From contig NZ_CP089979.1 of assembly GCF_021389935.1 (NCBI RefSeq), positions 2,523,001 through 2,587,000 on the forward strand: a stretch of 64,000 nucleotides of DNA, in the 5' to 3' direction. Below are positions 1-64,000 of this stretch, piece by piece. Each line of letters begins with the position of its first letter. Positions within the stretch are counted from its first letter, which is position 1. Under the pieces are notes generated by a model. It was not told where the DNA came from, searched no databases, and saw only the letters and a program-made list of their open reading frames with translations. Both the position numbers and the translations under genes were made by a program. The stretch is from Fulvivirga ligni (GTDB lineage: Bacteria > Bacteroidota > Bacteroidia > Cytophagales > Cyclobacteriaceae).

Positions 1-3000
1 AATCGATATTTCGTCAGAGACCATACAGGAGACGTTTTTGCAAAGCTTTCAACAGAATGCGGATCAATTAGCCATTTCTTCCGATGAAAAAGAATATACT
101 TATGGTGAACTTAACCGAGTCACTAATGAAATTTCTTTATGGTTACAGCATAAGAATCTTGGTAATGGTAAACACATTGCTCTATATATTGAGGATAAAT
201 CTTCTCTTATCATTTGGATTTTAGCGGTCTTAAAGGCACGATCGGTTTTTATTCCTCTAGATACCAATCATCCCATCGAAAGAATTATACAACTTGTTGG
301 TGCCAGTGAGTGTAATCTGATCATAAGTGACGCAGCGGGAAAGGCAGATCTTAAGGATAAAGATATTTGCACTGAAATAGTGGTTGCTTCCGAAATTATG
401 ACTGACTTACCTAAAGATATGGCAGAATTTATTCAGCCAGAATATGATGGGGAAGATAAAGTTTATATCTATTTTACTTCAGGTTCAAGCGGAACCCCGA
501 AAGCTATTGTTGGTAAAAATTTGAGTTTAAATCATTTTATTAATTGGGAAATTAACACTTTCAATATTGATAGCACCTTTAAAGTCAGTCAGTTTATCAA
601 TCCTGGATTCGATGCTTTCTTAAGAGATATCTTTTCAGCCTTGGTCGTTGGAGGAACAATCTGCATTCCTTCTTCAAATTTATCTGGTGACGAGATCATA
701 GAATGGATTGATAAACAAAAGATTACTCTAATTCACTGTGTGCCAAGTTTTTTTAAGCTATTTCTATCAACAGGACTTAGCAGTGTGAAATTTGAAAGCC
801 TGAGATATATTTTAATGTCAGGTGAAAAGCTTAACACTCGTGATTTATCAGTATGGTATCAAGTGATGGGTAATAAGGTGCAGTTGGTTAATCTTTATGG
901 TCCCTCTGAGACAACGATGATCAGGACTTTTTACTTAGTGCAACCTGGAGATGCAAAGCTGCCATCGGTACCTATAGGAAAGCCTATATCTGGCACACAA
1001 ATATTCCTACTTGATAAAAATCTCCGTCCTGTTGGAGAAGGGCATGTGGGAGAAATTTTTATAAGAACAAAATATGGTACACATGGATACCTGGACAAAG
1101 AATTGAATAAAGGTTCCTTCATTGCTAATCCATATGCGAACGATAAACAGGATTTTCTTTACAAAACTGGTGATTTAGGACGATTTAACCCACAGGGTGA
1201 CTTGGAATTTTTGGGTCGGGTAGACCGCCAGGTAAAGATCAGAGGAGTTCGGATAGAACCTGCCGAAATAGAAATTAAACTTCAAGAACATCCTGTAATT
1301 TCCAATGCTGTAGTAAAAGCTTTTACTGCAGATACCGGTGGTCACTTTCTTTGTGCTTATATGGTTAGAGGCCAACATGAAATTACTGCTTCAGAGGTTC
1401 GTCAATACCTGCATGATCATTTGCCTGCTTATCTCATTCCTGATCACCTCATATTTTTAGAAACCTTACCATTACTAACTAATGGTAAGATTGATGAAAG
1501 AAGTCTTCCTGATCCGCGTAAGATAGCAGATGTTCAAATTATTCCGCCTAAAACTCAGACACAAAAGGTTTTGGTGGAAATATGGGCTGAAATACTAGAT
1601 ATGGATATCAACTCGGTAAGTGTGGAGACAGGATTCATGGATTTGGGGGGACACTCATTAAAATTATTATTTCTTGGGAATCAAATCATGAAACGTTTTT
1701 CTGTAGATATGGAGCTTACTCGTATCGTTGAATTACAGACTATTGTCAAGTTGGGTGAGTTCATAGACTCAGCAGCTGAGGCGTCTCATGAGAAGATTCC
1801 AAAAGTTGAGACCAGGGATTTTTATCCATTATCTTCTTCTCAAAAACGACTATTTTATTTACATGCCTATGATAAAGAGTCATTGTCATATAATATGACT
1901 CAGGTTGTTACATTAAATGGAAAATTGTCCAAAGATTGGTTAGAGAAAACTTTTGAGAGACTCATCGAACGACATGAGAGCTTAAGAACTAGGTTTGGAT
2001 TTGAAAATGATGAGCCTGTGCAGTATATAGCTGATAAGTTAGCATTTAAGGTGAATTATTTGGGCAAGCAAGAAAATATTGCTGATGCTATTCATCATTT
2101 TATTAAGCCGTTTGACTTATCACAGGCATCAGTATTCCGTGTTGGAGTTATAGAGGTGTCTAGTGTTGAAAATGTTTTGATAATAGATAACCATCATATT
2201 ATTTCGGATGGTCTTAGTCATAATATTTTATTACAGGATTTCATGTCTTTATATAACGATGAGGAACTCCCTGAACTACACCTCCAGTATAAAGATTATG
2301 CGGTTTGGCAACAATCAGAGAGTCAAAAGCGCGCCTTGTCTTCACACAAAGAGTATTGGCTAAATGAATTTGCGGATAACATTCCTGAATTGTCCTTACC
2401 AGTAGACTATTCCTCAGTATCCGAAAGAGATGGCACAAAGGGTACAGTTAAGTTCACGCTAGGGGCTGTACAGACAGATAAATTGCGAAATCTTGCCGGA
2501 GAAGAATCTACGACACTTTTTGTGGTACTGTTGAGTATATATAACATTTTACTTTCCAAGCTCGCTAATACAGAAGATGTGATTATAGGTACTTCTGTTT
2601 CTGGTCGTTCTCACGCCGATCTTGAAAGAGTAACAGGCGTATTTATTAATGCATTGGCATTGCGCAACTATCCACATGGAGGTAAGCCGTTTCGAGAATT
2701 TTTAAAGGAAGTAAATAAGCGTACTTTTGATGCGTTTGAACATCAAAAGTACCCCTATGAGGATCTGATTGAAGCTCTTAACCTTCAGAGAGATTCGAAT
2801 AAAAATCCTCTTTTCAATGTGATGTTTGAGTATTTTAACTTTGACCAGCCGGAACTAACCATTGATGGACTTAAACTGACACCAGTTGATACTGGAGCCG
2901 GTGCTGCAAAGTTTGATATCACCTTAAGGGTAAATGAGGTTAAAGATTATCTTGATCTCAGTTTTCAATATGCCAGTGATAAGTTTAAAGAGGAAACTAT

Positions 3001-6000
3001 AATTCGATTTACAACATGGTTTGAGCGTATTGCAGAGCATATTACGGAGCAACTTGACACTCAGTTGATGAATATATCACTGTTATCGTCAGAAGATTAT
3101 GATCTGTTAGCTTTATACAATAAAACTACATTAAATTATTCTTCTTCAGAAAGTTTAGTGTCAATGTTTGAACAGCAGGTGTCTCAACATCCGGATCGCG
3201 TGGCGATTTCATTTGGAGGTGAGAGTCTTACCTACAAAGAACTCAATGAATATGCTAATAGAGTAGCTCATTATCTTCTTTCAGTGGGTGTGGTACCCGG
3301 AAGTGTAGTTGCATTGTTATTGGATAGATCCTTGAATATGCTTATAGGTATTTTTGGAGTATTGAAAGCCGGAGCGGGATACTTACCATTAGATCCAGAT
3401 TTACCAGAACAGCGAGTTAGCTATATGCTTGATCAAAGTCGAGCAGGAATTTTGCTATCTCAAGCTAATTACCTTGAGCAATTTTCTGCCTATCTTCCTG
3501 TGCAGGATATTGATTCACCAGTAATAACAGACAGCCCCAATACCAATCCAGGGATCGAGGTAACAGGTTCAGACCTTGCATATTGTATTTTCACATCTGG
3601 TTCTAGCGGGCGTCCTAAGGGTGTTATGATGAGCCAGGGCAGTGTTATCAACCTTGTAAAAGGTTTGGAAAGTAGAGTATATAATAATTTGGATGTATCC
3701 TCGGGTCTTCGTGTTGTCTTGGTTGCATCTTATTCTTTTGATGCATCGGGTCAGCAGATCTTTGGCGCGTTACTACATGGTCATAGTCTTTATATAACAG
3801 AAGAGGATAGCCGCCGTGATGGAGGTCAATTGCTTTCATTTTATAATACCCATTCAATAGATGTTTCGGATGGCACTCCCACCCATTTACGGATGCTGGT
3901 TAATAGTTTGGAGGAAGGTTCTACTCTATGTCTTCAGTCATGGATATTAGCAGGAGAAGCTCTTCCTAAGGATCTGGTATTAAAGTTTTATTCTCAACTA
4001 GGGGAGGGAGTACAGTTGTACAATTTTTATGGACCAACCGAGACCTGTATAGATTCTACAGGTTATCGAGTTGAGCTTTCGAATCTTGAAAAATATGATA
4101 CTATCCCAATCGGTAAACCACTACCTAATGAGCGCGTTTACGTTACAGATCGATATGGCAAGTTAGTGTCTCCCGGTGTAATAGGAGAGCTCTGCATTGC
4201 AGGAGACGGGCTGGCCAGATGTTATGCAGGAGAGGAGTCTCTTACAACTGAGAAGTTCAGCACTGGCTGGGTTGATGGGGAGGATCGCGTATATCGAACA
4301 GGAGATCTGGTAAAATGGCTTCCATGTGGTAACCTGTCCTACCATGGTCGCATGGATGATCAGGTAAAGCTACGAGGTTATCGTGTAGAGTTACAGGAGA
4401 TAGAGCACAGACTAAGTATGCACGAATCTATTCATGGTTCTGTGGTACTGATAAATGATGATTCAGGTGATGAGCATCTTGTGGCATATTATGAATCAGA
4501 GTTTGAGTTATCAGTAGAAGTACTGCGTCATTATCTGGAGTCTTACCTACCATCTTACATGGTTCCCTCTTATTATGTTCACATGCACAAGCTACCTTTA
4601 ACAGTAAATGGTAAATTAAACCGCAGGGAGTTACCAGCATATGAGCATACTAAAGGAGAGGCATTTGTATCTCCCACTACCGATACGGAGCTGAAGCTGG
4701 CCTCTATCTGGGGTGATGTTTTAAAGCTGGATCCTGAATCTATCAGTGTGAACACTGGATTTTTTGATCTTGGAGGACATTCTCTCAAGCTTGTTTTCTT
4801 GGCTAATAAAATCAGGAAGGAACTAGGAGCAGAACTTTCACTAACACAGATTATAGAGTTACAAACTATAGCCAGGCTTGCTGCGGCTATTGTTCCTGTA
4901 GTTACTACGACACATTCATCAATACCTAAAGCTTCCCCTTCAGAGTATTATCCTTTATCCCCTTCCCAAAAAAGATTATACTTTTTACATTCTTACAATA
5001 AAGAATCACTGGCCTATAACATGACTCAGGCGGTAACTCTGAAGGGTGTTTTAGATAGAGAGAAATTGGATAATGCTTTTAAGTCACTGATTAGTCGTCA
5101 TGATAGTTTACGTACATCTTTTGATTTTGTAGATGGCGTTGTTGTTCAGCGGATCAGTGATTTCACGGATTTTCAGATAGAATATTTAGAACCTCAGAAC
5201 GATATCGAGAATGAAGTACTGAGTTTTATACGTCCATTTGATTTATCACAAGCCCCCTTGATACGTGCAGGGGTCATTGAAGTGGCATCTGATGAACATG
5301 TTTTGGTTGTAGATAACCATCATATTATATCAGACGGAGTTACGAACGGTATCTTATTGAAAGAGTTTATGGCCCTTTATGCTGGTCATTCTTTACCATC
5401 ACTACCTCTTCAATATCATGATTATGTTGTTTGGCAGCAGCAGGAAGATCAGCAGGCTGTTTTAGCATCACAGAAAGATTTTTGGGTCAATGAATTCATA
5501 GATGAAGTAGAAGAGCTAACACTTCCGATGGATTATTCACGGCCATTAAGCAGCACCAATGAGGGGGGCATAGTCTGGTTTAATCTGGGTAAGGGCCACA
5601 CATCTGCATTAAAAGCATTGGCTGGGCAGGAAAACACCACATTATTTGTGGTGATGTTAAGCATCTATAACCTGCTACTAGGTAAACTGGCCAATACAGA
5701 AGATGTGGTAGTGGGCACTTCTGTTTCCGGTCGTTCTCATTCAGATCTTGAAAGTGTAACCGGAGTATTTATTAATGCATTGGCATTGCGGAATCATCCT
5801 CATGGATCTAAGTCTTTTCGAGAGTTTTTAAGGGAGGTAAATAAGCGTACTTTTGATGCGTTTGAACATCAGGATTATCCCTATGAGGACCTTGTAGAGG
5901 CATTAAACCTTAATCGTGATAGTGCGAATCGTCATCCGTTATTCAATGTGATGTTTGAGTACTTTAACTTTGAGCATCCTGAACTTACTTTACCAGGGCT

Positions 6001-9000
6001 TACATTAGAACCTTTTACTTATGAATTGGGAGTTTCCCGATTCGATCTCACCTTGAGAGTTAAAGAAGAAAATGAGCAGCTTATTTTAAGTTTTCAATAT
6101 TCTGGAGATTTGTTTAAAAGATCTTCTGTGGAATCATTTGCTTTAGCTTTTGAAAAGCTAACAGATGTAGCTTTAAAGCATCCGGAGTCAGCAATTATGG
6201 ATATGTCAATGGTATCAGAGTATGATCTGAGCCTGTTATCTTCTTTTAACAATACATCACTTTCCTATGCAGGAGAGGCAGGCCTTGTGGCCTTGTTTGA
6301 AAAGCAGGTGTCACAATATCCTGACCGCGTGGCAGTGGTCTTTAAAGGGGAGTCGTTAACATATAGTGAGTTGAATGAACGAGCCAATCAAGTGGCTAAC
6401 TATCTTTTATCTTCGGGAGTTACACAGGGTAGTATAGTAGCTCTACAGCTAGACCGCTCTGTAGATATACTCATAGGTATTTTAGGAGTATTAAAGGGCG
6501 GAGCAGGCTACTTACCAATAGACCCCGATTTACCGGAGCAACGTATTAATTATATGCTAGCACAAAGTGGTGCCGAATATTTGCTTTACCATTCGCGCTA
6601 TCAGGTGGATAAATCTGTACTTCCTGTTGTGGCTATAAATGCACCAGTAATAACAGACAGCCCCAATACCAATCCAGGGATCGAGGTAACAGGTTCAGAC
6701 CTTGCATATTGTATTTTCACATCTGGTTCTAGCGGGCGTCCTAAGGGTGTTATGATGAGCCAGGGCAGTGTTATCAACCTTGTAAAAGGTTTGGAAAGTA
6801 GAGTATATAATAATTTGGATGTATCCTCGGGTCTTCGTGTTGCCTTGGTTGCATCTTATTCTTTTGATGCATCGGGTCAGCAGATCTTTGGCGCGTTACT
6901 ACATGGTCATAGTCTTTATATAACAGATGAGGATAGCCGCCGTGATGGAGGTCAACTGCTTTCATTTTATAATACCCATTCAATAGATGTTTCGGATGGC
7001 ACTCCCACCCATTTACGGATGCTGGTTAATAGTTTGGAGGAAGGTTCTACTCTATGTCTTCAGTCATGGATATTAGCAGGAGAAGCTCTTCCTAAGGATC
7101 TGGTATTAAAGTTTTATTCTCAACTAGGGGAGGGAGTACAGTTGTACAATTTTTATGGACCAACCGAGACCTGTATAGATTCTACAGGTTATCGAGTTGA
7201 GCTTTCGAATCTTGAAAAATATGATACTATCCCAATCGGTAAACCACTACCTAATGAGCGCGTTTACGTTACAGATCGATATGGCAAGTTAGTGTCTCCC
7301 GGTGTAATAGGAGAGCTCTGCATTGCAGGAGACGGGCTGGCCAGATGTTATGCAGGAGAGGAGTCTCTTACAACTGAGAAGTTCAGCACTGGCTGGGTTG
7401 ATGGGGAGGATCGCGTATATCGAACAGGAGATCTGGTAAAATGGCTTCCATGTGGTAACCTGTCCTACCATGGTCGCATGGATGATCAGGTAAAGCTACG
7501 AGGTTATCGTGTAGAGTTACAGGAGATAGAGCACAGACTAAGTATGCACGAATCTATTCATGGTTCTGTGGTACTGATAAATGATGATTCAGGTGATGAG
7601 CATCTTGTGGCATATTATGAATCAGAGTTTGAGTTATCAGTAGAAGTACTGCGTCATTATCTGGAGTCTTACCTACCATCTTACATGGTTCCCTCTTATT
7701 ATGTTCACATGCACAAGCTACCTTTAACAGTAAATGGTAAATTAAACCGCAGGGAGTTACCAGCATATGAGCATACTAAAGGAGAGGCATTTGTATCTCC
7801 CACTACCGATACGGAGCTGAAGCTGGCCTCTATCTGGGGTGATGTTTTAAAGCTGGATCCTGAATCTATCAGTGTGAACACTGGATTTTTTGATCTTGGA
7901 GGACATTCTCTCAAGCTTGTTTTCTTGGCTAATAAAATCAGGAAGGAACTAGGAGCAGAACTTTCACTAACACAGATTATAGAGTTACAAACTATAGCCA
8001 GGCTTGCTGCGGCTATTGTTCCTGTAGTTACTACGACACATTCATCAATACCTAAAGCTTCCCCTTCAGAGTATTATCCTTTATCCCCTTCCCAAAAAAG
8101 ATTATACTTTTTACATTCTTACAATAAAGAATCACTGGCCTATAACATGACTCAGGCGGTAACTCTGAAGGGTGTTTTAGATAGAGAGAAATTGGATAAT
8201 GCTTTTAAGTCACTGATTAGTCGTCATGATAGTTTACGTACATCTTTTGATTTTGTAGATGGCGTTGTTGTTCAGCGGATCAGTGATTTCACGGATTTTC
8301 AGATAGAATATTTAGAACCTCAGAACGATATCGAGAATGAAGTACTGAGTTTTATACGTCCATTTGATTTATCACAAGCCCCCTTGATACGTGCAGGGGT
8401 CATTGAAGTGGCATCTGATGAACATGTTTTGGTTGTAGATAACCATCATATTATATCAGACGGAGTTACGAACGGTATCTTATTGAAAGAGTTTATGGCC
8501 CTTTATGCTGGTCATTCTTTACCATCACTACCTCTTCAATATCATGATTATGTTGTTTGGCAGCAGCAGGAAGATCAGCAGGCTGTTTTAGCATCACAGA
8601 AAGATTTTTGGGTCAATGAATTCATAGATGAAGTAGAAGAGCTAACACTTCCGATGGATTATTCACGGCCATTAAGCAGCACCAATGAGGGGGGCATAGT
8701 CTGGTTTAATCTGGGTAAGGGCCACACATCTGCATTAAAAGCATTGGCTGGGCAGGAAAACACCACATTATTTGTGGTGATGTTAAGCATCTATAACCTG
8801 CTACTAGGTAAACTGGCCAATACAGAAGATGTGGTAGTGGGCACTTCTGTTTCCGGTCGTTCTCATTCAGATCTTGAAAGTGTAACCGGAGTATTTATTA
8901 ATGCATTGGCATTGCGGAATCATCCTCATGGATCTAAGTCTTTTCGAGAGTTTTTAAGGGAGGTAAATAAGCGTACTTTTGATGCGTTTGAACATCAGGA

Positions 9001-11218
9001 TTATCCCTATGAGGACCTTGTAGAGGCATTAAACCTTAATCGTGATAGTGCGAATCGTCATCCGTTATTCAATGTGATGTTTGAGTACTTTAACTTTGAG
9101 CATCCTGAACTTACTTTACCAGGGCTTACATTAGAACCTTATAAGTATGATCCACCTGTGTCTCGTTTTGACCTCACCTTGAGGGTAAATGAAGAAAATG
9201 AGCAGCTTATTTTAAGTTTTCAATATTCTGGAGATTTGTTTAAAAGATCTTCTGTAGAATCATTTGCTTTAGCTTTTGAAAAGCTAACAGATGTAGCTTT
9301 AAAGCATCCGGAGTCAGCAATTATGGATATGTCAATGGTATCAGAGTATGATCTGAGCCTGTTATCTTCTTTTAACAATACATCACTTTCCTATGCAGGA
9401 GAGGCAGGCCTTGTGGCCTTGTTTGAAAAGCAGGTGTCACAATATCCTGACCGCGTGGCAGTGGTCTTTAAAGGGGAGTCGTTAACATATAGTGAGTTGA
9501 ATGAACGAGCCAATCAAGTGGCTAACTATCTTTTATCTTCGGGAGTTACACAGGGTAGTATAGTAGCTCTACAGCTAGACCGCTCTGTAGATATACTCAT
9601 AGGTATTTTAGGAGTATTAAAGGGCGGAGCAGGCTACTTACCAATAGACCCCGATTTACCGGAGCAACGTATTAATTATATGCTAGCACAAAGTGGTGCC
9701 GAATATTTGCTTTACCATTCGCGCTATCAGGTGGATAAATCTGTACTTCCTGTTGTGGCTATAAATGCACCAGTAATAACAGACAGCCCCAATACCAATC
9801 CAGGGATCGAGGTAACAGGTTCAGACCTTGCATATTGTATTTTCACATCTGGTTCTAGCGGGCGTCCTAAGGGTGTTATGATGAGCCAGGGCAGTGTTAT
9901 CAACCTTGTAAAAGGTTTGGAAAGTAGAGTATATAATAATTTGGATGTATCCTCGGGTCTTCGTGTTGCCTTGGTTGCATCTTATTCTTTTGATGCATCG
10001 GGTCAGCAGATCTTTGGCGCGTTACTACATGGTCATAGTCTTTATATAACAGATGAGGATAGCCGCCGTGATGGAGGTCAACTGCTTTCATTTTATAATA
10101 CCCATTCAATAGATGTTTCGGATGGCACTCCCACCCATTTACGGATGCTGGTTAATAGTTTGGAGGAAGGTTCTACTCTATGTCTTCAGTCATGGATATT
10201 AGCAGGAGAAGCTCTTCCTAAGGATCTGGTATTAAAGTTTTATTCTCAACTAGGGGAGGGAGTACAGCTGTACAATTTTTATGGACCAACCGAGACCTGT
10301 ATAGATTCTACAGGTTATCGAGTTGAGCTTTCGAATCTTGAAAAATATGATACTATCCCAATCGGAAAGCCACTACCTAATGAGCGCGTTTATGTTACAG
10401 ATCGATATGGCAAGTTAGTGTCTCCCGGTGTAATAGGAGAGCTCTGCATTGCAGGAGACGGGCTGGCCAGATGTTATGCAGGAGAGGAGTCTCTTACAAC
10501 TGAGAAGTTCAGCACTGGCTGGGTTGATGGGGAGGATCGCGTATATCGAACAGGAGATCTGGTAAAATGGCTTCCATGTGGTAACCTGTCCTACCATGGT
10601 CGCATGGATGATCAGGTAAAGCTACGAGGTTATCGTGTAGAGTTACAGGAGATAGAGCACAGACTAAGTATGCACGAATCTATTCATGGTTCTGTGGTAC
10701 TGATAAATGATGATTCAGGTGATGAGCATCTTGTGGCATATTATGAATCAGAGTTTGAGTTATCAGTAGAAGTACTGCGTCATTATCTGGAGTCTTACCT
10801 ACCATCTTACATGGTTCCCTCTTATTATGTTCACATGCACAAGCTACCTTTAACAGTAAATGGTAAATTAAACCGCAGGGAGTTACCAGCATATGAGCAT
10901 ACTAAAGGAGAGGCATTTGTATCTCCCACTACCGATACGGAGCTGAAGCTGGCCTCTATCTGGGGTGATGTTTTAAAGCTGGATCCTGAATCTATCAGTG
11001 TGAACACTGGATTTTTTGATCTTGGAGGACATTCTCTAAATGCAATTCAAATAGCTAATTCAATAAAAAAGGTTTTTGGAAGCAATCTTAAACTCGCCGA
11101 TATCTTTGAGAAGAGGACAATTAGACAATTAGCAGAGTTGATTGAAATGGACTTATGGCTGGATGCGGACGATGATCTGGAAGATAATAATATTAAACGA
11201 AAGGAAACAATTATCTAA
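1..11218 (+). CDS. Nonribosomal peptide synthetase, 4 A-modules, 5' end outside window
   Basis: The frame stays open to base 2, so the TTG at 38 is only an apparent start; the gene continues to the left and its first condensation domain, if any, lies there. Counting residues from base 38, the order is A1 (1-495, with YFTSGSSGTPKA, YGPSETT, TGDLGR and NGKIDE core motifs), T1 (GGHS near 539), C1 (590-1030, HHIISDG near 720), A2 (1040-1530), T2, C2, A3, T3, C3, A4 and T4 (GGHS near 3664). Modules 2, 3 and 4 repeat with a period of exactly 3126 bp and are almost identical. The C-terminus after T4 is an acidic stretch, then a basic one, ending ETII, which resembles a docking tail for the TubC-type domain of the next protein. 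No epimerization or thioesterase domain is present. The stop lies 86 bp before the next synthetase. NRPS identity is certain; the substrates are inferred from codes. Confidence 0.97.
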   Translation, partial: IDISSETIQETFLQSFQQNADQLAISSDEKEYTYGELNRVTNEISLWLQHKNLGNGKHIALYIEDKSSLIIWILAVLKARSVFIPLDTNHPIERIIQLVGASECNLIISDAAGKADLKDKDICTEIVVASEIMTDLPKDMAEFIQPEYDGEDKVYIYFTSGSSGTPKAIVGKNLSLNHFINWEINTFNIDSTFKVSQFINPGFDAFLRDIFSALVVGGTICIPSSNLSGDEIIEWIDKQKITLIHCVPSFFKLFLSTGLSSVKFESLRYILMSGEKLNTRDLSVWYQVMGNKVQLVNLYGPSETTMIRTFYLVQPGDAKLPSVPIGKPISGTQIFLLDKNLRPVGEGHVGEIFIRTKYGTHGYLDKELNKGSFIANPYANDKQDFLYKTGDLGRFNPQGDLEFLGRVDRQVKIRGVRIEPAEIEIKLQEHPVISNAVVKAFTADTGGHFLCAYMVRGQHEITASEVRQYLHDHLPAYLIPDHLIFLETLPLLTNGKIDERSLPDPRKIADVQIIPPKTQTQKVLVEIWAEILDMDINSVSVETGFMDLGGHSLKLLFLGNQIMKRFSVDMELTRIVELQTIVKLGEFIDSAAEASHEKIPKVETRDFYPLSSSQKRLFYLHAYDKESLSYNMTQVVTLNGKLSKDWLEKTFERLIERHESLRTRFGFENDEPVQYIADKLAFKVNYLGKQENIADAIHHFIKPFDLSQASVFRVGVIEVSSVENVLIIDNHHIISDGLSHNILLQDFMSLYNDEELPELHLQYKDYAVWQQSESQKRALSSHKEYWLNEFADNIPELSLPVDYSSVSERDGTKGTVKFTLGAVQTDKLRNLAGEESTTLFVVLLSIYNILLSKLANTEDVIIGTSVSGRSHADLERVTGVFINALALRNYPHGGKPFREFLKEVNKRTFDAFEHQKYPYEDLIEALNLQRDSNKNPLFNVMFEYFNFDQPELTIDGLKLTPVDTGAGAAKFDITLRVNEVKDYLDLSFQYASDKFKEETIIRFTTWFERIAEHITEQLDTQLMNISLLSSEDYDLLALYNKTTLNYSSSESLVSMFEQQVSQHPDRVAISFGGESLTYKELNEYANRVAHYLLSVGVVPGSVVALLLDRSLNMLIGIFGVLKAGAGYLPLDPDLPEQRVSYMLDQSRAGILLSQANYLEQFSAYLPVQDIDSPVITDSPNTNPGIEVTGSDLAYCIFTSGSSGRPKGVMMSQGSVINLVKGLESRVYNNLDVSSGLRVVLVASYSFDASGQQIFGALLHGHSLYITEEDSRRDGGQLLSFYNTHSIDVSDGTPTHLRMLVNSLEEGSTLCLQSWILAGEALPKDLVLKFYSQLGEGVQLYNFYGPTETCIDSTGYRVELSNLEKYDTIPIGKPLPNERVYVTDRYGKLVSPGVIGELCIAGDGLARCYAGEESLTTEKFSTGWVDGEDRVYRTGDLVKWLPCGNLSYHGRMDDQVKLRGYRVELQEIEHRLSMHESIHGSVVLINDDSGDEHLVAYYESEFELSVEVLRHYLESYLPSYMVPSYYVHMHKLPLTVNGKLNRRELPAYEHTKGEAFVSPTTDTELKLASIWGDVLKLDPESISVNTGFFDLGGHSLKLVFLANKIRKELGAELSLTQIIELQTIARLAAAIVPVVTTTHSSIPKASPSEYYPLSPSQKRLYFLHSYNKESLAYNMTQAVTLKGVLDREKLDNAFKSLISRHDSLRTSFDFVDGVVVQRISDFTDFQIEYLEPQNDIENEVLSFIRPFDLSQAPLIRAGVIEVASDEHVLVVDNHHIISDGVTNGILLKEFMALYAGHSLPSLPLQYHDYVVWQQQEDQQAVLASQKDFWVNEFIDEVEELTLPMDYSRPLSSTNEGGIVWFNLGKGHTSALKALAGQENTTLFVVMLSIYNLLLGKLANTEDVVVGTSVSGRSHSDLESVTGVFINALALRNHPHGSKSFREFLREVNKRTFDAFEHQDYPYEDLVEALNLNRDSANRHPLFNVMFEYFNFEHPELTLPGLTLEPFTYELGVSRFDLTLRVKEENEQLILSFQYSGDLFKRSSVESFALAFEKLTDVALKHPESAIMDMSMVSEYDLSLLSSFNNTSLSYAGEAGLVALFEKQVSQYPDRVAVVFKGESLTYSELNERANQVANYLLSSGVTQGSIVALQLDRSVDILIGILGVLKGGAGYLPIDPDLPEQRINYMLAQSGAEYLLYHSRYQVDKSVLPVVAINAPVITDSPNTNPGIEVTGSDLAYCIFTSGSSGRPKGVMMSQGSVINLVKGLESRVYNNLDVSSGLRVALVASYSFDASGQQIFGALLHGHSLYITDEDSRRDGGQLLSFYNTHSIDVSDGTPTHLRMLVNSLEEGSTLCLQSWILAGEALPKDLVLKFYSQLGEGVQLYNFYGPTETCIDSTGYRVELSNLEKYDTIPIGKPLPNERVYVTDRYGKLVSPGVIGELCIAGDGLARCYAGEESLTTEKFSTGWVDGEDRVYRTGDLVKWLPCGNLSYHGRMDDQVKLRGYRVELQEIEHRLSMHESIHGSVVLINDDSGDEHLVAYYESEFELSVEVLRHYLESYLPSYMVPSYYVHMHKLPLTVNGKLNRRELPAYEHTKGEAFVSPTTDTELKLASIWGDVLKLDPESISVNTGFFDLGGHSLKLVFLANKIRKELGAELSLTQIIELQTIARLAAAIVPVVTTTHSSIPKASPSEYYPLSPSQKRLYFLHSYNKESLAYNMTQAVTLKGVLDREKLDNAFKSLISRHDSLRTSFDFVDGVVVQRISDFTDFQIEYLEPQNDIENEVLSFIRPFDLSQAPLIRAGVIEVASDEHVLVVDNHHIISDGVTNGILLKEFMALYAGHSLPSLPLQYHDYVVWQQQEDQQAVLASQKDFWVNEFIDEVEELTLPMDYSRPLSSTNEGGIVWFNLGKGHTSALKALAGQENTTLFVVMLSIYNLLLGKLANTEDVVVGTSVSGRSHSDLESVTGVFINALALRNHPHGSKSFREFLREVNKRTFDAFEHQDYPYEDLVEALNLNRDSANRHPLFNVMFEYFNFEHPELTLPGLTLEPYKYDPPVSRFDLTLRVNEENEQLILSFQYSGDLFKRSSVESFALAFEKLTDVALKHPESAIMDMSMVSEYDLSLLSSFNNTSLSYAGEAGLVALFEKQVSQYPDRVAVVFKGESLTYSELNERANQVANYLLSSGVTQGSIVALQLDRSVDILIGILGVLKGGAGYLPIDPDLPEQRINYMLAQSGAEYLLYHSRYQVDKSVLPVVAINAPVITDSPNTNPGIEVTGSDLAYCIFTSGSSGRPKGVMMSQGSVINLVKGLESRVYNNLDVSSGLRVALVASYSFDASGQQIFGALLHGHSLYITDEDSRRDGGQLLSFYNTHSIDVSDGTPTHLRMLVNSLEEGSTLCLQSWILAGEALPKDLVLKFYSQLGEGVQLYNFYGPTETCIDSTGYRVELSNLEKYDTIPIGKPLPNERVYVTDRYGKLVSPGVIGELCIAGDGLARCYAGEESLTTEKFSTGWVDGEDRVYRTGDLVKWLPCGNLSYHGRMDDQVKLRGYRVELQEIEHRLSMHESIHGSVVLINDDSGDEHLVAYYESEFELSVEVLRHYLESYLPSYMVPSYYVHMHKLPLTVNGKLNRRELPAYEHTKGEAFVSPTTDTELKLASIWGDVLKLDPESISVNTGFFDLGGHSLNAIQIANSIKKVFGSNLKLADIFEKRTIRQLAELIEMDLWLDADDDLEDNNIKRKETII
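38..1515 (+). other. A domain, NRPS1 module 1, substrate unassigned
   Basis: Aligning by eye to GrsA positions 235, 236, 239, 278, 299, 301, 322, 330, 331 and 517 gives D-A-R-H-L-S-L-M-I-K (from GFDAFLRDIF, IHCVPSF, YILMSGE, VNLYGPSETTMI and the A10 Lys). I do not recognise this code. The A domain lacks its beginning by only a few residues at the window edge. It differs clearly from the other A domains of the locus. Confidence 0.7.
3150..4635 (+). other. A domain, NRPS1 module 2, Gln/Glu-like code
   Basis: The code reads D-A-Q-D-I-A-F-I-D-K (from YSFDASGQQIF, DVSDGTPTH, WILAGEA, YNFYGPTETCID). It resembles the D-A-Q-D-L-G-V-V-D-K type known for Gln and the related Glu type, but three or four positions differ, so the substrate is a tentative Gln or Glu. 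The first third of this domain is diverged from those of modules 3 and 4, whereas from about base 3518 on it is nearly identical to them. Confidence 0.65.
6276..7761 (+). other. A domain, NRPS1 module 3, Gln/Glu-like code
   Basis: All ten specificity residues equal those of module 2 (D-A-Q-D-I-A-F-I-D-K). Compared with module 2, only a few substitutions are seen in the shared part, for example Val to Ala before the A4 motif and Glu to Asp shortly after it. The same building block as in modules 2 and 4 is expected. Confidence 0.65.
9402..10887 (+). other. A domain, NRPS1 module 4, Gln/Glu-like code
   Basis: This copy is almost base-identical to module 3 at an offset of 3126 bp and has the same D-A-Q-D-I-A-F-I-D-K code. 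A few silent changes are visible, for example near 10268 and 10366. It is followed by a T domain whose second half is unlike those of the internal modules. Confidence 0.65.
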
Positions 11219-11304
11219 TAAGGCTAATACGATACATTATAAGGATAGGTGAATAGGTAGTTCGATAAAAAACTGCCCAGATAAAGAACTAATACATAAA
11301 TCTG

Positions 11305-11470
11305 ATGGAAGAATTATTATTGAAATTAAAGCAGTTAAACATTCAGCTGGCTGTCGAAAATGACAGCTTGAAACTTAATATTCCGGAAGGTGTAGATAGC
11401 CCGGAGTTGCTTCATGAAATAAAAGAAAATAAATATGATTTAATAGAATTTATTTCAAACAGAAAGCAGC
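11305..11470 (+). other. TubC-type N-terminal docking domain of NRPS2
   Basis: The first 55 residues show the typical pattern of an alpha-helix with LLLKLKQLNI, a beta pair around LAVENDSLKLNIPEG, and a closing helix with LHEIKENKYDLIEF. In characterised systems this fold binds the C-terminal peptide of the upstream synthetase. The partner here would be the ETII tail of the preceding protein. Confidence 0.8.
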
Positions 11471-14400
11471 GAAAACCTTCAAAAGGTATAGGGGATATGG
11501 GTGATGTTAGAAAATCTTCTAGTCTTAAGCTTACTCCACAGCAGACCCGATTGTTTATTCTGCAGGAACTTGATAGGGATTCTACCGCCTACAACCTTCC
11601 TCAGGCATATGAGATAAAAGGCTTTTTAGATAAGGCGCGCCTGCAGGATACCTTCAAGAAAATTATCAGTAGGCATGATAGCTTGAGAACAAGGTTTTTG
11701 CTGAATGAAGACAAAGCACCTGAGCAGCACGTGCTTGATGACGTACCATTCTCTATAGAATATTATAAGGCTATAGAGAGCGAAGTAGAGAATATAATGC
11801 GTGAGTTTGTTAGACCGTTTGACCTCTCTACAGCTCCTCTTATAAGGGCTGGATTGATAGAAGTTGGTGAAGGTTGCGCAATACTTCTAATCGATCTTCA
11901 TCATATTATATCTGATGGAACTTCGCAGCAGATACTTGTTCAAGACTTTGGAGCAATTTATAATGGAGTCGATCTTCCGGCAGTAGATTTGCAATACGGT
12001 GATTACGTTAATTGGTATTACAGTACATCAAATCAAGCTGATATTGCTGATCAGCGTGCATTTTGGTTGAAAGAATTTTTTGGATATCAGAACCAGCTAT
12101 TTCTTCCTACCGATTACATGCGGCCTAAACAGTTAACTTTTGAAGGGAAAACAGAATATTTCACCATAGGTAATACACAATCCAATTTCTTAAGAAAAAT
12201 AGCTCGAGGCTCTAACACTTCTTTGTTTTCTATATTAATATCTTTCTACAGTATTCTACTTTCTAAACTTTCGGGAATCACTGATTTGGCTATAGGTACT
12301 CCTGTGGCTGGTAGATCGCATAAAGATCTTGAAAAGATATTAGGAATGTTTGTTAATACTTTATCACTACGCCTGACGCCTCATGGAAATATTAATTTCA
12401 TAAATTACTTAAAGGCGGTAAGTAGAAAAACAATCTCCTCTTTTGAAAATCAGGAATATGCATATGAGAATCTATTGCATGACTTGGATTTGGATAGACA
12501 TGGTGATGTAAATCCACTGTTTAATACGCTTATGGCTCTCAATAATATTAGAAAAGAGAACTCCTCAATAAGTGGACTTAATATCAGACCCTTTGAGGTG
12601 GCCAAATCCACAGCCAAGTTTGATTTATCTTTTTATTTCACAGAAAATGGTGAATCAATAGATTGTGCTATCGAATACAAGACTCAACTTTTTAGTAGTG
12701 AATCAATTAAGAGATTCTTCAATTATTTTACTAATCTCATTGATCAGGTGATGGATAATGATCAGATTTTACTGAAAGACTTATCACTTTTAAGTGATGC
12801 CGAATGTAAAGAGCTGATCAAAAGGAATGATTATTCAGATATCGGATATCCTCTCTCGGATACTCTTATCACAATGTTTGAAAGGCAGGTTTCCCTAACA
12901 CCGAAGAAAGTGGCATTAGTGATGGATGATGATACAATAACCTATTCTGAACTGAATAGCAGAGCTAATCAAATTGCCTTCGAATTACGGTCTAGAGGTA
13001 TTGGTCGTAATGATATCGTGTGCCTGCTATCAGGAAAAACTATGGAAACGGTGGTGCAAATGCTTGGGGTGATCAAATCAGGGGGTGCCTATCTTCCAAT
13101 AGATATTACATATCCTGAAAATCGTATTCGATACTCTATTGAGAACAGTGGAGCAAAGTTGATCCTTCTAAACAAGGAATTTACTTCACTTGTAAATGGA
13201 GTGAAGTCAGAGTTGTTGTATACGGATAATATAAACCACGTAGAGCGTTTGGAAAACCCTCAACATATCAATAGTCCCACAGATCTTTGCTATGTATTAT
13301 ATACTTCCGGAACAACAGGAAACCCGAAGGGAGTCATGATTCAGCATAAAAATGTGGTCCGTTTGCTATTTAATGATGCCTTTCAATTTAACTTTTGCTC
13401 AACCGATGTATGGACTATGTTTCATAGTCACTGTTTTGATGTGAGTGTCTGGGAGATTTACGGTGCACTGTTAAGGGGAGGGACACTTGTAGTGGTGGCT
13501 CCGGAAGAAGCCAGAGATCCTTCAGTATATCTCGAAATAGTGCGAAAGCATGAAGTTACCGTGCTTAACCAGACGCCAACGGCATTTTATAATCTTGATG
13601 AAGTTGTAAAATTGCAGGATATAACTTTACCGCATATTAGGTATGTAATTTTTGCCGGAGAGGCCCTTCTTCCTGCCAAACTTAAAAATTGGAACAATAT
13701 ACATCCTAGCTGTAAGCTAGTAAATATGTACGGCATCACGGAGGTTACGGTACATATGACCTATAAGGAGATTGGAGTTGAGCAGATTAAACATAGCATA
13801 AGTAATATAGGAAGGCCACTTCCAACAGGCTCAATCTATCTGCTGGATGAACATAAAAAACCAGTGCCTCCAGGGATTACAGGAGAAATATTCGTTGGTG
13901 GACACGGTGTTGGGCGCGGATATTTAAATAACGATGAACTCACCTCTTCTCGTTTTATTTCAAATCCATTTAAATCGGGTGACATATTATATCGATCTGG
14001 AGATCTAGCTCGAATGATAGGTGGTGGAGAGTTGGAATATCTTGGTCGTTCTGACCATCAAGTTCAGTTAAAGGGGTTCAGAATAGAGCTAGGAGAAATT
14101 GAACATCAGTTAGTTCAAAATGAGTATATTGAACATGCTGTAGTGTTGGCCAAAAAGGATGAAATTGATGATCAACCTTTCCTTTGTGCCTATGTGGTAG
14201 GAACAAAAAAGCTGGAAACAGAGTACCTGCGAAATTATCTCTCGGCGAATCTGCCTTTTTACATGATTCCAGCATATTTTATGCAGGTAGAGAGTATTCC
14301 GTATACTACAAACAATAAGGTAGATCGATCCAAATTACCGGCACCTGCTTCGGCTGAATTAGATAATTATGTTGCTCCTTTAACAACAGATCAGGAGATT

Positions 14401-17400
14401 ATGGCATCCTTATGGATGAAAAGACTGTCTGCAAGTAGGGTAGGTATTAGAGATAATTATTTCTCACTGGGCGGAGATTCTCTAAAAGCAATTGGAATTA
14501 TTTCCGAAATCAATGAAAAGCTGGGTGTGAACCTTACTATTGCTGATATCTACTCGCATCAAACTATTGATGAACTAACTTATCTGATCAATAAATCAGT
14601 CAATAAGGATCAGAAAAACTTAGCGGAATTGGCTTTAGATGTCATTCATAAATTCGAAAAGAAATACAAAGCAGCAGGCCTTTATAAGGAAATATATGAA
14701 AGTGTATACCCTATGAACGGTGTGGAAAAAGGGATGGTCTATTATTCTTTAAAGAAGGCTGCTGAGGAAGAGGATATTCATAAAATTATCTATCATGAGC
14801 AGAATATTTATCCAATTCCCTTCGGATCATTTGATTTTTCAGTTTTTAAAGAATCACTTAATTTACTGGTAAAAAAGCATTCCACCCTCCGGAAAATCTA
14901 TGACCTTGATTATTTTGCACATATCGTCTTAGAACATGCCGAGCCAGAGTTGAGTTATCTTGATCTATCGGGGTACCCTTCCAATATGCAGGAAAGAGCA
15001 ATTAAAGAAAGAATGCATGAGGAAAAGATCAGAGGAACTGAACTTTCATTATCACTTATATGGAGAATGTGTGTGATTAAGGTGTCTGATTCACGTCATT
15101 ATCTTTTATTCGATTTTCATCACTCTCTGTTTGACGGGTGGAGCTTATCAACGTTCATGACGGAATTAAATAATACCTATCTTAACCTACGATCCAATTC
15201 TCAATATATTCCTGAGCTACTGCAGGTTGCATATCAGGATCAAATACTGGCTGAAGTTGCAGCAACCTATAATGAGGATAGTGCTGAATATTGGCGACAG
15301 GAGCTTGAAGATTATCATCGTCTTCAATTTGCCAATACAGGACTTGCACATAAATATAATCATGACTTCTATGACTTGGGTAATGATCTTCGTCAGGAGT
15401 TAATGGTGGTGGCGACTCAATTCAATTCTAGTTTTAAGCATTTGTGCTTTGCAGCCTATATATATGTGATGAAAATGATCACCTCTACAAACGATGTTGT
15501 TCTTGGAATCGTCACTAATAATAGGCCGTTGGTTACAGACGGAGAAAAATTGTTGGGATGCTTCCTTAATACTATTCCTTTCAGAGCACAAATGAAAGAA
15601 GGTATGTTGTGGAGTGAATATATCGAGTATATAGAAAGCAAATTAAGGAATCTTAAAAAGCATGAAAAAGTGCCTTTTAATGAGATCTTGCAAATGATTA
15701 AAGAGCCTGTCGGTGACCAGAATCCTATATTTGACACATCATTTAATTTCGTTGATTTTCACGTTTTTAAAGAAATGATCCAGGATGAATCCGTTACGGA
15801 AGACCATGGTTTCCAGCTTGATAACTATGTTAATAATAATACACTTTTTGATTTACACGTATTCGCACATAATACTGGCTTTCAGACAGGGTTAACCTAT
15901 TCTACAACCATCATTGATGAATCATTATCCTTAAGAATATACAAATATTTTAAAAACGTACTGACTGCCTTTGTACACTTCAGAGACCAACCGATGGATC
16001 AAAATACAATTTTGCCAAAGCATGAAATGCAACAGCTAATTAGTATGAATGAAGCATCTATTTTTAACCATTCTTCTGGGTACAACTCGCTAATAGAGCG
16101 ATTTAAGGAACAAGTGGCGGCTCAGCCAGAGAAAATAGCTATTAAATTCGGTGATCAGTCAATGACATATACTGAACTGGACAGTCGCTCTAATCAGGTT
16201 GCAAGAAGTTTACGTGAAGAAGGAGTTGGTAGAAACATAGTGGTGGCTCTGCTGATGGGGAAAACTATGGATACCATCATAGGGATGCTGGGGATTTTGA
16301 AAGCAGGAGGAGCATACTTACCTATTGATGTTATATACCCTTCGGAAAGAATAGCTTACATGCTTGAAAATAGTGGAGCTAATATTGTCCTTACAACCGG
16401 AGAGTATGAAAACGTGATTAAAAGAGACGATTTAACAAAGATTTGTATTGAGGAAACGATGGATTTTGATGATTCTATGGTAGAATATATCAATACTCAG
16501 CAAGATCTTTGTTATATAATTTACACCTCAGGAACAACAGGCAGGCCAAAAGGAGTAATGATCGAACATCGTAATGTGCTACAATTGTTCTTTAATCAGG
16601 CACCTGTATATGATTTTAATGAAAAGGATGTATGGACTCTCTTTCATAGTCATTGTTTTGACTTTAGTGTATGGGAAATGTATGGTGCTTTACTTTATGG
16701 AGGAACACTAATTATAATTCCGGCCGAAATTGCAAAAGATCCATCTGCCTTTTTGGATATAGTTTGTACTCAAGGTGTGACTGTATTGAACCAAACACCG
16801 TCCGCATTTTATAAGTTATCAGATGAAGCCAGGGTTTCTTCAGCTCAGTTGCCTAAACTCCGGTATGTTATTTTCGGAGGGGAAATGTTAACACCTGCAA
16901 AACTCGCCTCTTGGAAATCTGATTTTCCAGATACCCGACTTATTAACCAATATGGTATTACGGAAACTTCAGTTCATGTTACATTCAAGGAACTACAAGA
17001 AAGGGAAATTGAAGCTAACACTAAAAGTATAGGTAGACCGCTGCCGCTTACATCGATATACCTTTTGGATAAAGATATGAAACTTGTGCCTCAGGGTGTA
17101 ATAGGTGAAATGTATGTAGGTGGTGCAGGTAAAAGTAGAGGTTACATTAATAACGAAGCATTAACTGCATCAAGGTTTATTGATAATCCTTATCGAAAAG
17201 GAGAGAAGTTGTATAGTTCGGGAGACCTTGCACGGGTTTTAAATGATGGTGAATTAGAGTACCACGGCCGAAGTGATCATCAGGTACAACTTCGAGGATA
17301 CAGAATTGAGCTTGGAGAGGTAGAAAATAGGTTAGAAGCTATTCCTGAGGTAAGCAAAGCGCTGGTCGTAATATGTGGTGATGAGGATAATAAGAAGCTT

Positions 17401-20400
17401 ATAGGCTATCTTGCTGGTAGAGAACATTTGGCCCACAGTATAATAAAATCACAGTTAGCATCACATCTTCCAGAGTATATGATCCCGTCTGGTTATGTGT
17501 GGCTAGAGTCTTTTCCACTTACATCAAACGGAAAGATTGATAGTAGTTCATTGCCAGACCCAGATTTAACAAAAGACAAGGCATACGTATATCCTAGGAA
17601 TGAAACTGAAGAAAAGTTATTGTCAATCTGGGCTGACATACTCGAACTAAACAAAACAAAAATTAGTGTTGAGACAGATTTCTTTGAACTGGGAGGCCAT
17701 TCTATCACAGCCATTACACTCGTAAATAAAATTGCAGAATTATTTTCAGTAAGGGTGCCCTTAAAGGACTTTTTTTCCTACAGAACTATTGCTCAGCTGG
17801 CCGATCTAATTCCGAAACTTGAAAAAGAATTATTCATCTCAGTTGGAAAGGCACCGATTCAGGAGTATTACCCACTGTCATCAGCTCAGAAAAGAATGTA
17901 TTTTCTGTTTGAATTTGACAAGTTTTCCACGGCGTATAATACTCCTACAGTATTTGAGATAATAGGTAAACCGGATGAAAGGCGCCTTGAATCTGCTCTG
18001 TTTTCTTTAGTGAAACGGCATGAGAGCCTTCGTACGACTTTTAAACTTATAAATGATCAGCCGGTTCAGCAGATAAACACAGGTGACGAGTTTACCATGG
18101 GTAGAAAACTAAGTACTGCTGAAACTCTTGCAGAGGATATTCGAAGCCTGGTACAACCTTTTAATTTGAATTCCGATTATCCGATTCGTACATGTCTGCT
18201 GAGTCTTTCTGATAAAAGGCAATTCCTGTTTGTGGACATGCATCACATTATCAGCGACCTGTTATCCAGAAATATTCTTATTAGAGATTTTATATCAGCT
18301 TATCATGAAGAGCATCAGGCACCTCTCCATCTGCAATATAAGGATTATGCGGTATGGCAGCAGAGTGAATATGTTCATCGAATAATGGATGAACAAAAGG
18401 CTTTCTGGATCTCAGAATTTACCGAAGGTGGATATCAGGTAAATCTGCCTGCAGACTATTCTCGACCATTAATGAAGAGTTATCAAGGGGCTTCGGTTGA
18501 TTTTGTAATAGATAGTGAAATTACAACCGGATTAAAAAAGCTTGCAGAAAATACGGAAGCCACTCTGTTTATGGTAGTTCTTTCTGCATATAATATACTG
18601 CTTAGCAAAATGGCCCGTACTCAGGATATAGTGGTTGGCTCACCGGTATCCGGGCGGCAACACACCGACCTTGAGGGAATTATAGGTATGTTTGTTAATA
18701 CCTTGGCCATCCGTAATCAGGTTGAAGGGGGGCTTACCGTACAGGGTTTTGTGAAGGAAGTACGTGAAAAAACTCTAAAATGCCTTGAGAATCAAGGTTA
18801 TCAATATGAAGAGTTAGTAGATGAACTGAAGCTCAATCGTGACACAAGCAGAAACCCACTTTTCGATGTGATGTTTGTGTTTGAAAATGCTAATGATGGC
18901 ACCTTTGAAACAAAGGACTTTGCACTAAAGGGCTATACAAGTGATGAACATACTTCCAAGTTCGACTTGACTTTATTTAGTATTGAGAAAGGAGATAAAT
19001 TACAATGCAGCTTCCAGTATTATTCAGCAATTTTTAAAAAAGAGACAATCAATACACTTATTGATTGTTTTCAGACGCTGCTTAGACAAATTGTTGATTT
19101 CCCAGAAAAGGCAATATCTGAGCTGCATTTACTAGAAAGGGAGTCACAACTCCGGTTGATAGATCAGTTTAACGATACTATTTGTCCTTATAAGGGTAAA
19201 CCAACCATTCATTTATGGTTTGAAGAACAAGCAGAGAAAACCCCGGAAGCTTTTGCACTAACCTTTAAAGGTGAGTCAATTACTTACAAAGACCTCAATG
19301 AGCGAGTCAATAAACTAGCTCGTGCTCTTAGGGCACGAGGGGTTAGACACAATGTAGTAGTTGGACTTATGGTGGAACGCTCCGTTGAAATGATTACATC
19401 ATTGCTTGGTATAATGAAGGCGGGAGGGGCATATCTTCCTCTAGATAAAAGTCATCCTGAAGATAGGATAATTGGTATGATCGAAGACAGTGGTATGCAA
19501 CTGCTACTTACAGATACAATACCCAAATCCTCATTAACATCATGCGTAGACTGCATCAATGTAAAAGAATGGAATGTTTCAAAATTTGATAAAGAAAACC
19601 CTCGATATCCTGGTAAAAGTGAGGATCTGGTTTACGTTATTTTCACCTCTGGTTCCACTGGAAAACCTAAGGGAGCAATGCTTACGCATGGCAATCTTAC
19701 CAATCTACTAGATTTTCATATCAACCACATTGGTCTTGATGGTTCATCTGTATTACAATTCACTACTATGACTTTTGACCCTTCATTCGTGGAGATATTT
19801 TTAGGCTTGCTAACTGGCGGGGTGGTACATTTGATCGATGAGGACTTAGCTCGTGATTTTTCGAAGTTGACCTTGTACATTCAACAAAATGAAATTTGTA
19901 CAATTTTTATGCCTTCGTCTTTGCTGAACCAAATATTCAATTCTGGTCACTATCAAGACCAGTTGCCCAATACACTCAGACACATAGTGACAGCAGGTGA
20001 GCAAGTTGTTGTGGGGGAGCTGTTTAAAAAATATTTGAAAGAGAATAATATTTACTTACATAATCATTACGGACCGGCAGAGACTCATGTGGTAACAAGT
20101 TATATGGTTGATCCTGAGGGAGAAATACCTTCAATGCCCTATATTGGAAGGCCCATTCAAAATACCCAGATTTACATTCTTGATGAACAAATGCAACAGG
20201 TGCCAGTTCATGCCGCTGGTGAACTTTACATTGGAGGTGAACAAGTTGGTAACGGATATATTGGAAATAAGGAACTTACTACCAGTCGCTTTATAGAAAA
20301 CCCTTTTAAGCCAGGATTTACACTCTACCGTACTGGTGATCTTGCCTGTTGGAAAGCTGATGGAAATATTGAATTTCTAGGAAGGATAGATCAGCAGTTG

Positions 20401-20991
20401 AAACTTAACGGTGTGCGTATTGAGCCAGGGGAGATTGAAAGCCAAATTAATACCATAGAGGGCATGGTAGAATCTGTGGTAATCCTTAAATCTGTCAGGG
20501 GTGATAAGACATTAGTAGCCTATTATATTTCTGAAAGAGATATTTCTGTTAGAGAGATAAGATCACATTTGATGGATAAATTGCCAATGGTTATGGTCCC
20601 CAGCTTCTTTATCAAAGTAAGTGAGATGCCTGTAACCTCGACCGGAAAACTACATCGTGCCAGTTTGCCCGATCCGGAACCCGAAATTGCTGTTGAATAT
20701 ATAGCGCCAGCCAATGAAATAGAGGAAGAACTTGCGGCCTTGTATGCAAAAGTGTTGAATCTGGATGATAATAAAGTGAGTACAGAAATTAGTTTTTTTG
20801 AAATGGGGGGACACTCTTTAAAGGCCATTACTCTTATAAACGGAATTAGCCGCGCATTTAATGTAGAAATTGCACTTAGGGAAGTGTTTAGTAAGCAAAC
20901 TATTAAAAGATTGGCTGATTACATTATTACCGTAAAGCAGCTTGATATAACCAAGGAAGATGGTGAGGAGATAACCAAGATAATTATATGA
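11305..20991 (+). CDS. Nonribosomal peptide synthetase, 3 modules, Thr-Thr-X predicted
   Basis: 3228 residues. Residues 1-55 form a TubC-type N-terminal docking domain. Then come C1 (about 74-500, HHIISDG near 199), A1 (520-1010), T1 (GGDS near 1056), C2 (about 1134-1570, with a diverged HHSLFDGWS motif), A2 (1594-2083), T2 (GGHS near 2130), C3 (2188-2620, with HHIISDL), A3 (2633-3122) and T3 (GGHS near 3168). The protein ends in a tail finishing ITKIII, which could dock to the next synthetase. There is no thioesterase or epimerization domain. The stop codon overlaps the start of the third synthetase (ATGA), so the two are translationally coupled. The codes of A1 and A2 both point to Thr. Confidence 0.97.
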   Translation: MEELLLKLKQLNIQLAVENDSLKLNIPEGVDSPELLHEIKENKYDLIEFISNRKQRKPSKGIGDMGDVRKSSSLKLTPQQTRLFILQELDRDSTAYNLPQAYEIKGFLDKARLQDTFKKIISRHDSLRTRFLLNEDKAPEQHVLDDVPFSIEYYKAIESEVENIMREFVRPFDLSTAPLIRAGLIEVGEGCAILLIDLHHIISDGTSQQILVQDFGAIYNGVDLPAVDLQYGDYVNWYYSTSNQADIADQRAFWLKEFFGYQNQLFLPTDYMRPKQLTFEGKTEYFTIGNTQSNFLRKIARGSNTSLFSILISFYSILLSKLSGITDLAIGTPVAGRSHKDLEKILGMFVNTLSLRLTPHGNINFINYLKAVSRKTISSFENQEYAYENLLHDLDLDRHGDVNPLFNTLMALNNIRKENSSISGLNIRPFEVAKSTAKFDLSFYFTENGESIDCAIEYKTQLFSSESIKRFFNYFTNLIDQVMDNDQILLKDLSLLSDAECKELIKRNDYSDIGYPLSDTLITMFERQVSLTPKKVALVMDDDTITYSELNSRANQIAFELRSRGIGRNDIVCLLSGKTMETVVQMLGVIKSGGAYLPIDITYPENRIRYSIENSGAKLILLNKEFTSLVNGVKSELLYTDNINHVERLENPQHINSPTDLCYVLYTSGTTGNPKGVMIQHKNVVRLLFNDAFQFNFCSTDVWTMFHSHCFDVSVWEIYGALLRGGTLVVVAPEEARDPSVYLEIVRKHEVTVLNQTPTAFYNLDEVVKLQDITLPHIRYVIFAGEALLPAKLKNWNNIHPSCKLVNMYGITEVTVHMTYKEIGVEQIKHSISNIGRPLPTGSIYLLDEHKKPVPPGITGEIFVGGHGVGRGYLNNDELTSSRFISNPFKSGDILYRSGDLARMIGGGELEYLGRSDHQVQLKGFRIELGEIEHQLVQNEYIEHAVVLAKKDEIDDQPFLCAYVVGTKKLETEYLRNYLSANLPFYMIPAYFMQVESIPYTTNNKVDRSKLPAPASAELDNYVAPLTTDQEIMASLWMKRLSASRVGIRDNYFSLGGDSLKAIGIISEINEKLGVNLTIADIYSHQTIDELTYLINKSVNKDQKNLAELALDVIHKFEKKYKAAGLYKEIYESVYPMNGVEKGMVYYSLKKAAEEEDIHKIIYHEQNIYPIPFGSFDFSVFKESLNLLVKKHSTLRKIYDLDYFAHIVLEHAEPELSYLDLSGYPSNMQERAIKERMHEEKIRGTELSLSLIWRMCVIKVSDSRHYLLFDFHHSLFDGWSLSTFMTELNNTYLNLRSNSQYIPELLQVAYQDQILAEVAATYNEDSAEYWRQELEDYHRLQFANTGLAHKYNHDFYDLGNDLRQELMVVATQFNSSFKHLCFAAYIYVMKMITSTNDVVLGIVTNNRPLVTDGEKLLGCFLNTIPFRAQMKEGMLWSEYIEYIESKLRNLKKHEKVPFNEILQMIKEPVGDQNPIFDTSFNFVDFHVFKEMIQDESVTEDHGFQLDNYVNNNTLFDLHVFAHNTGFQTGLTYSTTIIDESLSLRIYKYFKNVLTAFVHFRDQPMDQNTILPKHEMQQLISMNEASIFNHSSGYNSLIERFKEQVAAQPEKIAIKFGDQSMTYTELDSRSNQVARSLREEGVGRNIVVALLMGKTMDTIIGMLGILKAGGAYLPIDVIYPSERIAYMLENSGANIVLTTGEYENVIKRDDLTKICIEETMDFDDSMVEYINTQQDLCYIIYTSGTTGRPKGVMIEHRNVLQLFFNQAPVYDFNEKDVWTLFHSHCFDFSVWEMYGALLYGGTLIIIPAEIAKDPSAFLDIVCTQGVTVLNQTPSAFYKLSDEARVSSAQLPKLRYVIFGGEMLTPAKLASWKSDFPDTRLINQYGITETSVHVTFKELQEREIEANTKSIGRPLPLTSIYLLDKDMKLVPQGVIGEMYVGGAGKSRGYINNEALTASRFIDNPYRKGEKLYSSGDLARVLNDGELEYHGRSDHQVQLRGYRIELGEVENRLEAIPEVSKALVVICGDEDNKKLIGYLAGREHLAHSIIKSQLASHLPEYMIPSGYVWLESFPLTSNGKIDSSSLPDPDLTKDKAYVYPRNETEEKLLSIWADILELNKTKISVETDFFELGGHSITAITLVNKIAELFSVRVPLKDFFSYRTIAQLADLIPKLEKELFISVGKAPIQEYYPLSSAQKRMYFLFEFDKFSTAYNTPTVFEIIGKPDERRLESALFSLVKRHESLRTTFKLINDQPVQQINTGDEFTMGRKLSTAETLAEDIRSLVQPFNLNSDYPIRTCLLSLSDKRQFLFVDMHHIISDLLSRNILIRDFISAYHEEHQAPLHLQYKDYAVWQQSEYVHRIMDEQKAFWISEFTEGGYQVNLPADYSRPLMKSYQGASVDFVIDSEITTGLKKLAENTEATLFMVVLSAYNILLSKMARTQDIVVGSPVSGRQHTDLEGIIGMFVNTLAIRNQVEGGLTVQGFVKEVREKTLKCLENQGYQYEELVDELKLNRDTSRNPLFDVMFVFENANDGTFETKDFALKGYTSDEHTSKFDLTLFSIEKGDKLQCSFQYYSAIFKKETINTLIDCFQTLLRQIVDFPEKAISELHLLERESQLRLIDQFNDTICPYKGKPTIHLWFEEQAEKTPEAFALTFKGESITYKDLNERVNKLARALRARGVRHNVVVGLMVERSVEMITSLLGIMKAGGAYLPLDKSHPEDRIIGMIEDSGMQLLLTDTIPKSSLTSCVDCINVKEWNVSKFDKENPRYPGKSEDLVYVIFTSGSTGKPKGAMLTHGNLTNLLDFHINHIGLDGSSVLQFTTMTFDPSFVEIFLGLLTGGVVHLIDEDLARDFSKLTLYIQQNEICTIFMPSSLLNQIFNSGHYQDQLPNTLRHIVTAGEQVVVGELFKKYLKENNIYLHNHYGPAETHVVTSYMVDPEGEIPSMPYIGRPIQNTQIYILDEQMQQVPVHAAGELYIGGEQVGNGYIGNKELTTSRFIENPFKPGFTLYRTGDLACWKADGNIEFLGRIDQQLKLNGVRIEPGEIESQINTIEGMVESVVILKSVRGDKTLVAYYISERDISVREIRSHLMDKLPMVMVPSFFIKVSEMPVTSTGKLHRASLPDPEPEIAVEYIAPANEIEEELAALYAKVLNLDDNKVSTEISFFEMGGHSLKAITLINGISRAFNVEIALREVFSKQTIKRLADYIITVKQLDITKEDGEEITKIII
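12862..14340 (+). other. A domain, NRPS2 module 1, Thr predicted
   Basis: The code reads D-V-W-N-I-A-M-V-H-K (HCFDVSVWEIY, TVLNQTP, YVIFAGEA, VNMYGITEVTVH). It differs from the established Thr code D-F-W-N-I-G-M-V-H-K at two positions, both conservative. The A10 motif is slightly odd, with NNK in place of NGK, but the catalytic Lys is kept. Confidence 0.75.
16084..17558 (+). other. A domain, NRPS2 module 2, Thr predicted
   Basis: The code reads D-F-W-N-I-G-Q-V-H-K (HCFDFSVWEMY, TVLNQTP, YVIFGGEM, INQYGITETSVH). Nine of ten positions match the established Thr code, with Gln instead of Met at position 322. Confidence 0.8.
19200..20670 (+). other. A domain, NRPS2 module 3, substrate unassigned
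   Basis: The code reads D-P-V-F-V-A-H-V-V-K (MTFDPSFVEIF, TIFMPSS, HIVTAGEQ, HNHYGPAETHVV). I do not recognise it. A Pro at position 236 next to the conserved Asp is unusual. All core motifs needed for activity appear intact (FTSGSTGKPKG, YRTGDLA, TSTGKLHR). Confidence 0.7.
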
Positions 20992-21152
20992 CGATTGACG
21001 AATATATAACCGAACTGAGACAAAGAGATATAATTGTTCAGGTACGGGATAATCAACTTGAGGTGAAAGCTTCTAAGGAACTTCTTACTCCGCAGGTGGT
21101 TGGCGAACTCAGAGAAAAGAAAGATGAAATACTTGATTTTTTCCTTAAGGTG
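20988..21152 (+). other. TubC-type N-terminal docking domain of NRPS3
   Basis: Residues 1-55 follow the same helix-strand-strand-helix pattern as the start of the second synthetase (ITELRQRDIIVQVRDNQLEV, then a helix ending in KKDEILDFF). The expected partner is the III-ending tail of the upstream protein. Confidence 0.8.
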
Positions 21153-24100
21153 AATAATAGGAAAATTTCAGATCCCATTCTTCCTGCGGCTCCACAACCT
21201 TACTATGCTTTGTCAGCGGCGCAACATCGTATGTATTTTCTCTATGCTTACGAACGAGGGGCAGTGGCATATAATATGCCACACATCCAAAGGTTGGGCG
21301 CCTCTCTTGATGCAGATCAGTTGAGATATGCATTGAAGGAACTGGTAGTGCGTCATGAGATATTACGCACTAGCTTTGAAGAGTATGAAGATGATGTTGT
21401 GCAGGTTATTCATTCAGGATTAGACTTTGAAATAGAAGAGTATAGTTGTACAGAAGAAGGAGTGTCTACTGCAGTAGATAATTTCATTCGCCCTTTTAAA
21501 CTGGAATTTAGCTCTTTTCGGGCAGGTTTGATTAACGTTGATAATGGTGACTATATATTACTCATGGATATGCACCATATTATAAGCGATGGTGTATCTG
21601 ATGGAATATTACTGGATGATTTGGTAAAGCTGTATAGAGGAGAGTCGCTTTCCCCAGTCCGGCTTCATTACAAAGATTATTCAGAATGGCAGCAGAATGA
21701 GTCACAGCAGACTTTGCTTTCAAAACAAAAGTCATTCTGGCTCAATACTTACTCTGATTTAGTAAGCCCCTTGGAGCTTCCATTGGATTATGAGCGTCCG
21801 GAAGAGATGAATTATGATGGAGGTTTCCAAAAGTATACTCTTAGTAAGAAACTTAGTTCTGGTCTTCGTTTACAATCACAGGAAACAGGACACACCCTGT
21901 TTATGACATTCTTGTCCATTTTTAATATTTTTCTGGCAAAGGTGTGCAATCAGGAAGATATAGTAGTGGGCACCCCTGTAGCGGGTCGTCAGCATCCAGA
22001 TCTGGAAGATGTTGTTGGACTGTTTGTAAATACTCTGCCTTTAAGAAACCATGCTACTGGAACTCTAAGTTTCCAATCCTTCCTTAAATCAGTAAAATCA
22101 AGGGTGCTACAAAGTTTTGAGAATCAAGGCTACCCTTATGAAGAGTTGGTAGATGTTCTGCATATACCCCGATCAGTGAACCGCAACCCTTTGTTTGATG
22201 TACTATTTAACTACCAAAATCTGGAAGGGCATACAGTAGATTTTGATGGTTTGGATATTATTGGCCAAGAAGCCAGTTCCCATATCATATCCAAGTTTGA
22301 TTTGAGTCTGTCAGTTTCCGATGTAGGAGACTGTTTTCAAATGGAATTTGAATATAAGAGTTCATTATTTTCACCCTCCACGATAGATCGTTTTATGGGG
22401 TACCTTGAGCGAATCATATCCTCCGTATTATCAGAGCCGGGTATTCTGTTGCAGGATATAGATATTTTATCGTCTAGAGAACGAGAGGAGTTACTTGATG
22501 ATTTTAGTGGTCAGGAATTTTCACATCCTATAGATAAAACAGTTTTAGATTTTTTCAAAAGTCAGGTATCCCAAACTCCAGATAACATAGCGCTAATTTA
22601 TGAAGATATACAGCTAAGTTATAAGGAGCTTGATGATCGGACGAATCAATTGGCTAATTATCTAATTGAGAGAAAAGGGGTTAATATTGAAGATGTTGTA
22701 GGTATTTATCTTCGTCGCTCTGAAGAGATTGTCATAGCGATGTTAGGTATCTTGAAATCAGGGGGATCATATGTGCCAATTGATAATGAGTACACTAACG
22801 AGCGTGTAAACAAGATTATAAAGGAATCGGGAGCTGGGTGCATCATTACCGATATAGAGGTTGAGATGCTTGAAGGTTTAGATGTTATTTACATAAAAGA
22901 AGATCCGATAATTTCAGAGTCTCCATCGACTGCACCTAATGTTTCCATTTCATCCTCGTCATTGGCTTATATAATTTATACTTCAGGTAGTACTGGAGTT
23001 CCGAACGGAGTTTTGATAAGCCATAATTCCCTTTTGGATTACAGTCTGACTTTTAAGGAATATTTTTCAATAACGGCGGCTGATCGTGTTATTCAGCAGT
23101 CCTCCATAGCTTTTGATACTATAGTTGAAGAAGTTTTCCCAGCTCTTTTATCAGGTGCTTCGATTATTGTTATGCCTAATGGAGGAAGAGATATTGACTA
23201 CCTGAAGAACTCTATACAGAATCATGGGGCTAATGTTTTAAGTACTACTCCTTTGGTTCTTAGTGAATTAAATACCAGTGCAGCTGAACTTCAGAACTTA
23301 CGCTTGATTATAAGCGGTGGAGATGTCCTTATTCCTACTTACATTGATAGGCTGATGAATTTTTTTCCTGTTTATAATACTTATGGTCCATCCGAGGCAA
23401 CCGTTTGTATAACATATAACAGAATTAATAAATTATCTGATACATCCTTAATCGGCAGGCCGGTATATAACCACCGGGTTTATATAGTTGATAAGTATGG
23501 TAAGCTGTGTGTGCGAGGTTCTGTGGGGGAGTTATGTGTAAGCGGACCAGGATTAGCCCGCGGCTACCTAAACAACCCTTCTCTCACACAAGATAAATTT
23601 GTAGATAACCCTTATGGATCAGTAGGAGATCGGATGTACCGCACGGGAGACCTAGCCCGGTGGGGTTCAGACGGTGTTCTGGAGTTTATGGGTCGTGTAG
23701 ACGATCAGGTTAAAGTTCGAGGCTACCGTATAGAGCCAGGCGAGATAGAACACCAGCTACTGTTACATCCATCTATAGACAGTGCAGTAGTTGTAGCACA
23801 GGGAGAGTCAGAGAAGTACCTTGTGGCTTACTATGTATGCTCCTCAGATGTGTCCTCATCAGATCTTAGAGGTCATTTGCAATCAGTTTTACCTGATTAT
23901 ATGGTTCCTCCGCATTATGTACATTTATCACACTTACCTCTTACTTCCAGCGGGAAGGTAAACAAAAGGGCGCTGCCTATCCCAGATCTTACAGAAGGAT
24001 CAGACTATGAAGGTGCATCCACGGCCCTGGAGAGTCAGTTGGTAGAGGTTTGGTCAGAAGTATTAAAGTTACCCGCGGCAGATATCAGTGTTACCCGCAG

Positions 24101-27100
24101 TTTTTTCGAGCTGGGAGGTCATTCACTACGGGCAACGGTAATGGTCAATAAGCTGGCAAAAGTTCTAGAGGTATCAGTACCCTTGCAGTCGGTATTCCGT
24201 TATCAGGATATTCGTAGCCTTAGTCGCTACATATCAGGTTTAGGAGTTACCTCATATGAGCCTATTCCTATAGCCTCAGAAAAGGCCAGTTATTCCCTGT
24301 CTCCCTCTCAGCAGCGGATGTATTTTCTATATGAGTATGACCGTAGCTCTGTAGCTTATAATATGCCCCGAGTTTTACGATTGGGCTCTACGATAAATTT
24401 AGATCAGTTAAAGTTGGCTATACATGGTCTGGTTCTTCGTCATGAGATATTACGTACCAGCTTTGAAGAGGATGAAGAAGTTGTATTTCAGCGAGTTCAA
24501 AGTGGAGAAGATTTTGCGCTAGAAACTTATAGAGGGAAAGAGTGTGAGATAGACTCAATAGTTTCAGATTTTGTACGTCCTTTTAATTTGAGTGAGAGTC
24601 CCTTCCGGGCAGGTTTAATCATTTTAGAAGAAGGGGGTTATATTTTACTCATGGATATGCATCACATAGTAAGTGATGGTGTTTCAGACGGTATACTTGT
24701 AGATGACTTTGTGCAGTTATATTCTGGTAATGACTTGCCCGAAGTTCGTCTTCATTACAAGGATTATGCGGAATGGCAGCAGTCAGATTCCCAGCAGTCA
24801 TTACTAGAGTCCCAACGTACCTACTGGCTGGAGGTTTATTCTGACTCAGTGAGTCCTCTTGAGCTTCCACTGGATTATTCACGTCCAGAAGAGATGAGCT
24901 ATGCAGGAGGTTTACGCAGTTATAGATTAAGTGAAGATTTGAGTATCGGCCTACGCAAGTTATCAGAAGGGAGTGAAGCTACTATGTTCATGACGTTTTT
25001 GTCGTTACTGAATATTTTTCTGAGCAAATTATGTAATCAGTCAGATATAGTAGTAGGTACTCCTGTAGCGGGTCGTCATCATGCAGATCTTGAAGATGTT
25101 GTTGGCTTGTTTGTTAACACCTTGCCATTACGTCATCATGTTGAAGGTTCTGGAAGCTTCCGTTCTTTTCTGGAGCATGTAAAAAGCGTTTCATTATCGG
25201 GCTTTGCGCATCAGGTTTATCCTTATGAAGAGTTGGTAGATATTCTGCATATACCCCGATCGGTGAACCGTAATCCTTTGTTTGATGTGATGTACTCCTA
25301 TCATAACCAGGAGTCTTCTAGTGATGTTCAGGGAGATTTGGATGTTTCTCTTTATGAGGGTTCGAGTTCCCGAATTATATCCAAGTTTGATTTAAATTTT
25401 TCTATTGTAGATCAGGGGGCACAATTTGAGATTAATCTGATATACAAAACCTCATTATTTTCACCCTCCACGATAGATCGTTTTATGGGTTATATAGATC
25501 GTATTATCACTACGGTCATACCGAACCCTGATATACTTTTGAACGATATAGATATTTTATCAGCTTTAGAGCGTGATAAGTTGCTTGAAGATAGCAGAGG
25601 AGAGGAAGTGGATTATTCATCAGAGAAGACAGTTCTGGACTTATTTGAAGAGCAGGTATCTCTTACACCGGATCATATATCCTTGGTTTATCATGATCAG
25701 GAGTTGACCTACCGTGAATTAGATGCTCGTTCAAACCAGCTGGCTAATTATTTGATTCGAAGAGGTATTACATGCGGAGATATTGTTTGCATATTGTCGG
25801 AGCCATCCTTTGATTTTGTAATCGGTATTTTAGGTATATTAAAATGTGGTGCAGCTTTTCTGTCTATAGCTCCAGATTATCCTTATGAGCGAATAAATTA
25901 TATATTGAAAGATAGTCAGTATAGGTTATTACTGACTCAGTCAAAATTTAGTTTAAAAATTCCTTCATTGGAGAAATATATAAATCTCGATGATCCTTCT
26001 TCGTATGATTTATCAGATGATCCATCGCAGATGTTTCCAGCAGCAAAGGATTTGGCTTATGTAATCTATACATCAGGAAGTACGGGGAATCCCAAAGGAG
26101 TTATGATCGAACACTCCTCTCTGATGAATTTGTGCAACTGGCATAACTTGCATTTTAATGTAAGTTCATCAGATCGAGCTACAAAATATGCTGGTATTGG
26201 TTTTGACGCTTCTATATGGGAAATATTCCCTTACCTAATATTGGGTGCATCTATACATATAATCGATACTTCTATTAAGTATGATGTTCATCAATTAAAT
26301 AATTATTTTAATGCCAATAATATAACTATATCTTTTTTGCCAACTCAGTTGTGTGAGCAATTTTTGACTTTAACCAATCATTCTCTTCGTGTCCTGCTCA
26401 CGGGTGGTGATAAGCTAAGGGTAGTGCACAAAAATGATTACAAGTTATATAATAATTACGGTCCAACGGAGAATACTGTTGTTACTACATGTTTTGAAAT
26501 TGATGATGATTCCTTGGCTTTAGGAAATATACCAATCGGCAGGCCGGTATATAACCACCGGGTTTATATAGTTGATAAGTATGGTAAGCTGTGTGTACGA
26601 GGTTCTGTGGGAGAGTTATGTGTAAGCGGACCAGGATTAGCCCGCGGCTACCTAAACAACCCTTCTCTCACACAGGATAAATTTGTAGATAACCCTTATG
26701 GATCAGTAGGAGATCGGATGTACCGCACGGGAGACCTTGCCCGTTGGCGTTCAGACGGTGTTCTGGAGTTTATGGGTCGTGTAGACGATCAGGTTAAAGT
26801 TCGAGGCTACCGTATAGAGCCAGGCGAGATAGAACACCAGCTACTGTTGCATCCATCTATAGACAGTGCAGTAGTTGTAGCACAGGGAGAGTCAGAGAAG
26901 TACCTTGTGGCTTACTATGTATGCTCCTCAGATGTGTCCTCATCAGATCTTAGAGGTCATTTGCAATCTGTTTTACCTGATTATATGGTTCCTCCGCATT
27001 ATGTACATTTATCACATTTGCCTCTTACTTCCAGCGGGAAGGTAAACAAAAGGGCGCTGCCTATCCCAGATCTTACAGAAGGATCAGACTATGAAGGTGC

Positions 27101-30100
27101 ATCCACGGCCCTGGAGAGTCAGTTGGTAGAGGTTTGGTCAGAAGTATTAAAGTTACCCGCGGCAGATATCAGTGTTACCCGCAGTTTTTTCGAGCTGGGA
27201 GGTCATTCACTACGAGCAACGGTAATGGTCAATAAGCTGGCAAAAGTTCTAGAGGTATCAGTACCCTTGCAGTCGGTATTCCGTTATCAGGATATTCGTA
27301 GCCTTAGTCGCTACATATCAGGTTTAGGAGTTACCTCATATGAGCCTATTCCTATAGCCTCAGAAAAGGCCAGTTATTCCCTGTCTCCCTCTCAGCAGCG
27401 GATGTATTTTCTATATGAGTATGACCGTAGCTCTGTAGCTTATAATATGCCCCGAGTTTTACGATTGGGCTCTACGATAAATTTAGATCAGTTAAAGTTG
27501 GCTATACATGGTCTGGTTCTTCGTCATGAGATATTACGTACCAGCTTTGAAGAGGATGAAGAAGTTGTATTTCAGCGAGTTCAAAGTGGAGAAGATTTTG
27601 CGCTAGAAACTTATAGAGGGAAAGAGTGTGAGATAGACTCAATAGTTTCAGATTTTGTACGTCCTTTTAATTTGAGTGAGAGTCCCTTCCGGGCAGGTTT
27701 AATCATTTTAGAAGAAGGGGGTTATATTTTACTCATGGATATGCATCACATAGTAAGTGATGGTGTTTCAGACAGTATACTTGTAGATGACTTTGTGCAG
27801 TTATATTCTGGTAATGACTTGCCCGAAGTTCGTCTTCATTACAAGGATTATGCGGAATGGCAGCAGTCAGATTCCCAGCAGTCATTACTAGAGTCCCAAC
27901 GTACCTACTGGCTGGAGGTTTATTCTGACTCAGTGAGTCCTCTTGAGCTTCCACTGGATTATTCACGTCCGGAAGAGATGAGCTATGCAGGAGGTTTACG
28001 CAGTTATAGATTAAGTGAAGATTTGAGTATCGGCCTACGCAAGTTATCAGAAGGGAGTGAAGCTACTATGTTCATGACGTTTTTGTCGTTACTGAATATT
28101 TTTCTGAGCAAATTATGTAATCAGTCAGATATAGTAGTAGGTACTCCTGTAGCGGGTCGTCATCATGCAGATCTTGAAGATGTTGTTGGCTTGTTTGTTA
28201 ACACCTTGCCATTACGTCATCATGTTGAAGGTTCTGGAAGCTTCCGTTCTTTTCTGGAGCATGTAAAAAGCGTTTCATTATCGGGCTTTGCGCATCAGGT
28301 TTATCCTTATGAAGAGTTGGTAGATATTCTGCATATACCCCGATCGGTGAACCGTAATCCTTTGTTTGATGTGATGTACTCCTATCATAACCAGGAGTCT
28401 TCTAGTGATGTTCAGGGAGATTTGGATGTTTCTCTTTATGAGGGTTCGAGTTCCCGAATTATATCCAAGTTTGATTTAAATTTTTCTATTGTAGATCAGG
28501 GGGCACAATTTGAGATTAATCTGATATACAAAACCTCATTATTTTCACCCTCCACGATAGATCGTTTTATGGGTTATATAGATCGTATTATCACTACGGT
28601 CATACCGAACCCTGATATACTTTTGAACGATATAGATATTTTATCAGCTTTAGAGCGTGATAAGTTGCTTGAAGATAGCAGAGGAGAGGAAGTGGATTAT
28701 TCATCAGAGAAGACAGTTCTGGACTTATTTGAAGAGCAGGTATCTCTTACACCGGATCATATATCCTTGGTTTATCATGATCAGGAGTTGACCTACCGTG
28801 AATTAGATGCTCGTTCAAACCAGCTGGCTAATTATTTGATTGAAGTACAGGGAGTTTCTCGCGGAGATATTATCGGGTTGATGGTTGATCGTTGCCCGGA
28901 GCTTATAATTGGGATGCTGGGTATCCTGAAATCAGGGTGTACTTATCTTCCTGTTGATATTAGTCAGCCAGAATTACGTATACTGAATCAGCTTGCTGAG
29001 AGTGGTTCTGTTCTTTTACTTACAGGTAGCACAGATACATGGTCAGGTAGTAGTATACCGTTGCTGAATATTAATGACCGTTCTATACTTAATTCTTCTA
29101 TTAGTGCCCCGTGTGTTAGGATATCGGTTACGGATACGGTTTATATTATTTATACATCAGGCAGTACAGGTACTCCTAAAGGGGTTATGATAGGTCATGA
29201 AGGGATTGTAAATCTGATAGCTCACCAGAAGAGGTATTTTGGGATATCTGATGATGAGCGTATACTTCAGTTTTCTACGATAATATTTGATGCTTCCGTA
29301 GAGCAGATCTGGCTGGCACTATTAAGTGGTTCATCGCTGGTGCTGATCGGTAAAGATGATATTTCAGAGTCAGACAGGTTTAAAAGTTATTTAATTACTC
29401 ATGGAGTCACCCATTTGCATGCTACACCGTCGTTTCTTGAGAGCATTGATATCGGTGAAGTTCCTACTTTACGCAGGGTAGTTTCCGGAGGAGAGGCTTG
29501 CAAAAGAGATCTTTACAACCGGTATAAAGGGCGCTATTTATTTTATAATAAGTATGGACCTACCGAGACAACTGTAACCAGCATTGAATACCATGCAACA
29601 GATAGTTCTTCAATCCGTTCAGAACTTCCTATAGGCAAACCTATCCAAAACACACAGGCCTATGTATTGGGTTTGAATTTGGAGGTATTACCAAAGGGTG
29701 CTATCGGAGAGCTTTACCTTGGAGGGAAGGGGCTTGCACAGGGCTACCTAAACAACCCTTCTCTCACACAAGATAAATTTGTAGATAACCCTTATGGATC
29801 AGTAGGAGATCGGATGTACCGCACGGGAGACCTAGCCCGGTGGGGTTCAGACGGTGTTCTGGAGTTTATGGGTCGTGTAGACGATCAGGTTAAAGTTCGA
29901 GGCTACCGTATAGAGCCAGGCGAGATAGAACACCAGCTACTGTTACATCCATCTATAGACAGTGCAGTAGTTGTAGCACAGGGAGAGTCAGAGAAGTACC
30001 TTGTGGCTTACTATGTATGCTCCTCAGATGTGTCCTCATCAGATCTTAGAGGTCATTTGCAATCAGTTTTACCTGATTATATGGTTCCTCCGCATTATGT

Positions 30101-33100
30101 ACATTTATCACACTTACCTCTTACTTCCAGCGGGAAGGTAAACAAAAGGGCGCTGCCTATCCCAGATCTTACAGAAGGATCAGACTATGAAGGTGCATCC
30201 ACGGCCCTGGAGAGTCAGTTGGTAGAGGTTTGGTCAGAAGTATTAAAGTTACCCGCGGCAGATATCAGTGTTACCCGCAGTTTTTTCGAGCTGGGAGGTC
30301 ATTCACTACGGGCAACGGTAATGGTCAATAAGCTGGCAAAAGTTCTAGAGGTATCAGTACCCTTGCAGTCGGTATTCCGTTATCAGGATATTCGTAGCCT
30401 TAGTCGCTACATATCAGGTTTAGGAGTTACCTCATATGAGCCTATTCCTATAGCCTCAGAAAAGGCCAGTTATTCCCTGTCTCCCTCTCAGCAGCGGATG
30501 TATTTTCTATATGAGTATGACCGTAGCTCTGTAGCTTATAATATGCCCCGAGTTTTACGATTGGGCTCTACGATAAATTTAGATCAGTTAAAGTTGGCTA
30601 TACATGGTCTGGTTCTTCGTCATGAGATATTACGTACCAGCTTTGAAGAGGATGAAGAAGTTGTATTTCAGCGAGTTCAAAGTGGAGAAGATTTTGCGCT
30701 AGAAACTTATAGAGGGAAAGAGTGTGAGATAGACTCAATAGTTTCAGATTTTGTACGTCCTTTTAATTTGAGTGAGAGTCCCTTCCGGGCAGGTTTAATC
30801 ATTTTAGAAGAAGGGGGTTATATTTTACTCATGGATATGCATCACATAGTAAGTGATGGTGTTTCAGACAGTATACTTGTAGATGACTTTGTGCAGTTAT
30901 ATTCTGGTAATGACTTGCCCGAAGTTCGTCTTCATTACAAGGATTATGCGGAATGGCAGCAGTCAGATTCCCAGCAGTCATTACTAGAGTCCCAACGTAC
31001 CTACTGGCTGGAGGTTTATTCTGACTCAGTGAGTCCTCTTGAGCTTCCACTGGATTATTCACGTCCAGAAGAGATGAGCTATGCAGGAGGTTTACGCAGT
31101 TATATATTAAGTGAAGATTTGAGTATCGGCCTACGCAAGTTATCAGAAGGGAGTGAAGCTACTATGTTCATGACGTTTTTGTCGTTACTGAATATTTTTC
31201 TGAGCAAATTATGTAATCAGTCAGATATAGTAGTAGGTACTCCTGTAGCGGGTCGTCATCATGCAGATCTTGAAGATGTTGTTGGCTTGTTTGTTAACAC
31301 CTTGCCATTACGTCATCATGTTGAAGGTTCTGGAAGCTTCCGTTCTTTTCTGGAGCATGTAAAAAGCGTTTCATTATCGGGCTTTGCGCATCAGGTTTAT
31401 CCTTATGAAGAGTTGGTAGATATTCTGCATATACCCCGATCGGTGAACCGTAATCCTTTGTTTGATGTGATGTACTCCTATCATAACCAGGAGTCTTCTA
31501 GTGATGTTCAGGGAGATTTGGATGTTTCTCTTTATGAGGGTTCGAGTTCCCATATCATATCCAAGTTTGATTTGAGTCTGTCAGTTTCCGATGTAGGAGA
31601 CTGTTTTCAAATGGAATTTGAATATAAGAGTTCATTATTTTCACCCTCAACGATAGATCGTTTCATGGGGTACCTTGAGCGAATCATATCCTCCGTATTA
31701 TCAGAGCCGGGTATTCTGTTGCAGGATATAGATATTTTATCGTCTAGAGAACGAGAGGAGTTACTTGATGATTTTAGTGGTCAGGAATTTTCACATCCTA
31801 TAGATAAAACAGTTTTAGATTTTTTCAAAAGTCAGGTATCCCAAACTCCAGATAACATAGCACTAATTTATGAAGATATACAGCTAAGTTATAAGGAGCT
31901 TGATGATCGGACGAATCAATTGGCTAATTATCTAATTGAGAGAAAAGGGGTTAATATTGAAGATGTTGTAGGTATTTATCTTCGTCGCTCTGAAGAGATT
32001 GTCATAGCGATGTTAGGTATCTTGAAATCAGGGGGATCATATGTGCCAATTGATAATGAGTACACTAACGAGCGTGTAAACAAGATTATAAAGGAATCGG
32101 GAGCTGGGTGCATCATTACCGATATAGAGGTTGAGATGCTTGAAGGTTTAGATGTTATTTACATAAAAGAAGATCCGATAATTTCAGAGTCTCCATCGAC
32201 TGCACCTAATGTTTCCATTTCATCCTCGTCATTGGCTTATATAATTTATACTTCAGGTAGTACTGGAGTTCCGAACGGAGTTTTGATAAGCCATAATTCC
32301 CTTTTGGATTACAGTCTGACTTTTAAGGAATATTTTTCAATAACGGCGGCTGATCGTGTTATTCAGCAGTCCTCCATAGCTTTTGATACTATAGTTGAAG
32401 AAGTTTTCCCAGCTCTTTTATCAGGTGCTTCGATTATTGTTATGCCTAATGGAGGAAGAGATATTGACTACCTGAAGAACTCTATACAGAATCATGGGGC
32501 TAATGTTTTAAGTACTACTCCTTTGGTTCTTAGTGAATTAAATACCAGTGCAGCTGAACTTCAGAACTTACGCTTGATTATAAGCGGTGGAGATGTCCTT
32601 ATTCCTACTTACATTGATAGGCTGATGAATTTTTTTCCTGTTTATAATACTTATGGTCCATCCGAGGCAACCGTTTGTATAACATATAACAGAATTAATA
32701 AATTATCTGATACATCCTTAATCGGCAGGCCGGTATATAACCACCGGGTTTATATAGTTGATAAGTATGGTAAGCTGTGTGTGCGAGGTTCTGTGGGGGA
32801 GTTATGTGTAAGCGGACCAGGATTAGCCCGCGGCTACCTAAACAACCCTTCTCTCACACAAGATAAATTTGTAGATAACCCTTATGGATCAGTAGGAGAT
32901 CGGATGTATCGCACGGGAGACCTAGCCCGGTGGGGTTCAGACGGTGTTCTGGAATTTATGGGTCGTGTAGACGATCAGGTTAAAGTTCGAGGCTACCGTA
33001 TAGAGCCAGGCGAGATAGAACACCAGCTACTGTTACATCCATCTATAGACAGTGCAGTAGTTGTAGCACAGGGAGAGTCAGAGAAGTACCTTGTGGCTTA

Positions 33101-36100
33101 CTATGTATGCTCCTCAGATGTGTCCTCATCAGATCTTAGAGGTCATTTGCAATCTGTTTTACCTGATTATATGGTTCCTCCGCATTATGTACATTTATCA
33201 CATTTGCCTCTTACTTCCAGCGGGAAGGTAAACAAAAGGGCGCTGCCTATCCCAGATCTTACAGAAGGATCAGACTATGAAGGTGCATCCACGGCCCTGG
33301 AGAGTCAGTTGGTAGAGGTTTGGTCAGAAGTATTAAAGTTACCCGCGGCAGATATCAGTGTTACCCGCAGTTTTTTCGAGCTGGGAGGTCATTCACTACG
33401 AGCAACGGTAATGGTCAATAAGCTGGCAAAAGTTCTAGAGGTATCAGTACCCTTGCAGTCGGTATTCCGTTATCAGGATATTCGTAGCCTTGGTCGCTAC
33501 ATATCAGGTTTAGGAGTTACCTCATATGAGCCTATTCCTATAGCCTCAGAAAAGGCCAGTTATTCCCTGTCTCCCTCTCAGCAGCGGATGTATTTTTTAT
33601 ATGAGTATGACCGTAGCTCTGTAGCTTATAATATGCCCCGTGTTTTACGATTGGGCTCTACGATAAATTTAGATCAGTTAAAGTTGGCTATACATGGTCT
33701 GGTTCTTCGTCATGAGATATTACGTACCAGCTTTGAAGAGGATGAAGAAGTTGTATTTCAGCGAGTTCAAAGTGGAGAAGATTTTGCGTTAGAAACTTAT
33801 AAAGGGAAAGAGTGTGAGATAGACTCAATAGTTTCAGATTTTGTACGTCCTTTTAATTTGAGTGAGAGTCCCTTCCGGGCAGGTTTAATCATTTTAGAAG
33901 AAGGGGGTTATATTTTACTCATGGATATGCATCACATAGTAAGTGATGGTGTTTCAGACGGTATACTTGTAGATGACTTTGTGCAGTTATATTCTGGTAA
34001 TGACTTGCCCGAAGTTCGTCTTCATTACAAGGATTATGCGGAATGGCAGCAGTCAGATTCCCAGCAGTCATTACTAGAGTCCCAACGTACCTACTGGCTG
34101 GAGGTTTATTCTGACTCAGTGAGTCCTCTTGAGCTTCCACTGGATTATTCACGTCCAGAAGAGATGAGCTATGCAGGAGGTTTACGCAGTTATAGATTAA
34201 GTGAAGATTTGAGTATCGGCCTACGCAAGTTATCAGAAGGGAGTGAAGCTACTATGTTCATGACGTTTTTGTCGTTACTGAATATTTTTCTGAGCAAATT
34301 ATGTAATCAGTCAGATATAGTAGTAGGTACTCCTGTAGCGGGTCGTCATCATGCAGATCTTGAAGATGTTGTTGGCTTGTTTGTTAACACCTTGCCATTA
34401 CGTCATCATGTTGAAGGTTCTGGAAGCTTCCGTTCTTTTCTGGAGCATGTAAAAAGCGTTTCATTATCGGGCTTTGCGCATCAGGTTTATCCTTATGAAG
34501 AGTTGGTAGATATTCTGCATATACCCCGATCGGTGAACCGTAATCCTTTGTTTGATGTGATGTACTCCTATCATAACCAGGAGTCTTCTAGTGATGTTCA
34601 GGGAGATTTGGATGTTTCTCTTTATGAGGGTTCGAGTTCCCGAATTATATCCAAGTTTGATTTAAATTTTTCTATTGTAGATCAGGGGGCACAATTTGAG
34701 ATTAATCTGATATACAAAACCTCATTATTTTCACCCTCCACGATAGATCGTTTTATGGGTTATATAGATCGTATTATCACTACGGTCATACCGAACCCTG
34801 ATATACTTTTGAACGATATAGATATTTTATCAGCTTTAGAGCGTGATAAGTTGCTTGAAGATAGCAGAGGAGAGGAAGTGGATTATTCATCAGAGAAGAC
34901 AGTTCTGGACTTATTTGAAGAGCAGGTATCTCTTACACCGGATCATATATCCTTGGTTTATCATGATCAGGAGTTGACCTACCGTGAATTAGATGCTCGT
35001 TCAAACCAGCTGGCTAATTATTTGATTGAAGTACAGGGAGTTTCTCGCGGAGATATTATCGGGTTGATGGTTGATCGTTGCCCGGAGCTTATAATTGGGA
35101 TGCTGGGTATCCTGAAATCAGGGTGTACTTACCTTCCTGTTGATATTAGTCAGCCAGAATTACGTATACTGAATCAGCTTGCTGAGAGTGGTTCTGTTCT
35201 TTTACTTACAGATAGCACAGGTACATGGTCAGGTAGTAGTATACCGTTGCTGAATATTAATGACCGTTCTATACTTAATTCTTCTGTTAATGCCCCGTGT
35301 GTTAGGATATCGGTTACGGATACGGTTTATATTATTTATACATCAGGCAGTACAGGTACTCCTAAAGGGGTTATGATAGGTCATGAAGGGATTGTAAATC
35401 TGATAGCTCACCAGCAGAAGTATTTTGGGATATCTGATGATGAGCGTATACTTCAGTTTTCTACGATAATATTTGATGCTTCCGTAGAGCAGATCTGGCT
35501 GGCACTATTAAGTGGTTCATCGCTGGTGCTGATCGGTAAAGATGATATTTCAGAGTCAGACAGGTTTAAAAGTTATTTAATTACTCATGGGGTCACCCAT
35601 TTGCATGCTACACCGTCGTTTCTTGAGAGCATTGATATCGGTGAAGTTCCTACTTTACGCAGGGTAGTTTCCGGAGGAGAGGCCTGCAAAAGAGATCTTT
35701 ACAACCGGTATAAAGGGCGCTATTTGTTTTATAATGAATATGGACCTACCGAGACAACTGTCACCAGCATTGAATACCATGCAACAGATAGTTCTTCAAT
35801 CCGTTCAGAACTTCCTATAGGCAAACCTATCCAAAACACACAGGCCTATGTATTGGGTTTGAATTTGGAGGTATTACCAAAGGGCGCTATCGGAGAGCTT
35901 TACCTTGGAGGGAAGGGGCTTGCACAGGGCTACCTAAACAACCCTTCTCTCACACAGGATAAATTTGTAGATAACCCTTATGGATCAGTAGGAGATCGGA
36001 TGTACCGCACGGGAGACCTTGCCCGTTGGCGTTCAGACGGTGTTCTGGAGTTTATGGGTCGTGTAGACGATCAGGTTAAAGTTCGAGGCTACCGTATAGA

Positions 36101-39100
36101 GCCAGGCGAGATAGAACACCAGCTACTGTTGCATCCATCTATAGACAGTGCAGTAGTTGTAGCACAGGGAGAGTCAGAGAAGTACCTTGTGGCTTACTAT
36201 GTATGCTCCTCAGATGTGTCCTCATCAGATCTTAGAGGTCATTTGCAATCAGTTTTACCTGATTATATGGTTCCTCCGCATTATGTACATTTATCACACT
36301 TACCTCTTACTTCCAGCGGGAAGGTAAACAAAAGGGCGCTGCCTATCCCAGATCTTACAGAAGGATCAGACTATGAAGGTGCATCCACGGCCCTGGAGAG
36401 TCAGTTGGTAGAGGTTTGGTCAGAAGTATTAAAGTTACCCGCGGCAGATATCAGTGTTACCCGCAGTTTTTTCGAGCTGGGAGGTCATTCACTACGAGCA
36501 ACGGTAATGGTCAATAAGCTGGCTAAAGTTCTTGAGGTATCAGTACCCTTGCAGTCGGTATTCCGTTATCAGGATATTCGTAGCCTTGGTCGCTACATAT
36601 CAGGTTTAGGAGTTACCTCATATGAGCCTATTCCTATAGCCTCAGAAAAGGCCAGTTATTCCCTGTCTCCCTCTCAGCAGCGGATGTATTTTTTATATGA
36701 GTATGACCGTAGCTCTGTAGCTTATAATATGCCCCGTGTTTTACGATTGGGCTCTACGATAAATTTAGATCAGTTAAAGTTGGCTATACATGGTCTGGTT
36801 CTTCGTCATGAGATATTACGTACCAGCTTTGAAGAGGATGAAGAAGTTGTATTTCAGCGAGTTCAAAGTGGAGAAGATTTTGCGTTAGAAACTTATAAAG
36901 GGAAAGAGTGTGAGATAGACTCAATAGTTTCAGATTTTGTACGTCCTTTTAATTTGAGTGAGAGTCCCTTCCGGGCAGGTTTAATCATTTTAGAAGAAGG
37001 GGGTTATATTTTACTCATGGATATGCATCACATAGTAAGTGATGGTGTTTCAGACGGTATACTTGTAGATGACTTTGTGCAGTTATATTCTGGTAATGAC
37101 TTGCCCGAAGTTCGTCTTCATTACAAGGATTATGCGGAATGGCAGCAGTCAGATTCCCAGCAGTCATTACTAGAGTCCCAACGTACCTACTGGCTGGAGG
37201 TTTATTCTGACTCAGTGAGTCCTCTTGAGCTTCCACTGGATTATTCACGTCCAGAAGAGATGAGCTATGCAGGAGGTTTACGCAGTTATATATTAAGTGA
37301 AGATTTGAGTATCGGCCTACGCAAGTTATCAGAAGGGAGTGAAGCTACTATGTTCATGACGTTTTTGTCGTTACTGAATATTTTTCTGAGCAAATTATGT
37401 AATCAGTCAGATATAGTAGTAGGTACTCCTGTAGCGGGTCGTCATCATGCAGATCTTGAAGATGTTGTTGGCTTGTTTGTTAACACCTTGCCATTACGTC
37501 ATCATGTTGAAGGTTCTGGAAGCTTCCGTTCTTTTCTGGAGCATGTAAAAAGCGTTTCATTATCGGGCTTTGCGCATCAGGTTTATCCTTATGAAGAGTT
37601 GGTAGATATTCTGCATATACCCCGATCGGTGAACCGTAATCCTTTGTTTGATGTGATGTACTCCTATCATAACCAGGAGTCTTCTAGTGATGTTCAGGGA
37701 GATTTGGATGTTTCTCTTTATGAGGGTTCGAGTTCCCGAATTATATCCAAGTTTGATTTAAATTTTTCTATTGTAGATCAGGGGGCACAATTTGAGATTA
37801 ATCTGATATACAAAACCTCATTATTTTCACCCTCCACGATAGATCGTTTTATGGGTTATATAGATCGTATTATCACTACGGTCATACCGAACCCTGATAT
37901 ACTTTTGAGCGATATAGATATTTTATCAGCTTTAGAGCGTGATAAGTTGCTTGAAGATAGCAGAGGAGAGGAAGTGGATTATTCATCAGAGAAGACAGTT
38001 CTGGACTTATTTGAAGAGCAGGTATCTCTTACACCGGATCATATATCCTTGGTTTATCATGATCAGGAGTTGACCTACCGTGAATTAGATGCTCGTTCAA
38101 ACCAGCTGGCTAATTATTTGATTGAAGTACAGGGAGTTTCTCGCGGAGATATTATCGGGTTGATGGTTGATCGTTGCCCGGAGCTTATAATTGGGATGCT
38201 GGGTATCCTGAAATCAGGGTGTACTTACCTTCCTGTTGATATTAGTCAGCCAGAATTACGTATACTGAATCAGCTTGCTGAGAGTGGTTCTGTTCTTTTA
38301 CTTACAGATAGCACAGGTACATGGTCAGGTAGTAGTATACCGTTGCTGAATATTAATGACCGTTCTATACTTAATTCTTCTGTTAATGCCCCGTGTGTTA
38401 GGATATCGGTTACGGATACGGTTTATATTATTTATACATCAGGCAGTACAGGTACTCCTAAAGGGGTTATGATAGGTCATGAAGGGATTGTAAATCTGAT
38501 AGCTCACCAGCAGAAGTATTTTGGGATATCTGATGATGAGCGTATACTTCAGTTTTCTACGATAATATTTGATGCTTCCGTAGAGCAGATCTGGCTGGCA
38601 CTATTAAGTGGTTCATCGCTGGTGCTGATCGGTAAAGATGATATTTCAGAGTCAGACAGGTTTAAAAGTTATTTAATTACTCATGGGGTCACCCATTTGC
38701 ATGCTACACCGTCGTTTCTTGAGAGCATTGATATCGGTGAAGTTCCTACTTTACGCAGGGTAGTTTCCGGAGGAGAGGCCTGCAAAAGAGATCTTTACAA
38801 CCGGTATAAAGGGCGCTATTTGTTTTATAATGAATATGGACCTACCGAGACAACTGTCACCAGCATTGAATACCATGCAACAGATAGTTCTTCAATCCGT
38901 TCAGAACTTCCTATAGGCAAACCTATCCAAAACACACAGGCCTATGTATTGGGTTTGAATTTGGAGGTATTACCAAAGGGCGCTATCGGAGAGCTTTACC
39001 TTGGAGGGAAGGGGCTTGCACAGGGCTACCTAAACAACCCTTCTCTCACACAGGATAAATTTGTAGATAACCCTTATGGATCAGTAGGAGATCGGATGTA

Positions 39101-40415
39101 CCGCACGGGAGACCTTGCCCGTTGGCGTTCAGACGGTGTTCTGGAGTTTATGGGTCGTGTAGACGATCAGGTTAAAGTTCGAGGCTACCGTATAGAGCCA
39201 GGCGAGATAGAACACCAGCTACTGTTGCATCCATCTATAGACAGTGCAGTAGTTGTAGCACAGGGAGAGTCAGAGAAGTACCTTGTGGCTTACTATGTAT
39301 GCTCCTCAGATGTGTCCTCATCAGATCTTAGAGGTCATTTGCAATCTGTTTTACCTGATTATATGGTTCCTCCGCATTATGTACATTTATCACATTTGCC
39401 TCTTACTTCCAGCGGGAAGGTAAACAAAAGGGCGCTGCCTATCCCAGATCTTACAGAAGGATCAGACTATGAAGGTGCATCCACGGCCCTGGAGAGTCAG
39501 TTGGTAGAGGTTTGGTCAGAAGTATTAAAGTTACCCGCGGCAGATATCAGTGTTACCCGCAGTTTTTTCGAGCTGGGGGGTAACTCTATAAATGCAATGA
39601 AACTAATTTCTAAGATAAAAAATGTCCTCAAAGAGAATGTCGCTTTAAAAGATATATTTCATTATCAAACGATTAGAAGTTTGTCTGAAAATATCGAAAA
39701 TATTCAATCTGAAGAAAATTTGGTGATTAGATTAAATGAGATAAAACAAGAGCATCGTAGTGCATTTTTTGTGCCACCTATAGTTGGATCATCTACTATA
39801 TTTAAATCCTTGGCTCTCTTGCTTAATGAGCATTTCAACGCATATGGATTTCAATATAAAGGTTTTGATTATGATGAATCATTTAGCAGAAGTATCGAAG
39901 AGATGGCACAAACCTATGTAACCTTAATTGAAAAAGTCAAACCTGATAGAAATATTTCACTTATAGGGTATTCAATGGGAGCTATTGTGGCTTTTGAAAT
40001 GACCAAATTATTAGAAGATCTGGGATATAATGTAGTGTTAGTATTGCTAGATAGATATCCCTATCAGGAAATTGAACATGTTAGTGATCAGTCTCTTGAA
40101 AAGATAGTTAAAAATGAGTTGCGAGACTGGTTACATGATCTTGAAAATAGTCAGCTAGAAAGACTCGAAAATCTCATTAAGAATAACATCAGAATTCAGG
40201 ACGGGTATAGTGTGAGCGGCAAAATAAAAGGCAAAATAATCGCAGTGGAAGCAAAAGGGAATTCAAATCAGGGAAGAATGAGGGAATGGAGAGATTTATC
40301 TGAAGGGGGATTTGACCATCATTTTATTGATGCTGATCATTACAGTGTATTAAGAGAAGAAAATTTAATTAAAATCTCCAATTTAATTTTGAGGGAAATT
40401 TCCCAATACGCCTGA
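20988..40415 (+). CDS. Nonribosomal peptide synthetase, 6 modules plus terminal thioesterase
   Basis: 6475 residues. The layout is a TubC-type docking domain (1-55), six C-A-T modules, and a type I thioesterase (about 6245-6475). C domains start near residues 72, 1102, 2130, 3160, 4190 and 5222 and all carry HHI(I/V)SDG. T domains carry GGHS except the last, which has GGNS. Modules 1 and 4 share one A type, modules 3, 5 and 6 a second, and module 2 has a third. The parts from the end of the A domain through T and C are nearly identical in all modules, with a spacing of 3084-3096 bp. A1 and A4 have PNG in place of PKG in core motif A3. The start ATG overlaps the stop of the second synthetase by 4 bp. 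As the only protein in the locus with a TE, it should carry out the last elongations and release the product by hydrolysis or cyclization. Confidence 0.97.
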   Translation: MTIDEYITELRQRDIIVQVRDNQLEVKASKELLTPQVVGELREKKDEILDFFLKVNNRKISDPILPAAPQPYYALSAAQHRMYFLYAYERGAVAYNMPHIQRLGASLDADQLRYALKELVVRHEILRTSFEEYEDDVVQVIHSGLDFEIEEYSCTEEGVSTAVDNFIRPFKLEFSSFRAGLINVDNGDYILLMDMHHIISDGVSDGILLDDLVKLYRGESLSPVRLHYKDYSEWQQNESQQTLLSKQKSFWLNTYSDLVSPLELPLDYERPEEMNYDGGFQKYTLSKKLSSGLRLQSQETGHTLFMTFLSIFNIFLAKVCNQEDIVVGTPVAGRQHPDLEDVVGLFVNTLPLRNHATGTLSFQSFLKSVKSRVLQSFENQGYPYEELVDVLHIPRSVNRNPLFDVLFNYQNLEGHTVDFDGLDIIGQEASSHIISKFDLSLSVSDVGDCFQMEFEYKSSLFSPSTIDRFMGYLERIISSVLSEPGILLQDIDILSSREREELLDDFSGQEFSHPIDKTVLDFFKSQVSQTPDNIALIYEDIQLSYKELDDRTNQLANYLIERKGVNIEDVVGIYLRRSEEIVIAMLGILKSGGSYVPIDNEYTNERVNKIIKESGAGCIITDIEVEMLEGLDVIYIKEDPIISESPSTAPNVSISSSSLAYIIYTSGSTGVPNGVLISHNSLLDYSLTFKEYFSITAADRVIQQSSIAFDTIVEEVFPALLSGASIIVMPNGGRDIDYLKNSIQNHGANVLSTTPLVLSELNTSAAELQNLRLIISGGDVLIPTYIDRLMNFFPVYNTYGPSEATVCITYNRINKLSDTSLIGRPVYNHRVYIVDKYGKLCVRGSVGELCVSGPGLARGYLNNPSLTQDKFVDNPYGSVGDRMYRTGDLARWGSDGVLEFMGRVDDQVKVRGYRIEPGEIEHQLLLHPSIDSAVVVAQGESEKYLVAYYVCSSDVSSSDLRGHLQSVLPDYMVPPHYVHLSHLPLTSSGKVNKRALPIPDLTEGSDYEGASTALESQLVEVWSEVLKLPAADISVTRSFFELGGHSLRATVMVNKLAKVLEVSVPLQSVFRYQDIRSLSRYISGLGVTSYEPIPIASEKASYSLSPSQQRMYFLYEYDRSSVAYNMPRVLRLGSTINLDQLKLAIHGLVLRHEILRTSFEEDEEVVFQRVQSGEDFALETYRGKECEIDSIVSDFVRPFNLSESPFRAGLIILEEGGYILLMDMHHIVSDGVSDGILVDDFVQLYSGNDLPEVRLHYKDYAEWQQSDSQQSLLESQRTYWLEVYSDSVSPLELPLDYSRPEEMSYAGGLRSYRLSEDLSIGLRKLSEGSEATMFMTFLSLLNIFLSKLCNQSDIVVGTPVAGRHHADLEDVVGLFVNTLPLRHHVEGSGSFRSFLEHVKSVSLSGFAHQVYPYEELVDILHIPRSVNRNPLFDVMYSYHNQESSSDVQGDLDVSLYEGSSSRIISKFDLNFSIVDQGAQFEINLIYKTSLFSPSTIDRFMGYIDRIITTVIPNPDILLNDIDILSALERDKLLEDSRGEEVDYSSEKTVLDLFEEQVSLTPDHISLVYHDQELTYRELDARSNQLANYLIRRGITCGDIVCILSEPSFDFVIGILGILKCGAAFLSIAPDYPYERINYILKDSQYRLLLTQSKFSLKIPSLEKYINLDDPSSYDLSDDPSQMFPAAKDLAYVIYTSGSTGNPKGVMIEHSSLMNLCNWHNLHFNVSSSDRATKYAGIGFDASIWEIFPYLILGASIHIIDTSIKYDVHQLNNYFNANNITISFLPTQLCEQFLTLTNHSLRVLLTGGDKLRVVHKNDYKLYNNYGPTENTVVTTCFEIDDDSLALGNIPIGRPVYNHRVYIVDKYGKLCVRGSVGELCVSGPGLARGYLNNPSLTQDKFVDNPYGSVGDRMYRTGDLARWRSDGVLEFMGRVDDQVKVRGYRIEPGEIEHQLLLHPSIDSAVVVAQGESEKYLVAYYVCSSDVSSSDLRGHLQSVLPDYMVPPHYVHLSHLPLTSSGKVNKRALPIPDLTEGSDYEGASTALESQLVEVWSEVLKLPAADISVTRSFFELGGHSLRATVMVNKLAKVLEVSVPLQSVFRYQDIRSLSRYISGLGVTSYEPIPIASEKASYSLSPSQQRMYFLYEYDRSSVAYNMPRVLRLGSTINLDQLKLAIHGLVLRHEILRTSFEEDEEVVFQRVQSGEDFALETYRGKECEIDSIVSDFVRPFNLSESPFRAGLIILEEGGYILLMDMHHIVSDGVSDSILVDDFVQLYSGNDLPEVRLHYKDYAEWQQSDSQQSLLESQRTYWLEVYSDSVSPLELPLDYSRPEEMSYAGGLRSYRLSEDLSIGLRKLSEGSEATMFMTFLSLLNIFLSKLCNQSDIVVGTPVAGRHHADLEDVVGLFVNTLPLRHHVEGSGSFRSFLEHVKSVSLSGFAHQVYPYEELVDILHIPRSVNRNPLFDVMYSYHNQESSSDVQGDLDVSLYEGSSSRIISKFDLNFSIVDQGAQFEINLIYKTSLFSPSTIDRFMGYIDRIITTVIPNPDILLNDIDILSALERDKLLEDSRGEEVDYSSEKTVLDLFEEQVSLTPDHISLVYHDQELTYRELDARSNQLANYLIEVQGVSRGDIIGLMVDRCPELIIGMLGILKSGCTYLPVDISQPELRILNQLAESGSVLLLTGSTDTWSGSSIPLLNINDRSILNSSISAPCVRISVTDTVYIIYTSGSTGTPKGVMIGHEGIVNLIAHQKRYFGISDDERILQFSTIIFDASVEQIWLALLSGSSLVLIGKDDISESDRFKSYLITHGVTHLHATPSFLESIDIGEVPTLRRVVSGGEACKRDLYNRYKGRYLFYNKYGPTETTVTSIEYHATDSSSIRSELPIGKPIQNTQAYVLGLNLEVLPKGAIGELYLGGKGLAQGYLNNPSLTQDKFVDNPYGSVGDRMYRTGDLARWGSDGVLEFMGRVDDQVKVRGYRIEPGEIEHQLLLHPSIDSAVVVAQGESEKYLVAYYVCSSDVSSSDLRGHLQSVLPDYMVPPHYVHLSHLPLTSSGKVNKRALPIPDLTEGSDYEGASTALESQLVEVWSEVLKLPAADISVTRSFFELGGHSLRATVMVNKLAKVLEVSVPLQSVFRYQDIRSLSRYISGLGVTSYEPIPIASEKASYSLSPSQQRMYFLYEYDRSSVAYNMPRVLRLGSTINLDQLKLAIHGLVLRHEILRTSFEEDEEVVFQRVQSGEDFALETYRGKECEIDSIVSDFVRPFNLSESPFRAGLIILEEGGYILLMDMHHIVSDGVSDSILVDDFVQLYSGNDLPEVRLHYKDYAEWQQSDSQQSLLESQRTYWLEVYSDSVSPLELPLDYSRPEEMSYAGGLRSYILSEDLSIGLRKLSEGSEATMFMTFLSLLNIFLSKLCNQSDIVVGTPVAGRHHADLEDVVGLFVNTLPLRHHVEGSGSFRSFLEHVKSVSLSGFAHQVYPYEELVDILHIPRSVNRNPLFDVMYSYHNQESSSDVQGDLDVSLYEGSSSHIISKFDLSLSVSDVGDCFQMEFEYKSSLFSPSTIDRFMGYLERIISSVLSEPGILLQDIDILSSREREELLDDFSGQEFSHPIDKTVLDFFKSQVSQTPDNIALIYEDIQLSYKELDDRTNQLANYLIERKGVNIEDVVGIYLRRSEEIVIAMLGILKSGGSYVPIDNEYTNERVNKIIKESGAGCIITDIEVEMLEGLDVIYIKEDPIISESPSTAPNVSISSSSLAYIIYTSGSTGVPNGVLISHNSLLDYSLTFKEYFSITAADRVIQQSSIAFDTIVEEVFPALLSGASIIVMPNGGRDIDYLKNSIQNHGANVLSTTPLVLSELNTSAAELQNLRLIISGGDVLIPTYIDRLMNFFPVYNTYGPSEATVCITYNRINKLSDTSLIGRPVYNHRVYIVDKYGKLCVRGSVGELCVSGPGLARGYLNNPSLTQDKFVDNPYGSVGDRMYRTGDLARWGSDGVLEFMGRVDDQVKVRGYRIEPGEIEHQLLLHPSIDSAVVVAQGESEKYLVAYYVCSSDVSSSDLRGHLQSVLPDYMVPPHYVHLSHLPLTSSGKVNKRALPIPDLTEGSDYEGASTALESQLVEVWSEVLKLPAADISVTRSFFELGGHSLRATVMVNKLAKVLEVSVPLQSVFRYQDIRSLGRYISGLGVTSYEPIPIASEKASYSLSPSQQRMYFLYEYDRSSVAYNMPRVLRLGSTINLDQLKLAIHGLVLRHEILRTSFEEDEEVVFQRVQSGEDFALETYKGKECEIDSIVSDFVRPFNLSESPFRAGLIILEEGGYILLMDMHHIVSDGVSDGILVDDFVQLYSGNDLPEVRLHYKDYAEWQQSDSQQSLLESQRTYWLEVYSDSVSPLELPLDYSRPEEMSYAGGLRSYRLSEDLSIGLRKLSEGSEATMFMTFLSLLNIFLSKLCNQSDIVVGTPVAGRHHADLEDVVGLFVNTLPLRHHVEGSGSFRSFLEHVKSVSLSGFAHQVYPYEELVDILHIPRSVNRNPLFDVMYSYHNQESSSDVQGDLDVSLYEGSSSRIISKFDLNFSIVDQGAQFEINLIYKTSLFSPSTIDRFMGYIDRIITTVIPNPDILLNDIDILSALERDKLLEDSRGEEVDYSSEKTVLDLFEEQVSLTPDHISLVYHDQELTYRELDARSNQLANYLIEVQGVSRGDIIGLMVDRCPELIIGMLGILKSGCTYLPVDISQPELRILNQLAESGSVLLLTDSTGTWSGSSIPLLNINDRSILNSSVNAPCVRISVTDTVYIIYTSGSTGTPKGVMIGHEGIVNLIAHQQKYFGISDDERILQFSTIIFDASVEQIWLALLSGSSLVLIGKDDISESDRFKSYLITHGVTHLHATPSFLESIDIGEVPTLRRVVSGGEACKRDLYNRYKGRYLFYNEYGPTETTVTSIEYHATDSSSIRSELPIGKPIQNTQAYVLGLNLEVLPKGAIGELYLGGKGLAQGYLNNPSLTQDKFVDNPYGSVGDRMYRTGDLARWRSDGVLEFMGRVDDQVKVRGYRIEPGEIEHQLLLHPSIDSAVVVAQGESEKYLVAYYVCSSDVSSSDLRGHLQSVLPDYMVPPHYVHLSHLPLTSSGKVNKRALPIPDLTEGSDYEGASTALESQLVEVWSEVLKLPAADISVTRSFFELGGHSLRATVMVNKLAKVLEVSVPLQSVFRYQDIRSLGRYISGLGVTSYEPIPIASEKASYSLSPSQQRMYFLYEYDRSSVAYNMPRVLRLGSTINLDQLKLAIHGLVLRHEILRTSFEEDEEVVFQRVQSGEDFALETYKGKECEIDSIVSDFVRPFNLSESPFRAGLIILEEGGYILLMDMHHIVSDGVSDGILVDDFVQLYSGNDLPEVRLHYKDYAEWQQSDSQQSLLESQRTYWLEVYSDSVSPLELPLDYSRPEEMSYAGGLRSYILSEDLSIGLRKLSEGSEATMFMTFLSLLNIFLSKLCNQSDIVVGTPVAGRHHADLEDVVGLFVNTLPLRHHVEGSGSFRSFLEHVKSVSLSGFAHQVYPYEELVDILHIPRSVNRNPLFDVMYSYHNQESSSDVQGDLDVSLYEGSSSRIISKFDLNFSIVDQGAQFEINLIYKTSLFSPSTIDRFMGYIDRIITTVIPNPDILLSDIDILSALERDKLLEDSRGEEVDYSSEKTVLDLFEEQVSLTPDHISLVYHDQELTYRELDARSNQLANYLIEVQGVSRGDIIGLMVDRCPELIIGMLGILKSGCTYLPVDISQPELRILNQLAESGSVLLLTDSTGTWSGSSIPLLNINDRSILNSSVNAPCVRISVTDTVYIIYTSGSTGTPKGVMIGHEGIVNLIAHQQKYFGISDDERILQFSTIIFDASVEQIWLALLSGSSLVLIGKDDISESDRFKSYLITHGVTHLHATPSFLESIDIGEVPTLRRVVSGGEACKRDLYNRYKGRYLFYNEYGPTETTVTSIEYHATDSSSIRSELPIGKPIQNTQAYVLGLNLEVLPKGAIGELYLGGKGLAQGYLNNPSLTQDKFVDNPYGSVGDRMYRTGDLARWRSDGVLEFMGRVDDQVKVRGYRIEPGEIEHQLLLHPSIDSAVVVAQGESEKYLVAYYVCSSDVSSSDLRGHLQSVLPDYMVPPHYVHLSHLPLTSSGKVNKRALPIPDLTEGSDYEGASTALESQLVEVWSEVLKLPAADISVTRSFFELGGNSINAMKLISKIKNVLKENVALKDIFHYQTIRSLSENIENIQSEENLVIRLNEIKQEHRSAFFVPPIVGSSTIFKSLALLLNEHFNAYGFQYKGFDYDESFSRSIEEMAQTYVTLIEKVKPDRNISLIGYSMGAIVAFEMTKLLEDLGYNVVLVLLDRYPYQEIEHVSDQSLEKIVKNELRDWLHDLENSQLERLENLIKNNIRIQDGYSVSGKIKGKIIAVEAKGNSNQGRMREWRDLSEGGFDHHFIDADHYSVLREENLIKISNLILREISQYA
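22536..23978 (+). other. A domain, NRPS3 module 1, basic/Lys-like code
   Basis: The code reads D-T-E-S-I-G-T-V-C-K (AFDTIVEEVF, VLSTTPL, LIISGGD, YNTYGPSEATVC). The Glu at 239 and the overall pattern resemble codes for basic amino acids such as Lys, but this is from memory and weak. Core motif A3 has Asn (codon 23004-23006) where Lys is nearly invariant. Confidence 0.6.
25626..27062 (+). other. A domain, NRPS3 module 2, Leu predicted
   Basis: The code reads D-A-W-F-L-G-N-V-V-K (GFDASIWEIF, SFLPTQL, VLLTGGD, YNNYGPTENTVV). This is exactly the established Leu code found in lipopeptide synthetases, which also supports the by-eye alignment used for the other domains. The divergent core begins at about 25756 and ends before 26540, inside a frame shared with the neighbouring modules. 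Confidence 0.88.
28710..30158 (+). other. A domain, NRPS3 module 3, code with Lys at position 322
   Basis: The code reads D-A-E-H-V-G-K-V-T-K (IFDASVEQIW, HLHATPS, RVVSGGE, YNKYGPTETTVT). I do not recognise it. It differs from the otherwise almost identical modules 5 and 6 at the specificity position 322, where this copy has Lys (codon 29550-29552) and the others have Glu. Confidence 0.65.
31806..33248 (+). other. A domain, NRPS3 module 4, copy of module 1 A domain
   Basis: This domain is essentially identical to that of module 1, including the D-T-E-S-I-G-T-V-C-K code and the PNG variant of motif A3 (Asn codon 32274-32276). The identity extends upstream into the last part of the C domain (from about 31551), which marks the size of the copied block. 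Confidence 0.65.
34896..36344 (+). other. A domain, NRPS3 module 5, code with Glu at position 322
   Basis: The code reads D-A-E-H-V-G-E-V-T-K. The domain is nearly identical to that of module 3 except for scattered changes, one of which alters the specificity residue 322 to Glu (codon 35736-35738). It is the same as module 6. Confidence 0.65.
37992..39440 (+). other. A domain, NRPS3 module 6, code with Glu at position 322
   Basis: The code reads D-A-E-H-V-G-E-V-T-K with the Glu codon at 38832-38834. It is a near-perfect copy of the module 5 domain at an offset of 3096 bp, so the last two residues of the product should be the same. Confidence 0.65.
39720..40412 (+). other. Type I thioesterase domain of NRPS3
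   Basis: An alpha/beta-hydrolase thioesterase of about 230 residues closes the protein. The nucleophile is Ser 6329 in GYSMGA (codon 39972-39974), where GYSFGG is more usual. A likely acid is the Asp in VLLDRYP and the base is His in DADHYSVL. It should release the finished chain from the GGNS-type last T domain. Whether it cyclizes cannot be told from the sequence. Confidence 0.85.
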
Positions 40416-40477
40416 ATGATATAAAATGAAATATAAGGTAAAGTGTGAAACTAGGCTAATCATTTAAAAGGAAATCC

Positions 40478-41269
40478 ATGGATGATAAAATCATAGGAAT
40501 TGTAGGGGGTATGGGACCCCAGGCAGGAGCAGCATTATTCAATGAAATATTAGCTAATACTACCGTAAAAGAGGACCAACAACATTTATCTGTAATACTA
40601 ATGTCCTTTCCAAAAGATATTACTGATCGTACAGCATTTCTGGAAGGAAAAGAAAAGGTTAATCCTGCCAAAAGCATAGTCGAGGTTATTTCTAAACTTG
40701 AGTACGCCGGGGCGAAAATAATAGGATTGGCATGCAATACGTCTTATTCTCCAGAAATATATGATGTTATTATAAAAGAACTTAAACAAATAAATAGTGA
40801 AGTTCAGTTATTAAATATGCCTATAGAAACGTGTAAATACATTAGAGATAATTATAAGCAGGTACGGAGAATAGGACTGATGACTACCAATGGAACATAC
40901 AAAACGGGATTATATAAGAATATCTTGGAAGATATGGGTTATGAGATTGTTATTCCAGACTTACAATTTCAGGAGAATTTCATTCATAAGATGATTTATG
41001 ATCGCAATTTTGGGATTAAGTCAAATACTAATAGCATATCCAAAGAGGCGCTGTCTTTATTAGATCGGGCTTTGGGTTTTTTCTCTGAAAGAAAAGCTGA
41101 TGCGATTATTCTTGGTTGTACCGAATTATCCTTAATCTTAAAGAAAGAAATGGTTGAAAATATGCTAATAATAGATTCAACACAAGTTTTTGCAAAAGCC
41201 TTAATCAGAGCAGGCAGAACCCATGAAATAAAATGCAATTCTACAATATTATTAAAACAGGAATTTTAA
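40478..41269 (+). CDS. Asp/Glu-family amino-acid racemase
   Basis: 263 residues, the usual size of the cofactor-independent aspartate/glutamate racemase family. The N-terminus has GIVGGMGPQAG, and the two catalytic cysteines are Cys86 in ACNTS and Cys214 in GCTEL. It lies 62 bp after the last synthetase and 21 bp before a type II thioesterase on the same strand, so it is very likely cotranscribed with the peptide locus. Since none of the synthetases in the window has an epimerization domain, an obvious role is to supply a free D-amino acid (D-Asp or D-Glu by family, other substrates possible) for direct activation. Family assignment is firm; substrate and link to the product are inferred. Confidence 0.9.
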   Translation: MDDKIIGIVGGMGPQAGAALFNEILANTTVKEDQQHLSVILMSFPKDITDRTAFLEGKEKVNPAKSIVEVISKLEYAGAKIIGLACNTSYSPEIYDVIIKELKQINSEVQLLNMPIETCKYIRDNYKQVRRIGLMTTNGTYKTGLYKNILEDMGYEIVIPDLQFQENFIHKMIYDRNFGIKSNTNSISKEALSLLDRALGFFSERKADAIILGCTELSLILKKEMVENMLIIDSTQVFAKALIRAGRTHEIKCNSTILLKQEF

Positions 41270-41290
41270 AATAAAAAGAATAATGAAATT

Positions 41291-42007
41291 ATGAGTCATT
41301 TAAAATTATTTGCTTTTCCCTATGCTGGGGGTTCGTCAGGTGTTTACGATAGTTTAAAACCACTTTTGCTAGAGCAGATAGACTTTATTCCTGTAGAGCT
41401 GGCTGGGAGGGGAAAGAGGATGGGCGAAAAGCCATACGAGAATTTGGACGTTGCAATTGATGATCTCTGTAAAATTGTTATTCCTCAAATAGGTTACAGT
41501 CAATTCGCTTTCTTAGGACATAGTATGGGGGCCTTACTTTCACATGCATTAGCTAAAAGACTTGAAGATGAGTCGGTAATATCCCCGAATCACATTTTTT
41601 TTTCCGGTCGAGGGGCTATACAGGTGAAAAGGAAAAAGGATAAAATATATCATCAAATGAATGATAAACAGTTTAAAGAAGAATTACATTTGCTTGGTGG
41701 TACACCTCGAGAATTCTTTCAATACCCAGAATTAATGGAACTATTTCTGCCATTGTTGAGAAATGACTTTCGAATTTCAGAGACTACAATTAAATATGAG
41801 GACTTTAAAAAAATGAATTTTGATATAACTGTATTTACAGGAACTCAAGATGATATAACGGAAGAACAGATTAATGGCTGGAATGATTACACTACAGGTA
41901 GTTGTAATATTCACACTTTTAAAGGTGGGCACTTCTTCATTAATAATGAAATGCATTCCATTGCTCAAATCATTAATGATACCGTTGCCCAATGTATCGC
42001 TAAATAA
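41291..42007 (+). CDS. Type II thioesterase of the NRPS locus
   Basis: 238 residues, the normal length for GrsT/SrfD-type external thioesterases. The start has the family hallmark FAFPYAGGSSGVY. Catalytic residues are Ser in GHSMGA, Asp in the GTQDD region and His in GGHFF. Such enzymes hydrolyse wrongly primed or stalled acyl groups from T domains. It is the last gene of the run of five same-strand genes that starts at the left edge, followed by an apparent boundary with a hairpin terminator. Confidence 0.94.
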   Translation: MSHLKLFAFPYAGGSSGVYDSLKPLLLEQIDFIPVELAGRGKRMGEKPYENLDVAIDDLCKIVIPQIGYSQFAFLGHSMGALLSHALAKRLEDESVISPNHIFFSGRGAIQVKRKKDKIYHQMNDKQFKEELHLLGGTPREFFQYPELMELFLPLLRNDFRISETTIKYEDFKKMNFDITVFTGTQDDITEEQINGWNDYTTGSCNIHTFKGGHFFINNEMHSIAQIINDTVAQCIAK

Positions 42008-42118
42008 TTAAAATTTCAATATGAGAATTCATTTTAAATCTCATTAGAACAGAAATTATTTATGAATTCGCAATAACGCACTTTGTAGAAGGATGACCTA
42101 TTGTTGTATCCTTTAAAA

Positions 42119-42146
42119 GCAGGGTTCGATTCCCCTACGGACTACA
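42119..42146 (+). other. tRNA/tmRNA 3'-end-like fragment
   Basis: The bases gcagggttcgattcccc followed by tacggactaca look like a T-loop (GGTTCGATTCC) and the 3' strand of an acceptor stem. Only three T-stem pairs are perfect, and no matching 5' acceptor strand, D arm or anticodon arm can be drawn upstream. It would therefore be a remnant, of the kind left at attachment sites when an element integrates into a tRNA 3' end. Chance resemblance is possible. Confidence 0.35.
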
Positions 42147-42150
42147 GCAG

Positions 42151-42183
42151 AAGCCGATCACTGAAAAGTGATCGGCTTTTTTG
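42151..42183 (+). terminator. Rho-independent terminator
   Basis: A perfect 11-bp stem (agccgatcact / agtgatcggct) with a gaaa loop is followed by six T. It directly follows the tRNA-like fragment and would end transcription coming from the peptide locus. Confidence 0.85.
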
Positions 42184-42257
42184 TTTTATTTACATTTCAA
42201 AGGCACTTTTGCATGATGATAAAGAATCCTATTCTTTATGCTAAACCTTAACCAAAT

Positions 42258-42734
42258 ATGAAAAGATCACAGCTTATAACCCCTGAGGGATTAGAGAAGC
42301 TAAAGGCTGAGTTAGATCATCTTTGGCGTGTAGAGCGACCTGAAACAACCAGAAAGGTTTCCTGGGCTGCCAGTCTTGGTGATAGATCTGAAAATGCTGA
42401 CTATCATTATAATAAAAAACGACTTCGTGAGATAGACAGGCGAGTGCTTTATCTTCGAAAATGCATAGATGACTTTAAGGTAATACGTTATGACCCCCAC
42501 CAGGATGGCAAAGTGATGTTTGGTGCCTGGGTGGAAATTGAGAGTGATAAAGGTTTGAAAAAGCGCCTTCGTATAGTGGGATATGAAGAGCTCATTGGTA
42601 ATAAAGATTATATATCTATGGATTCGCCAATGGCGCAGGCCCTTCTCAATAAAGAAGTTGGAGATGAGGTAGTGGTGCAAACCACAGTAAGCAAGTTTGT
42701 ATGGCGAATTAATAAAATTGAATACCTGAAATAG
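42258..42734 (+). CDS. greB: Transcription elongation factor GreB
   Basis: 158 residues, the standard Gre factor length. The N-terminal coiled-coil contains the DRSENADYHYNKKRLREIDRR stretch, which includes the acidic tip that rescues backtracked RNA polymerase, and the C-terminal FKBP-like domain starts near residue 85. The Y-x-Y-x-K-K-R form favours GreB over GreA. It has its own terminator downstream and is a housekeeping gene bordering the biosynthetic locus. Confidence 0.93.
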   Translation: MKRSQLITPEGLEKLKAELDHLWRVERPETTRKVSWAASLGDRSENADYHYNKKRLREIDRRVLYLRKCIDDFKVIRYDPHQDGKVMFGAWVEIESDKGLKKRLRIVGYEELIGNKDYISMDSPMAQALLNKEVGDEVVVQTTVSKFVWRINKIEYLK

Positions 42735-42759
42735 CAAGATTTCAATTGAATATATGGGA

Positions 42760-42787
42760 AGGCAACCTCTAGAGGTTGCCTTTTTTT
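42760..42787 (+). terminator. Rho-independent terminator after greB
   Basis: The stem aggcaacctc / gaggttgcct with a very short loop is followed by a run of seven T, 25 bp after the greB stop. Confidence 0.85.
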
Positions 42788-43035
42788 ATGCTTTACCGGT
42801 TTAATGCTTATTATGGGCCCATAACAGTCCATTTACCGAATAAACCTTAGCTGAGCAATCACGTGAGCATTTTATCATTTTTTTCATCCATTTCATAGAA
42901 AGCTTCCACTTAATGGAAAATATTTACCTGTTAAATTATTAATTAATTATTTGATAATCAGTATCTTATTAGTATTTGTGCCGTTTGGTTCTCCCTTTGT
43001 CATGGGATGTAATAAAATTCATAAACTGCACAAAT

Positions 43036-46000
43036 ATGAAAATTAATTTGACCAAGGTAATGTTGGGGATGATTTTGTGGGGAGCGTTAATTAATGTTTC
43101 TATAGCGCAAAATTGTGTTTCTCCTTATGATGTTGACTGGGATACCTATGCACTGGGTACCGATCCTCGAAATCAGACTTATGATGTGAGTGATGTAGAG
43201 CTAAGTATTAGTTCAATAGATATTTATGGACACGTAAGTGGCTTTTCTGTTTCTAATACCCTTCAAGGTATTAATAGTATAGTATGGGAGCAAACCATAG
43301 ATAACCGAAATGAATATGCTTTAGCCACATTCAAATTCAGTAAACCCACCTACTCATTTAGTTTTACTATTTTTGACGTGGATCAGGGAGTTTTCCAGGA
43401 TTCATTAACTATTAATGGTTACTCAGATGGAAAATTAGTGAGCTTGTCGGCTTCAGATGTAGTCACATCAGCAGCCAATACTTTCATAGGTAATAACACC
43501 GTGTTAGGTACTGGTTTCGCTGATAATAACACTTCTGATGGTAATGTAACCATTACCATTCCTGAAACCATTGATTCATTGGTTTTTCTTTATAATAACC
43601 ATACCCCAGCCACTTTCCAAACCATAGGTATCCATGATTTTTATTGGTGCGGGGCTGATAGTGATTATGATCACGTGCTGAATGTAGACGATGCCGATGA
43701 TGATAATGACGGTATTCCTGATGCCGATGAAGTAGGAGGTGTAGACCCTGGAGCAGATGAGGATGGTGATGACATTCCTGATTATATGGATCCTGATTTT
43801 TCAGCCTTTGTAGACGCCAATGGCGATGGTGTTCATGATGGTTATGACACTGATTTAGACGGTATCCCTAATCATTTAGATAGAGATTCTGATAATGATG
43901 GTATTCCTGACGCTGTAGAGGCCAATGCAGGGGTAGTGCCGGCAAATATGTCTTCTGATGGTAGATTTTCAAAAGATTATGCCATGGCTAATGATACTGA
44001 CGGAGATGGTATAGTGAATGACTTTGACGCTGATAATGGTGGTTCTCCGCTTGCCCTCCCAGATACTGATGCTGATGGAATAATTGACATGCTAGATAGA
44101 GATAGTGATGGTGATGGTATCACTGATGCCGTAGAGGCTGGGGCAGAAGATGCTGATGGAGATGGCATAGCTGATAATTTTTATGACTATGATAATGATG
44201 GCTTAAACGATAGTTATGATCTTACTTTTAATGGCAATATCCTGTCTATCTCAGACACTGATAATGATGGTCTGGTAGATTATAGAGATATCGATTCAGA
44301 TAAAGATGGTGTATTAGATAATGTAGAAGCTCAAAACAGTTTGGCATATCGTGCGGCTTCAGGCAGTGATTCGGATGGTGATGGTATTGATGATGCCTAT
44401 GATTCTGATGCCACCGGAGCTATCGTGTTACAAGATACTGATGGTGATGGAAAGTATGACTTTATAGATGGAGATTCTGATGGAGATGGTTTAAGGGATA
44501 TTTTCGAGGCCAATGATGGTAATAGCGATGGTCAGTTTGTGCTATTTAAGCATAATATAGATACTGACGGCGATGGTCTGGCTGATATGTTTGATGCTGA
44601 TAATGGAGGTTCTCCTGCTGCAATTCAAAATACAGATGGTGATGGTCTGCCAGATTATAGAGATAGCGACGATGATAATGATGGTATTCTTACCCTGAAT
44701 GAAGACTTTGATGCGGATAAGAATTACTCAAATGATTTTACACAAGGAGGAAGTCCTACTCCTGATTATTTATATGCCACTGATGATATGGATGGTGATG
44801 GTGTGCCTTCAAGCCTGGATGAGGATGATAATAATGATGGTATTGCTGATGTTGATCAAGGTTTTGGAGTAGATCCAGGTGCAGATGCTGATTCAGATGG
44901 CATTGAAAACTATTTAGATACAGACTATGTGCACCCTACAAAAGGCGCTTATGTAGATGCCAATCAGGATGGTATAAATGATATTTTTGATGTCGATCAG
45001 GATGGTATTCCTAATCATTTGGATCTGGATAATGATAATGATGGAATAGTGAATGCTGTTGAGGCTAATGGTGGTGTACTGCCAGCTAACATGAATGAAA
45101 ATGGCCAATACCCAGCAGTTTATGTGGCTGCTAATGATAGTGATGGCGATGGATTGGTAAATGATACAGACACTAGCACTGGTGGCGTAGCATTATCTAC
45201 TGACACCGATGGTGATGGTGTAGATGACTTTTTAGATGTAGATTCTGATGGTGATGGCATGCTTGACGTTGATGAAGCAGGAGCCACCTATTCTAACGCT
45301 AACGGCATAGTAGATAGCTATTCTAATATAGACGGAGATGCCCTGCCAGATTACCTTGATGCTGATAGCGATGGCGATGGAATCACAGATAATGTAGAAG
45401 GGCAATCAACAGCCGGTTATATCGCCCCGTCCGGATCTGATACTGATGGAGATGGCTTAGATAATTCATATGACGCTGATAATGGAGGAATTGCATTTGG
45501 TGCTGTTGATACAGATGCTGATGGCACACCAGATTTTCAGGATACTGATAGTGATAACGATGGCGTATCTGACTTAGTGGAAGGTCACGATAGCAATTCT
45601 GATGGTATTGCCGATAGAAGCCCTGTTGGTATTGACTCTGATGGAGATGGTTTAGACAATGCTTTTGATGCTGACAATGGTGGCGTTGCTGCGGCTGTTC
45701 AAAACACTGATGCGGCTGGAGAAGTAGATTTTAGAGATAGTGATGATGATGGTGATAATATACCCACTGAGGATGAAATGGCAGATTTAGATCCGGTAAA
45801 CGGAATTAGTGACTACCTTGAGGCGACATCAAACCCTTGTGGAAGCAGCTCTGTGCAGAGAGCTGTTTCTGGAAGCGCCTCAAGCGTAGTTTTTAACGTG
45901 GGCGTGGCATCTGCTAATTTTATGTTGGGTAATCCTAATTTCGATGGAACCACTAACACGGTGAGTACTTTTGGAAATGGAGATTACATTTATATTGATA

Positions 46001-47790
46001 TGCAGGAGTTTATACCTGCTGGTGAAACAGTTATATTATATACTGTGACTGATGCAGGTGATCAAATGCTGGTAGCTAGCGGTTTGCAAATAAACAATGG
46101 ATATTTAAACCTAACTGGAAATACTTATTTTACAGATAATGCTGGTGGGAATGCTTATGTTACTTATAACTATACTGTTCCAGCTGGTGGAGCCAGATAC
46201 ATGTTCATTCAAAGAACAGCGGGCACTTTTTATATAGATGCGCTAGTATATAATTTTAATAAGTGCGTGAGTGATATGGATAATGATGGCATAGCTGATG
46301 ATCAGGATCTTGATGACGATAATGACGGTCTCACTGATCTTCAAGAGGTTACTGCCTATGCCGCTGATCCAGATGGAGATGCTGACTATGACAATATTCC
46401 TAACTACATGGATACAGATTTTGCCGGATTTACTGATCTCAACTACGATGGTGTAGATGATAGAGCAGATTATGATGGAGACGGCATTCCTAATCACATG
46501 GATCTTGACAGCGATAATGATGGTGTGGTTGATGCAGTGGAAGCTAATGAAGGAGTGCTACCCGCTAACATGACCACCCAAGGTAAATACACTGCCTCTT
46601 ATGTGAAAGCCAACGATGCAGATAGCGATGGCTTAGCTAACGACGTTGACGGCACACCTTTGTCTAACCCTGATACAGATGGCGATGGTTTAGCAGATAT
46701 TTATGATAGAGATTCTGATAATGACGGTATTACAGACCTGGCAGAAGCCGGAGGAATAGATGTAGATGGAAATGGAGTGCTGGATAGCTTTGCAGATGAC
46801 GATGGTGACGGACTGGGCAATTCAGTGGATTCAAATTCTGGCGGTTCAGCTTTGTCTAATCCTGATACAGATGGAGACGGTACACCTAACTATCTGGATG
46901 CTGACTCTGATAACGATGGTATCCTGGATATTATAGAAGGGCATGATGGCAACGCTAATGGTATAGCGGACTGGGATGATGATAGCAATCGTACACTCAG
47001 TGCCTCTGAGGGTAATGCAGATACAGACGGTGATGGTATTTTAGATGCCTTTGATAGAGATAATTCAGGCGAAATAGCCAGTCTTGTTGATATTGATAAT
47101 GATGGTCTGTATAACTACATAGATAGTGATGATGATGGCGATGGCGTGAGTACAGCTGCCGAAGATAGCAATGGTAACAATGACTGGTCAGATGACTTTA
47201 CCTCTGGTCAAAGTAGTGCTCCTGACTATCTATATAACATTTACACTACGCTTCCCGTAGAGTTGGTAAGCTTTGAAGCTAACTGGCAAGAACCTTTCGT
47301 GCTGATAGAATGGGAGACCGCCTCAGAGCTTAATAATTATGGCTTTGAAATTGAGAGATCAATTAATGGCAGGGATTTTGTTTACATAGGTTTTGTGTCT
47401 GGTAATGGTACTTCGGATCAAGTTCATAACTATGAGTTTAAAGATAGAGAGGCGGCAGCAGGCACCAGATACTATTATCGCTTAAAGCAAATTGATTATG
47501 ATGATCAATATGAGTTTTCCAAAGTGGTGATGGTAGAGTCTGAAATTGAGACAAGATTGGATGTTAATGTATATCCAAACCCTAGTTCAGACTTCATAAA
47601 TATTCAGATTAATGACTACGAGGCAGAAGGTCAGTTTGAGATACTGAATTATAGTGGAGAGGTTGTTTTAAATGGAACATTCTCTAATAGAAGAGAGACA
47701 GTAGATGTCCGGTCTTTAAAAACAGGAGTGTACATTTTAAGGGTCTCAACTCGTGATCAAGTAATAACAAGTAAAGTGATAAAGAAATAG
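43036..47790 (+). CDS. Large secreted protein with TSP3-like calcium repeats and T9SS sorting domain
   Basis: The ATG at 43036 is preferred over the in-frame ATG at 42976, because it puts a signal peptide (MKINLTKVMLGMILWGAL...SIAQ) at the N-terminus; the protein then has 1584 residues. After a beta-rich N-terminal domain of about 200 residues it consists largely of aspartate-rich repeats of the D-x-D-x-D-G-(I/L)-x-D type, as in thrombospondin type 3 and OmpA-linked calcium repeats. A 140-residue non-repetitive domain (around 45840-46260) splits the repeats. The last 75 residues form a Por/type IX sorting domain (VYPNPSSDF, then GVYILRV and a Lys-Lys end). It should be exported across the outer membrane and attached or released at the surface. 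A role in adhesion or as a calcium-stiffened stalk is inferred. A hairpin terminator follows. Confidence 0.9.
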   Translation: MKINLTKVMLGMILWGALINVSIAQNCVSPYDVDWDTYALGTDPRNQTYDVSDVELSISSIDIYGHVSGFSVSNTLQGINSIVWEQTIDNRNEYALATFKFSKPTYSFSFTIFDVDQGVFQDSLTINGYSDGKLVSLSASDVVTSAANTFIGNNTVLGTGFADNNTSDGNVTITIPETIDSLVFLYNNHTPATFQTIGIHDFYWCGADSDYDHVLNVDDADDDNDGIPDADEVGGVDPGADEDGDDIPDYMDPDFSAFVDANGDGVHDGYDTDLDGIPNHLDRDSDNDGIPDAVEANAGVVPANMSSDGRFSKDYAMANDTDGDGIVNDFDADNGGSPLALPDTDADGIIDMLDRDSDGDGITDAVEAGAEDADGDGIADNFYDYDNDGLNDSYDLTFNGNILSISDTDNDGLVDYRDIDSDKDGVLDNVEAQNSLAYRAASGSDSDGDGIDDAYDSDATGAIVLQDTDGDGKYDFIDGDSDGDGLRDIFEANDGNSDGQFVLFKHNIDTDGDGLADMFDADNGGSPAAIQNTDGDGLPDYRDSDDDNDGILTLNEDFDADKNYSNDFTQGGSPTPDYLYATDDMDGDGVPSSLDEDDNNDGIADVDQGFGVDPGADADSDGIENYLDTDYVHPTKGAYVDANQDGINDIFDVDQDGIPNHLDLDNDNDGIVNAVEANGGVLPANMNENGQYPAVYVAANDSDGDGLVNDTDTSTGGVALSTDTDGDGVDDFLDVDSDGDGMLDVDEAGATYSNANGIVDSYSNIDGDALPDYLDADSDGDGITDNVEGQSTAGYIAPSGSDTDGDGLDNSYDADNGGIAFGAVDTDADGTPDFQDTDSDNDGVSDLVEGHDSNSDGIADRSPVGIDSDGDGLDNAFDADNGGVAAAVQNTDAAGEVDFRDSDDDGDNIPTEDEMADLDPVNGISDYLEATSNPCGSSSVQRAVSGSASSVVFNVGVASANFMLGNPNFDGTTNTVSTFGNGDYIYIDMQEFIPAGETVILYTVTDAGDQMLVASGLQINNGYLNLTGNTYFTDNAGGNAYVTYNYTVPAGGARYMFIQRTAGTFYIDALVYNFNKCVSDMDNDGIADDQDLDDDNDGLTDLQEVTAYAADPDGDADYDNIPNYMDTDFAGFTDLNYDGVDDRADYDGDGIPNHMDLDSDNDGVVDAVEANEGVLPANMTTQGKYTASYVKANDADSDGLANDVDGTPLSNPDTDGDGLADIYDRDSDNDGITDLAEAGGIDVDGNGVLDSFADDDGDGLGNSVDSNSGGSALSNPDTDGDGTPNYLDADSDNDGILDIIEGHDGNANGIADWDDDSNRTLSASEGNADTDGDGILDAFDRDNSGEIASLVDIDNDGLYNYIDSDDDGDGVSTAAEDSNGNNDWSDDFTSGQSSAPDYLYNIYTTLPVELVSFEANWQEPFVLIEWETASELNNYGFEIERSINGRDFVYIGFVSGNGTSDQVHNYEFKDREAAAGTRYYYRLKQIDYDDQYEFSKVVMVESEIETRLDVNVYPNPSSDFINIQINDYEAEGQFEILNYSGEVVLNGTFSNRRETVDVRSLKTGVYILRVSTRDQVITSKVIKK

Positions 47791-47807
47791 TAAATATTAT
47801 AGTCCAC

Positions 47808-47847
47808 TGAGAAAAGGGGTGAGAAATCATCCCTTTTCTTTTTTCTT
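47808..47847 (+). terminator. Rho-independent terminator after the TSP3-repeat gene
   Basis: The stem agaaaaggggtga / tcatcccttttct with a gaaa loop is followed by a T-rich run, about 20 bp after the stop codon. Confidence 0.8.
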
Positions 47848-47941
47848 CTAAAAGTTAAGCATCGTTTTATCTTATCTATGAATAAAACTCTAATTTTAAC
47901 CCACTAATAGCCTCATGTTATTTAATCAAACCAAACCATTC

Positions 47942-48970
47942 ATGAACTTATTCCGATCTCTGTTAGCTTTTGTATTATTTATTTCAATTATGGCCTGTGG
48001 AGATAATGAAATAACTGGTCCATTTACAGTGGATCAAAACTTTACAATAGAAGAGAACGCGGCCAATGGAACCTATGTTGGCAAACTGGTGGCTGCATCT
48101 GGAAGTAACGTTACTTTCTCATTCAAATCTGGTAATGATCAGGGGATATTTAACCTTGAGGCTGCAAGTGGAGTAATTACAGTGGCTGATTCTAGTGGTC
48201 TGGATTATGAAACCAACCCAGAATTTAATTTAGTGGTTGAGGCTCAGGATGAATCTTCTCAGAAAGCAGATATGGCAGTTTTAATTACGCTGGCAGATGT
48301 GACACCAACCACTGATGGTCTTATGGCTTATTATTCTTTTGATGGAAGTGCGCTAAATCAATTGAGAGCATCTTTGGCTTCAGATACTACGCACGGAAAA
48401 GTTACTGCAGCCACCATACAAGCTAATGATCACGGTTTAGAAACGGATAGTGTCTACTATTTTAATGGTGCAGCTTATATCAATTTTGGTACAGACACCA
48501 TTTTCGATCTGGGTAAATTTGATGATTGGACCTTGTCAGTCTGGGTAAAGCAAGAGAGTAGTGCTGAAGGTGGGGCTATTTTTAGTAAATACTGGTCTAC
48601 TGAGGGTCGTAGTTATAGCTTATCCACCACCAGGTCAGGAGATGAATATGGTGTTAATTTTACAGCCTTTGTAAATAATAGCGAGGTAAGCCTTTCATCG
48701 TCTATTACAGCCAATCAATGGCAGCATATTTTAATTAAGGAAGAAGATAACAGTACGCTCACTATGTTCGTGCAGGGAGAGCAGGTAAATCAGCTAGTTC
48801 TTGAAGATATAACCATTATGCAATACGATACTGTGCCAGCTATAATGGGTGCTTATAGAGAATTCAATAGTGCATATGACAACGGATTTACTGGTCAATT
48901 AGACGACCTAAGACTATATAATGCAGCACTATCTGATGAGGATTGTAGAACTATTTTTACCGAAGAGTAA
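47942..48970 (+). CDS. Lipoprotein with cadherin-like and LamG-like domains
   Basis: The ATG at 47942 is chosen over the upstream one at 47915 since MNLFRSLLAFVLFISIMAC makes a proper SPII signal with the lipid-bearing Cys. Residues of about 25-105 look like a cadherin-type repeat (SGVITVADSSGLDYE...NLVVEAQDE). The rest resembles a concanavalin-like LamG domain (GLMAYYSFDGSA at its start, WTLSVWVKQ and LDDLRLYNAALS later). Such proteins bind glycans or other surface ligands on the cell exterior. The precise ligand is unknown. It is 150 bp downstream of the TSP3-repeat gene but separated by a terminator. Confidence 0.8.
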   Translation: MNLFRSLLAFVLFISIMACGDNEITGPFTVDQNFTIEENAANGTYVGKLVAASGSNVTFSFKSGNDQGIFNLEAASGVITVADSSGLDYETNPEFNLVVEAQDESSQKADMAVLITLADVTPTTDGLMAYYSFDGSALNQLRASLASDTTHGKVTAATIQANDHGLETDSVYYFNGAAYINFGTDTIFDLGKFDDWTLSVWVKQESSAEGGAIFSKYWSTEGRSYSLSTTRSGDEYGVNFTAFVNNSEVSLSSSITANQWQHILIKEEDNSTLTMFVQGEQVNQLVLEDITIMQYDTVPAIMGAYREFNSAYDNGFTGQLDDLRLYNAALSDEDCRTIFTEE

Positions 48971-49101
48971 ACCGGAGATTACGTATTTACCAGCCTCTGG
49001 AGCTATTGCTTTAGCAGCTCTAAATGACTATCTTACTATTAATGACCGTCGCAGCTTTCAAGTGCGGATGTTATAGATAAAATGGGATTAAAAGGCTGGC
49101 C

Positions 49102-49668
49102 ATGAGTAAATACTGGAGTTCTCTACCTATTGTAGTGCTGGGAAGTGGAATCATTTACCTTCTTTATTTTTCAGCCTGCAATGGAGTATTTGAAATCTAC
49201 TCATCTCTGTTTATTATCATAATCATTCTCGGTTATCTCGCCTTCTACTACCTGATTCAAATCATTGATTCATTGCAAAGTGGCAGAAACAAAATGAAGT
49301 ACCAACCTCTACTGGTACTTTTACTGGTTTCTATTGTCGGTTATGGTATTCACCAAGTGCAGGAGCATAGTGAGAGTGAAATAATCTTAAAAGCACATAG
49401 GTCTGTTAAATATGAAGAGGATGTTTTAATTCACCTACAGGAAAATGGAAAACTAGAAATAGTTTACGGCTATGTAGAAGACCGCTGCTCCTGTCTGGAA
49501 GTGTATACGTTCAAAGACGATACATTGAAAATGCCAGAATTGAGCGAAGAACGTCAGCGTATGTTTAATTTATCTAAGGTCTTGGTCAGATCAGACCAAT
49601 TTCTAATTCCCGTAGTAAATAACCAAATAGAGGCTGATAGTAGTGTGTTTTTTAAGGTTTATGATTAG
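49102..49668 (+). CDS. Hypothetical membrane protein
   Basis: 188 residues. Three hydrophobic segments lie at about 8-28, 33-53 and 70-86, followed by a soluble C-terminal part of about 100 residues that includes a CSC pair (DRCSCLEVY). I do not recognise a family. It may form a unit with the lipoprotein genes around it, but no sequence feature shows this. Confidence 0.65.
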   Translation: MSKYWSSLPIVVLGSGIIYLLYFSACNGVFEIYSSLFIIIIILGYLAFYYLIQIIDSLQSGRNKMKYQPLLVLLLVSIVGYGIHQVQEHSESEIILKAHRSVKYEEDVLIHLQENGKLEIVYGYVEDRCSCLEVYTFKDDTLKMPELSEERQRMFNLSKVLVRSDQFLIPVVNNQIEADSSVFFKVYD

Positions 49669-49850
49669 GTTTTCCAAAGAGTCGGGCTTCCGGTCCTCCC
49701 GTGAATGCATGGTGTCTTCTCAATGTTTTTCCTTGAAATAGTTAAATTAATAAGTTGAATTTTATATATTTCACTCTAAATCTGCAGTGTAACGGAATAG
49801 TGTAAGAGAAGCCTTAAGAGCCTTTCGATCATTGTGTGCAAATAATTTAT

Positions 49851-51311
49851 ATGAAGTCAACCTTTGTAAACTCTATAGTTTTATCACTTATAATTAGTTT
49901 ATTGAGTTGTGACCAACCTGATATAGAGTCTCCATTAGAAATCAACTTTAATTCTAGAGCATATGTTTCTTTAGAGATATTTAACATTTCTTCAGCAAGG
50001 AATTTTAAGTTCAGCTATCTTCCAAGATTATATCCAAGGCGAAGGGAGACCCCCGAATATAATATAAATAGTGATACCACCCTTATTGTGGAGCTTATCA
50101 CAAATATGCCTCAAGAATTCGATTTTAATTTAATTGACCTTCAAATACCCTTTTTTTCGGTCCCTAACGACACTGTTCATATATCTATTGATTTAAAAAA
50201 TGGAGATATTAATTATTCTGGAATCAATCAAAATATTAATCGTTACCTTCTTTCAAAGACTAAGATTCAGCGGAAAATTGATGCGCGAAGAAGCGAAATT
50301 TATAATGACGAATCGTTATCCTATTCTGAGTTCTGCTCTAACCTAGATTCGGTATCGAAAGTAGAAAGGAAAATAATTGACACCACCACTCTTGATTTGC
50401 CTAAGTGGTTTAGATTGTTGACAGATAAAAATATTGATTTTAAAACTGCATACTCTAAATTAAGTCTTCCCAATTATCGAAATTTTTTGAAGCTTGAAAA
50501 TTCAAACATGCCATCTAAGGCAGATCTGGAATTTTTATCAAGTATAGATTTAACGTCTCCCTACAACCAATATGTGTCTAGTTTTTATTCATTTATGAAT
50601 TTCTATAGTTTCTATCTGATATATGGTGATAATTATGTTATCAGTGATTCAGTTCAGTTACTTTTTAATGATTTAAGTCAATCTACCAGGATGTTTGAGG
50701 CTGCGTTAAAAACTGACCTTACTGAGGATAATTTTTTAGCTTTTGCTACTGCTCAGACTATTAGTGACATAGGCCTTGTGCGTGATAGAAGAAAAGGAAG
50801 ATTAGAGTATTTAGATTCAATGTATGGCCCTGAGTCAAGTGTTGTGAAATATCTGGTTGCTGTAGATTCTGAATTAGCACAGTATAATTTGAAAAGTGGA
50901 GATACTGCGCCATCCTTCTATCTGGAAGATTTGAATAAGAACTTGCATAGCCTTCAAGATCATAGGGGTAGAATTGTACTTCTTAACTTTTACACACCAG
51001 GCTGCGTTGCCTGCAAAAAGGAAGTACCATACGAACGTGAGCTTCAGGCAAAGTACGAAGACAATTTTCAAATAATAAATGTCTGTATGACCGATTCAAA
51101 AGAGTCATTTCAGAAAACCTATTCAAAATTTCAACTTGAAGGAATTAATGTCTTTACACCTGGAAGTTGGATGAAAAAGTTAAGAGATAAATATATGATT
51201 AATGGTTATCCGCACTATGTCCTTGTTGATAGAGATGGCAATATAGTAAAGAACCATGCCTTCAAACCAAGTAGTAAAAAACTTGAACCTCTTATAGAGT
51301 CTATTTTATAA
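49851..51311 (+). CDS. Thioredoxin-fold lipoprotein, TlpA/ResA-like
   Basis: The ATG at 49851 is preferred to the GTG at 49836, because it begins an SPII signal (MKSTFVNSIVLSLIISLLSC). The mature protein has a long N-terminal part of about 330 residues without a recognised family and a C-terminal thioredoxin-like domain (about 350-486) with the redox motif CVAC in NFYTPGCVACKKEV and a cis-Pro region near GYPHYVLVDRDG. This is the common Bacteroidota arrangement of DUF-type plus TlpA/AhpC-TSA domains. It probably acts as a periplasmic disulfide reductase. The gene converges on the downstream regulator gene. Confidence 0.85.
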   Translation: MKSTFVNSIVLSLIISLLSCDQPDIESPLEINFNSRAYVSLEIFNISSARNFKFSYLPRLYPRRRETPEYNINSDTTLIVELITNMPQEFDFNLIDLQIPFFSVPNDTVHISIDLKNGDINYSGINQNINRYLLSKTKIQRKIDARRSEIYNDESLSYSEFCSNLDSVSKVERKIIDTTTLDLPKWFRLLTDKNIDFKTAYSKLSLPNYRNFLKLENSNMPSKADLEFLSSIDLTSPYNQYVSSFYSFMNFYSFYLIYGDNYVISDSVQLLFNDLSQSTRMFEAALKTDLTEDNFLAFATAQTISDIGLVRDRRKGRLEYLDSMYGPESSVVKYLVAVDSELAQYNLKSGDTAPSFYLEDLNKNLHSLQDHRGRIVLLNFYTPGCVACKKEVPYERELQAKYEDNFQIINVCMTDSKESFQKTYSKFQLEGINVFTPGSWMKKLRDKYMINGYPHYVLVDRDGNIVKNHAFKPSSKKLEPLIESIL

Positions 51312-51315
51312 AGGA

Positions 51316-51329
51316 GCTAATATTAGCTA
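51316..51329. other. Perfect 14-bp palindrome between convergent genes
   Basis: The sequence agctaatattagct lies 5 bp after the thioredoxin-like gene. No T-run follows. It could be a weak site or chance. Confidence 0.3.
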
Positions 51330-51435
51330 TAACAAAATGATATCTCTCAGATGATCCATCTTTTTAGTACTTACCTAATAAGCACATCCTTTTATCCAAT
51401 TCCTTGATATAGGAGAAGGTTTGTGAAAACACTTT

Positions 51436-52290
51436 TCATTGCATTTGCACCAATGCCCTTATCTCCTTCCTAAACGCTACCGGACTCATTCCTCTGTTCT
51501 TTCTAAAAAATTTATTCAAGTGGCTTTCATCTGTAAAGCCCATGTTAAAGGCAATTTCATTGATTCTTAGGTTGCTATGTTTTAGTCTGTGCTCTATGAG
51601 TTTGAGTCTGTAGTTATTAATGTATTGCTGCAGTGTTTCAGAGGTGTGTTTCTTGAAATATCGCCCAAGGTATGATTCAGAGATACCAAATATTTCACTG
51701 ATGGCTTTAGACCTGATTTTCTCGGGCTCATAAATGTTTTGTTGGATGTAATGAAGAATGTCGAGTATCTTTTCTTCGCTGTATTCTGTGATGCTGTCAG
51801 GTAAGAATTTGGCAATGTTCCTGGTCACTACCACAATCAAAGTATTGATCATTTGTTGGGTAAGTTCCGTGTTGTAAAGATCCTGGTTCAGGTACTCGCG
51901 AACTATGGCTTCAACCATCGGCCTTACCAGTAGCTTATCGGTTTGATTCTTCAAAATACAGCCAGGCTGTTTGCCTGCATTTTGCAGCATAAACTCTATT
52001 CTTTCGATGTTATTAGCCTGTAAACCAGATGATTTGATATAGATATCATTAAAGCGCAGGAAGAAGAATGTGGTAGGCTTTTCTATTTCAAATTTATGAC
52101 AATCATTCGGGGTGATCAGGAACATGTGATTTTCAATGTATCTGAATTTGCTGTTGTTGATACACTGCTTTCCTGATCCTGACAGTACATATACCAATTC
52201 AAAAAAGGTATTCTTATGTCCCACGGCCGGACTTTCCTCCATGGTTACATACTCTATTTCGTACGGTTGATATAAGCTCAGCTTCTGCAT
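51436..52290 (-). CDS. AraC-family transcriptional regulator
   Basis: 284 residues. The N-terminal half is a cupin-like sensor domain (HKNTFFELVYVLSGSGK). The last 100 residues hold the two helix-turn-helix motifs of the AraC/XylS family (SKAISEIFGISESYLGRYFKK and INEIAFNMGFTDESHLNKFF) followed by the typical GMSPVAFRKE signature. It is transcribed away from a quinone-oxidoreductase gene and two aldo/keto reductase genes with 93 bp between the divergent starts, which strongly suggests that it controls them, probably in response to an aldehyde, quinone or similar electrophile (inferred). Confidence 0.93.
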   Translation of the reverse strand: MQKLSLYQPYEIEYVTMEESPAVGHKNTFFELVYVLSGSGKQCINNSKFRYIENHMFLITPNDCHKFEIEKPTTFFFLRFNDIYIKSSGLQANNIERIEFMLQNAGKQPGCILKNQTDKLLVRPMVEAIVREYLNQDLYNTELTQQMINTLIVVVTRNIAKFLPDSITEYSEEKILDILHYIQQNIYEPEKIRSKAISEIFGISESYLGRYFKKHTSETLQQYINNYRLKLIEHRLKHSNLRINEIAFNMGFTDESHLNKFFRKNRGMSPVAFRKEIRALVQMQ

Positions 52291-52322
52291 GACACAAAAT
52301 TACCGAAAATACGAAAACATGT

Positions 52323-52347
52323 ACCAGTATATCGCTTGTTAACTGGT
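52323..52347. promoter_or_regulatory. Inverted repeat, candidate regulator binding site
   Basis: The half sites accagt and actggt are separated by 13 bp in the gap between the AraC gene and the oxidoreductase gene. Each is followed or flanked by a tatat stretch. The position just upstream of the likely -7 element suits an activator. Confidence 0.5.
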
Positions 52348-52348
52348 A

Positions 52349-52356
52349 TATATTTG
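52349..52356 (+). promoter_or_regulatory. Candidate Bacteroidota -7 promoter element
   Basis: The octamer tatatttg matches the TAnnTTTG consensus and lies 28 bp before the start codon of the oxidoreductase. A clear TTG at the expected -33 spacing is not visible, which would fit activator dependence. Confidence 0.45.
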
Positions 52357-52383
52357 CTATGTATTTAAACGAGAACTGAAAAA

Positions 52384-53322
52384 ATGAAAGCAATAATAAT
52401 AGAAAAAGGTGGTGGAATAGAGGAATTGAAACTGAAGGAGATTGAAAAGCCATCCGTTAATAGTAATGAAGTGCTGATTAAGGTGAGGGCCTTGAGCATT
52501 AATCCTGTAGATGTGAAGACAAGGGCAGGCAAAGCTTTTTATGGAAAGTTAGAGCAGGAAAATCCTATCGTCTTGGGTTGGGACGTGTCTGGCATAGTGG
52601 AGGAAGTTGGTGCGGATGTAACCAAGTTTAAAAAAGATGATGCGGTTTTTGGAATGGTGAACTTCCCCGGACATGGCAAGGCGTACGCAGAATATGTGGC
52701 ATCTCCGGCTGATCACCTGGCTTTAAAGCCAGAGAATATATCTTTTGAAGAGGCAGCTGCAACTACACTGGCAGCCTTAACTGCTTATCAGGATCTTGTG
52801 CATCAGGCGGGTGTAAAAGCTGGACAAAAGGTGTTGGTACACGCTGCTTCTGGTGGTGTGGGGCATTATGCGGTGCAAATAGCTAAGAGCCTGGGTGCTT
52901 ATGTAATTGGCTCTTCATCAGGTGCTAACAGAGATTTTGTTTTAGGGTTGGGTGCAGATGAGCACATTGATTATAAAACTCAGGATTTTGAAGACGTGGT
53001 TTCTGATGTGGATCTGGTCATCGAAATTGTAGGTGGTGATCATATCAAAAGATCTATTCGGGTCATTAAAGAAGGCGGAACATTGGTGAGCAATCTGGGA
53101 CTCAATGAAGAGGCCGCCACACTGGCAAAAGAAAGGGGAGTCAAAGGAATAGCTTATTTGGTGCAATCTAATGGAGATGACATGGATCAGTTGGCGGAGC
53201 TATTGGCATCGGGCAAGGTGAAAGCCCATGTTTCGAAGACCTATCCTTTTGAGCAATTGGCAAAGGCACATGAGCAGGTAGAGACGGGCCATACAGTAGG
53301 AAAAGTAGTAGTGACAGTTTAA
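52384..53322 (+). CDS. NADP-dependent quinone oxidoreductase-type (zinc-free MDR) enzyme
   Basis: 312 residues. A GroES-like N-terminal domain (LSINPVDVKTRAGKAFYG, WDVSGIVEEVG) precedes a Rossmann domain with the nucleotide loop AASGGVGHYAVQIAK at about 154-168. The zinc-binding Cys/His residues of classical alcohol dehydrogenases are absent, which places it with quinone reductase/alkenal reductase enzymes. It is first in a probable operon with two aldo/keto reductases and is divergent from the AraC gene. It likely reduces quinones or unsaturated carbonyls. Confidence 0.9.
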   Translation: MKAIIIEKGGGIEELKLKEIEKPSVNSNEVLIKVRALSINPVDVKTRAGKAFYGKLEQENPIVLGWDVSGIVEEVGADVTKFKKDDAVFGMVNFPGHGKAYAEYVASPADHLALKPENISFEEAAATTLAALTAYQDLVHQAGVKAGQKVLVHAASGGVGHYAVQIAKSLGAYVIGSSSGANRDFVLGLGADEHIDYKTQDFEDVVSDVDLVIEIVGGDHIKRSIRVIKEGGTLVSNLGLNEEAATLAKERGVKGIAYLVQSNGDDMDQLAELLASGKVKAHVSKTYPFEQLAKAHEQVETGHTVGKVVVTV

Positions 53323-53416
53323 TTGAAATTTAACTTAAAATAATGGTCTTTGGGTTAACTAAAAGCGTTTAAAGACATTATAGTAATATCAACTAACCTA
53401 ATAAACTTGAATAGTT

Positions 53417-54259
53417 ATGGTAACAGAAAAAGTAAATTTAACATATAAAATTGGCGACCTTGAAGTGAATAGATTAGGCTTCGGAGGTATGCAGCTTACG
53501 GGTAAAGGTGTTTGGGGTGAAGTTCCCGATAGAGAGAATGGAATTAAAGTGCTTCAGCAGGCAGTGGAAATGGGTGTGAACTTCATTGATACGGCTGATT
53601 CATATGGTCCATATACCAATGAAAAACTGATTGCAGATGCTTTACACCCTTATAAGGAGGGTTTAGTGATAGCCACCAAGTCGGGCTTAGAAAGGCCTGG
53701 ACCTGATAACTGGGTGCCCAATGGTAGTCCTGATCATATTAAAAAAGGTATTGAAGGTAGCCTGGAAAGGCTGAATGTAGACCAGATAGACCTTTGGCAA
53801 TTACATCGTATCGATTCAAAAGTGCCTGTAAGAGAAACTTTAAGACCGGTAATTGATGCCGTGGAAGCTGGAAAGATAAAGTATGTTGGGCTTTCTGAGG
53901 TTACGGTGGATCAGATCAAAGAAGTGAAAGATATTCTGCCAATTGTATCGGTTCAAAATAGATATAATCTGGGAGACAGAGAATGGGAAAAGGTGCTGGA
54001 TTACACCACTGAGAAAGGTTTGGCCTTCATTCCATGGTTTCCTCTAGCTTCTGGTCCGGATAAGATGCAGGAGAAGATCGAAAAAATAGCCAATAAATAT
54101 GATGCTACCACTGCTCAGATAGCATTGGCCTGGTTAATGAAAAGAGCAGAGAACATCCTGTTAATCCCGGGAACCAAATCCCTGGATCACCTGGCTGAAA
54201 ATATTAAAGCTGCTGAAATAGAGCTTACAGACGAAGAGTTTGAGGCTTTATCTAAATAA
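53417..54259 (+). CDS. Aldo/keto reductase
   Basis: 280 residues. The catalytic set Asp (FIDTADSYG), Tyr (same motif), Lys (IATKSG) and His (LWQLHRID) is complete. The C-terminal NADPH-binding region contains LLIPGTKS. It lies 94 bp after the quinone oxidoreductase gene on the same strand. The substrate is unknown; carbonyl detoxification under AraC control is the simplest view. Confidence 0.92.
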   Translation: MVTEKVNLTYKIGDLEVNRLGFGGMQLTGKGVWGEVPDRENGIKVLQQAVEMGVNFIDTADSYGPYTNEKLIADALHPYKEGLVIATKSGLERPGPDNWVPNGSPDHIKKGIEGSLERLNVDQIDLWQLHRIDSKVPVRETLRPVIDAVEAGKIKYVGLSEVTVDQIKEVKDILPIVSVQNRYNLGDREWEKVLDYTTEKGLAFIPWFPLASGPDKMQEKIEKIANKYDATTAQIALAWLMKRAENILLIPGTKSLDHLAENIKAAEIELTDEEFEALSK

Positions 54260-54271
54260 TAGTTGAATTTG

Positions 54272-54384
54272 GAAGGTGTATCAGGTGGTTAGTGTCGTGA
54301 TATCGGGGTTACTTCGTTCCTCGCAAAGCCTGAGGCCCTCGAAGGCTAGACGGTATTAAAAATCGTGGGCCTGGATACACCTTC
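54272..54384. repeat. Short element bounded by 14/15-bp inverted repeats
   Basis: The left end gaaggtgtatcagg (54272-54285) and right end cctggatacaccttc (54370-54384) are inverted copies with one single-base gap. Between them lies a degenerate version of the cctgaggcactcgaagggtagac motif of the downstream array (54329-54352). The form is that of a miniature inverted-repeat element. It sits between two aldo/keto reductase genes and its RNA could fold. Confidence 0.55.
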
Positions 54385-54404
54385 ACCATAAAATAAAATC
54401 AATT

Positions 54405-55388
54405 ATGAAACATAGAGAATTAGGAAATACAGGGGTCAAAGTATCTGCCATTGGTTTAGGTTGTATGGGCATGAGTCATGCCTATGGAGAGCGAGATGAT
54501 GCAGAATCTATAGCCACTTTGAAACGTTCCATAGAGCTGGGAATCAACTTTTGGGATACCGCAGATATCTATGGTAATGGAGAAAATGAAAAGCTGATCT
54601 CGGAAGTGCTGAAAGGGCACAGAGATAACATCTTCCTGGCTACCAAATTCGGGTTTATCTGGGGAGATAATATGTATAATAACTTTGATGGATCACCCAA
54701 ACATGTGAAAGAGGCAGTGGAGGCCAGTCTGAAAAGGTTAAATACAGATGTGATAGACCTTTACTATACGCATAGGGTAGATCCAAATGTGCCCATCGAG
54801 GAAACGGTAGGTGCCATGGCTGATTTAGTGAAGGAAGGAAAAGTAAAATATCTGGGGCTTTCTGAGGCATCGGCTACTTCTATAAGAAAGGCTCATGCAG
54901 TTCACCCTATTTCTGCATTACAAAGTGAGTATTCATTGCTTACCAGAGAAGTGGAAGATGAGATTATTCCATTGTGCAAAGAATTAAAAATTGCATTTGT
55001 TCCATTTAGTCCGTTAGCTCGAGGCCTGGTTACAAACACATTAAATGTATCCGACTTGAAAGAAGATGATTTTAGGAAGCAACTGCCTCGTTATCAGGAG
55101 GAATATGCCGATAATAATCAAAAACTGGCGGCAGAGTTTGCTGAAATAGCAAAGGAAAAAACATGTACACCCGCACAGTTGGCAATAGCCTGGGTTCTCC
55201 ATCAGGGCGATCACATCATACCGATTCCTGGAACTAAAAAGCGTAAATATTTAGAAGAAAACGCGGGCAGTGTGGATGTTGAGCTGTCTCCGAAAGACCT
55301 TGAAAAGATTGAGGATTTATTAAAGAAATACCCAAACACAGGAGCCAGATACAGTGAGAAAATGGCTCAGATGGTCGATAAGGATTGA
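54405..55388 (+). CDS. Aldo/keto reductase, AKR13/YakC-like
   Basis: 327 residues, longer than the preceding reductase and of another subfamily ([13 protein letters not shown] form, here [13 protein letters not shown]). Catalytic Asp and Tyr are in FWDTADIYG, Lys in LATKFG and His in YYTHRVD. The cofactor loop is [15 protein letters not shown]. It is the last gene of the AraC-linked group, separated from the previous one by a small inverted-repeat element. Confidence 0.92.
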
Positions 55389-55452
55389 GGTTTGGTTCTA
55401 CTAACCGGTCTGGGCTTCGAGTGCCTCAGCCTGACCTCAGAGCTTCAACCGC

Positions 55453-56585
55453 GTCACCCTGAGGCACTCGAAGGGTAGACGATCAGGAGGCGACTGGCTT
55501 TTTGGTGCGAAGTGATCCTTATGCACAAAACGTCATTCCGGCCGCAGCGCAGCGGAGAGCCGGAATCTTACCGCTCGGTAACAGAGACTGAACAGTAAGA
55601 TTCCGGATATTCTTCCGCCCCGCTTCAGAATTCCGGAATGACGTTATGATATAACGTGAGGTTAGTATGAGGTCGCGTAAAATGAGATACGCAACGATAG
55701 AGCAAGATGGCACCACCACCGAGTCACCCTGAGGTACTCGAAGGGTAGACGATCGGATAGGTGCAGACCTTTTGGAGCGAGGTGGTCCTTATGCACAAAG
55801 CGTCATTCCGGTCGTAACGCAGTGGAGAGCCGGAATCTTACCGCTCGGTACAGAGGCTGAACAGTAAGATTCCGGATATTCTTCCGCTCCGCTTCAGAAT
55901 TCCGGAATGACGTTATGATATAACGTGAGGTTAGTATGAGGTAGCGTAAAATGAGATACGCAAAGATACAGCAAGATGAAGCCACCACGGAGTCACCCTG
56001 AGGCACTCGAAGGGTAGACGATCAGGAGGTCATCCCTTAATTCCAGGACACAACCGTTCGGTAATCTATTGCCTTATGAATTTGTAAAGCTTTCCATAGT
56101 CCAGTGTTTTTACTTTTTTGCAATCGATCAAAAAAGTAACAAAAAAATCTTTCTTGCTGCAAGGTCTTCCGAGAGCTTTAGCATTCCATAGTAATGAACT
56201 GCCACCAAGGACTTGAGATAAGCCTTCTTTTCAATCTTCTTTTACCTCACGACTAAGCAGCAAGATGAAACCATACCCGAGTCACCCTGAGGCACTCGAA
56301 GGGTAGACGATCAGGAGGTGACTGGCTTTTTGGTGCGAAGTGATCCTTATGCACAAAACGTCATTCCGGCCGCAGCGCAGCGGAGAGCCGGAATCTTACC
56401 GCTCGGTAACAGAGACTGAACAGTAAGATTCCGGATATTCTTCCGCCCCGCTTCAGAATTCCGGAATGACGTTATGATATAACGTGAGGTTAGTATGAGG
56501 TCGCGTAAAATGAGATACGCGACGAAAGAGCAAGATGAAGCCACCACCGAGTCACCCTGAGGTACTCGAAGGGTAGACGATCAGA
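55453..56585. repeat. Noncoding array of three 270-bp repeats with nested hairpins
   Basis: Units begin with gtcaccctgagg at 55453, 55723 and 56281, with extra partial copies of the same head at 55992 and 56551; complete units span 55453-55722, 55723-55991 and 56281-56550. Each unit has an outer inverted pair cgtcattccgg / ccggaatgacg (55531-55643, 55801-55912, 56359-56471) enclosing an inner pair ccggaatcttac / gtaagattccgg. Units 1 and 3 are nearly identical, unit 2 is more diverged. Between units 2 and 3 lies 290 bp of other sequence. No credible gene is present; the short minus-strand frames are only repeat copies. Related hairpin motifs are common intergenic repeats in bacteria. Confidence 0.85.
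56111..56138. repeat. AT-rich hairpin within the repeat region
   Basis: The arms tactttttt and aaaaaagta flank a gcaatcgatc centre, in the unique stretch between repeat units 2 and 3. It may be another dispersed hairpin element. Confidence 0.45.
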
Positions 56586-56689
56586 TAGGTACTGACCTTT
56601 TGTGATACTACCTTAAATTAAACTCCGCAAGTTTCGGATTTTATTGGTGCCCATGTCCTGCGATTTTTGTAATATAAATTTTACAAATA

Positions 56690-57535
56690 ATGGAAACGCA
56701 GGAAAACTTAAGCTTCAATAGAATAGCCACTGCTATAGAGTATTTACGAACTCATTTTAAGCAGCAACCCGACCTGAATGAGGTGGCTGAGAAGGTGCAC
56801 CTGAGCCCTTCACACTTTCAACGCCTATTTACAGAATGGGCAGGCACCAGCCCCAAGAAATTTTTACAATACATCAGCTTGGAACATGCCAAAGGCATTT
56901 TAAAACAAGAGGAGGGAGCGACACTATTCGATGCTACCTTTGAAACGGGACTTTCCAGTACTAGTCGCTTACATGATCTCTTTATCAACATCGAGGGAAT
57001 GACTCCGGCGGAGTATAAGAACGGGGGCAAAAACCTGAGTATTAACTATAGCTGGGCTGAAAGTCCATTCGGTAATTTGCTGGTGGCCTCTACACATAAA
57101 GGTATTTGTCATATGGCCTTCCACCAAGATGAAGAGGCCGCGCTTCTTGAACTACAGGCTAAATTCCCCAATGCATCTCTGTCTAGAAAGCTAGACCTAA
57201 TGCAGCAAAATGCCTTGTTCATTTTTCAGAAGGATTGGAGCCAACTATCTAAAGTGAAGTTGCATCTGAAAGGCACTGATTTTCAGCTCAAAGTATGGGA
57301 GAGTTTGTTGAAGATTCCAATGGGGAAACTTTCTACTTATGGTAGAATCGCCGAGCAAATTGGCAATCCAAAAGCTTCACGAGCAGTGGGAACCGCCATT
57401 GGTTGTAATCCAGTAGCATTTTTGATTCCATGCCACAGAGTGATACAATCCTCCGGAGTGTTTGGAGGCTACATGTGGGGACCGACCAGAAAGGCCGCTA
57501 TCATCGGTTGGGAAGGGGTGAAGGTAGCTCAGTAA
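56690..57535 (+). CDS. AraC domain plus O6-alkylguanine-DNA alkyltransferase (Ada C-terminal part)
   Basis: 281 residues. Residues 8-110 are an AraC-type helix-turn-helix unit (PDLNEVAEKVHLSPSHFQRLF). Residues 120-280 are an Ogt domain with the alkyl-accepting Cys in IPCHRV. The order matches E. coli Ada without its N-terminal metal-binding domain. That missing domain is encoded as a separate small gene 1.3 kb downstream. The stop overlaps the start of the next gene by one base (TAATG). It should remove alkyl groups from guanine O6 and may regulate the repair genes, though without the phosphotriester sensor in the same chain. Confidence 0.93.
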   Translation: METQENLSFNRIATAIEYLRTHFKQQPDLNEVAEKVHLSPSHFQRLFTEWAGTSPKKFLQYISLEHAKGILKQEEGATLFDATFETGLSSTSRLHDLFINIEGMTPAEYKNGGKNLSINYSWAESPFGNLLVASTHKGICHMAFHQDEEAALLELQAKFPNASLSRKLDLMQQNALFIFQKDWSQLSKVKLHLKGTDFQLKVWESLLKIPMGKLSTYGRIAEQIGNPKASRAVGTAIGCNPVAFLIPCHRVIQSSGVFGGYMWGPTRKAAIIGWEGVKVAQ

Positions 57536-58248
57536 TGGAAAGTATAATTTCAAAAGTGAAAGCGGTAGACTGGCAGTCTGTGGCTACCGAAATGCATACG
57601 AAAGGATATGCCATTTTACCTGGCTTTTTATCGATAAAGGAATGTGATGAGCTAAAAGAACTCTATTCGGCTCCTGCAATTTACAGAAAAATAGTGCCGA
57701 TGGAGAGGTATAGATTTGGTAGCGGAGAATATAAATATTTCAAATATCCTCTTCCCGATCTTATCGACAGTATTCGAAGGAATGTATATCCTTATTTAGC
57801 GCCTATCGCCAATACTTGGATGAAAGTTTTAAATATTGACAAGGAGTTTCCTCCAGGTTATGAGCAGTTGAAACAAGAATGTCATGAAAAAGGGCAGATG
57901 AAACCAACTCCTTTGATTTTAAAATATGGAGAAGGCGGATATAATACACTGCATCAGGATTTATATGGAGATGTTTACTTTCCTATTCAAACCCTTGTGG
58001 TGCTCAGTGATAGAGGGAAGGATTTTACCGGAGGCGAGTTCATAATGACAGAGCAGGTACCCAGAGCACAATCTAAGGCGATAGTGCTAAAGCCTAATAA
58101 AGGTGATTTAGTGATCTTTACCACCAATTTCCGGCCTGTAAAAGGATCAAGAGGCTATTACAGAGTGACTATGAAGCATGGAGTAAGTGAAGTAGAATCA
58201 GGGGAGAGATATGCTATGGGAGTTATTTTTCATGATGCGGTTTCTTAG
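57535..58248 (+). CDS. 2OG-Fe(II) oxygenase, repair-cluster type
   Basis: The ATG at 57535 overlaps the stop of the AraC-Ogt gene (TAATG) and gives 237 residues; an open frame reaches back to 57430 but lies inside the upstream gene. The iron ligands are probably His and Asp in LHQDLYGD and a later His in TMKHGVS, with the 2-oxoglutarate-binding Arg in GYYRVT. Proteins of this family often lie next to ada and alkB genes. Translational coupling to the alkyltransferase supports a role in alkylation damage response, although the substrate is unknown. Confidence 0.88.
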   Translation: MESIISKVKAVDWQSVATEMHTKGYAILPGFLSIKECDELKELYSAPAIYRKIVPMERYRFGSGEYKYFKYPLPDLIDSIRRNVYPYLAPIANTWMKVLNIDKEFPPGYEQLKQECHEKGQMKPTPLILKYGEGGYNTLHQDLYGDVYFPIQTLVVLSDRGKDFTGGEFIMTEQVPRAQSKAIVLKPNKGDLVIFTTNFRPVKGSRGYYRVTMKHGVSEVESGERYAMGVIFHDAVS

Positions 58249-58266
58249 TTTTTATATTAAACGGCC

Positions 58267-58962
58267 GACCTTGATGAAAATGCGTTAAGAATTTCAAGTA
58301 ATGAAGCGTTAAGAAAATATCCCTGTTTGAGCCCGATGATAATCGGGTGAGTTTGGATATTTTTAGCGTATGGATTGAAATTTAGCAATTTTTATCACAG
58401 TCTTGATCTTTTTGTTTCGCTTTTGGATCAAGCCAAAAATGAAAGATCCATAAGAACTGCATAACGTTGATCTATGCTGAACCACTCTTCTATATCAAAA
58501 GAACAGCTATTTAGACTCATCAAGTCAAATGAAATACAGTTTGCTGGAAATAAGAAATTGAAAATATATGGCACCCTTCAGTGTAAATCGGGTGAACGTT
58601 GCTTGTTTATATAGCATTAAATGAATTTTAAAATTGACCTTGATGAAAATGCGTTAAGAATTTCAAGTAATGAAGCGTTAAGAAAATATCCCTGTTTGAG
58701 CCCGATGATAATCGGGTAAGTTTGGATGTTTTTAGCGTAATGGATTGAAATTTAGCAATTTTTATCACAGTCTTGATCTTTTTGTTTCGTTTTTAGATCA
58801 AGCCAAAAATGAAAGACCCTTAAGAGCTGCGAAACGTTAATCTATGCTAAACCACTCTTCTATATCAAAAGAACAGCTATTTAGACTCATCAAGTCAAAT
58901 GAAATACAATTTGCCGGAAATAAGAAATTGAAAATATATGGCACGCTTCAGTGTAAATCGGG
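58267..58962 (+). repeat. Tandem duplication of about 326 bp
   Basis: Bases 58267-58592 recur at 58636-58962 at roughly 95 percent identity, offset by 369-370 bp, with about 43 unrelated bases between. The unit covers the upstream region and first 40 codons of the Ada-domain gene. Inside each copy are two hairpins, cccgat/atcggg and cttgatc/gatcaag. Only the second copy continues into an intact gene. Confidence 0.88.
58474..58614 (+). pseudogene. Truncated duplicate of the Ada metal-binding domain gene
   Basis: The frame from ATG 58474 encodes the first 40 residues of the 81-residue protein downstream with essentially no amino-acid change, then leaves the repeat and ends after six more codons at TAG 58612. 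The RPCGHC half of the metal site is missing, so a functional domain is not possible. Confidence 0.8.
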
Positions 58963-59089
58963 GAAACGAATGAAGCATGAATATAGAGTATTCTTTCTAT
59001 CAGAAGAGGAGGCAAGAGAACAAGGCTATAGACCTTGTGGACATTGTATGAGAGAATTTTACCAACTTTGGAAATATGGATCTATTTAG
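58844..59089 (+). CDS. Stand-alone Ada metal-binding domain protein
   Basis: 81 residues, corresponding to the N-terminal zinc domain of Ada, which takes methyl groups from DNA phosphotriesters. The first Cys is Cys37 in IYGTLQCKSGK and the second pair is Cys65/Cys68 in YRPCGHC. Relative to E. coli Ada the second of the four Cys (CRPSC) is replaced by Lys, so metal binding must be different or use another ligand. It overlaps the following alkB-like gene by 14 bp. With the AraC-Ogt gene upstream it makes up a split Ada. Confidence 0.87.
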   Translation: MLNHSSISKEQLFRLIKSNEIQFAGNKKLKIYGTLQCKSGKRMKHEYRVFFLSEEEAREQGYRPCGHCMREFYQLWKYGSI

Positions 59090-59684
59090 CCCTCAACCAG
59101 ATAAAACCACCAACTGGCTTCCTTATGGAGGTACGGTGCATTATTTCGGCTGTATCTTAAGTCAAAAGCAGGCAGATGATTACTTTAATGTTTTGATGGA
59201 TACCATAGAGTGGAAGAATGATGAGGCTAACATATTCGGAAAGAAGTTCATCACTAAGCGCAAGGTCGCCTGGTATGGAGATAAGGCCTTTGAATATACT
59301 TATTCTAATACCACCAAATACGCGTTGCCCTGGACTAAAGAGCTGGAAGAACTTAAGTCTATAACAGAGAAAGAAACAGGAGAGACCTATAACTCATGCC
59401 TGCTTAACCTCTACCACACAGGAGAAGAGAGCATGGCCTGGCATAGTGATGGTGAGGAAGATCTGAAAAAGAATGGCTCCATAGGGTCCTTAAGCTTCGG
59501 GGCTGAGCGAAAATTCGCCTTTAAACATAAGAAAACCAAAGAGAAAGTAGAGCTAGTGTTAGCCCATGGCAGTCTGCTTGAGATGACTGGCACCACACAA
59601 ACCCACTGGCTTCATAGGTTACCACCCACTAAAAAAATAAAAAGGCCAAGAATTAACTTGACCTTTAGGAGTATTGTGGAGTAA
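59076..59684 (+). CDS. alkB: AlkB-type 2OG-Fe(II) DNA demethylase
   Basis: 202 residues, typical of bacterial AlkB/ALKBH3-like enzymes. The iron ligands are His and Asp in WHSDGEE and the later His in WLHRLP, and the 2-oxoglutarate-binding arginines are in RPRINLTFR. The substrate-loop motif NLYHTGEESMAWHSD is characteristic. The enzyme repairs 1-methyladenine and 3-methylcytosine by oxidation. The start overlaps the end of the Ada-domain gene, so the two are coupled. Confidence 0.93.
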   Translation: MDLFSPQPDKTTNWLPYGGTVHYFGCILSQKQADDYFNVLMDTIEWKNDEANIFGKKFITKRKVAWYGDKAFEYTYSNTTKYALPWTKELEELKSITEKETGETYNSCLLNLYHTGEESMAWHSDGEEDLKKNGSIGSLSFGAERKFAFKHKKTKEKVELVLAHGSLLEMTGTTQTHWLHRLPPTKKIKRPRINLTFRSIVE

Positions 59685-59690
59685 TTGCTT

Positions 59691-61205
59691 TTAAAATTTT
59701 TTGCGAACTGTCATATGTTTAATAAGGCTTGATTCTATATCTGTGGCTGGATATAGTATTAATGATAGATTTTTATCAGAACTTAACGATTCATAATCTA
59801 TTAGACTAACCATAAAACTTACAGCATCTCCGTTCTTGAAATTTGTCTCGGTAATTTCAGGATATGAATCGAAAATATCATTGGGTATTTCAGGAAAGTG
59901 TATTATTTCTATGGTTTTTGATCTTCTGGACCATGTATAGTTAGTGGTAGTTGATTGACTTATATTATTCGTCCATGCAGACATTATATAGTCATAGTTT
60001 CCACTAACTTCAGCAGATATTTCTTCAATATTTGAGCCCGTTATAGAAGCATGTGCGTCTATGTAAGAGAATTTTTCTGGAAGTGAACCGTGGCTTTCAT
60101 TGGTATATGATACTATATCATTAGTCACTTGTGATGTTGAAATATAACTGTCGAATAAATTAGAAGTGGGTATGTTATATTCAAAGGTCTTAATGTCACT
60201 TTGATCATTAAAAGTTTTTGTAAATAAATCTTTTGTTTTAAATATTGTTTGACTATTCTGAATTCCTCGCAATGTAAAGCTTAGTATGTTGAAGGAAGGA
60301 TCATTTACCTCAAAGTTTTTCGTTGTCATTTCATAATTTAGATCAGACAAAGTAATATCATAATTATTGTCGGCAATTAGATCATTGATCTGAATATAAG
60401 CAGGACCTGTTTCAGTTTCTAAGTACAGGTATGCATCTGCGTTTTCTCCATAAATATTGATTGTTAGCGGTTTCGTAAAATCGTCTATAATTAAAGATCT
60501 ATTTTGCACTAAGATTTTTGCAAAAGAAAACTCTGGAATGTTCGTGAAATTGAGGATAGCATCTCCGGTGTATTCAGGAAACGGATCAATATTTTTACCA
60601 ATTGTTAATTTTCTTGGGATCATACCATAGTCACTTTCAAGAAATATGTAATTATTACTAATGATAGGCATTAATACCAAGTTGTGCATAGCGAAAGTAG
60701 TATCATTAAAATCTAAAGGTCTTTTAATTATTATAGCTTCCCCTGAATTATTAGTTTTTATATAATCAATTAATTCACCTTTGTTGGTCGTCAGTAGAAT
60801 GTATTGATTGGTTTTCAATGAATTTCCTAGAATGGTTAAATCAATCAAAGTATTATAAATTTTAAAATCCACCTCTTTCGAAGCTACCTGCTCATCTAAA
60901 TCGTCATAAGAAACCACTTTGATTTTATAATCTCCATCGTCATAATCCTGAGAATTAAAGGTGGCTTCATAAGGCTCAGATGTTACCGTTTCTAGTAATT
61001 CTTCGCCCAAATAGAATTCCACTTTTGAAGGGAACTGATTGAAGGTGATATCCGTGGTGATTTTGATCTCATTCCACAAGGTTTGTTCTGCCTCAGGCGA
61101 GGTAATATTAATTTGATGATCTGCATCTATTGTCCCTTCATCATCCTTTTTGCAACTGATGATTATTAAGAAAAGGCTGAGAAAGATAAGTTGATGTCGT
61201 TTCAT
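59691..61205 (-). CDS. Lipoprotein of unknown function with Ig-like domain
   Basis: 504 residues. The N-terminus MKRHQLIFLSLFLIIISCKKDDE is an SPII signal with Cys18. Residues of about 32-118 look like a bacterial Ig-like domain (ITSPEAEQTLWNEIKI, YEATFNSQDYDDGDYKIKV). The rest is beta-rich without a recognised family. It is convergent with the alkB gene, 6 bp from its stop. Surface or periplasmic location is likely. Confidence 0.8.
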   Translation of the reverse strand: MKRHQLIFLSLFLIIISCKKDDEGTIDADHQINITSPEAEQTLWNEIKITTDITFNQFPSKVEFYLGEELLETVTSEPYEATFNSQDYDDGDYKIKVVSYDDLDEQVASKEVDFKIYNTLIDLTILGNSLKTNQYILLTTNKGELIDYIKTNNSGEAIIIKRPLDFNDTTFAMHNLVLMPIISNNYIFLESDYGMIPRKLTIGKNIDPFPEYTGDAILNFTNIPEFSFAKILVQNRSLIIDDFTKPLTINIYGENADAYLYLETETGPAYIQINDLIADNNYDITLSDLNYEMTTKNFEVNDPSFNILSFTLRGIQNSQTIFKTKDLFTKTFNDQSDIKTFEYNIPTSNLFDSYISTSQVTNDIVSYTNESHGSLPEKFSYIDAHASITGSNIEEISAEVSGNYDYIMSAWTNNISQSTTTNYTWSRRSKTIEIIHFPEIPNDIFDSYPEITETNFKNGDAVSFMVSLIDYESLSSDKNLSLILYPATDIESSLIKHMTVRKKF

Positions 61206-61571
61206 GAGTTAAAATATATTTTTTCTTATGTTAATACTACTTTATTTCAAAGGTAACAGGTAGCCTACACGCAACCTATAAAATTCTATTTTTCATTTTT
61301 AAGATGGAAGGCGATAAAGGTTATTGTTAATAATTTCAACGCCAACCATGCCTAACTTTATATAATAGAAATTACTTACAATATGGCTATTCGGCTAAAT
61401 CATTGGATTCTCAAATCGCCTGTTTGATAATCAACGTCATACTTTGACAGATAGAATCTATTAAAATAAGCATTGCACTGAAAAAATACATAGCTGATAG
61501 GATAGTAAGAACCCTAGATTTTGCTCCCTAAGAAATGGTTAAATTCAATAACTAACCAAATAGAAAAAGTT
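61206..61571. other. Intergenic region without recognised features
   Basis: This 366-bp AT-rich divergent gap should hold promoters for both neighbours. I see no convincing promoter, hairpin, RNA gene or further coding frame in it. Confidence 0.5.
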
Positions 61572-62336
61572 ATGGAATTAGTTAAAACACCCACAAGATC
61601 AGATTATGTCAAAGGCTTGGAATTGGCAAGTCCAAATCGATTAGAGCAACTGCAGCTGAAAGCCGGTCAGTTAAACCTTAGTGAGGAGCCTGACTCTGCG
61701 GCAGTTGTAGCTGGAAGCACCATTTCATTTGTATCTGGCGTACCTGCTCAACTGCAGCAAGATGTAATGAATTCAGCTCTGTTAGCGCAGTTGGCCGCAA
61801 ATAAAGCTTATGACCGTGAAACACAAACGGTAAACTGGTATGATAAGTATAAAGAGGTATTAGAAAATGTTGGATGGATAATCCAGGATTTTAGCTTTAG
61901 TAGACAGGAGGCGCATGGCACCACTGTTGAAATGGATAAAGTAGTGCTGGATATTTTAGCTGCTGCCATTTCAGGAAATGAGCTTGCAGTGCTCAAGGCT
62001 ACAATTGATGCACTCAGAAATGCTGATCCAAATAGCAACCAGATTAAGCTTTTTGAAAATCATGGATCTTCCGGAGAAAGTGGTAATTTCCAAATGTCTA
62101 CAGCTAGGTTAAATGGTCAAGGGAGTATGGAAATGTCACTGGGGGCATTTTATTTTCATGCTAAAGAAAGTCAAACTAGATTCTTATTCTTTAGTTGGTC
62201 TACAAAGGACCTTAATCTCTATGCAGGTTCTCAAACTATAGTGCTGAATGAGGAAATATACGCTACTGTAAGAAATGCTATTACTGAGAAGTTAGGAGAC
62301 AAGGCTAAAACCTTTGTGGATTCTCTTGATATCTAA
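61572..62336 (+). CDS. Hypothetical cytoplasmic protein
   Basis: The ATG at 61572 (MELVKTPTRSDY) is chosen over the one at 61521, whose extra 17 residues look like translated leader; the product has 254 residues. It has no signal peptide or membrane segment. It begins with helices rich in Ala, Leu and Gln and ends in a beta-rich half (GNFQMSTARLNGQGSMEMSLGAFYFHA). I do not recognise a family. It is monocistronic with a terminator behind it. Confidence 0.75.
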   Translation: MELVKTPTRSDYVKGLELASPNRLEQLQLKAGQLNLSEEPDSAAVVAGSTISFVSGVPAQLQQDVMNSALLAQLAANKAYDRETQTVNWYDKYKEVLENVGWIIQDFSFSRQEAHGTTVEMDKVVLDILAAAISGNELAVLKATIDALRNADPNSNQIKLFENHGSSGESGNFQMSTARLNGQGSMEMSLGAFYFHAKESQTRFLFFSWSTKDLNLYAGSQTIVLNEEIYATVRNAITEKLGDKAKTFVDSLDI

Positions 62337-62352
62337 TCCAAAATGAAATAGA

Positions 62353-62377
62353 AAAGGTCTCCAATTTGGAGGCCTTT
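62353..62377 (+). terminator. Hairpin terminator
   Basis: The arms aaaggtctcc and ggaggccttt around an aattt-type loop follow the stop codon by 17 bp. The T-run is short, so efficiency is uncertain. Confidence 0.6.
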
Positions 62378-62500
62378 CTATATAATTTAATTTAAAATAT
62401 ATTTTATAATAATTATCATTTTTTTTATATATATTAAATAATGGTTCTGATGAGCCATGAGTACTATACTATGTTCAACCTTCAATAAAACCTAAATCCT

Positions 62501-63370
62501 ATGAAAAAATCAATTTTACTATCAGTTCTATTACTATTTGCCGTGATTTCTTCTTATGGTCAAATTATTAATGTTACAGGCGGTCCTGGTCGTGTAAATA
62601 ACAATACTGTTATTAAGGGCCAACCGTTTACGGCTACCGTTACGGGGTTGAACGGCACACCACAGAAATGGTCTGTAGGTATTGGTACCATAAACGGCCA
62701 ATTAATCTACAGCACGTCGAGTACAACCGTTTCTAATGCCATAGTTGACCGTACCTTAACGGGAAATACTGCTCTTATATCAGTTGGTGCAACTAATGGA
62801 AGAGGTGTAGCCAGGTATTTAACTGTTCAGGATCCACCTACACCGTGTTTGTCGCAAGTAAGGTTTCTATCAGCAGAAGATTGCTCAATAGTAGCGGCCA
62901 TTTTAACGCCTGTGCCAGATGGTGCTACAGGTTATAGTTGGACAGTTACACCTTCCATACCTTTTACTAACTATGGAAATTATATACAACTGAGAAATTT
63001 AAATCCTTTTAGCACCTACAATGTGTCCATAACGGTTACTGGAGGCACATGTAATGGAGCTACATTTAGGGGAACCTATAGAACAGGAGATTGCAATGGT
63101 TTTGAAGAACCATTTGGGCAGGAGGATGAAATGACTTTATTTCCTAACCCAGTAGATAACAAACAGCTTAATGTGTTACTTAATCCGAATTCGGGTAAAT
63201 ATCAAATTGAGGTAATGGATGAGTCTGGGAATATTCTTAAAGGCATACCAATGAGCTCTGAAGATAATATTGCCACATTCGACCTTCAATCACTTAAATC
63301 GGGTACCTACTACTTAAAATATATAAGTGGTAGTGGTAAGGAAGAGGTGAAACGTTTTGTATTAGAATGA
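62501..63370 (+). CDS. Small secreted protein with T9SS sorting domain
   Basis: 289 residues. The first 20 are a signal peptide (MKKSILLSVLLLFAVISSYG). The middle contains a PKD/fibronectin-like pattern with two Cys-containing segments. The last 70 residues form a type IX sorting domain (LFPNPVDNKQL, SLKSGTYYLKY). Its function beyond secretion is unknown. It is followed by a strong bidirectional terminator. Confidence 0.85.
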   Translation: MKKSILLSVLLLFAVISSYGQIINVTGGPGRVNNNTVIKGQPFTATVTGLNGTPQKWSVGIGTINGQLIYSTSSTTVSNAIVDRTLTGNTALISVGATNGRGVARYLTVQDPPTPCLSQVRFLSAEDCSIVAAILTPVPDGATGYSWTVTPSIPFTNYGNYIQLRNLNPFSTYNVSITVTGGTCNGATFRGTYRTGDCNGFEEPFGQEDEMTLFPNPVDNKQLNVLLNPNSGKYQIEVMDESGNILKGIPMSSEDNIATFDLQSLKSGTYYLKYISGSGKEEVKRFVLE

Positions 63371-63387
63371 TACTTTAAAACATAATT

Positions 63388-63421
63388 AAGAAGGTCTCAA
63401 TCCGCGGGTTGAGACCTTCTT
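63388..63421. terminator. Bidirectional terminator between convergent genes
   Basis: The arms aagaaggtctcaa and ttgagaccttctt form a 13-bp stem with a tccgcggg-type loop, between two converging stops. The flanking A- and T-rich tails suit both directions. Confidence 0.85.
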
Positions 63422-63425
63422 ATTA

Positions 63426-64000
63426 TTATAAGAATGAACTGATACCAGTTATATCCCTACCTACAATCAGTGAATTTACTTCCTTGGTTCCTTCATAGGT
63501 GTAAATAGCTTCAGCATCGGCAACAAACCTTGCTATGTCATGCTCTAATAATATACCATTGCCTCCGAAAATTTCTCTTGCTTTACCTACAATTTCACGT
63601 GTATGGCGGCTGCAGGCTACTTTCGCAAGGGATGCCTGTTCATCGGTCATAGTGCCTTCATCTTGTAATTTAGAAAGGTGGAAAGCCATACTCTGAATAG
63701 CTGTGAGGTCAGTGAGCATTTCTACTAACAGATCTTGAATGAGCTGAAAGGCACCGATCGGTTTGCCAAATTGATATCGCTTGTGCGAATAATCAAGAGC
63801 CAATTCATAGGCACCGCGGGCACAACCTACTGCCTGCCAGGCAACGCCAGCACGAGTGGCTTTTAATACTTTGGCAGTGTCTTTAAAACTGTGACATTCC
63901 TGAAGTCTGTTTTCTTCGGTAATTTCACAATCTGTTAGCGTGATAATGGCATTTTGAACTGTACGAAGGGCCATTTTGTCTTTTTGCTTCTCTGCTTTAA
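63426..64000 (-). CDS. Acyl-CoA dehydrogenase, glutaryl-CoA-like, N-terminal part outside window
   Basis: The frame remains open through the right edge beyond the apparent ATG at 63974 (upstream residues KAEKQKDK), so about 190 C-terminal residues are seen. Family features are RYQFGKPIGAFQLIQDLL, the FAD-binding IFGGNGILLEHDI, and EAIYTYEGTKEV, whose Glu is the catalytic base position in glutaryl-CoA dehydrogenases. Ending GRDITGISSFL also fits that subgroup. A role in amino-acid or fatty-acid degradation is expected. Confidence 0.9.
   Translation of the reverse strand, partial: KAEKQKDKMALRTVQNAIITLTDCEITEENRLQECHSFKDTAKVLKATRAGVAWQAVGCARGAYELALDYSHKRYQFGKPIGAFQLIQDLLVEMLTDLTAIQSMAFHLSKLQDEGTMTDEQASLAKVACSRHTREIVGKAREIFGGNGILLEHDIARFVADAEAIYTYEGTKEVNSLIVGRDITGISSFL

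Follow-up and report, generated by a model that had tools for sequence, protein, structure and literature searches.

A FAAL/PKS/NRPS line in Fulvivirga ligni proposed to make an exported cationic lipopeptide of 15 residues

Which product is assembled by a large NRPS locus of Fulvivirga ligni whose A-domain codes are mostly unfamiliar? The locus was recognised in a stretch of 64,000 nucleotides (the window; bases 2523001-2587000 of a single-contig genome of 6.52 Mb), where the original prediction had described three synthetases with 13 A domains, one terminal thioesterase (TE), one racemase and one type II thioesterase, and a product of at least 13 residues. A Pfam scan of the genome found 13 AMP-binding domains in the three synthetases (4+3+6), and these, like the other features when compared with the open reading frames, lay where they had been placed. 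The minimum length was also borne out, but it was incomplete, as the cluster extends left of base 1: from window -32150 to 42007 it measures about 74 kb, of which the window holds the right-hand part. The approximately 32 kb to the left contain two more A domains, two PKS modules and a FAAL, and the left boundary is flanked by YebC and GAPDH genes. With the 13 A domains of the window, the two upstream ones bring the line to 15 amino-acid modules, beside the two PKS modules. Domain order, codes and gene content were read directly from the DNA: the C-A-T modules are collinear and end in a TE, and FAAL and acyl extension genes lie upstream of the NRPS modules, as in an NRPS/PKS lipopeptide line. 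The description as an NRPS locus was thus correct, but priming by PKS and FAAL, both encoded outside the window, makes it a lipopeptide line as well.

The cluster is proposed, with slightly better than an even chance of the whole being right, to be a FAAL/PKS/NRPS line whose product, a highly cationic lipopeptide of 15 residues, is exported; precursor and tailoring steps can be suggested for it. A fatty acid would be activated by the FAAL, and the acyl chain would be extended by a reducing PKS module and then by a KS-AT-KR module, after which a 3-hydroxy group would probably remain. SbnA and SbnB would make L-2,3-diaminopropionate (L-Dap), which a Dap transcarbamylase would convert to beta-ureidoalanine for loading by the three DAQDIAFIDK modules; the DARHLSLMIK module would receive D-Asp from the racemase of the cluster, a C domain resembling that of McyA would dehydrate the first Thr to dehydrobutyrine (Dhb), and the last six modules would add Lys, Leu and other basic residues. 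Once 15 amino acids were added, the TE would release the product, perhaps closing it to a macrolactone. The most likely product, judging from the sequence, would be acyl-D-Ser-(Pro-like)-D-Asp-(ureidoAla)3-Dhb-Thr-(Pro-like)-Lys-Leu-B-Lys-B-B, where B is a basic residue; we infer the residue identities other than Leu, Ser and Thr, as well as the dehydration, cyclisation and bioactivity. The codes predict that five of the last six residues are basic and the exporter is of the cyclic-peptide type, which makes an exported membrane-active antibiotic the most likely role.

Table 1. Features of the cluster, in genome or window coordinates.
Feature	Coordinates	Strand	Remarks
Carbamoyltransferase	genome 2490850-2491842		
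SbnA	genome 2492430-2493419		TIGR03945 380.3, cut-off 349.95
SbnB	genome 2493440-2494408		TIGR03944 303.5, below cut-off 326.9; best family by far
TauD dioxygenase	genome 2494500-2495495		
PhyH dioxygenase	genome 2495528-2496337		
Cyclic-peptide ABC exporter	genome 2496399-2498333		over family cut-off
MacB/FtsX protein	genome 2498367-2500748		
PKS	genome 2500801-2507145		KS-AT-DH-ER-KR-ACP
FAAL-ACP	genome 2507177-2509216		
NRPS0	genome 2509255-2518287		KS-AT-KR-ACP-C-A-T-E
A1 (NRPS0)			DVWHFSLVDK, Ser-type; E domain follows, then C domain starting like D-accepting ones
NRPS1	genome 2518298-2522950		C-A-T-C
A2 (NRPS1)			DVSFQAHVSK
NRPS2	window 1-11218, 5' end at window -16	+	3744 aa; A-T-(C-A-T)x3
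A3	window 35-1426	+	DARHLSLMIK, probable D-Asp
A4	window 3167-4555	+	DAQDIAFIDK, probable beta-ureidoalanine
A5	window 6296-7681	+	DAQDIAFIDK; protein identical to A6
A6	window 9422-10807	+	DAQDIAFIDK
NRPS3	window 11305-20991	+	3228 aa; (C-A-T)x3; Thr-type, Thr-type, Pro-like
A7	window 12877-14256	+	DVWNIAMVHK, Thr-type
C*	window 14713-16038	+	divergent C domain, HHSLFDG; between two Thr-type modules
A8	window 16102-17475	+	DFWNIGQVHK, Thr-type
A9	window 19219-20589	+	DPVFVAHVVK, Pro-like
NRPS4	window 20988-40415	+	6475 aa; (C-A-T)x6-TE
A10	window 22554-23897	+	DTESIGTVCK, basic, probably Lys
A11	window 25644-26981	+	DAWFLGNVVK, Leu
A12	window 28728-30077	+	DAEHVGKVTK, probably basic (Arg-cluster-like)
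A13	window 31824-33167	+	DTESIGTVCK; sequence almost identical to A10
A14	window 34914-36263	+	DAEHVGEVTK
A15	window 38010-39359	+	DAEHVGEVTK
Terminal type I thioesterase	window 39705-40412 (approximate limits)	+	GYSMG; read from sequence
Asp-type amino acid racemase	window 40478-41269	+	TIGR00035
Type II thioesterase	window 41291-42007	+	

Code positions were mapped by anchoring on the exact Leu code and the Ser-type code, and an independent alignment reproduced every ten-residue code quoted in the original prediction, including the single exact Leu code and the two Thr-type ones. The blocks of repeated residues that it foresaw are also present (DAQDIAFIDK three times, DTESIGTVCK and DAEHVGEVTK twice each). 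Its view that four code types could not be firmly assigned was not supported: sibling clusters from other genera contain the same codes, three of which go together with SbnA/SbnB/carbamoyltransferase, the racemase and the PhyH hydroxylase, respectively. An exact-code search of literature that included few subscription journals found none of six codes in an NRPS paper. The closest named relatives of the cluster are Flavobacteriia; the siblings belong to Aquimarina sediminis, A. acroporae, Flavobacterium sp. CF108, F. cupreum, F. panici, Tenacibaculum aiptasiae and an uncultured Flavobacteriaceae. They resemble the present cluster in the FAAL, PKS, exporter, DAQD module(s), transcarbamylase, C* core and basic tail; those read have 8-12 A domains, against 15 here, with different middle residues, and among them the racemase and PhyH occur in A. 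sediminis only. The last module of the last synthetase in Flavobacterium sp. CF108 (L050) and F. cupreum (L119/L120) has two tandem A domains, the first with a degenerate code (DVGHVSLIEN or DVGHVSLIED) and probably inactive.

The suggestion that several residues might be basic found support in Glu239, which is present in both DTESIGTVCK and DAEHVG[KE]VTK, and both codes look basic by sequence. The former resembles the bacitracin Lys code. The latter matches a published Arg consensus at 8/10 positions (PMC12283262). The Pro-like codes resemble DVQYVAHVVK (PMC9113097), but without Gln239; most Pro domains are recognisable by Val236 together with Gln239, a pair missing here. Since the PhyH dioxygenase is restricted to the two compared clusters with DP[VK]FVAHVVK, a hydroxylated proline is possible at this Pro-like module.

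The DARHLSLMIK module probably loads D-Asp. The racemase scored 150.3 with TIGR00035 (cut-off 93.1) and has both catalytic Cys motifs, ACNTS and GCTEL; relatives with at least 49% identity occur in genomes G000, G198 (A. sediminis), G649, G167 and G639, and are absent from G199, G200-G204, G184 and G072. DARHLSLMIK had been read in the first four of these genomes before G639 was used as a blind prediction, which succeeded: DARHLSLMVK was found there in a cluster ending with the racemase. Over eleven clusters, racemase and DARHLSLM[IV]K were both present in five and both missing in six (Fisher p=0.002, a value that takes no account of kinship and includes some incomplete clusters). It is this tracking of the racemase, the blind prediction included, that makes D-Asp probable. 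The DARH A domains form a clade with support 1.0. The D-methyl-Asp domain of microcystin synthetase, McyB, has the code DARHVGIFVK. The R239/H278 pair also occurs in the aminoadipate- and Asn-type codes DPRHLALLAK and DPRHVSLLAK (PMC12283262).

The domain C* probably dehydrates the first Thr to Dhb, as its sequence suggests. It is conserved in five sibling clusters (42-55% identity), with the second catalytic His of HHxxxDG kept in all six sequences. McyA was its top solved match (138 bits, against 100 for surfactin synthetase) and remained so when C* was used as a profile (169 bits, against 145 for BacC), whereas an ordinary C domain of the locus matched tyrocidine synthetase 3 first. The T domain ahead of C* fits this reading: it has GGDSL (GGDS), as does the T domain before the E domain, whereas GGHS is found in those that precede ordinary C domains. 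The CmodAA clade was founded on microcystin and bleomycin C domains, and it includes those C domains of AMB and related pathways whose dehydrating role has been characterised (PMC10880069). AmbE, a proven dehydrating C domain, nevertheless matched C* less well than several ordinary C domains, and dehydration by C* is therefore likely rather than established. A rival reading, in which C* acts as an ordinary C domain of the D-accepting or dual type and module 7 keeps its Thr (D- or allo-Thr), is considered fairly unlikely. In its favour, the next-best matches of C* are C domains of BacC and SrfA-C, and T domains serving E/DCL domains likewise carry GGDS (PMC10880069). However, module 7 has no E domain, the C* sequences of these clusters sort apart from the D-accepting domains located after E domains, and for the D-accepting domain of NRPS1 surfactin synthetase and McyB came first, far ahead of McyA.

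The carbamoyltransferase of the cluster is, by published signature, a putative L-Dap transcarbamylase. It carries TRWQTTG and HDLP, the motifs (loop form (T/S)RWQTTG) that separate L-Dap transcarbamylase, whose product is beta-ureidoalanine, from ornithine transcarbamylase (PMC4581275); the loop of Dab transcarbamylase, TRWQSMG, differs only slightly. The carbamoyl-phosphate motifs SxRT and HPxQ are present as STRTR and HPTQ, invariant in the alignment. Two other transcarbamylases are encoded in the genome, and the cluster enzyme is not the housekeeping one. The SbnA-family PLP enzyme and SbnB-family dehydrogenase occur together, as Dap synthesis calls for, and were found wherever contigs cover the upstream part. 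All seven sibling genomes encode the transcarbamylase, at 57-60% identity where the cluster sequence covers the gene (five siblings). Elsewhere it is rare: at E<1e-80 it was found in 1 of 396 genomes of a phylum-wide sample and 3 of 297 of a family sample; in a sample of 400 genomes around Aquimarina, the query's own genome was the only one to have it.

DAQDIAFIDK, originally called Gln/Glu-like, tracks this enzyme and more probably reads beta-ureidoalanine, a Gln isostere that would fit a Gln-like pocket. DAQDIAF[VI]DK was found in all six sibling clusters read (F. panici not being among them). The only codes common to all Dap/carbamoyl clusters are of the DAQD, Thr and Ser types, which leaves DAQD as the candidate. 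The DAQDIAF[VI]DK domains form one clade (support 0.97, with one Tenacibaculum DAQDLAIVDK inside), whose sister is the DAQDMGLVE domain of the transcarbamylase-bearing genome G184, and a Gln-type domain, DAQDLGVVDK, whose genome is of the same family of bacteria but lacks the transcarbamylase, falls outside. Because the sibling clusters are homologous, the co-occurrence counts are not independent, and some clusters end at contig ends. Among Streptomyces plasmid records, the same transcarbamylase sits in NRPS clusters (seven loci read), with a Gln-like DA[WL]Q.AT[VI]DK in five, a DAWD/DAQD-type code in the sixth and only a weakly similar one, DALQMAGGFK, in the seventh, which was left out of the code count for this and for its altered transcarbamylase loop. 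This seventh locus (L081, Streptomyces sp. ITFR-16 plasmid) has an SRWQTMG/HDLP transcarbamylase near methylaspartate mutase genes and a multi-module NRPS. The congener G649 has DAQDIAFVDK and SbnA/SbnB, yet its transcarbamylase, which stands beside SbnA/SbnB, is distant (28-30% identity, NCLP for HDLP). Its contig C25 (L109-L114) encodes a large PKS-NRPS line with DAQDIAFVDK, DARHLSLMIK and a beta-Ala-like VDVTFSIAD.

The same lipopeptide line could instead load Gln at DAQDIAFIDK, perhaps hydroxylated by TauD, in which case the Dap-derived residue would enter at another point, by way of a Ser- or basic-type code, say, or attached as an extra unit. Four of ten positions separate the code from the Gln/Glu code DAQDLGVVDK (PMC12283262), a likeness that speaks for Gln, and TauD (55-69% identity) tracks DAQD codes in 7/8 other DAQD clusters and adjoins the DAQD synthetase in G649. 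This reading is judged fairly improbable, as no other unassigned code is common to all Dap/carbamoyl clusters and the DAQDIAF clade is separate from the Gln-type domain found within the same family of bacteria. For Streptomyces, similarity upheld a tie of TauD to the transcarbamylase at only 1/7 loci, and this was not used. Loading of Dap itself, with the transcarbamylase acting on the peptide or on a different pool, would also agree with the constant presence of SbnA/SbnB, but is quite doubtful, given that the transcarbamylase shows the free-Dap signature and that the Streptomyces transcarbamylase clusters mostly have Gln-like codes, not Orn/Dab-like ones. It is put at an even chance that DAQDIAF[VI]DK is a beta-ureidoalanine code and that these clusters are an undescribed family of beta-ureidoalanine/Dhb cationic lipopeptides across Bacteroidota lineages, with three consecutive ureidoalanines here. 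If true, codes for beta-ureidoalanine and D-Asp would become readable, the zwittermicin/tuberactinomycin precursor pathway would be connected to a lipopeptide family, and precise mass predictions would make a cationic lipopeptide, presumably an antibiotic, findable in the related strains named, several of which are cultured.

Turnercyclamycins were considered for comparison with the proposed product. Microcystin synthetase, like the present cluster, combines an Asp-type racemase with a DARH-type A domain and has a McyA-like C domain after a hydroxy-amino-acid module, but differs in product length, acyl part and remaining codes, so that the resemblance is by parts only. Zwittermicin and the tuberactinomycins (viomycin/capreomycin) employ Dap and a Dap transcarbamylase to reach beta-ureidoalanine, as proposed here (PMC4581275, PMC6022934); they are small NRPS/PKS antibiotics, whereas here three modules of a 15-residue lipopeptide line apparently use it. 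The chitinopeptins, cyclic lipodepsipeptides of Chitinophaga with 14-15 residues, are Bacteroidota NRPS lipopeptides of like size, also with sbnA/sbnB and an ABC exporter and, in one relative, a PKS start (PMC9248904). Their own traits are beta-hydroxy-Asp/Phe/Ile, N-Me-Val, a CmlA-like hydroxylase and no racemase in trans (PMC9248904), while the present cluster has the transcarbamylase, racemase, FAAL start and basic C-terminal block, and no DLTK code, the mark of hydroxy-Asp modules, among its 15 A domains. Membership of the chitinopeptins was ruled out by codes and accessory genes, and a siderophore of their kind, suggested by the shared SbnA/SbnB and exporter, is very improbable, as neither an Asp-type DLTK code for hydroxyaspartate nor hydroxamate or catechol genes were seen in the cluster and the described chitinopeptin clusters have CmlA-like hydroxylase genes and no in-trans racemase (PMC9248904). 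In a literature search, with subscription journals mostly outside it and MIBiG not covered, no cluster or compound of the same gene content came up, in agreement with the original view of the locus as uncharacterised, although a published match may exist.

In NRPS4, DNA identity reaches 99-100% over most of the C domains of modules 11-15, and modules 10-15 have the end of A plus T in common. The A cores in between, by contrast, differ by half or more; exceptions are A10/A13 and A12/A14/A15. By its sequence, this pattern is an A-core exchange, within one gene, of the type reported as a main driver of NRPS diversity (PMC8097286). The modules of 3.1 kb, repeated at up to 99-100% (window 21201-40415), constitute a natural within-gene A-core swap set and a likely trap for short-read assembly.

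The congeneric genome G167 has a different NRPS cluster (L073 9702-19000) at the site of genome 2486104-2490850 (L022), in both cases after YebC, GAPDH and a ParB-like gene, and the site thus seems to exchange whole NRPS clusters. The 292-aa ParB-like protein (L022 3065-3943; genome 2489065-2489943) is found ahead of NRPS clusters in four genomes of this genus, at 52-76% identity, and is possibly a cluster-linked regulator; it was kept out of the model as an SbnI-type serine kinase, since it precedes clusters with and without Dap genes. To the right of the cluster, the window encodes a 1604-aa secreted protein (42976-47790) that combines a Por_Secre_tail sorting domain with numerous DxDxDG repeats of the calcium-binding type, adjoined by a cadherin/laminin-G lipoprotein (47915-48970).
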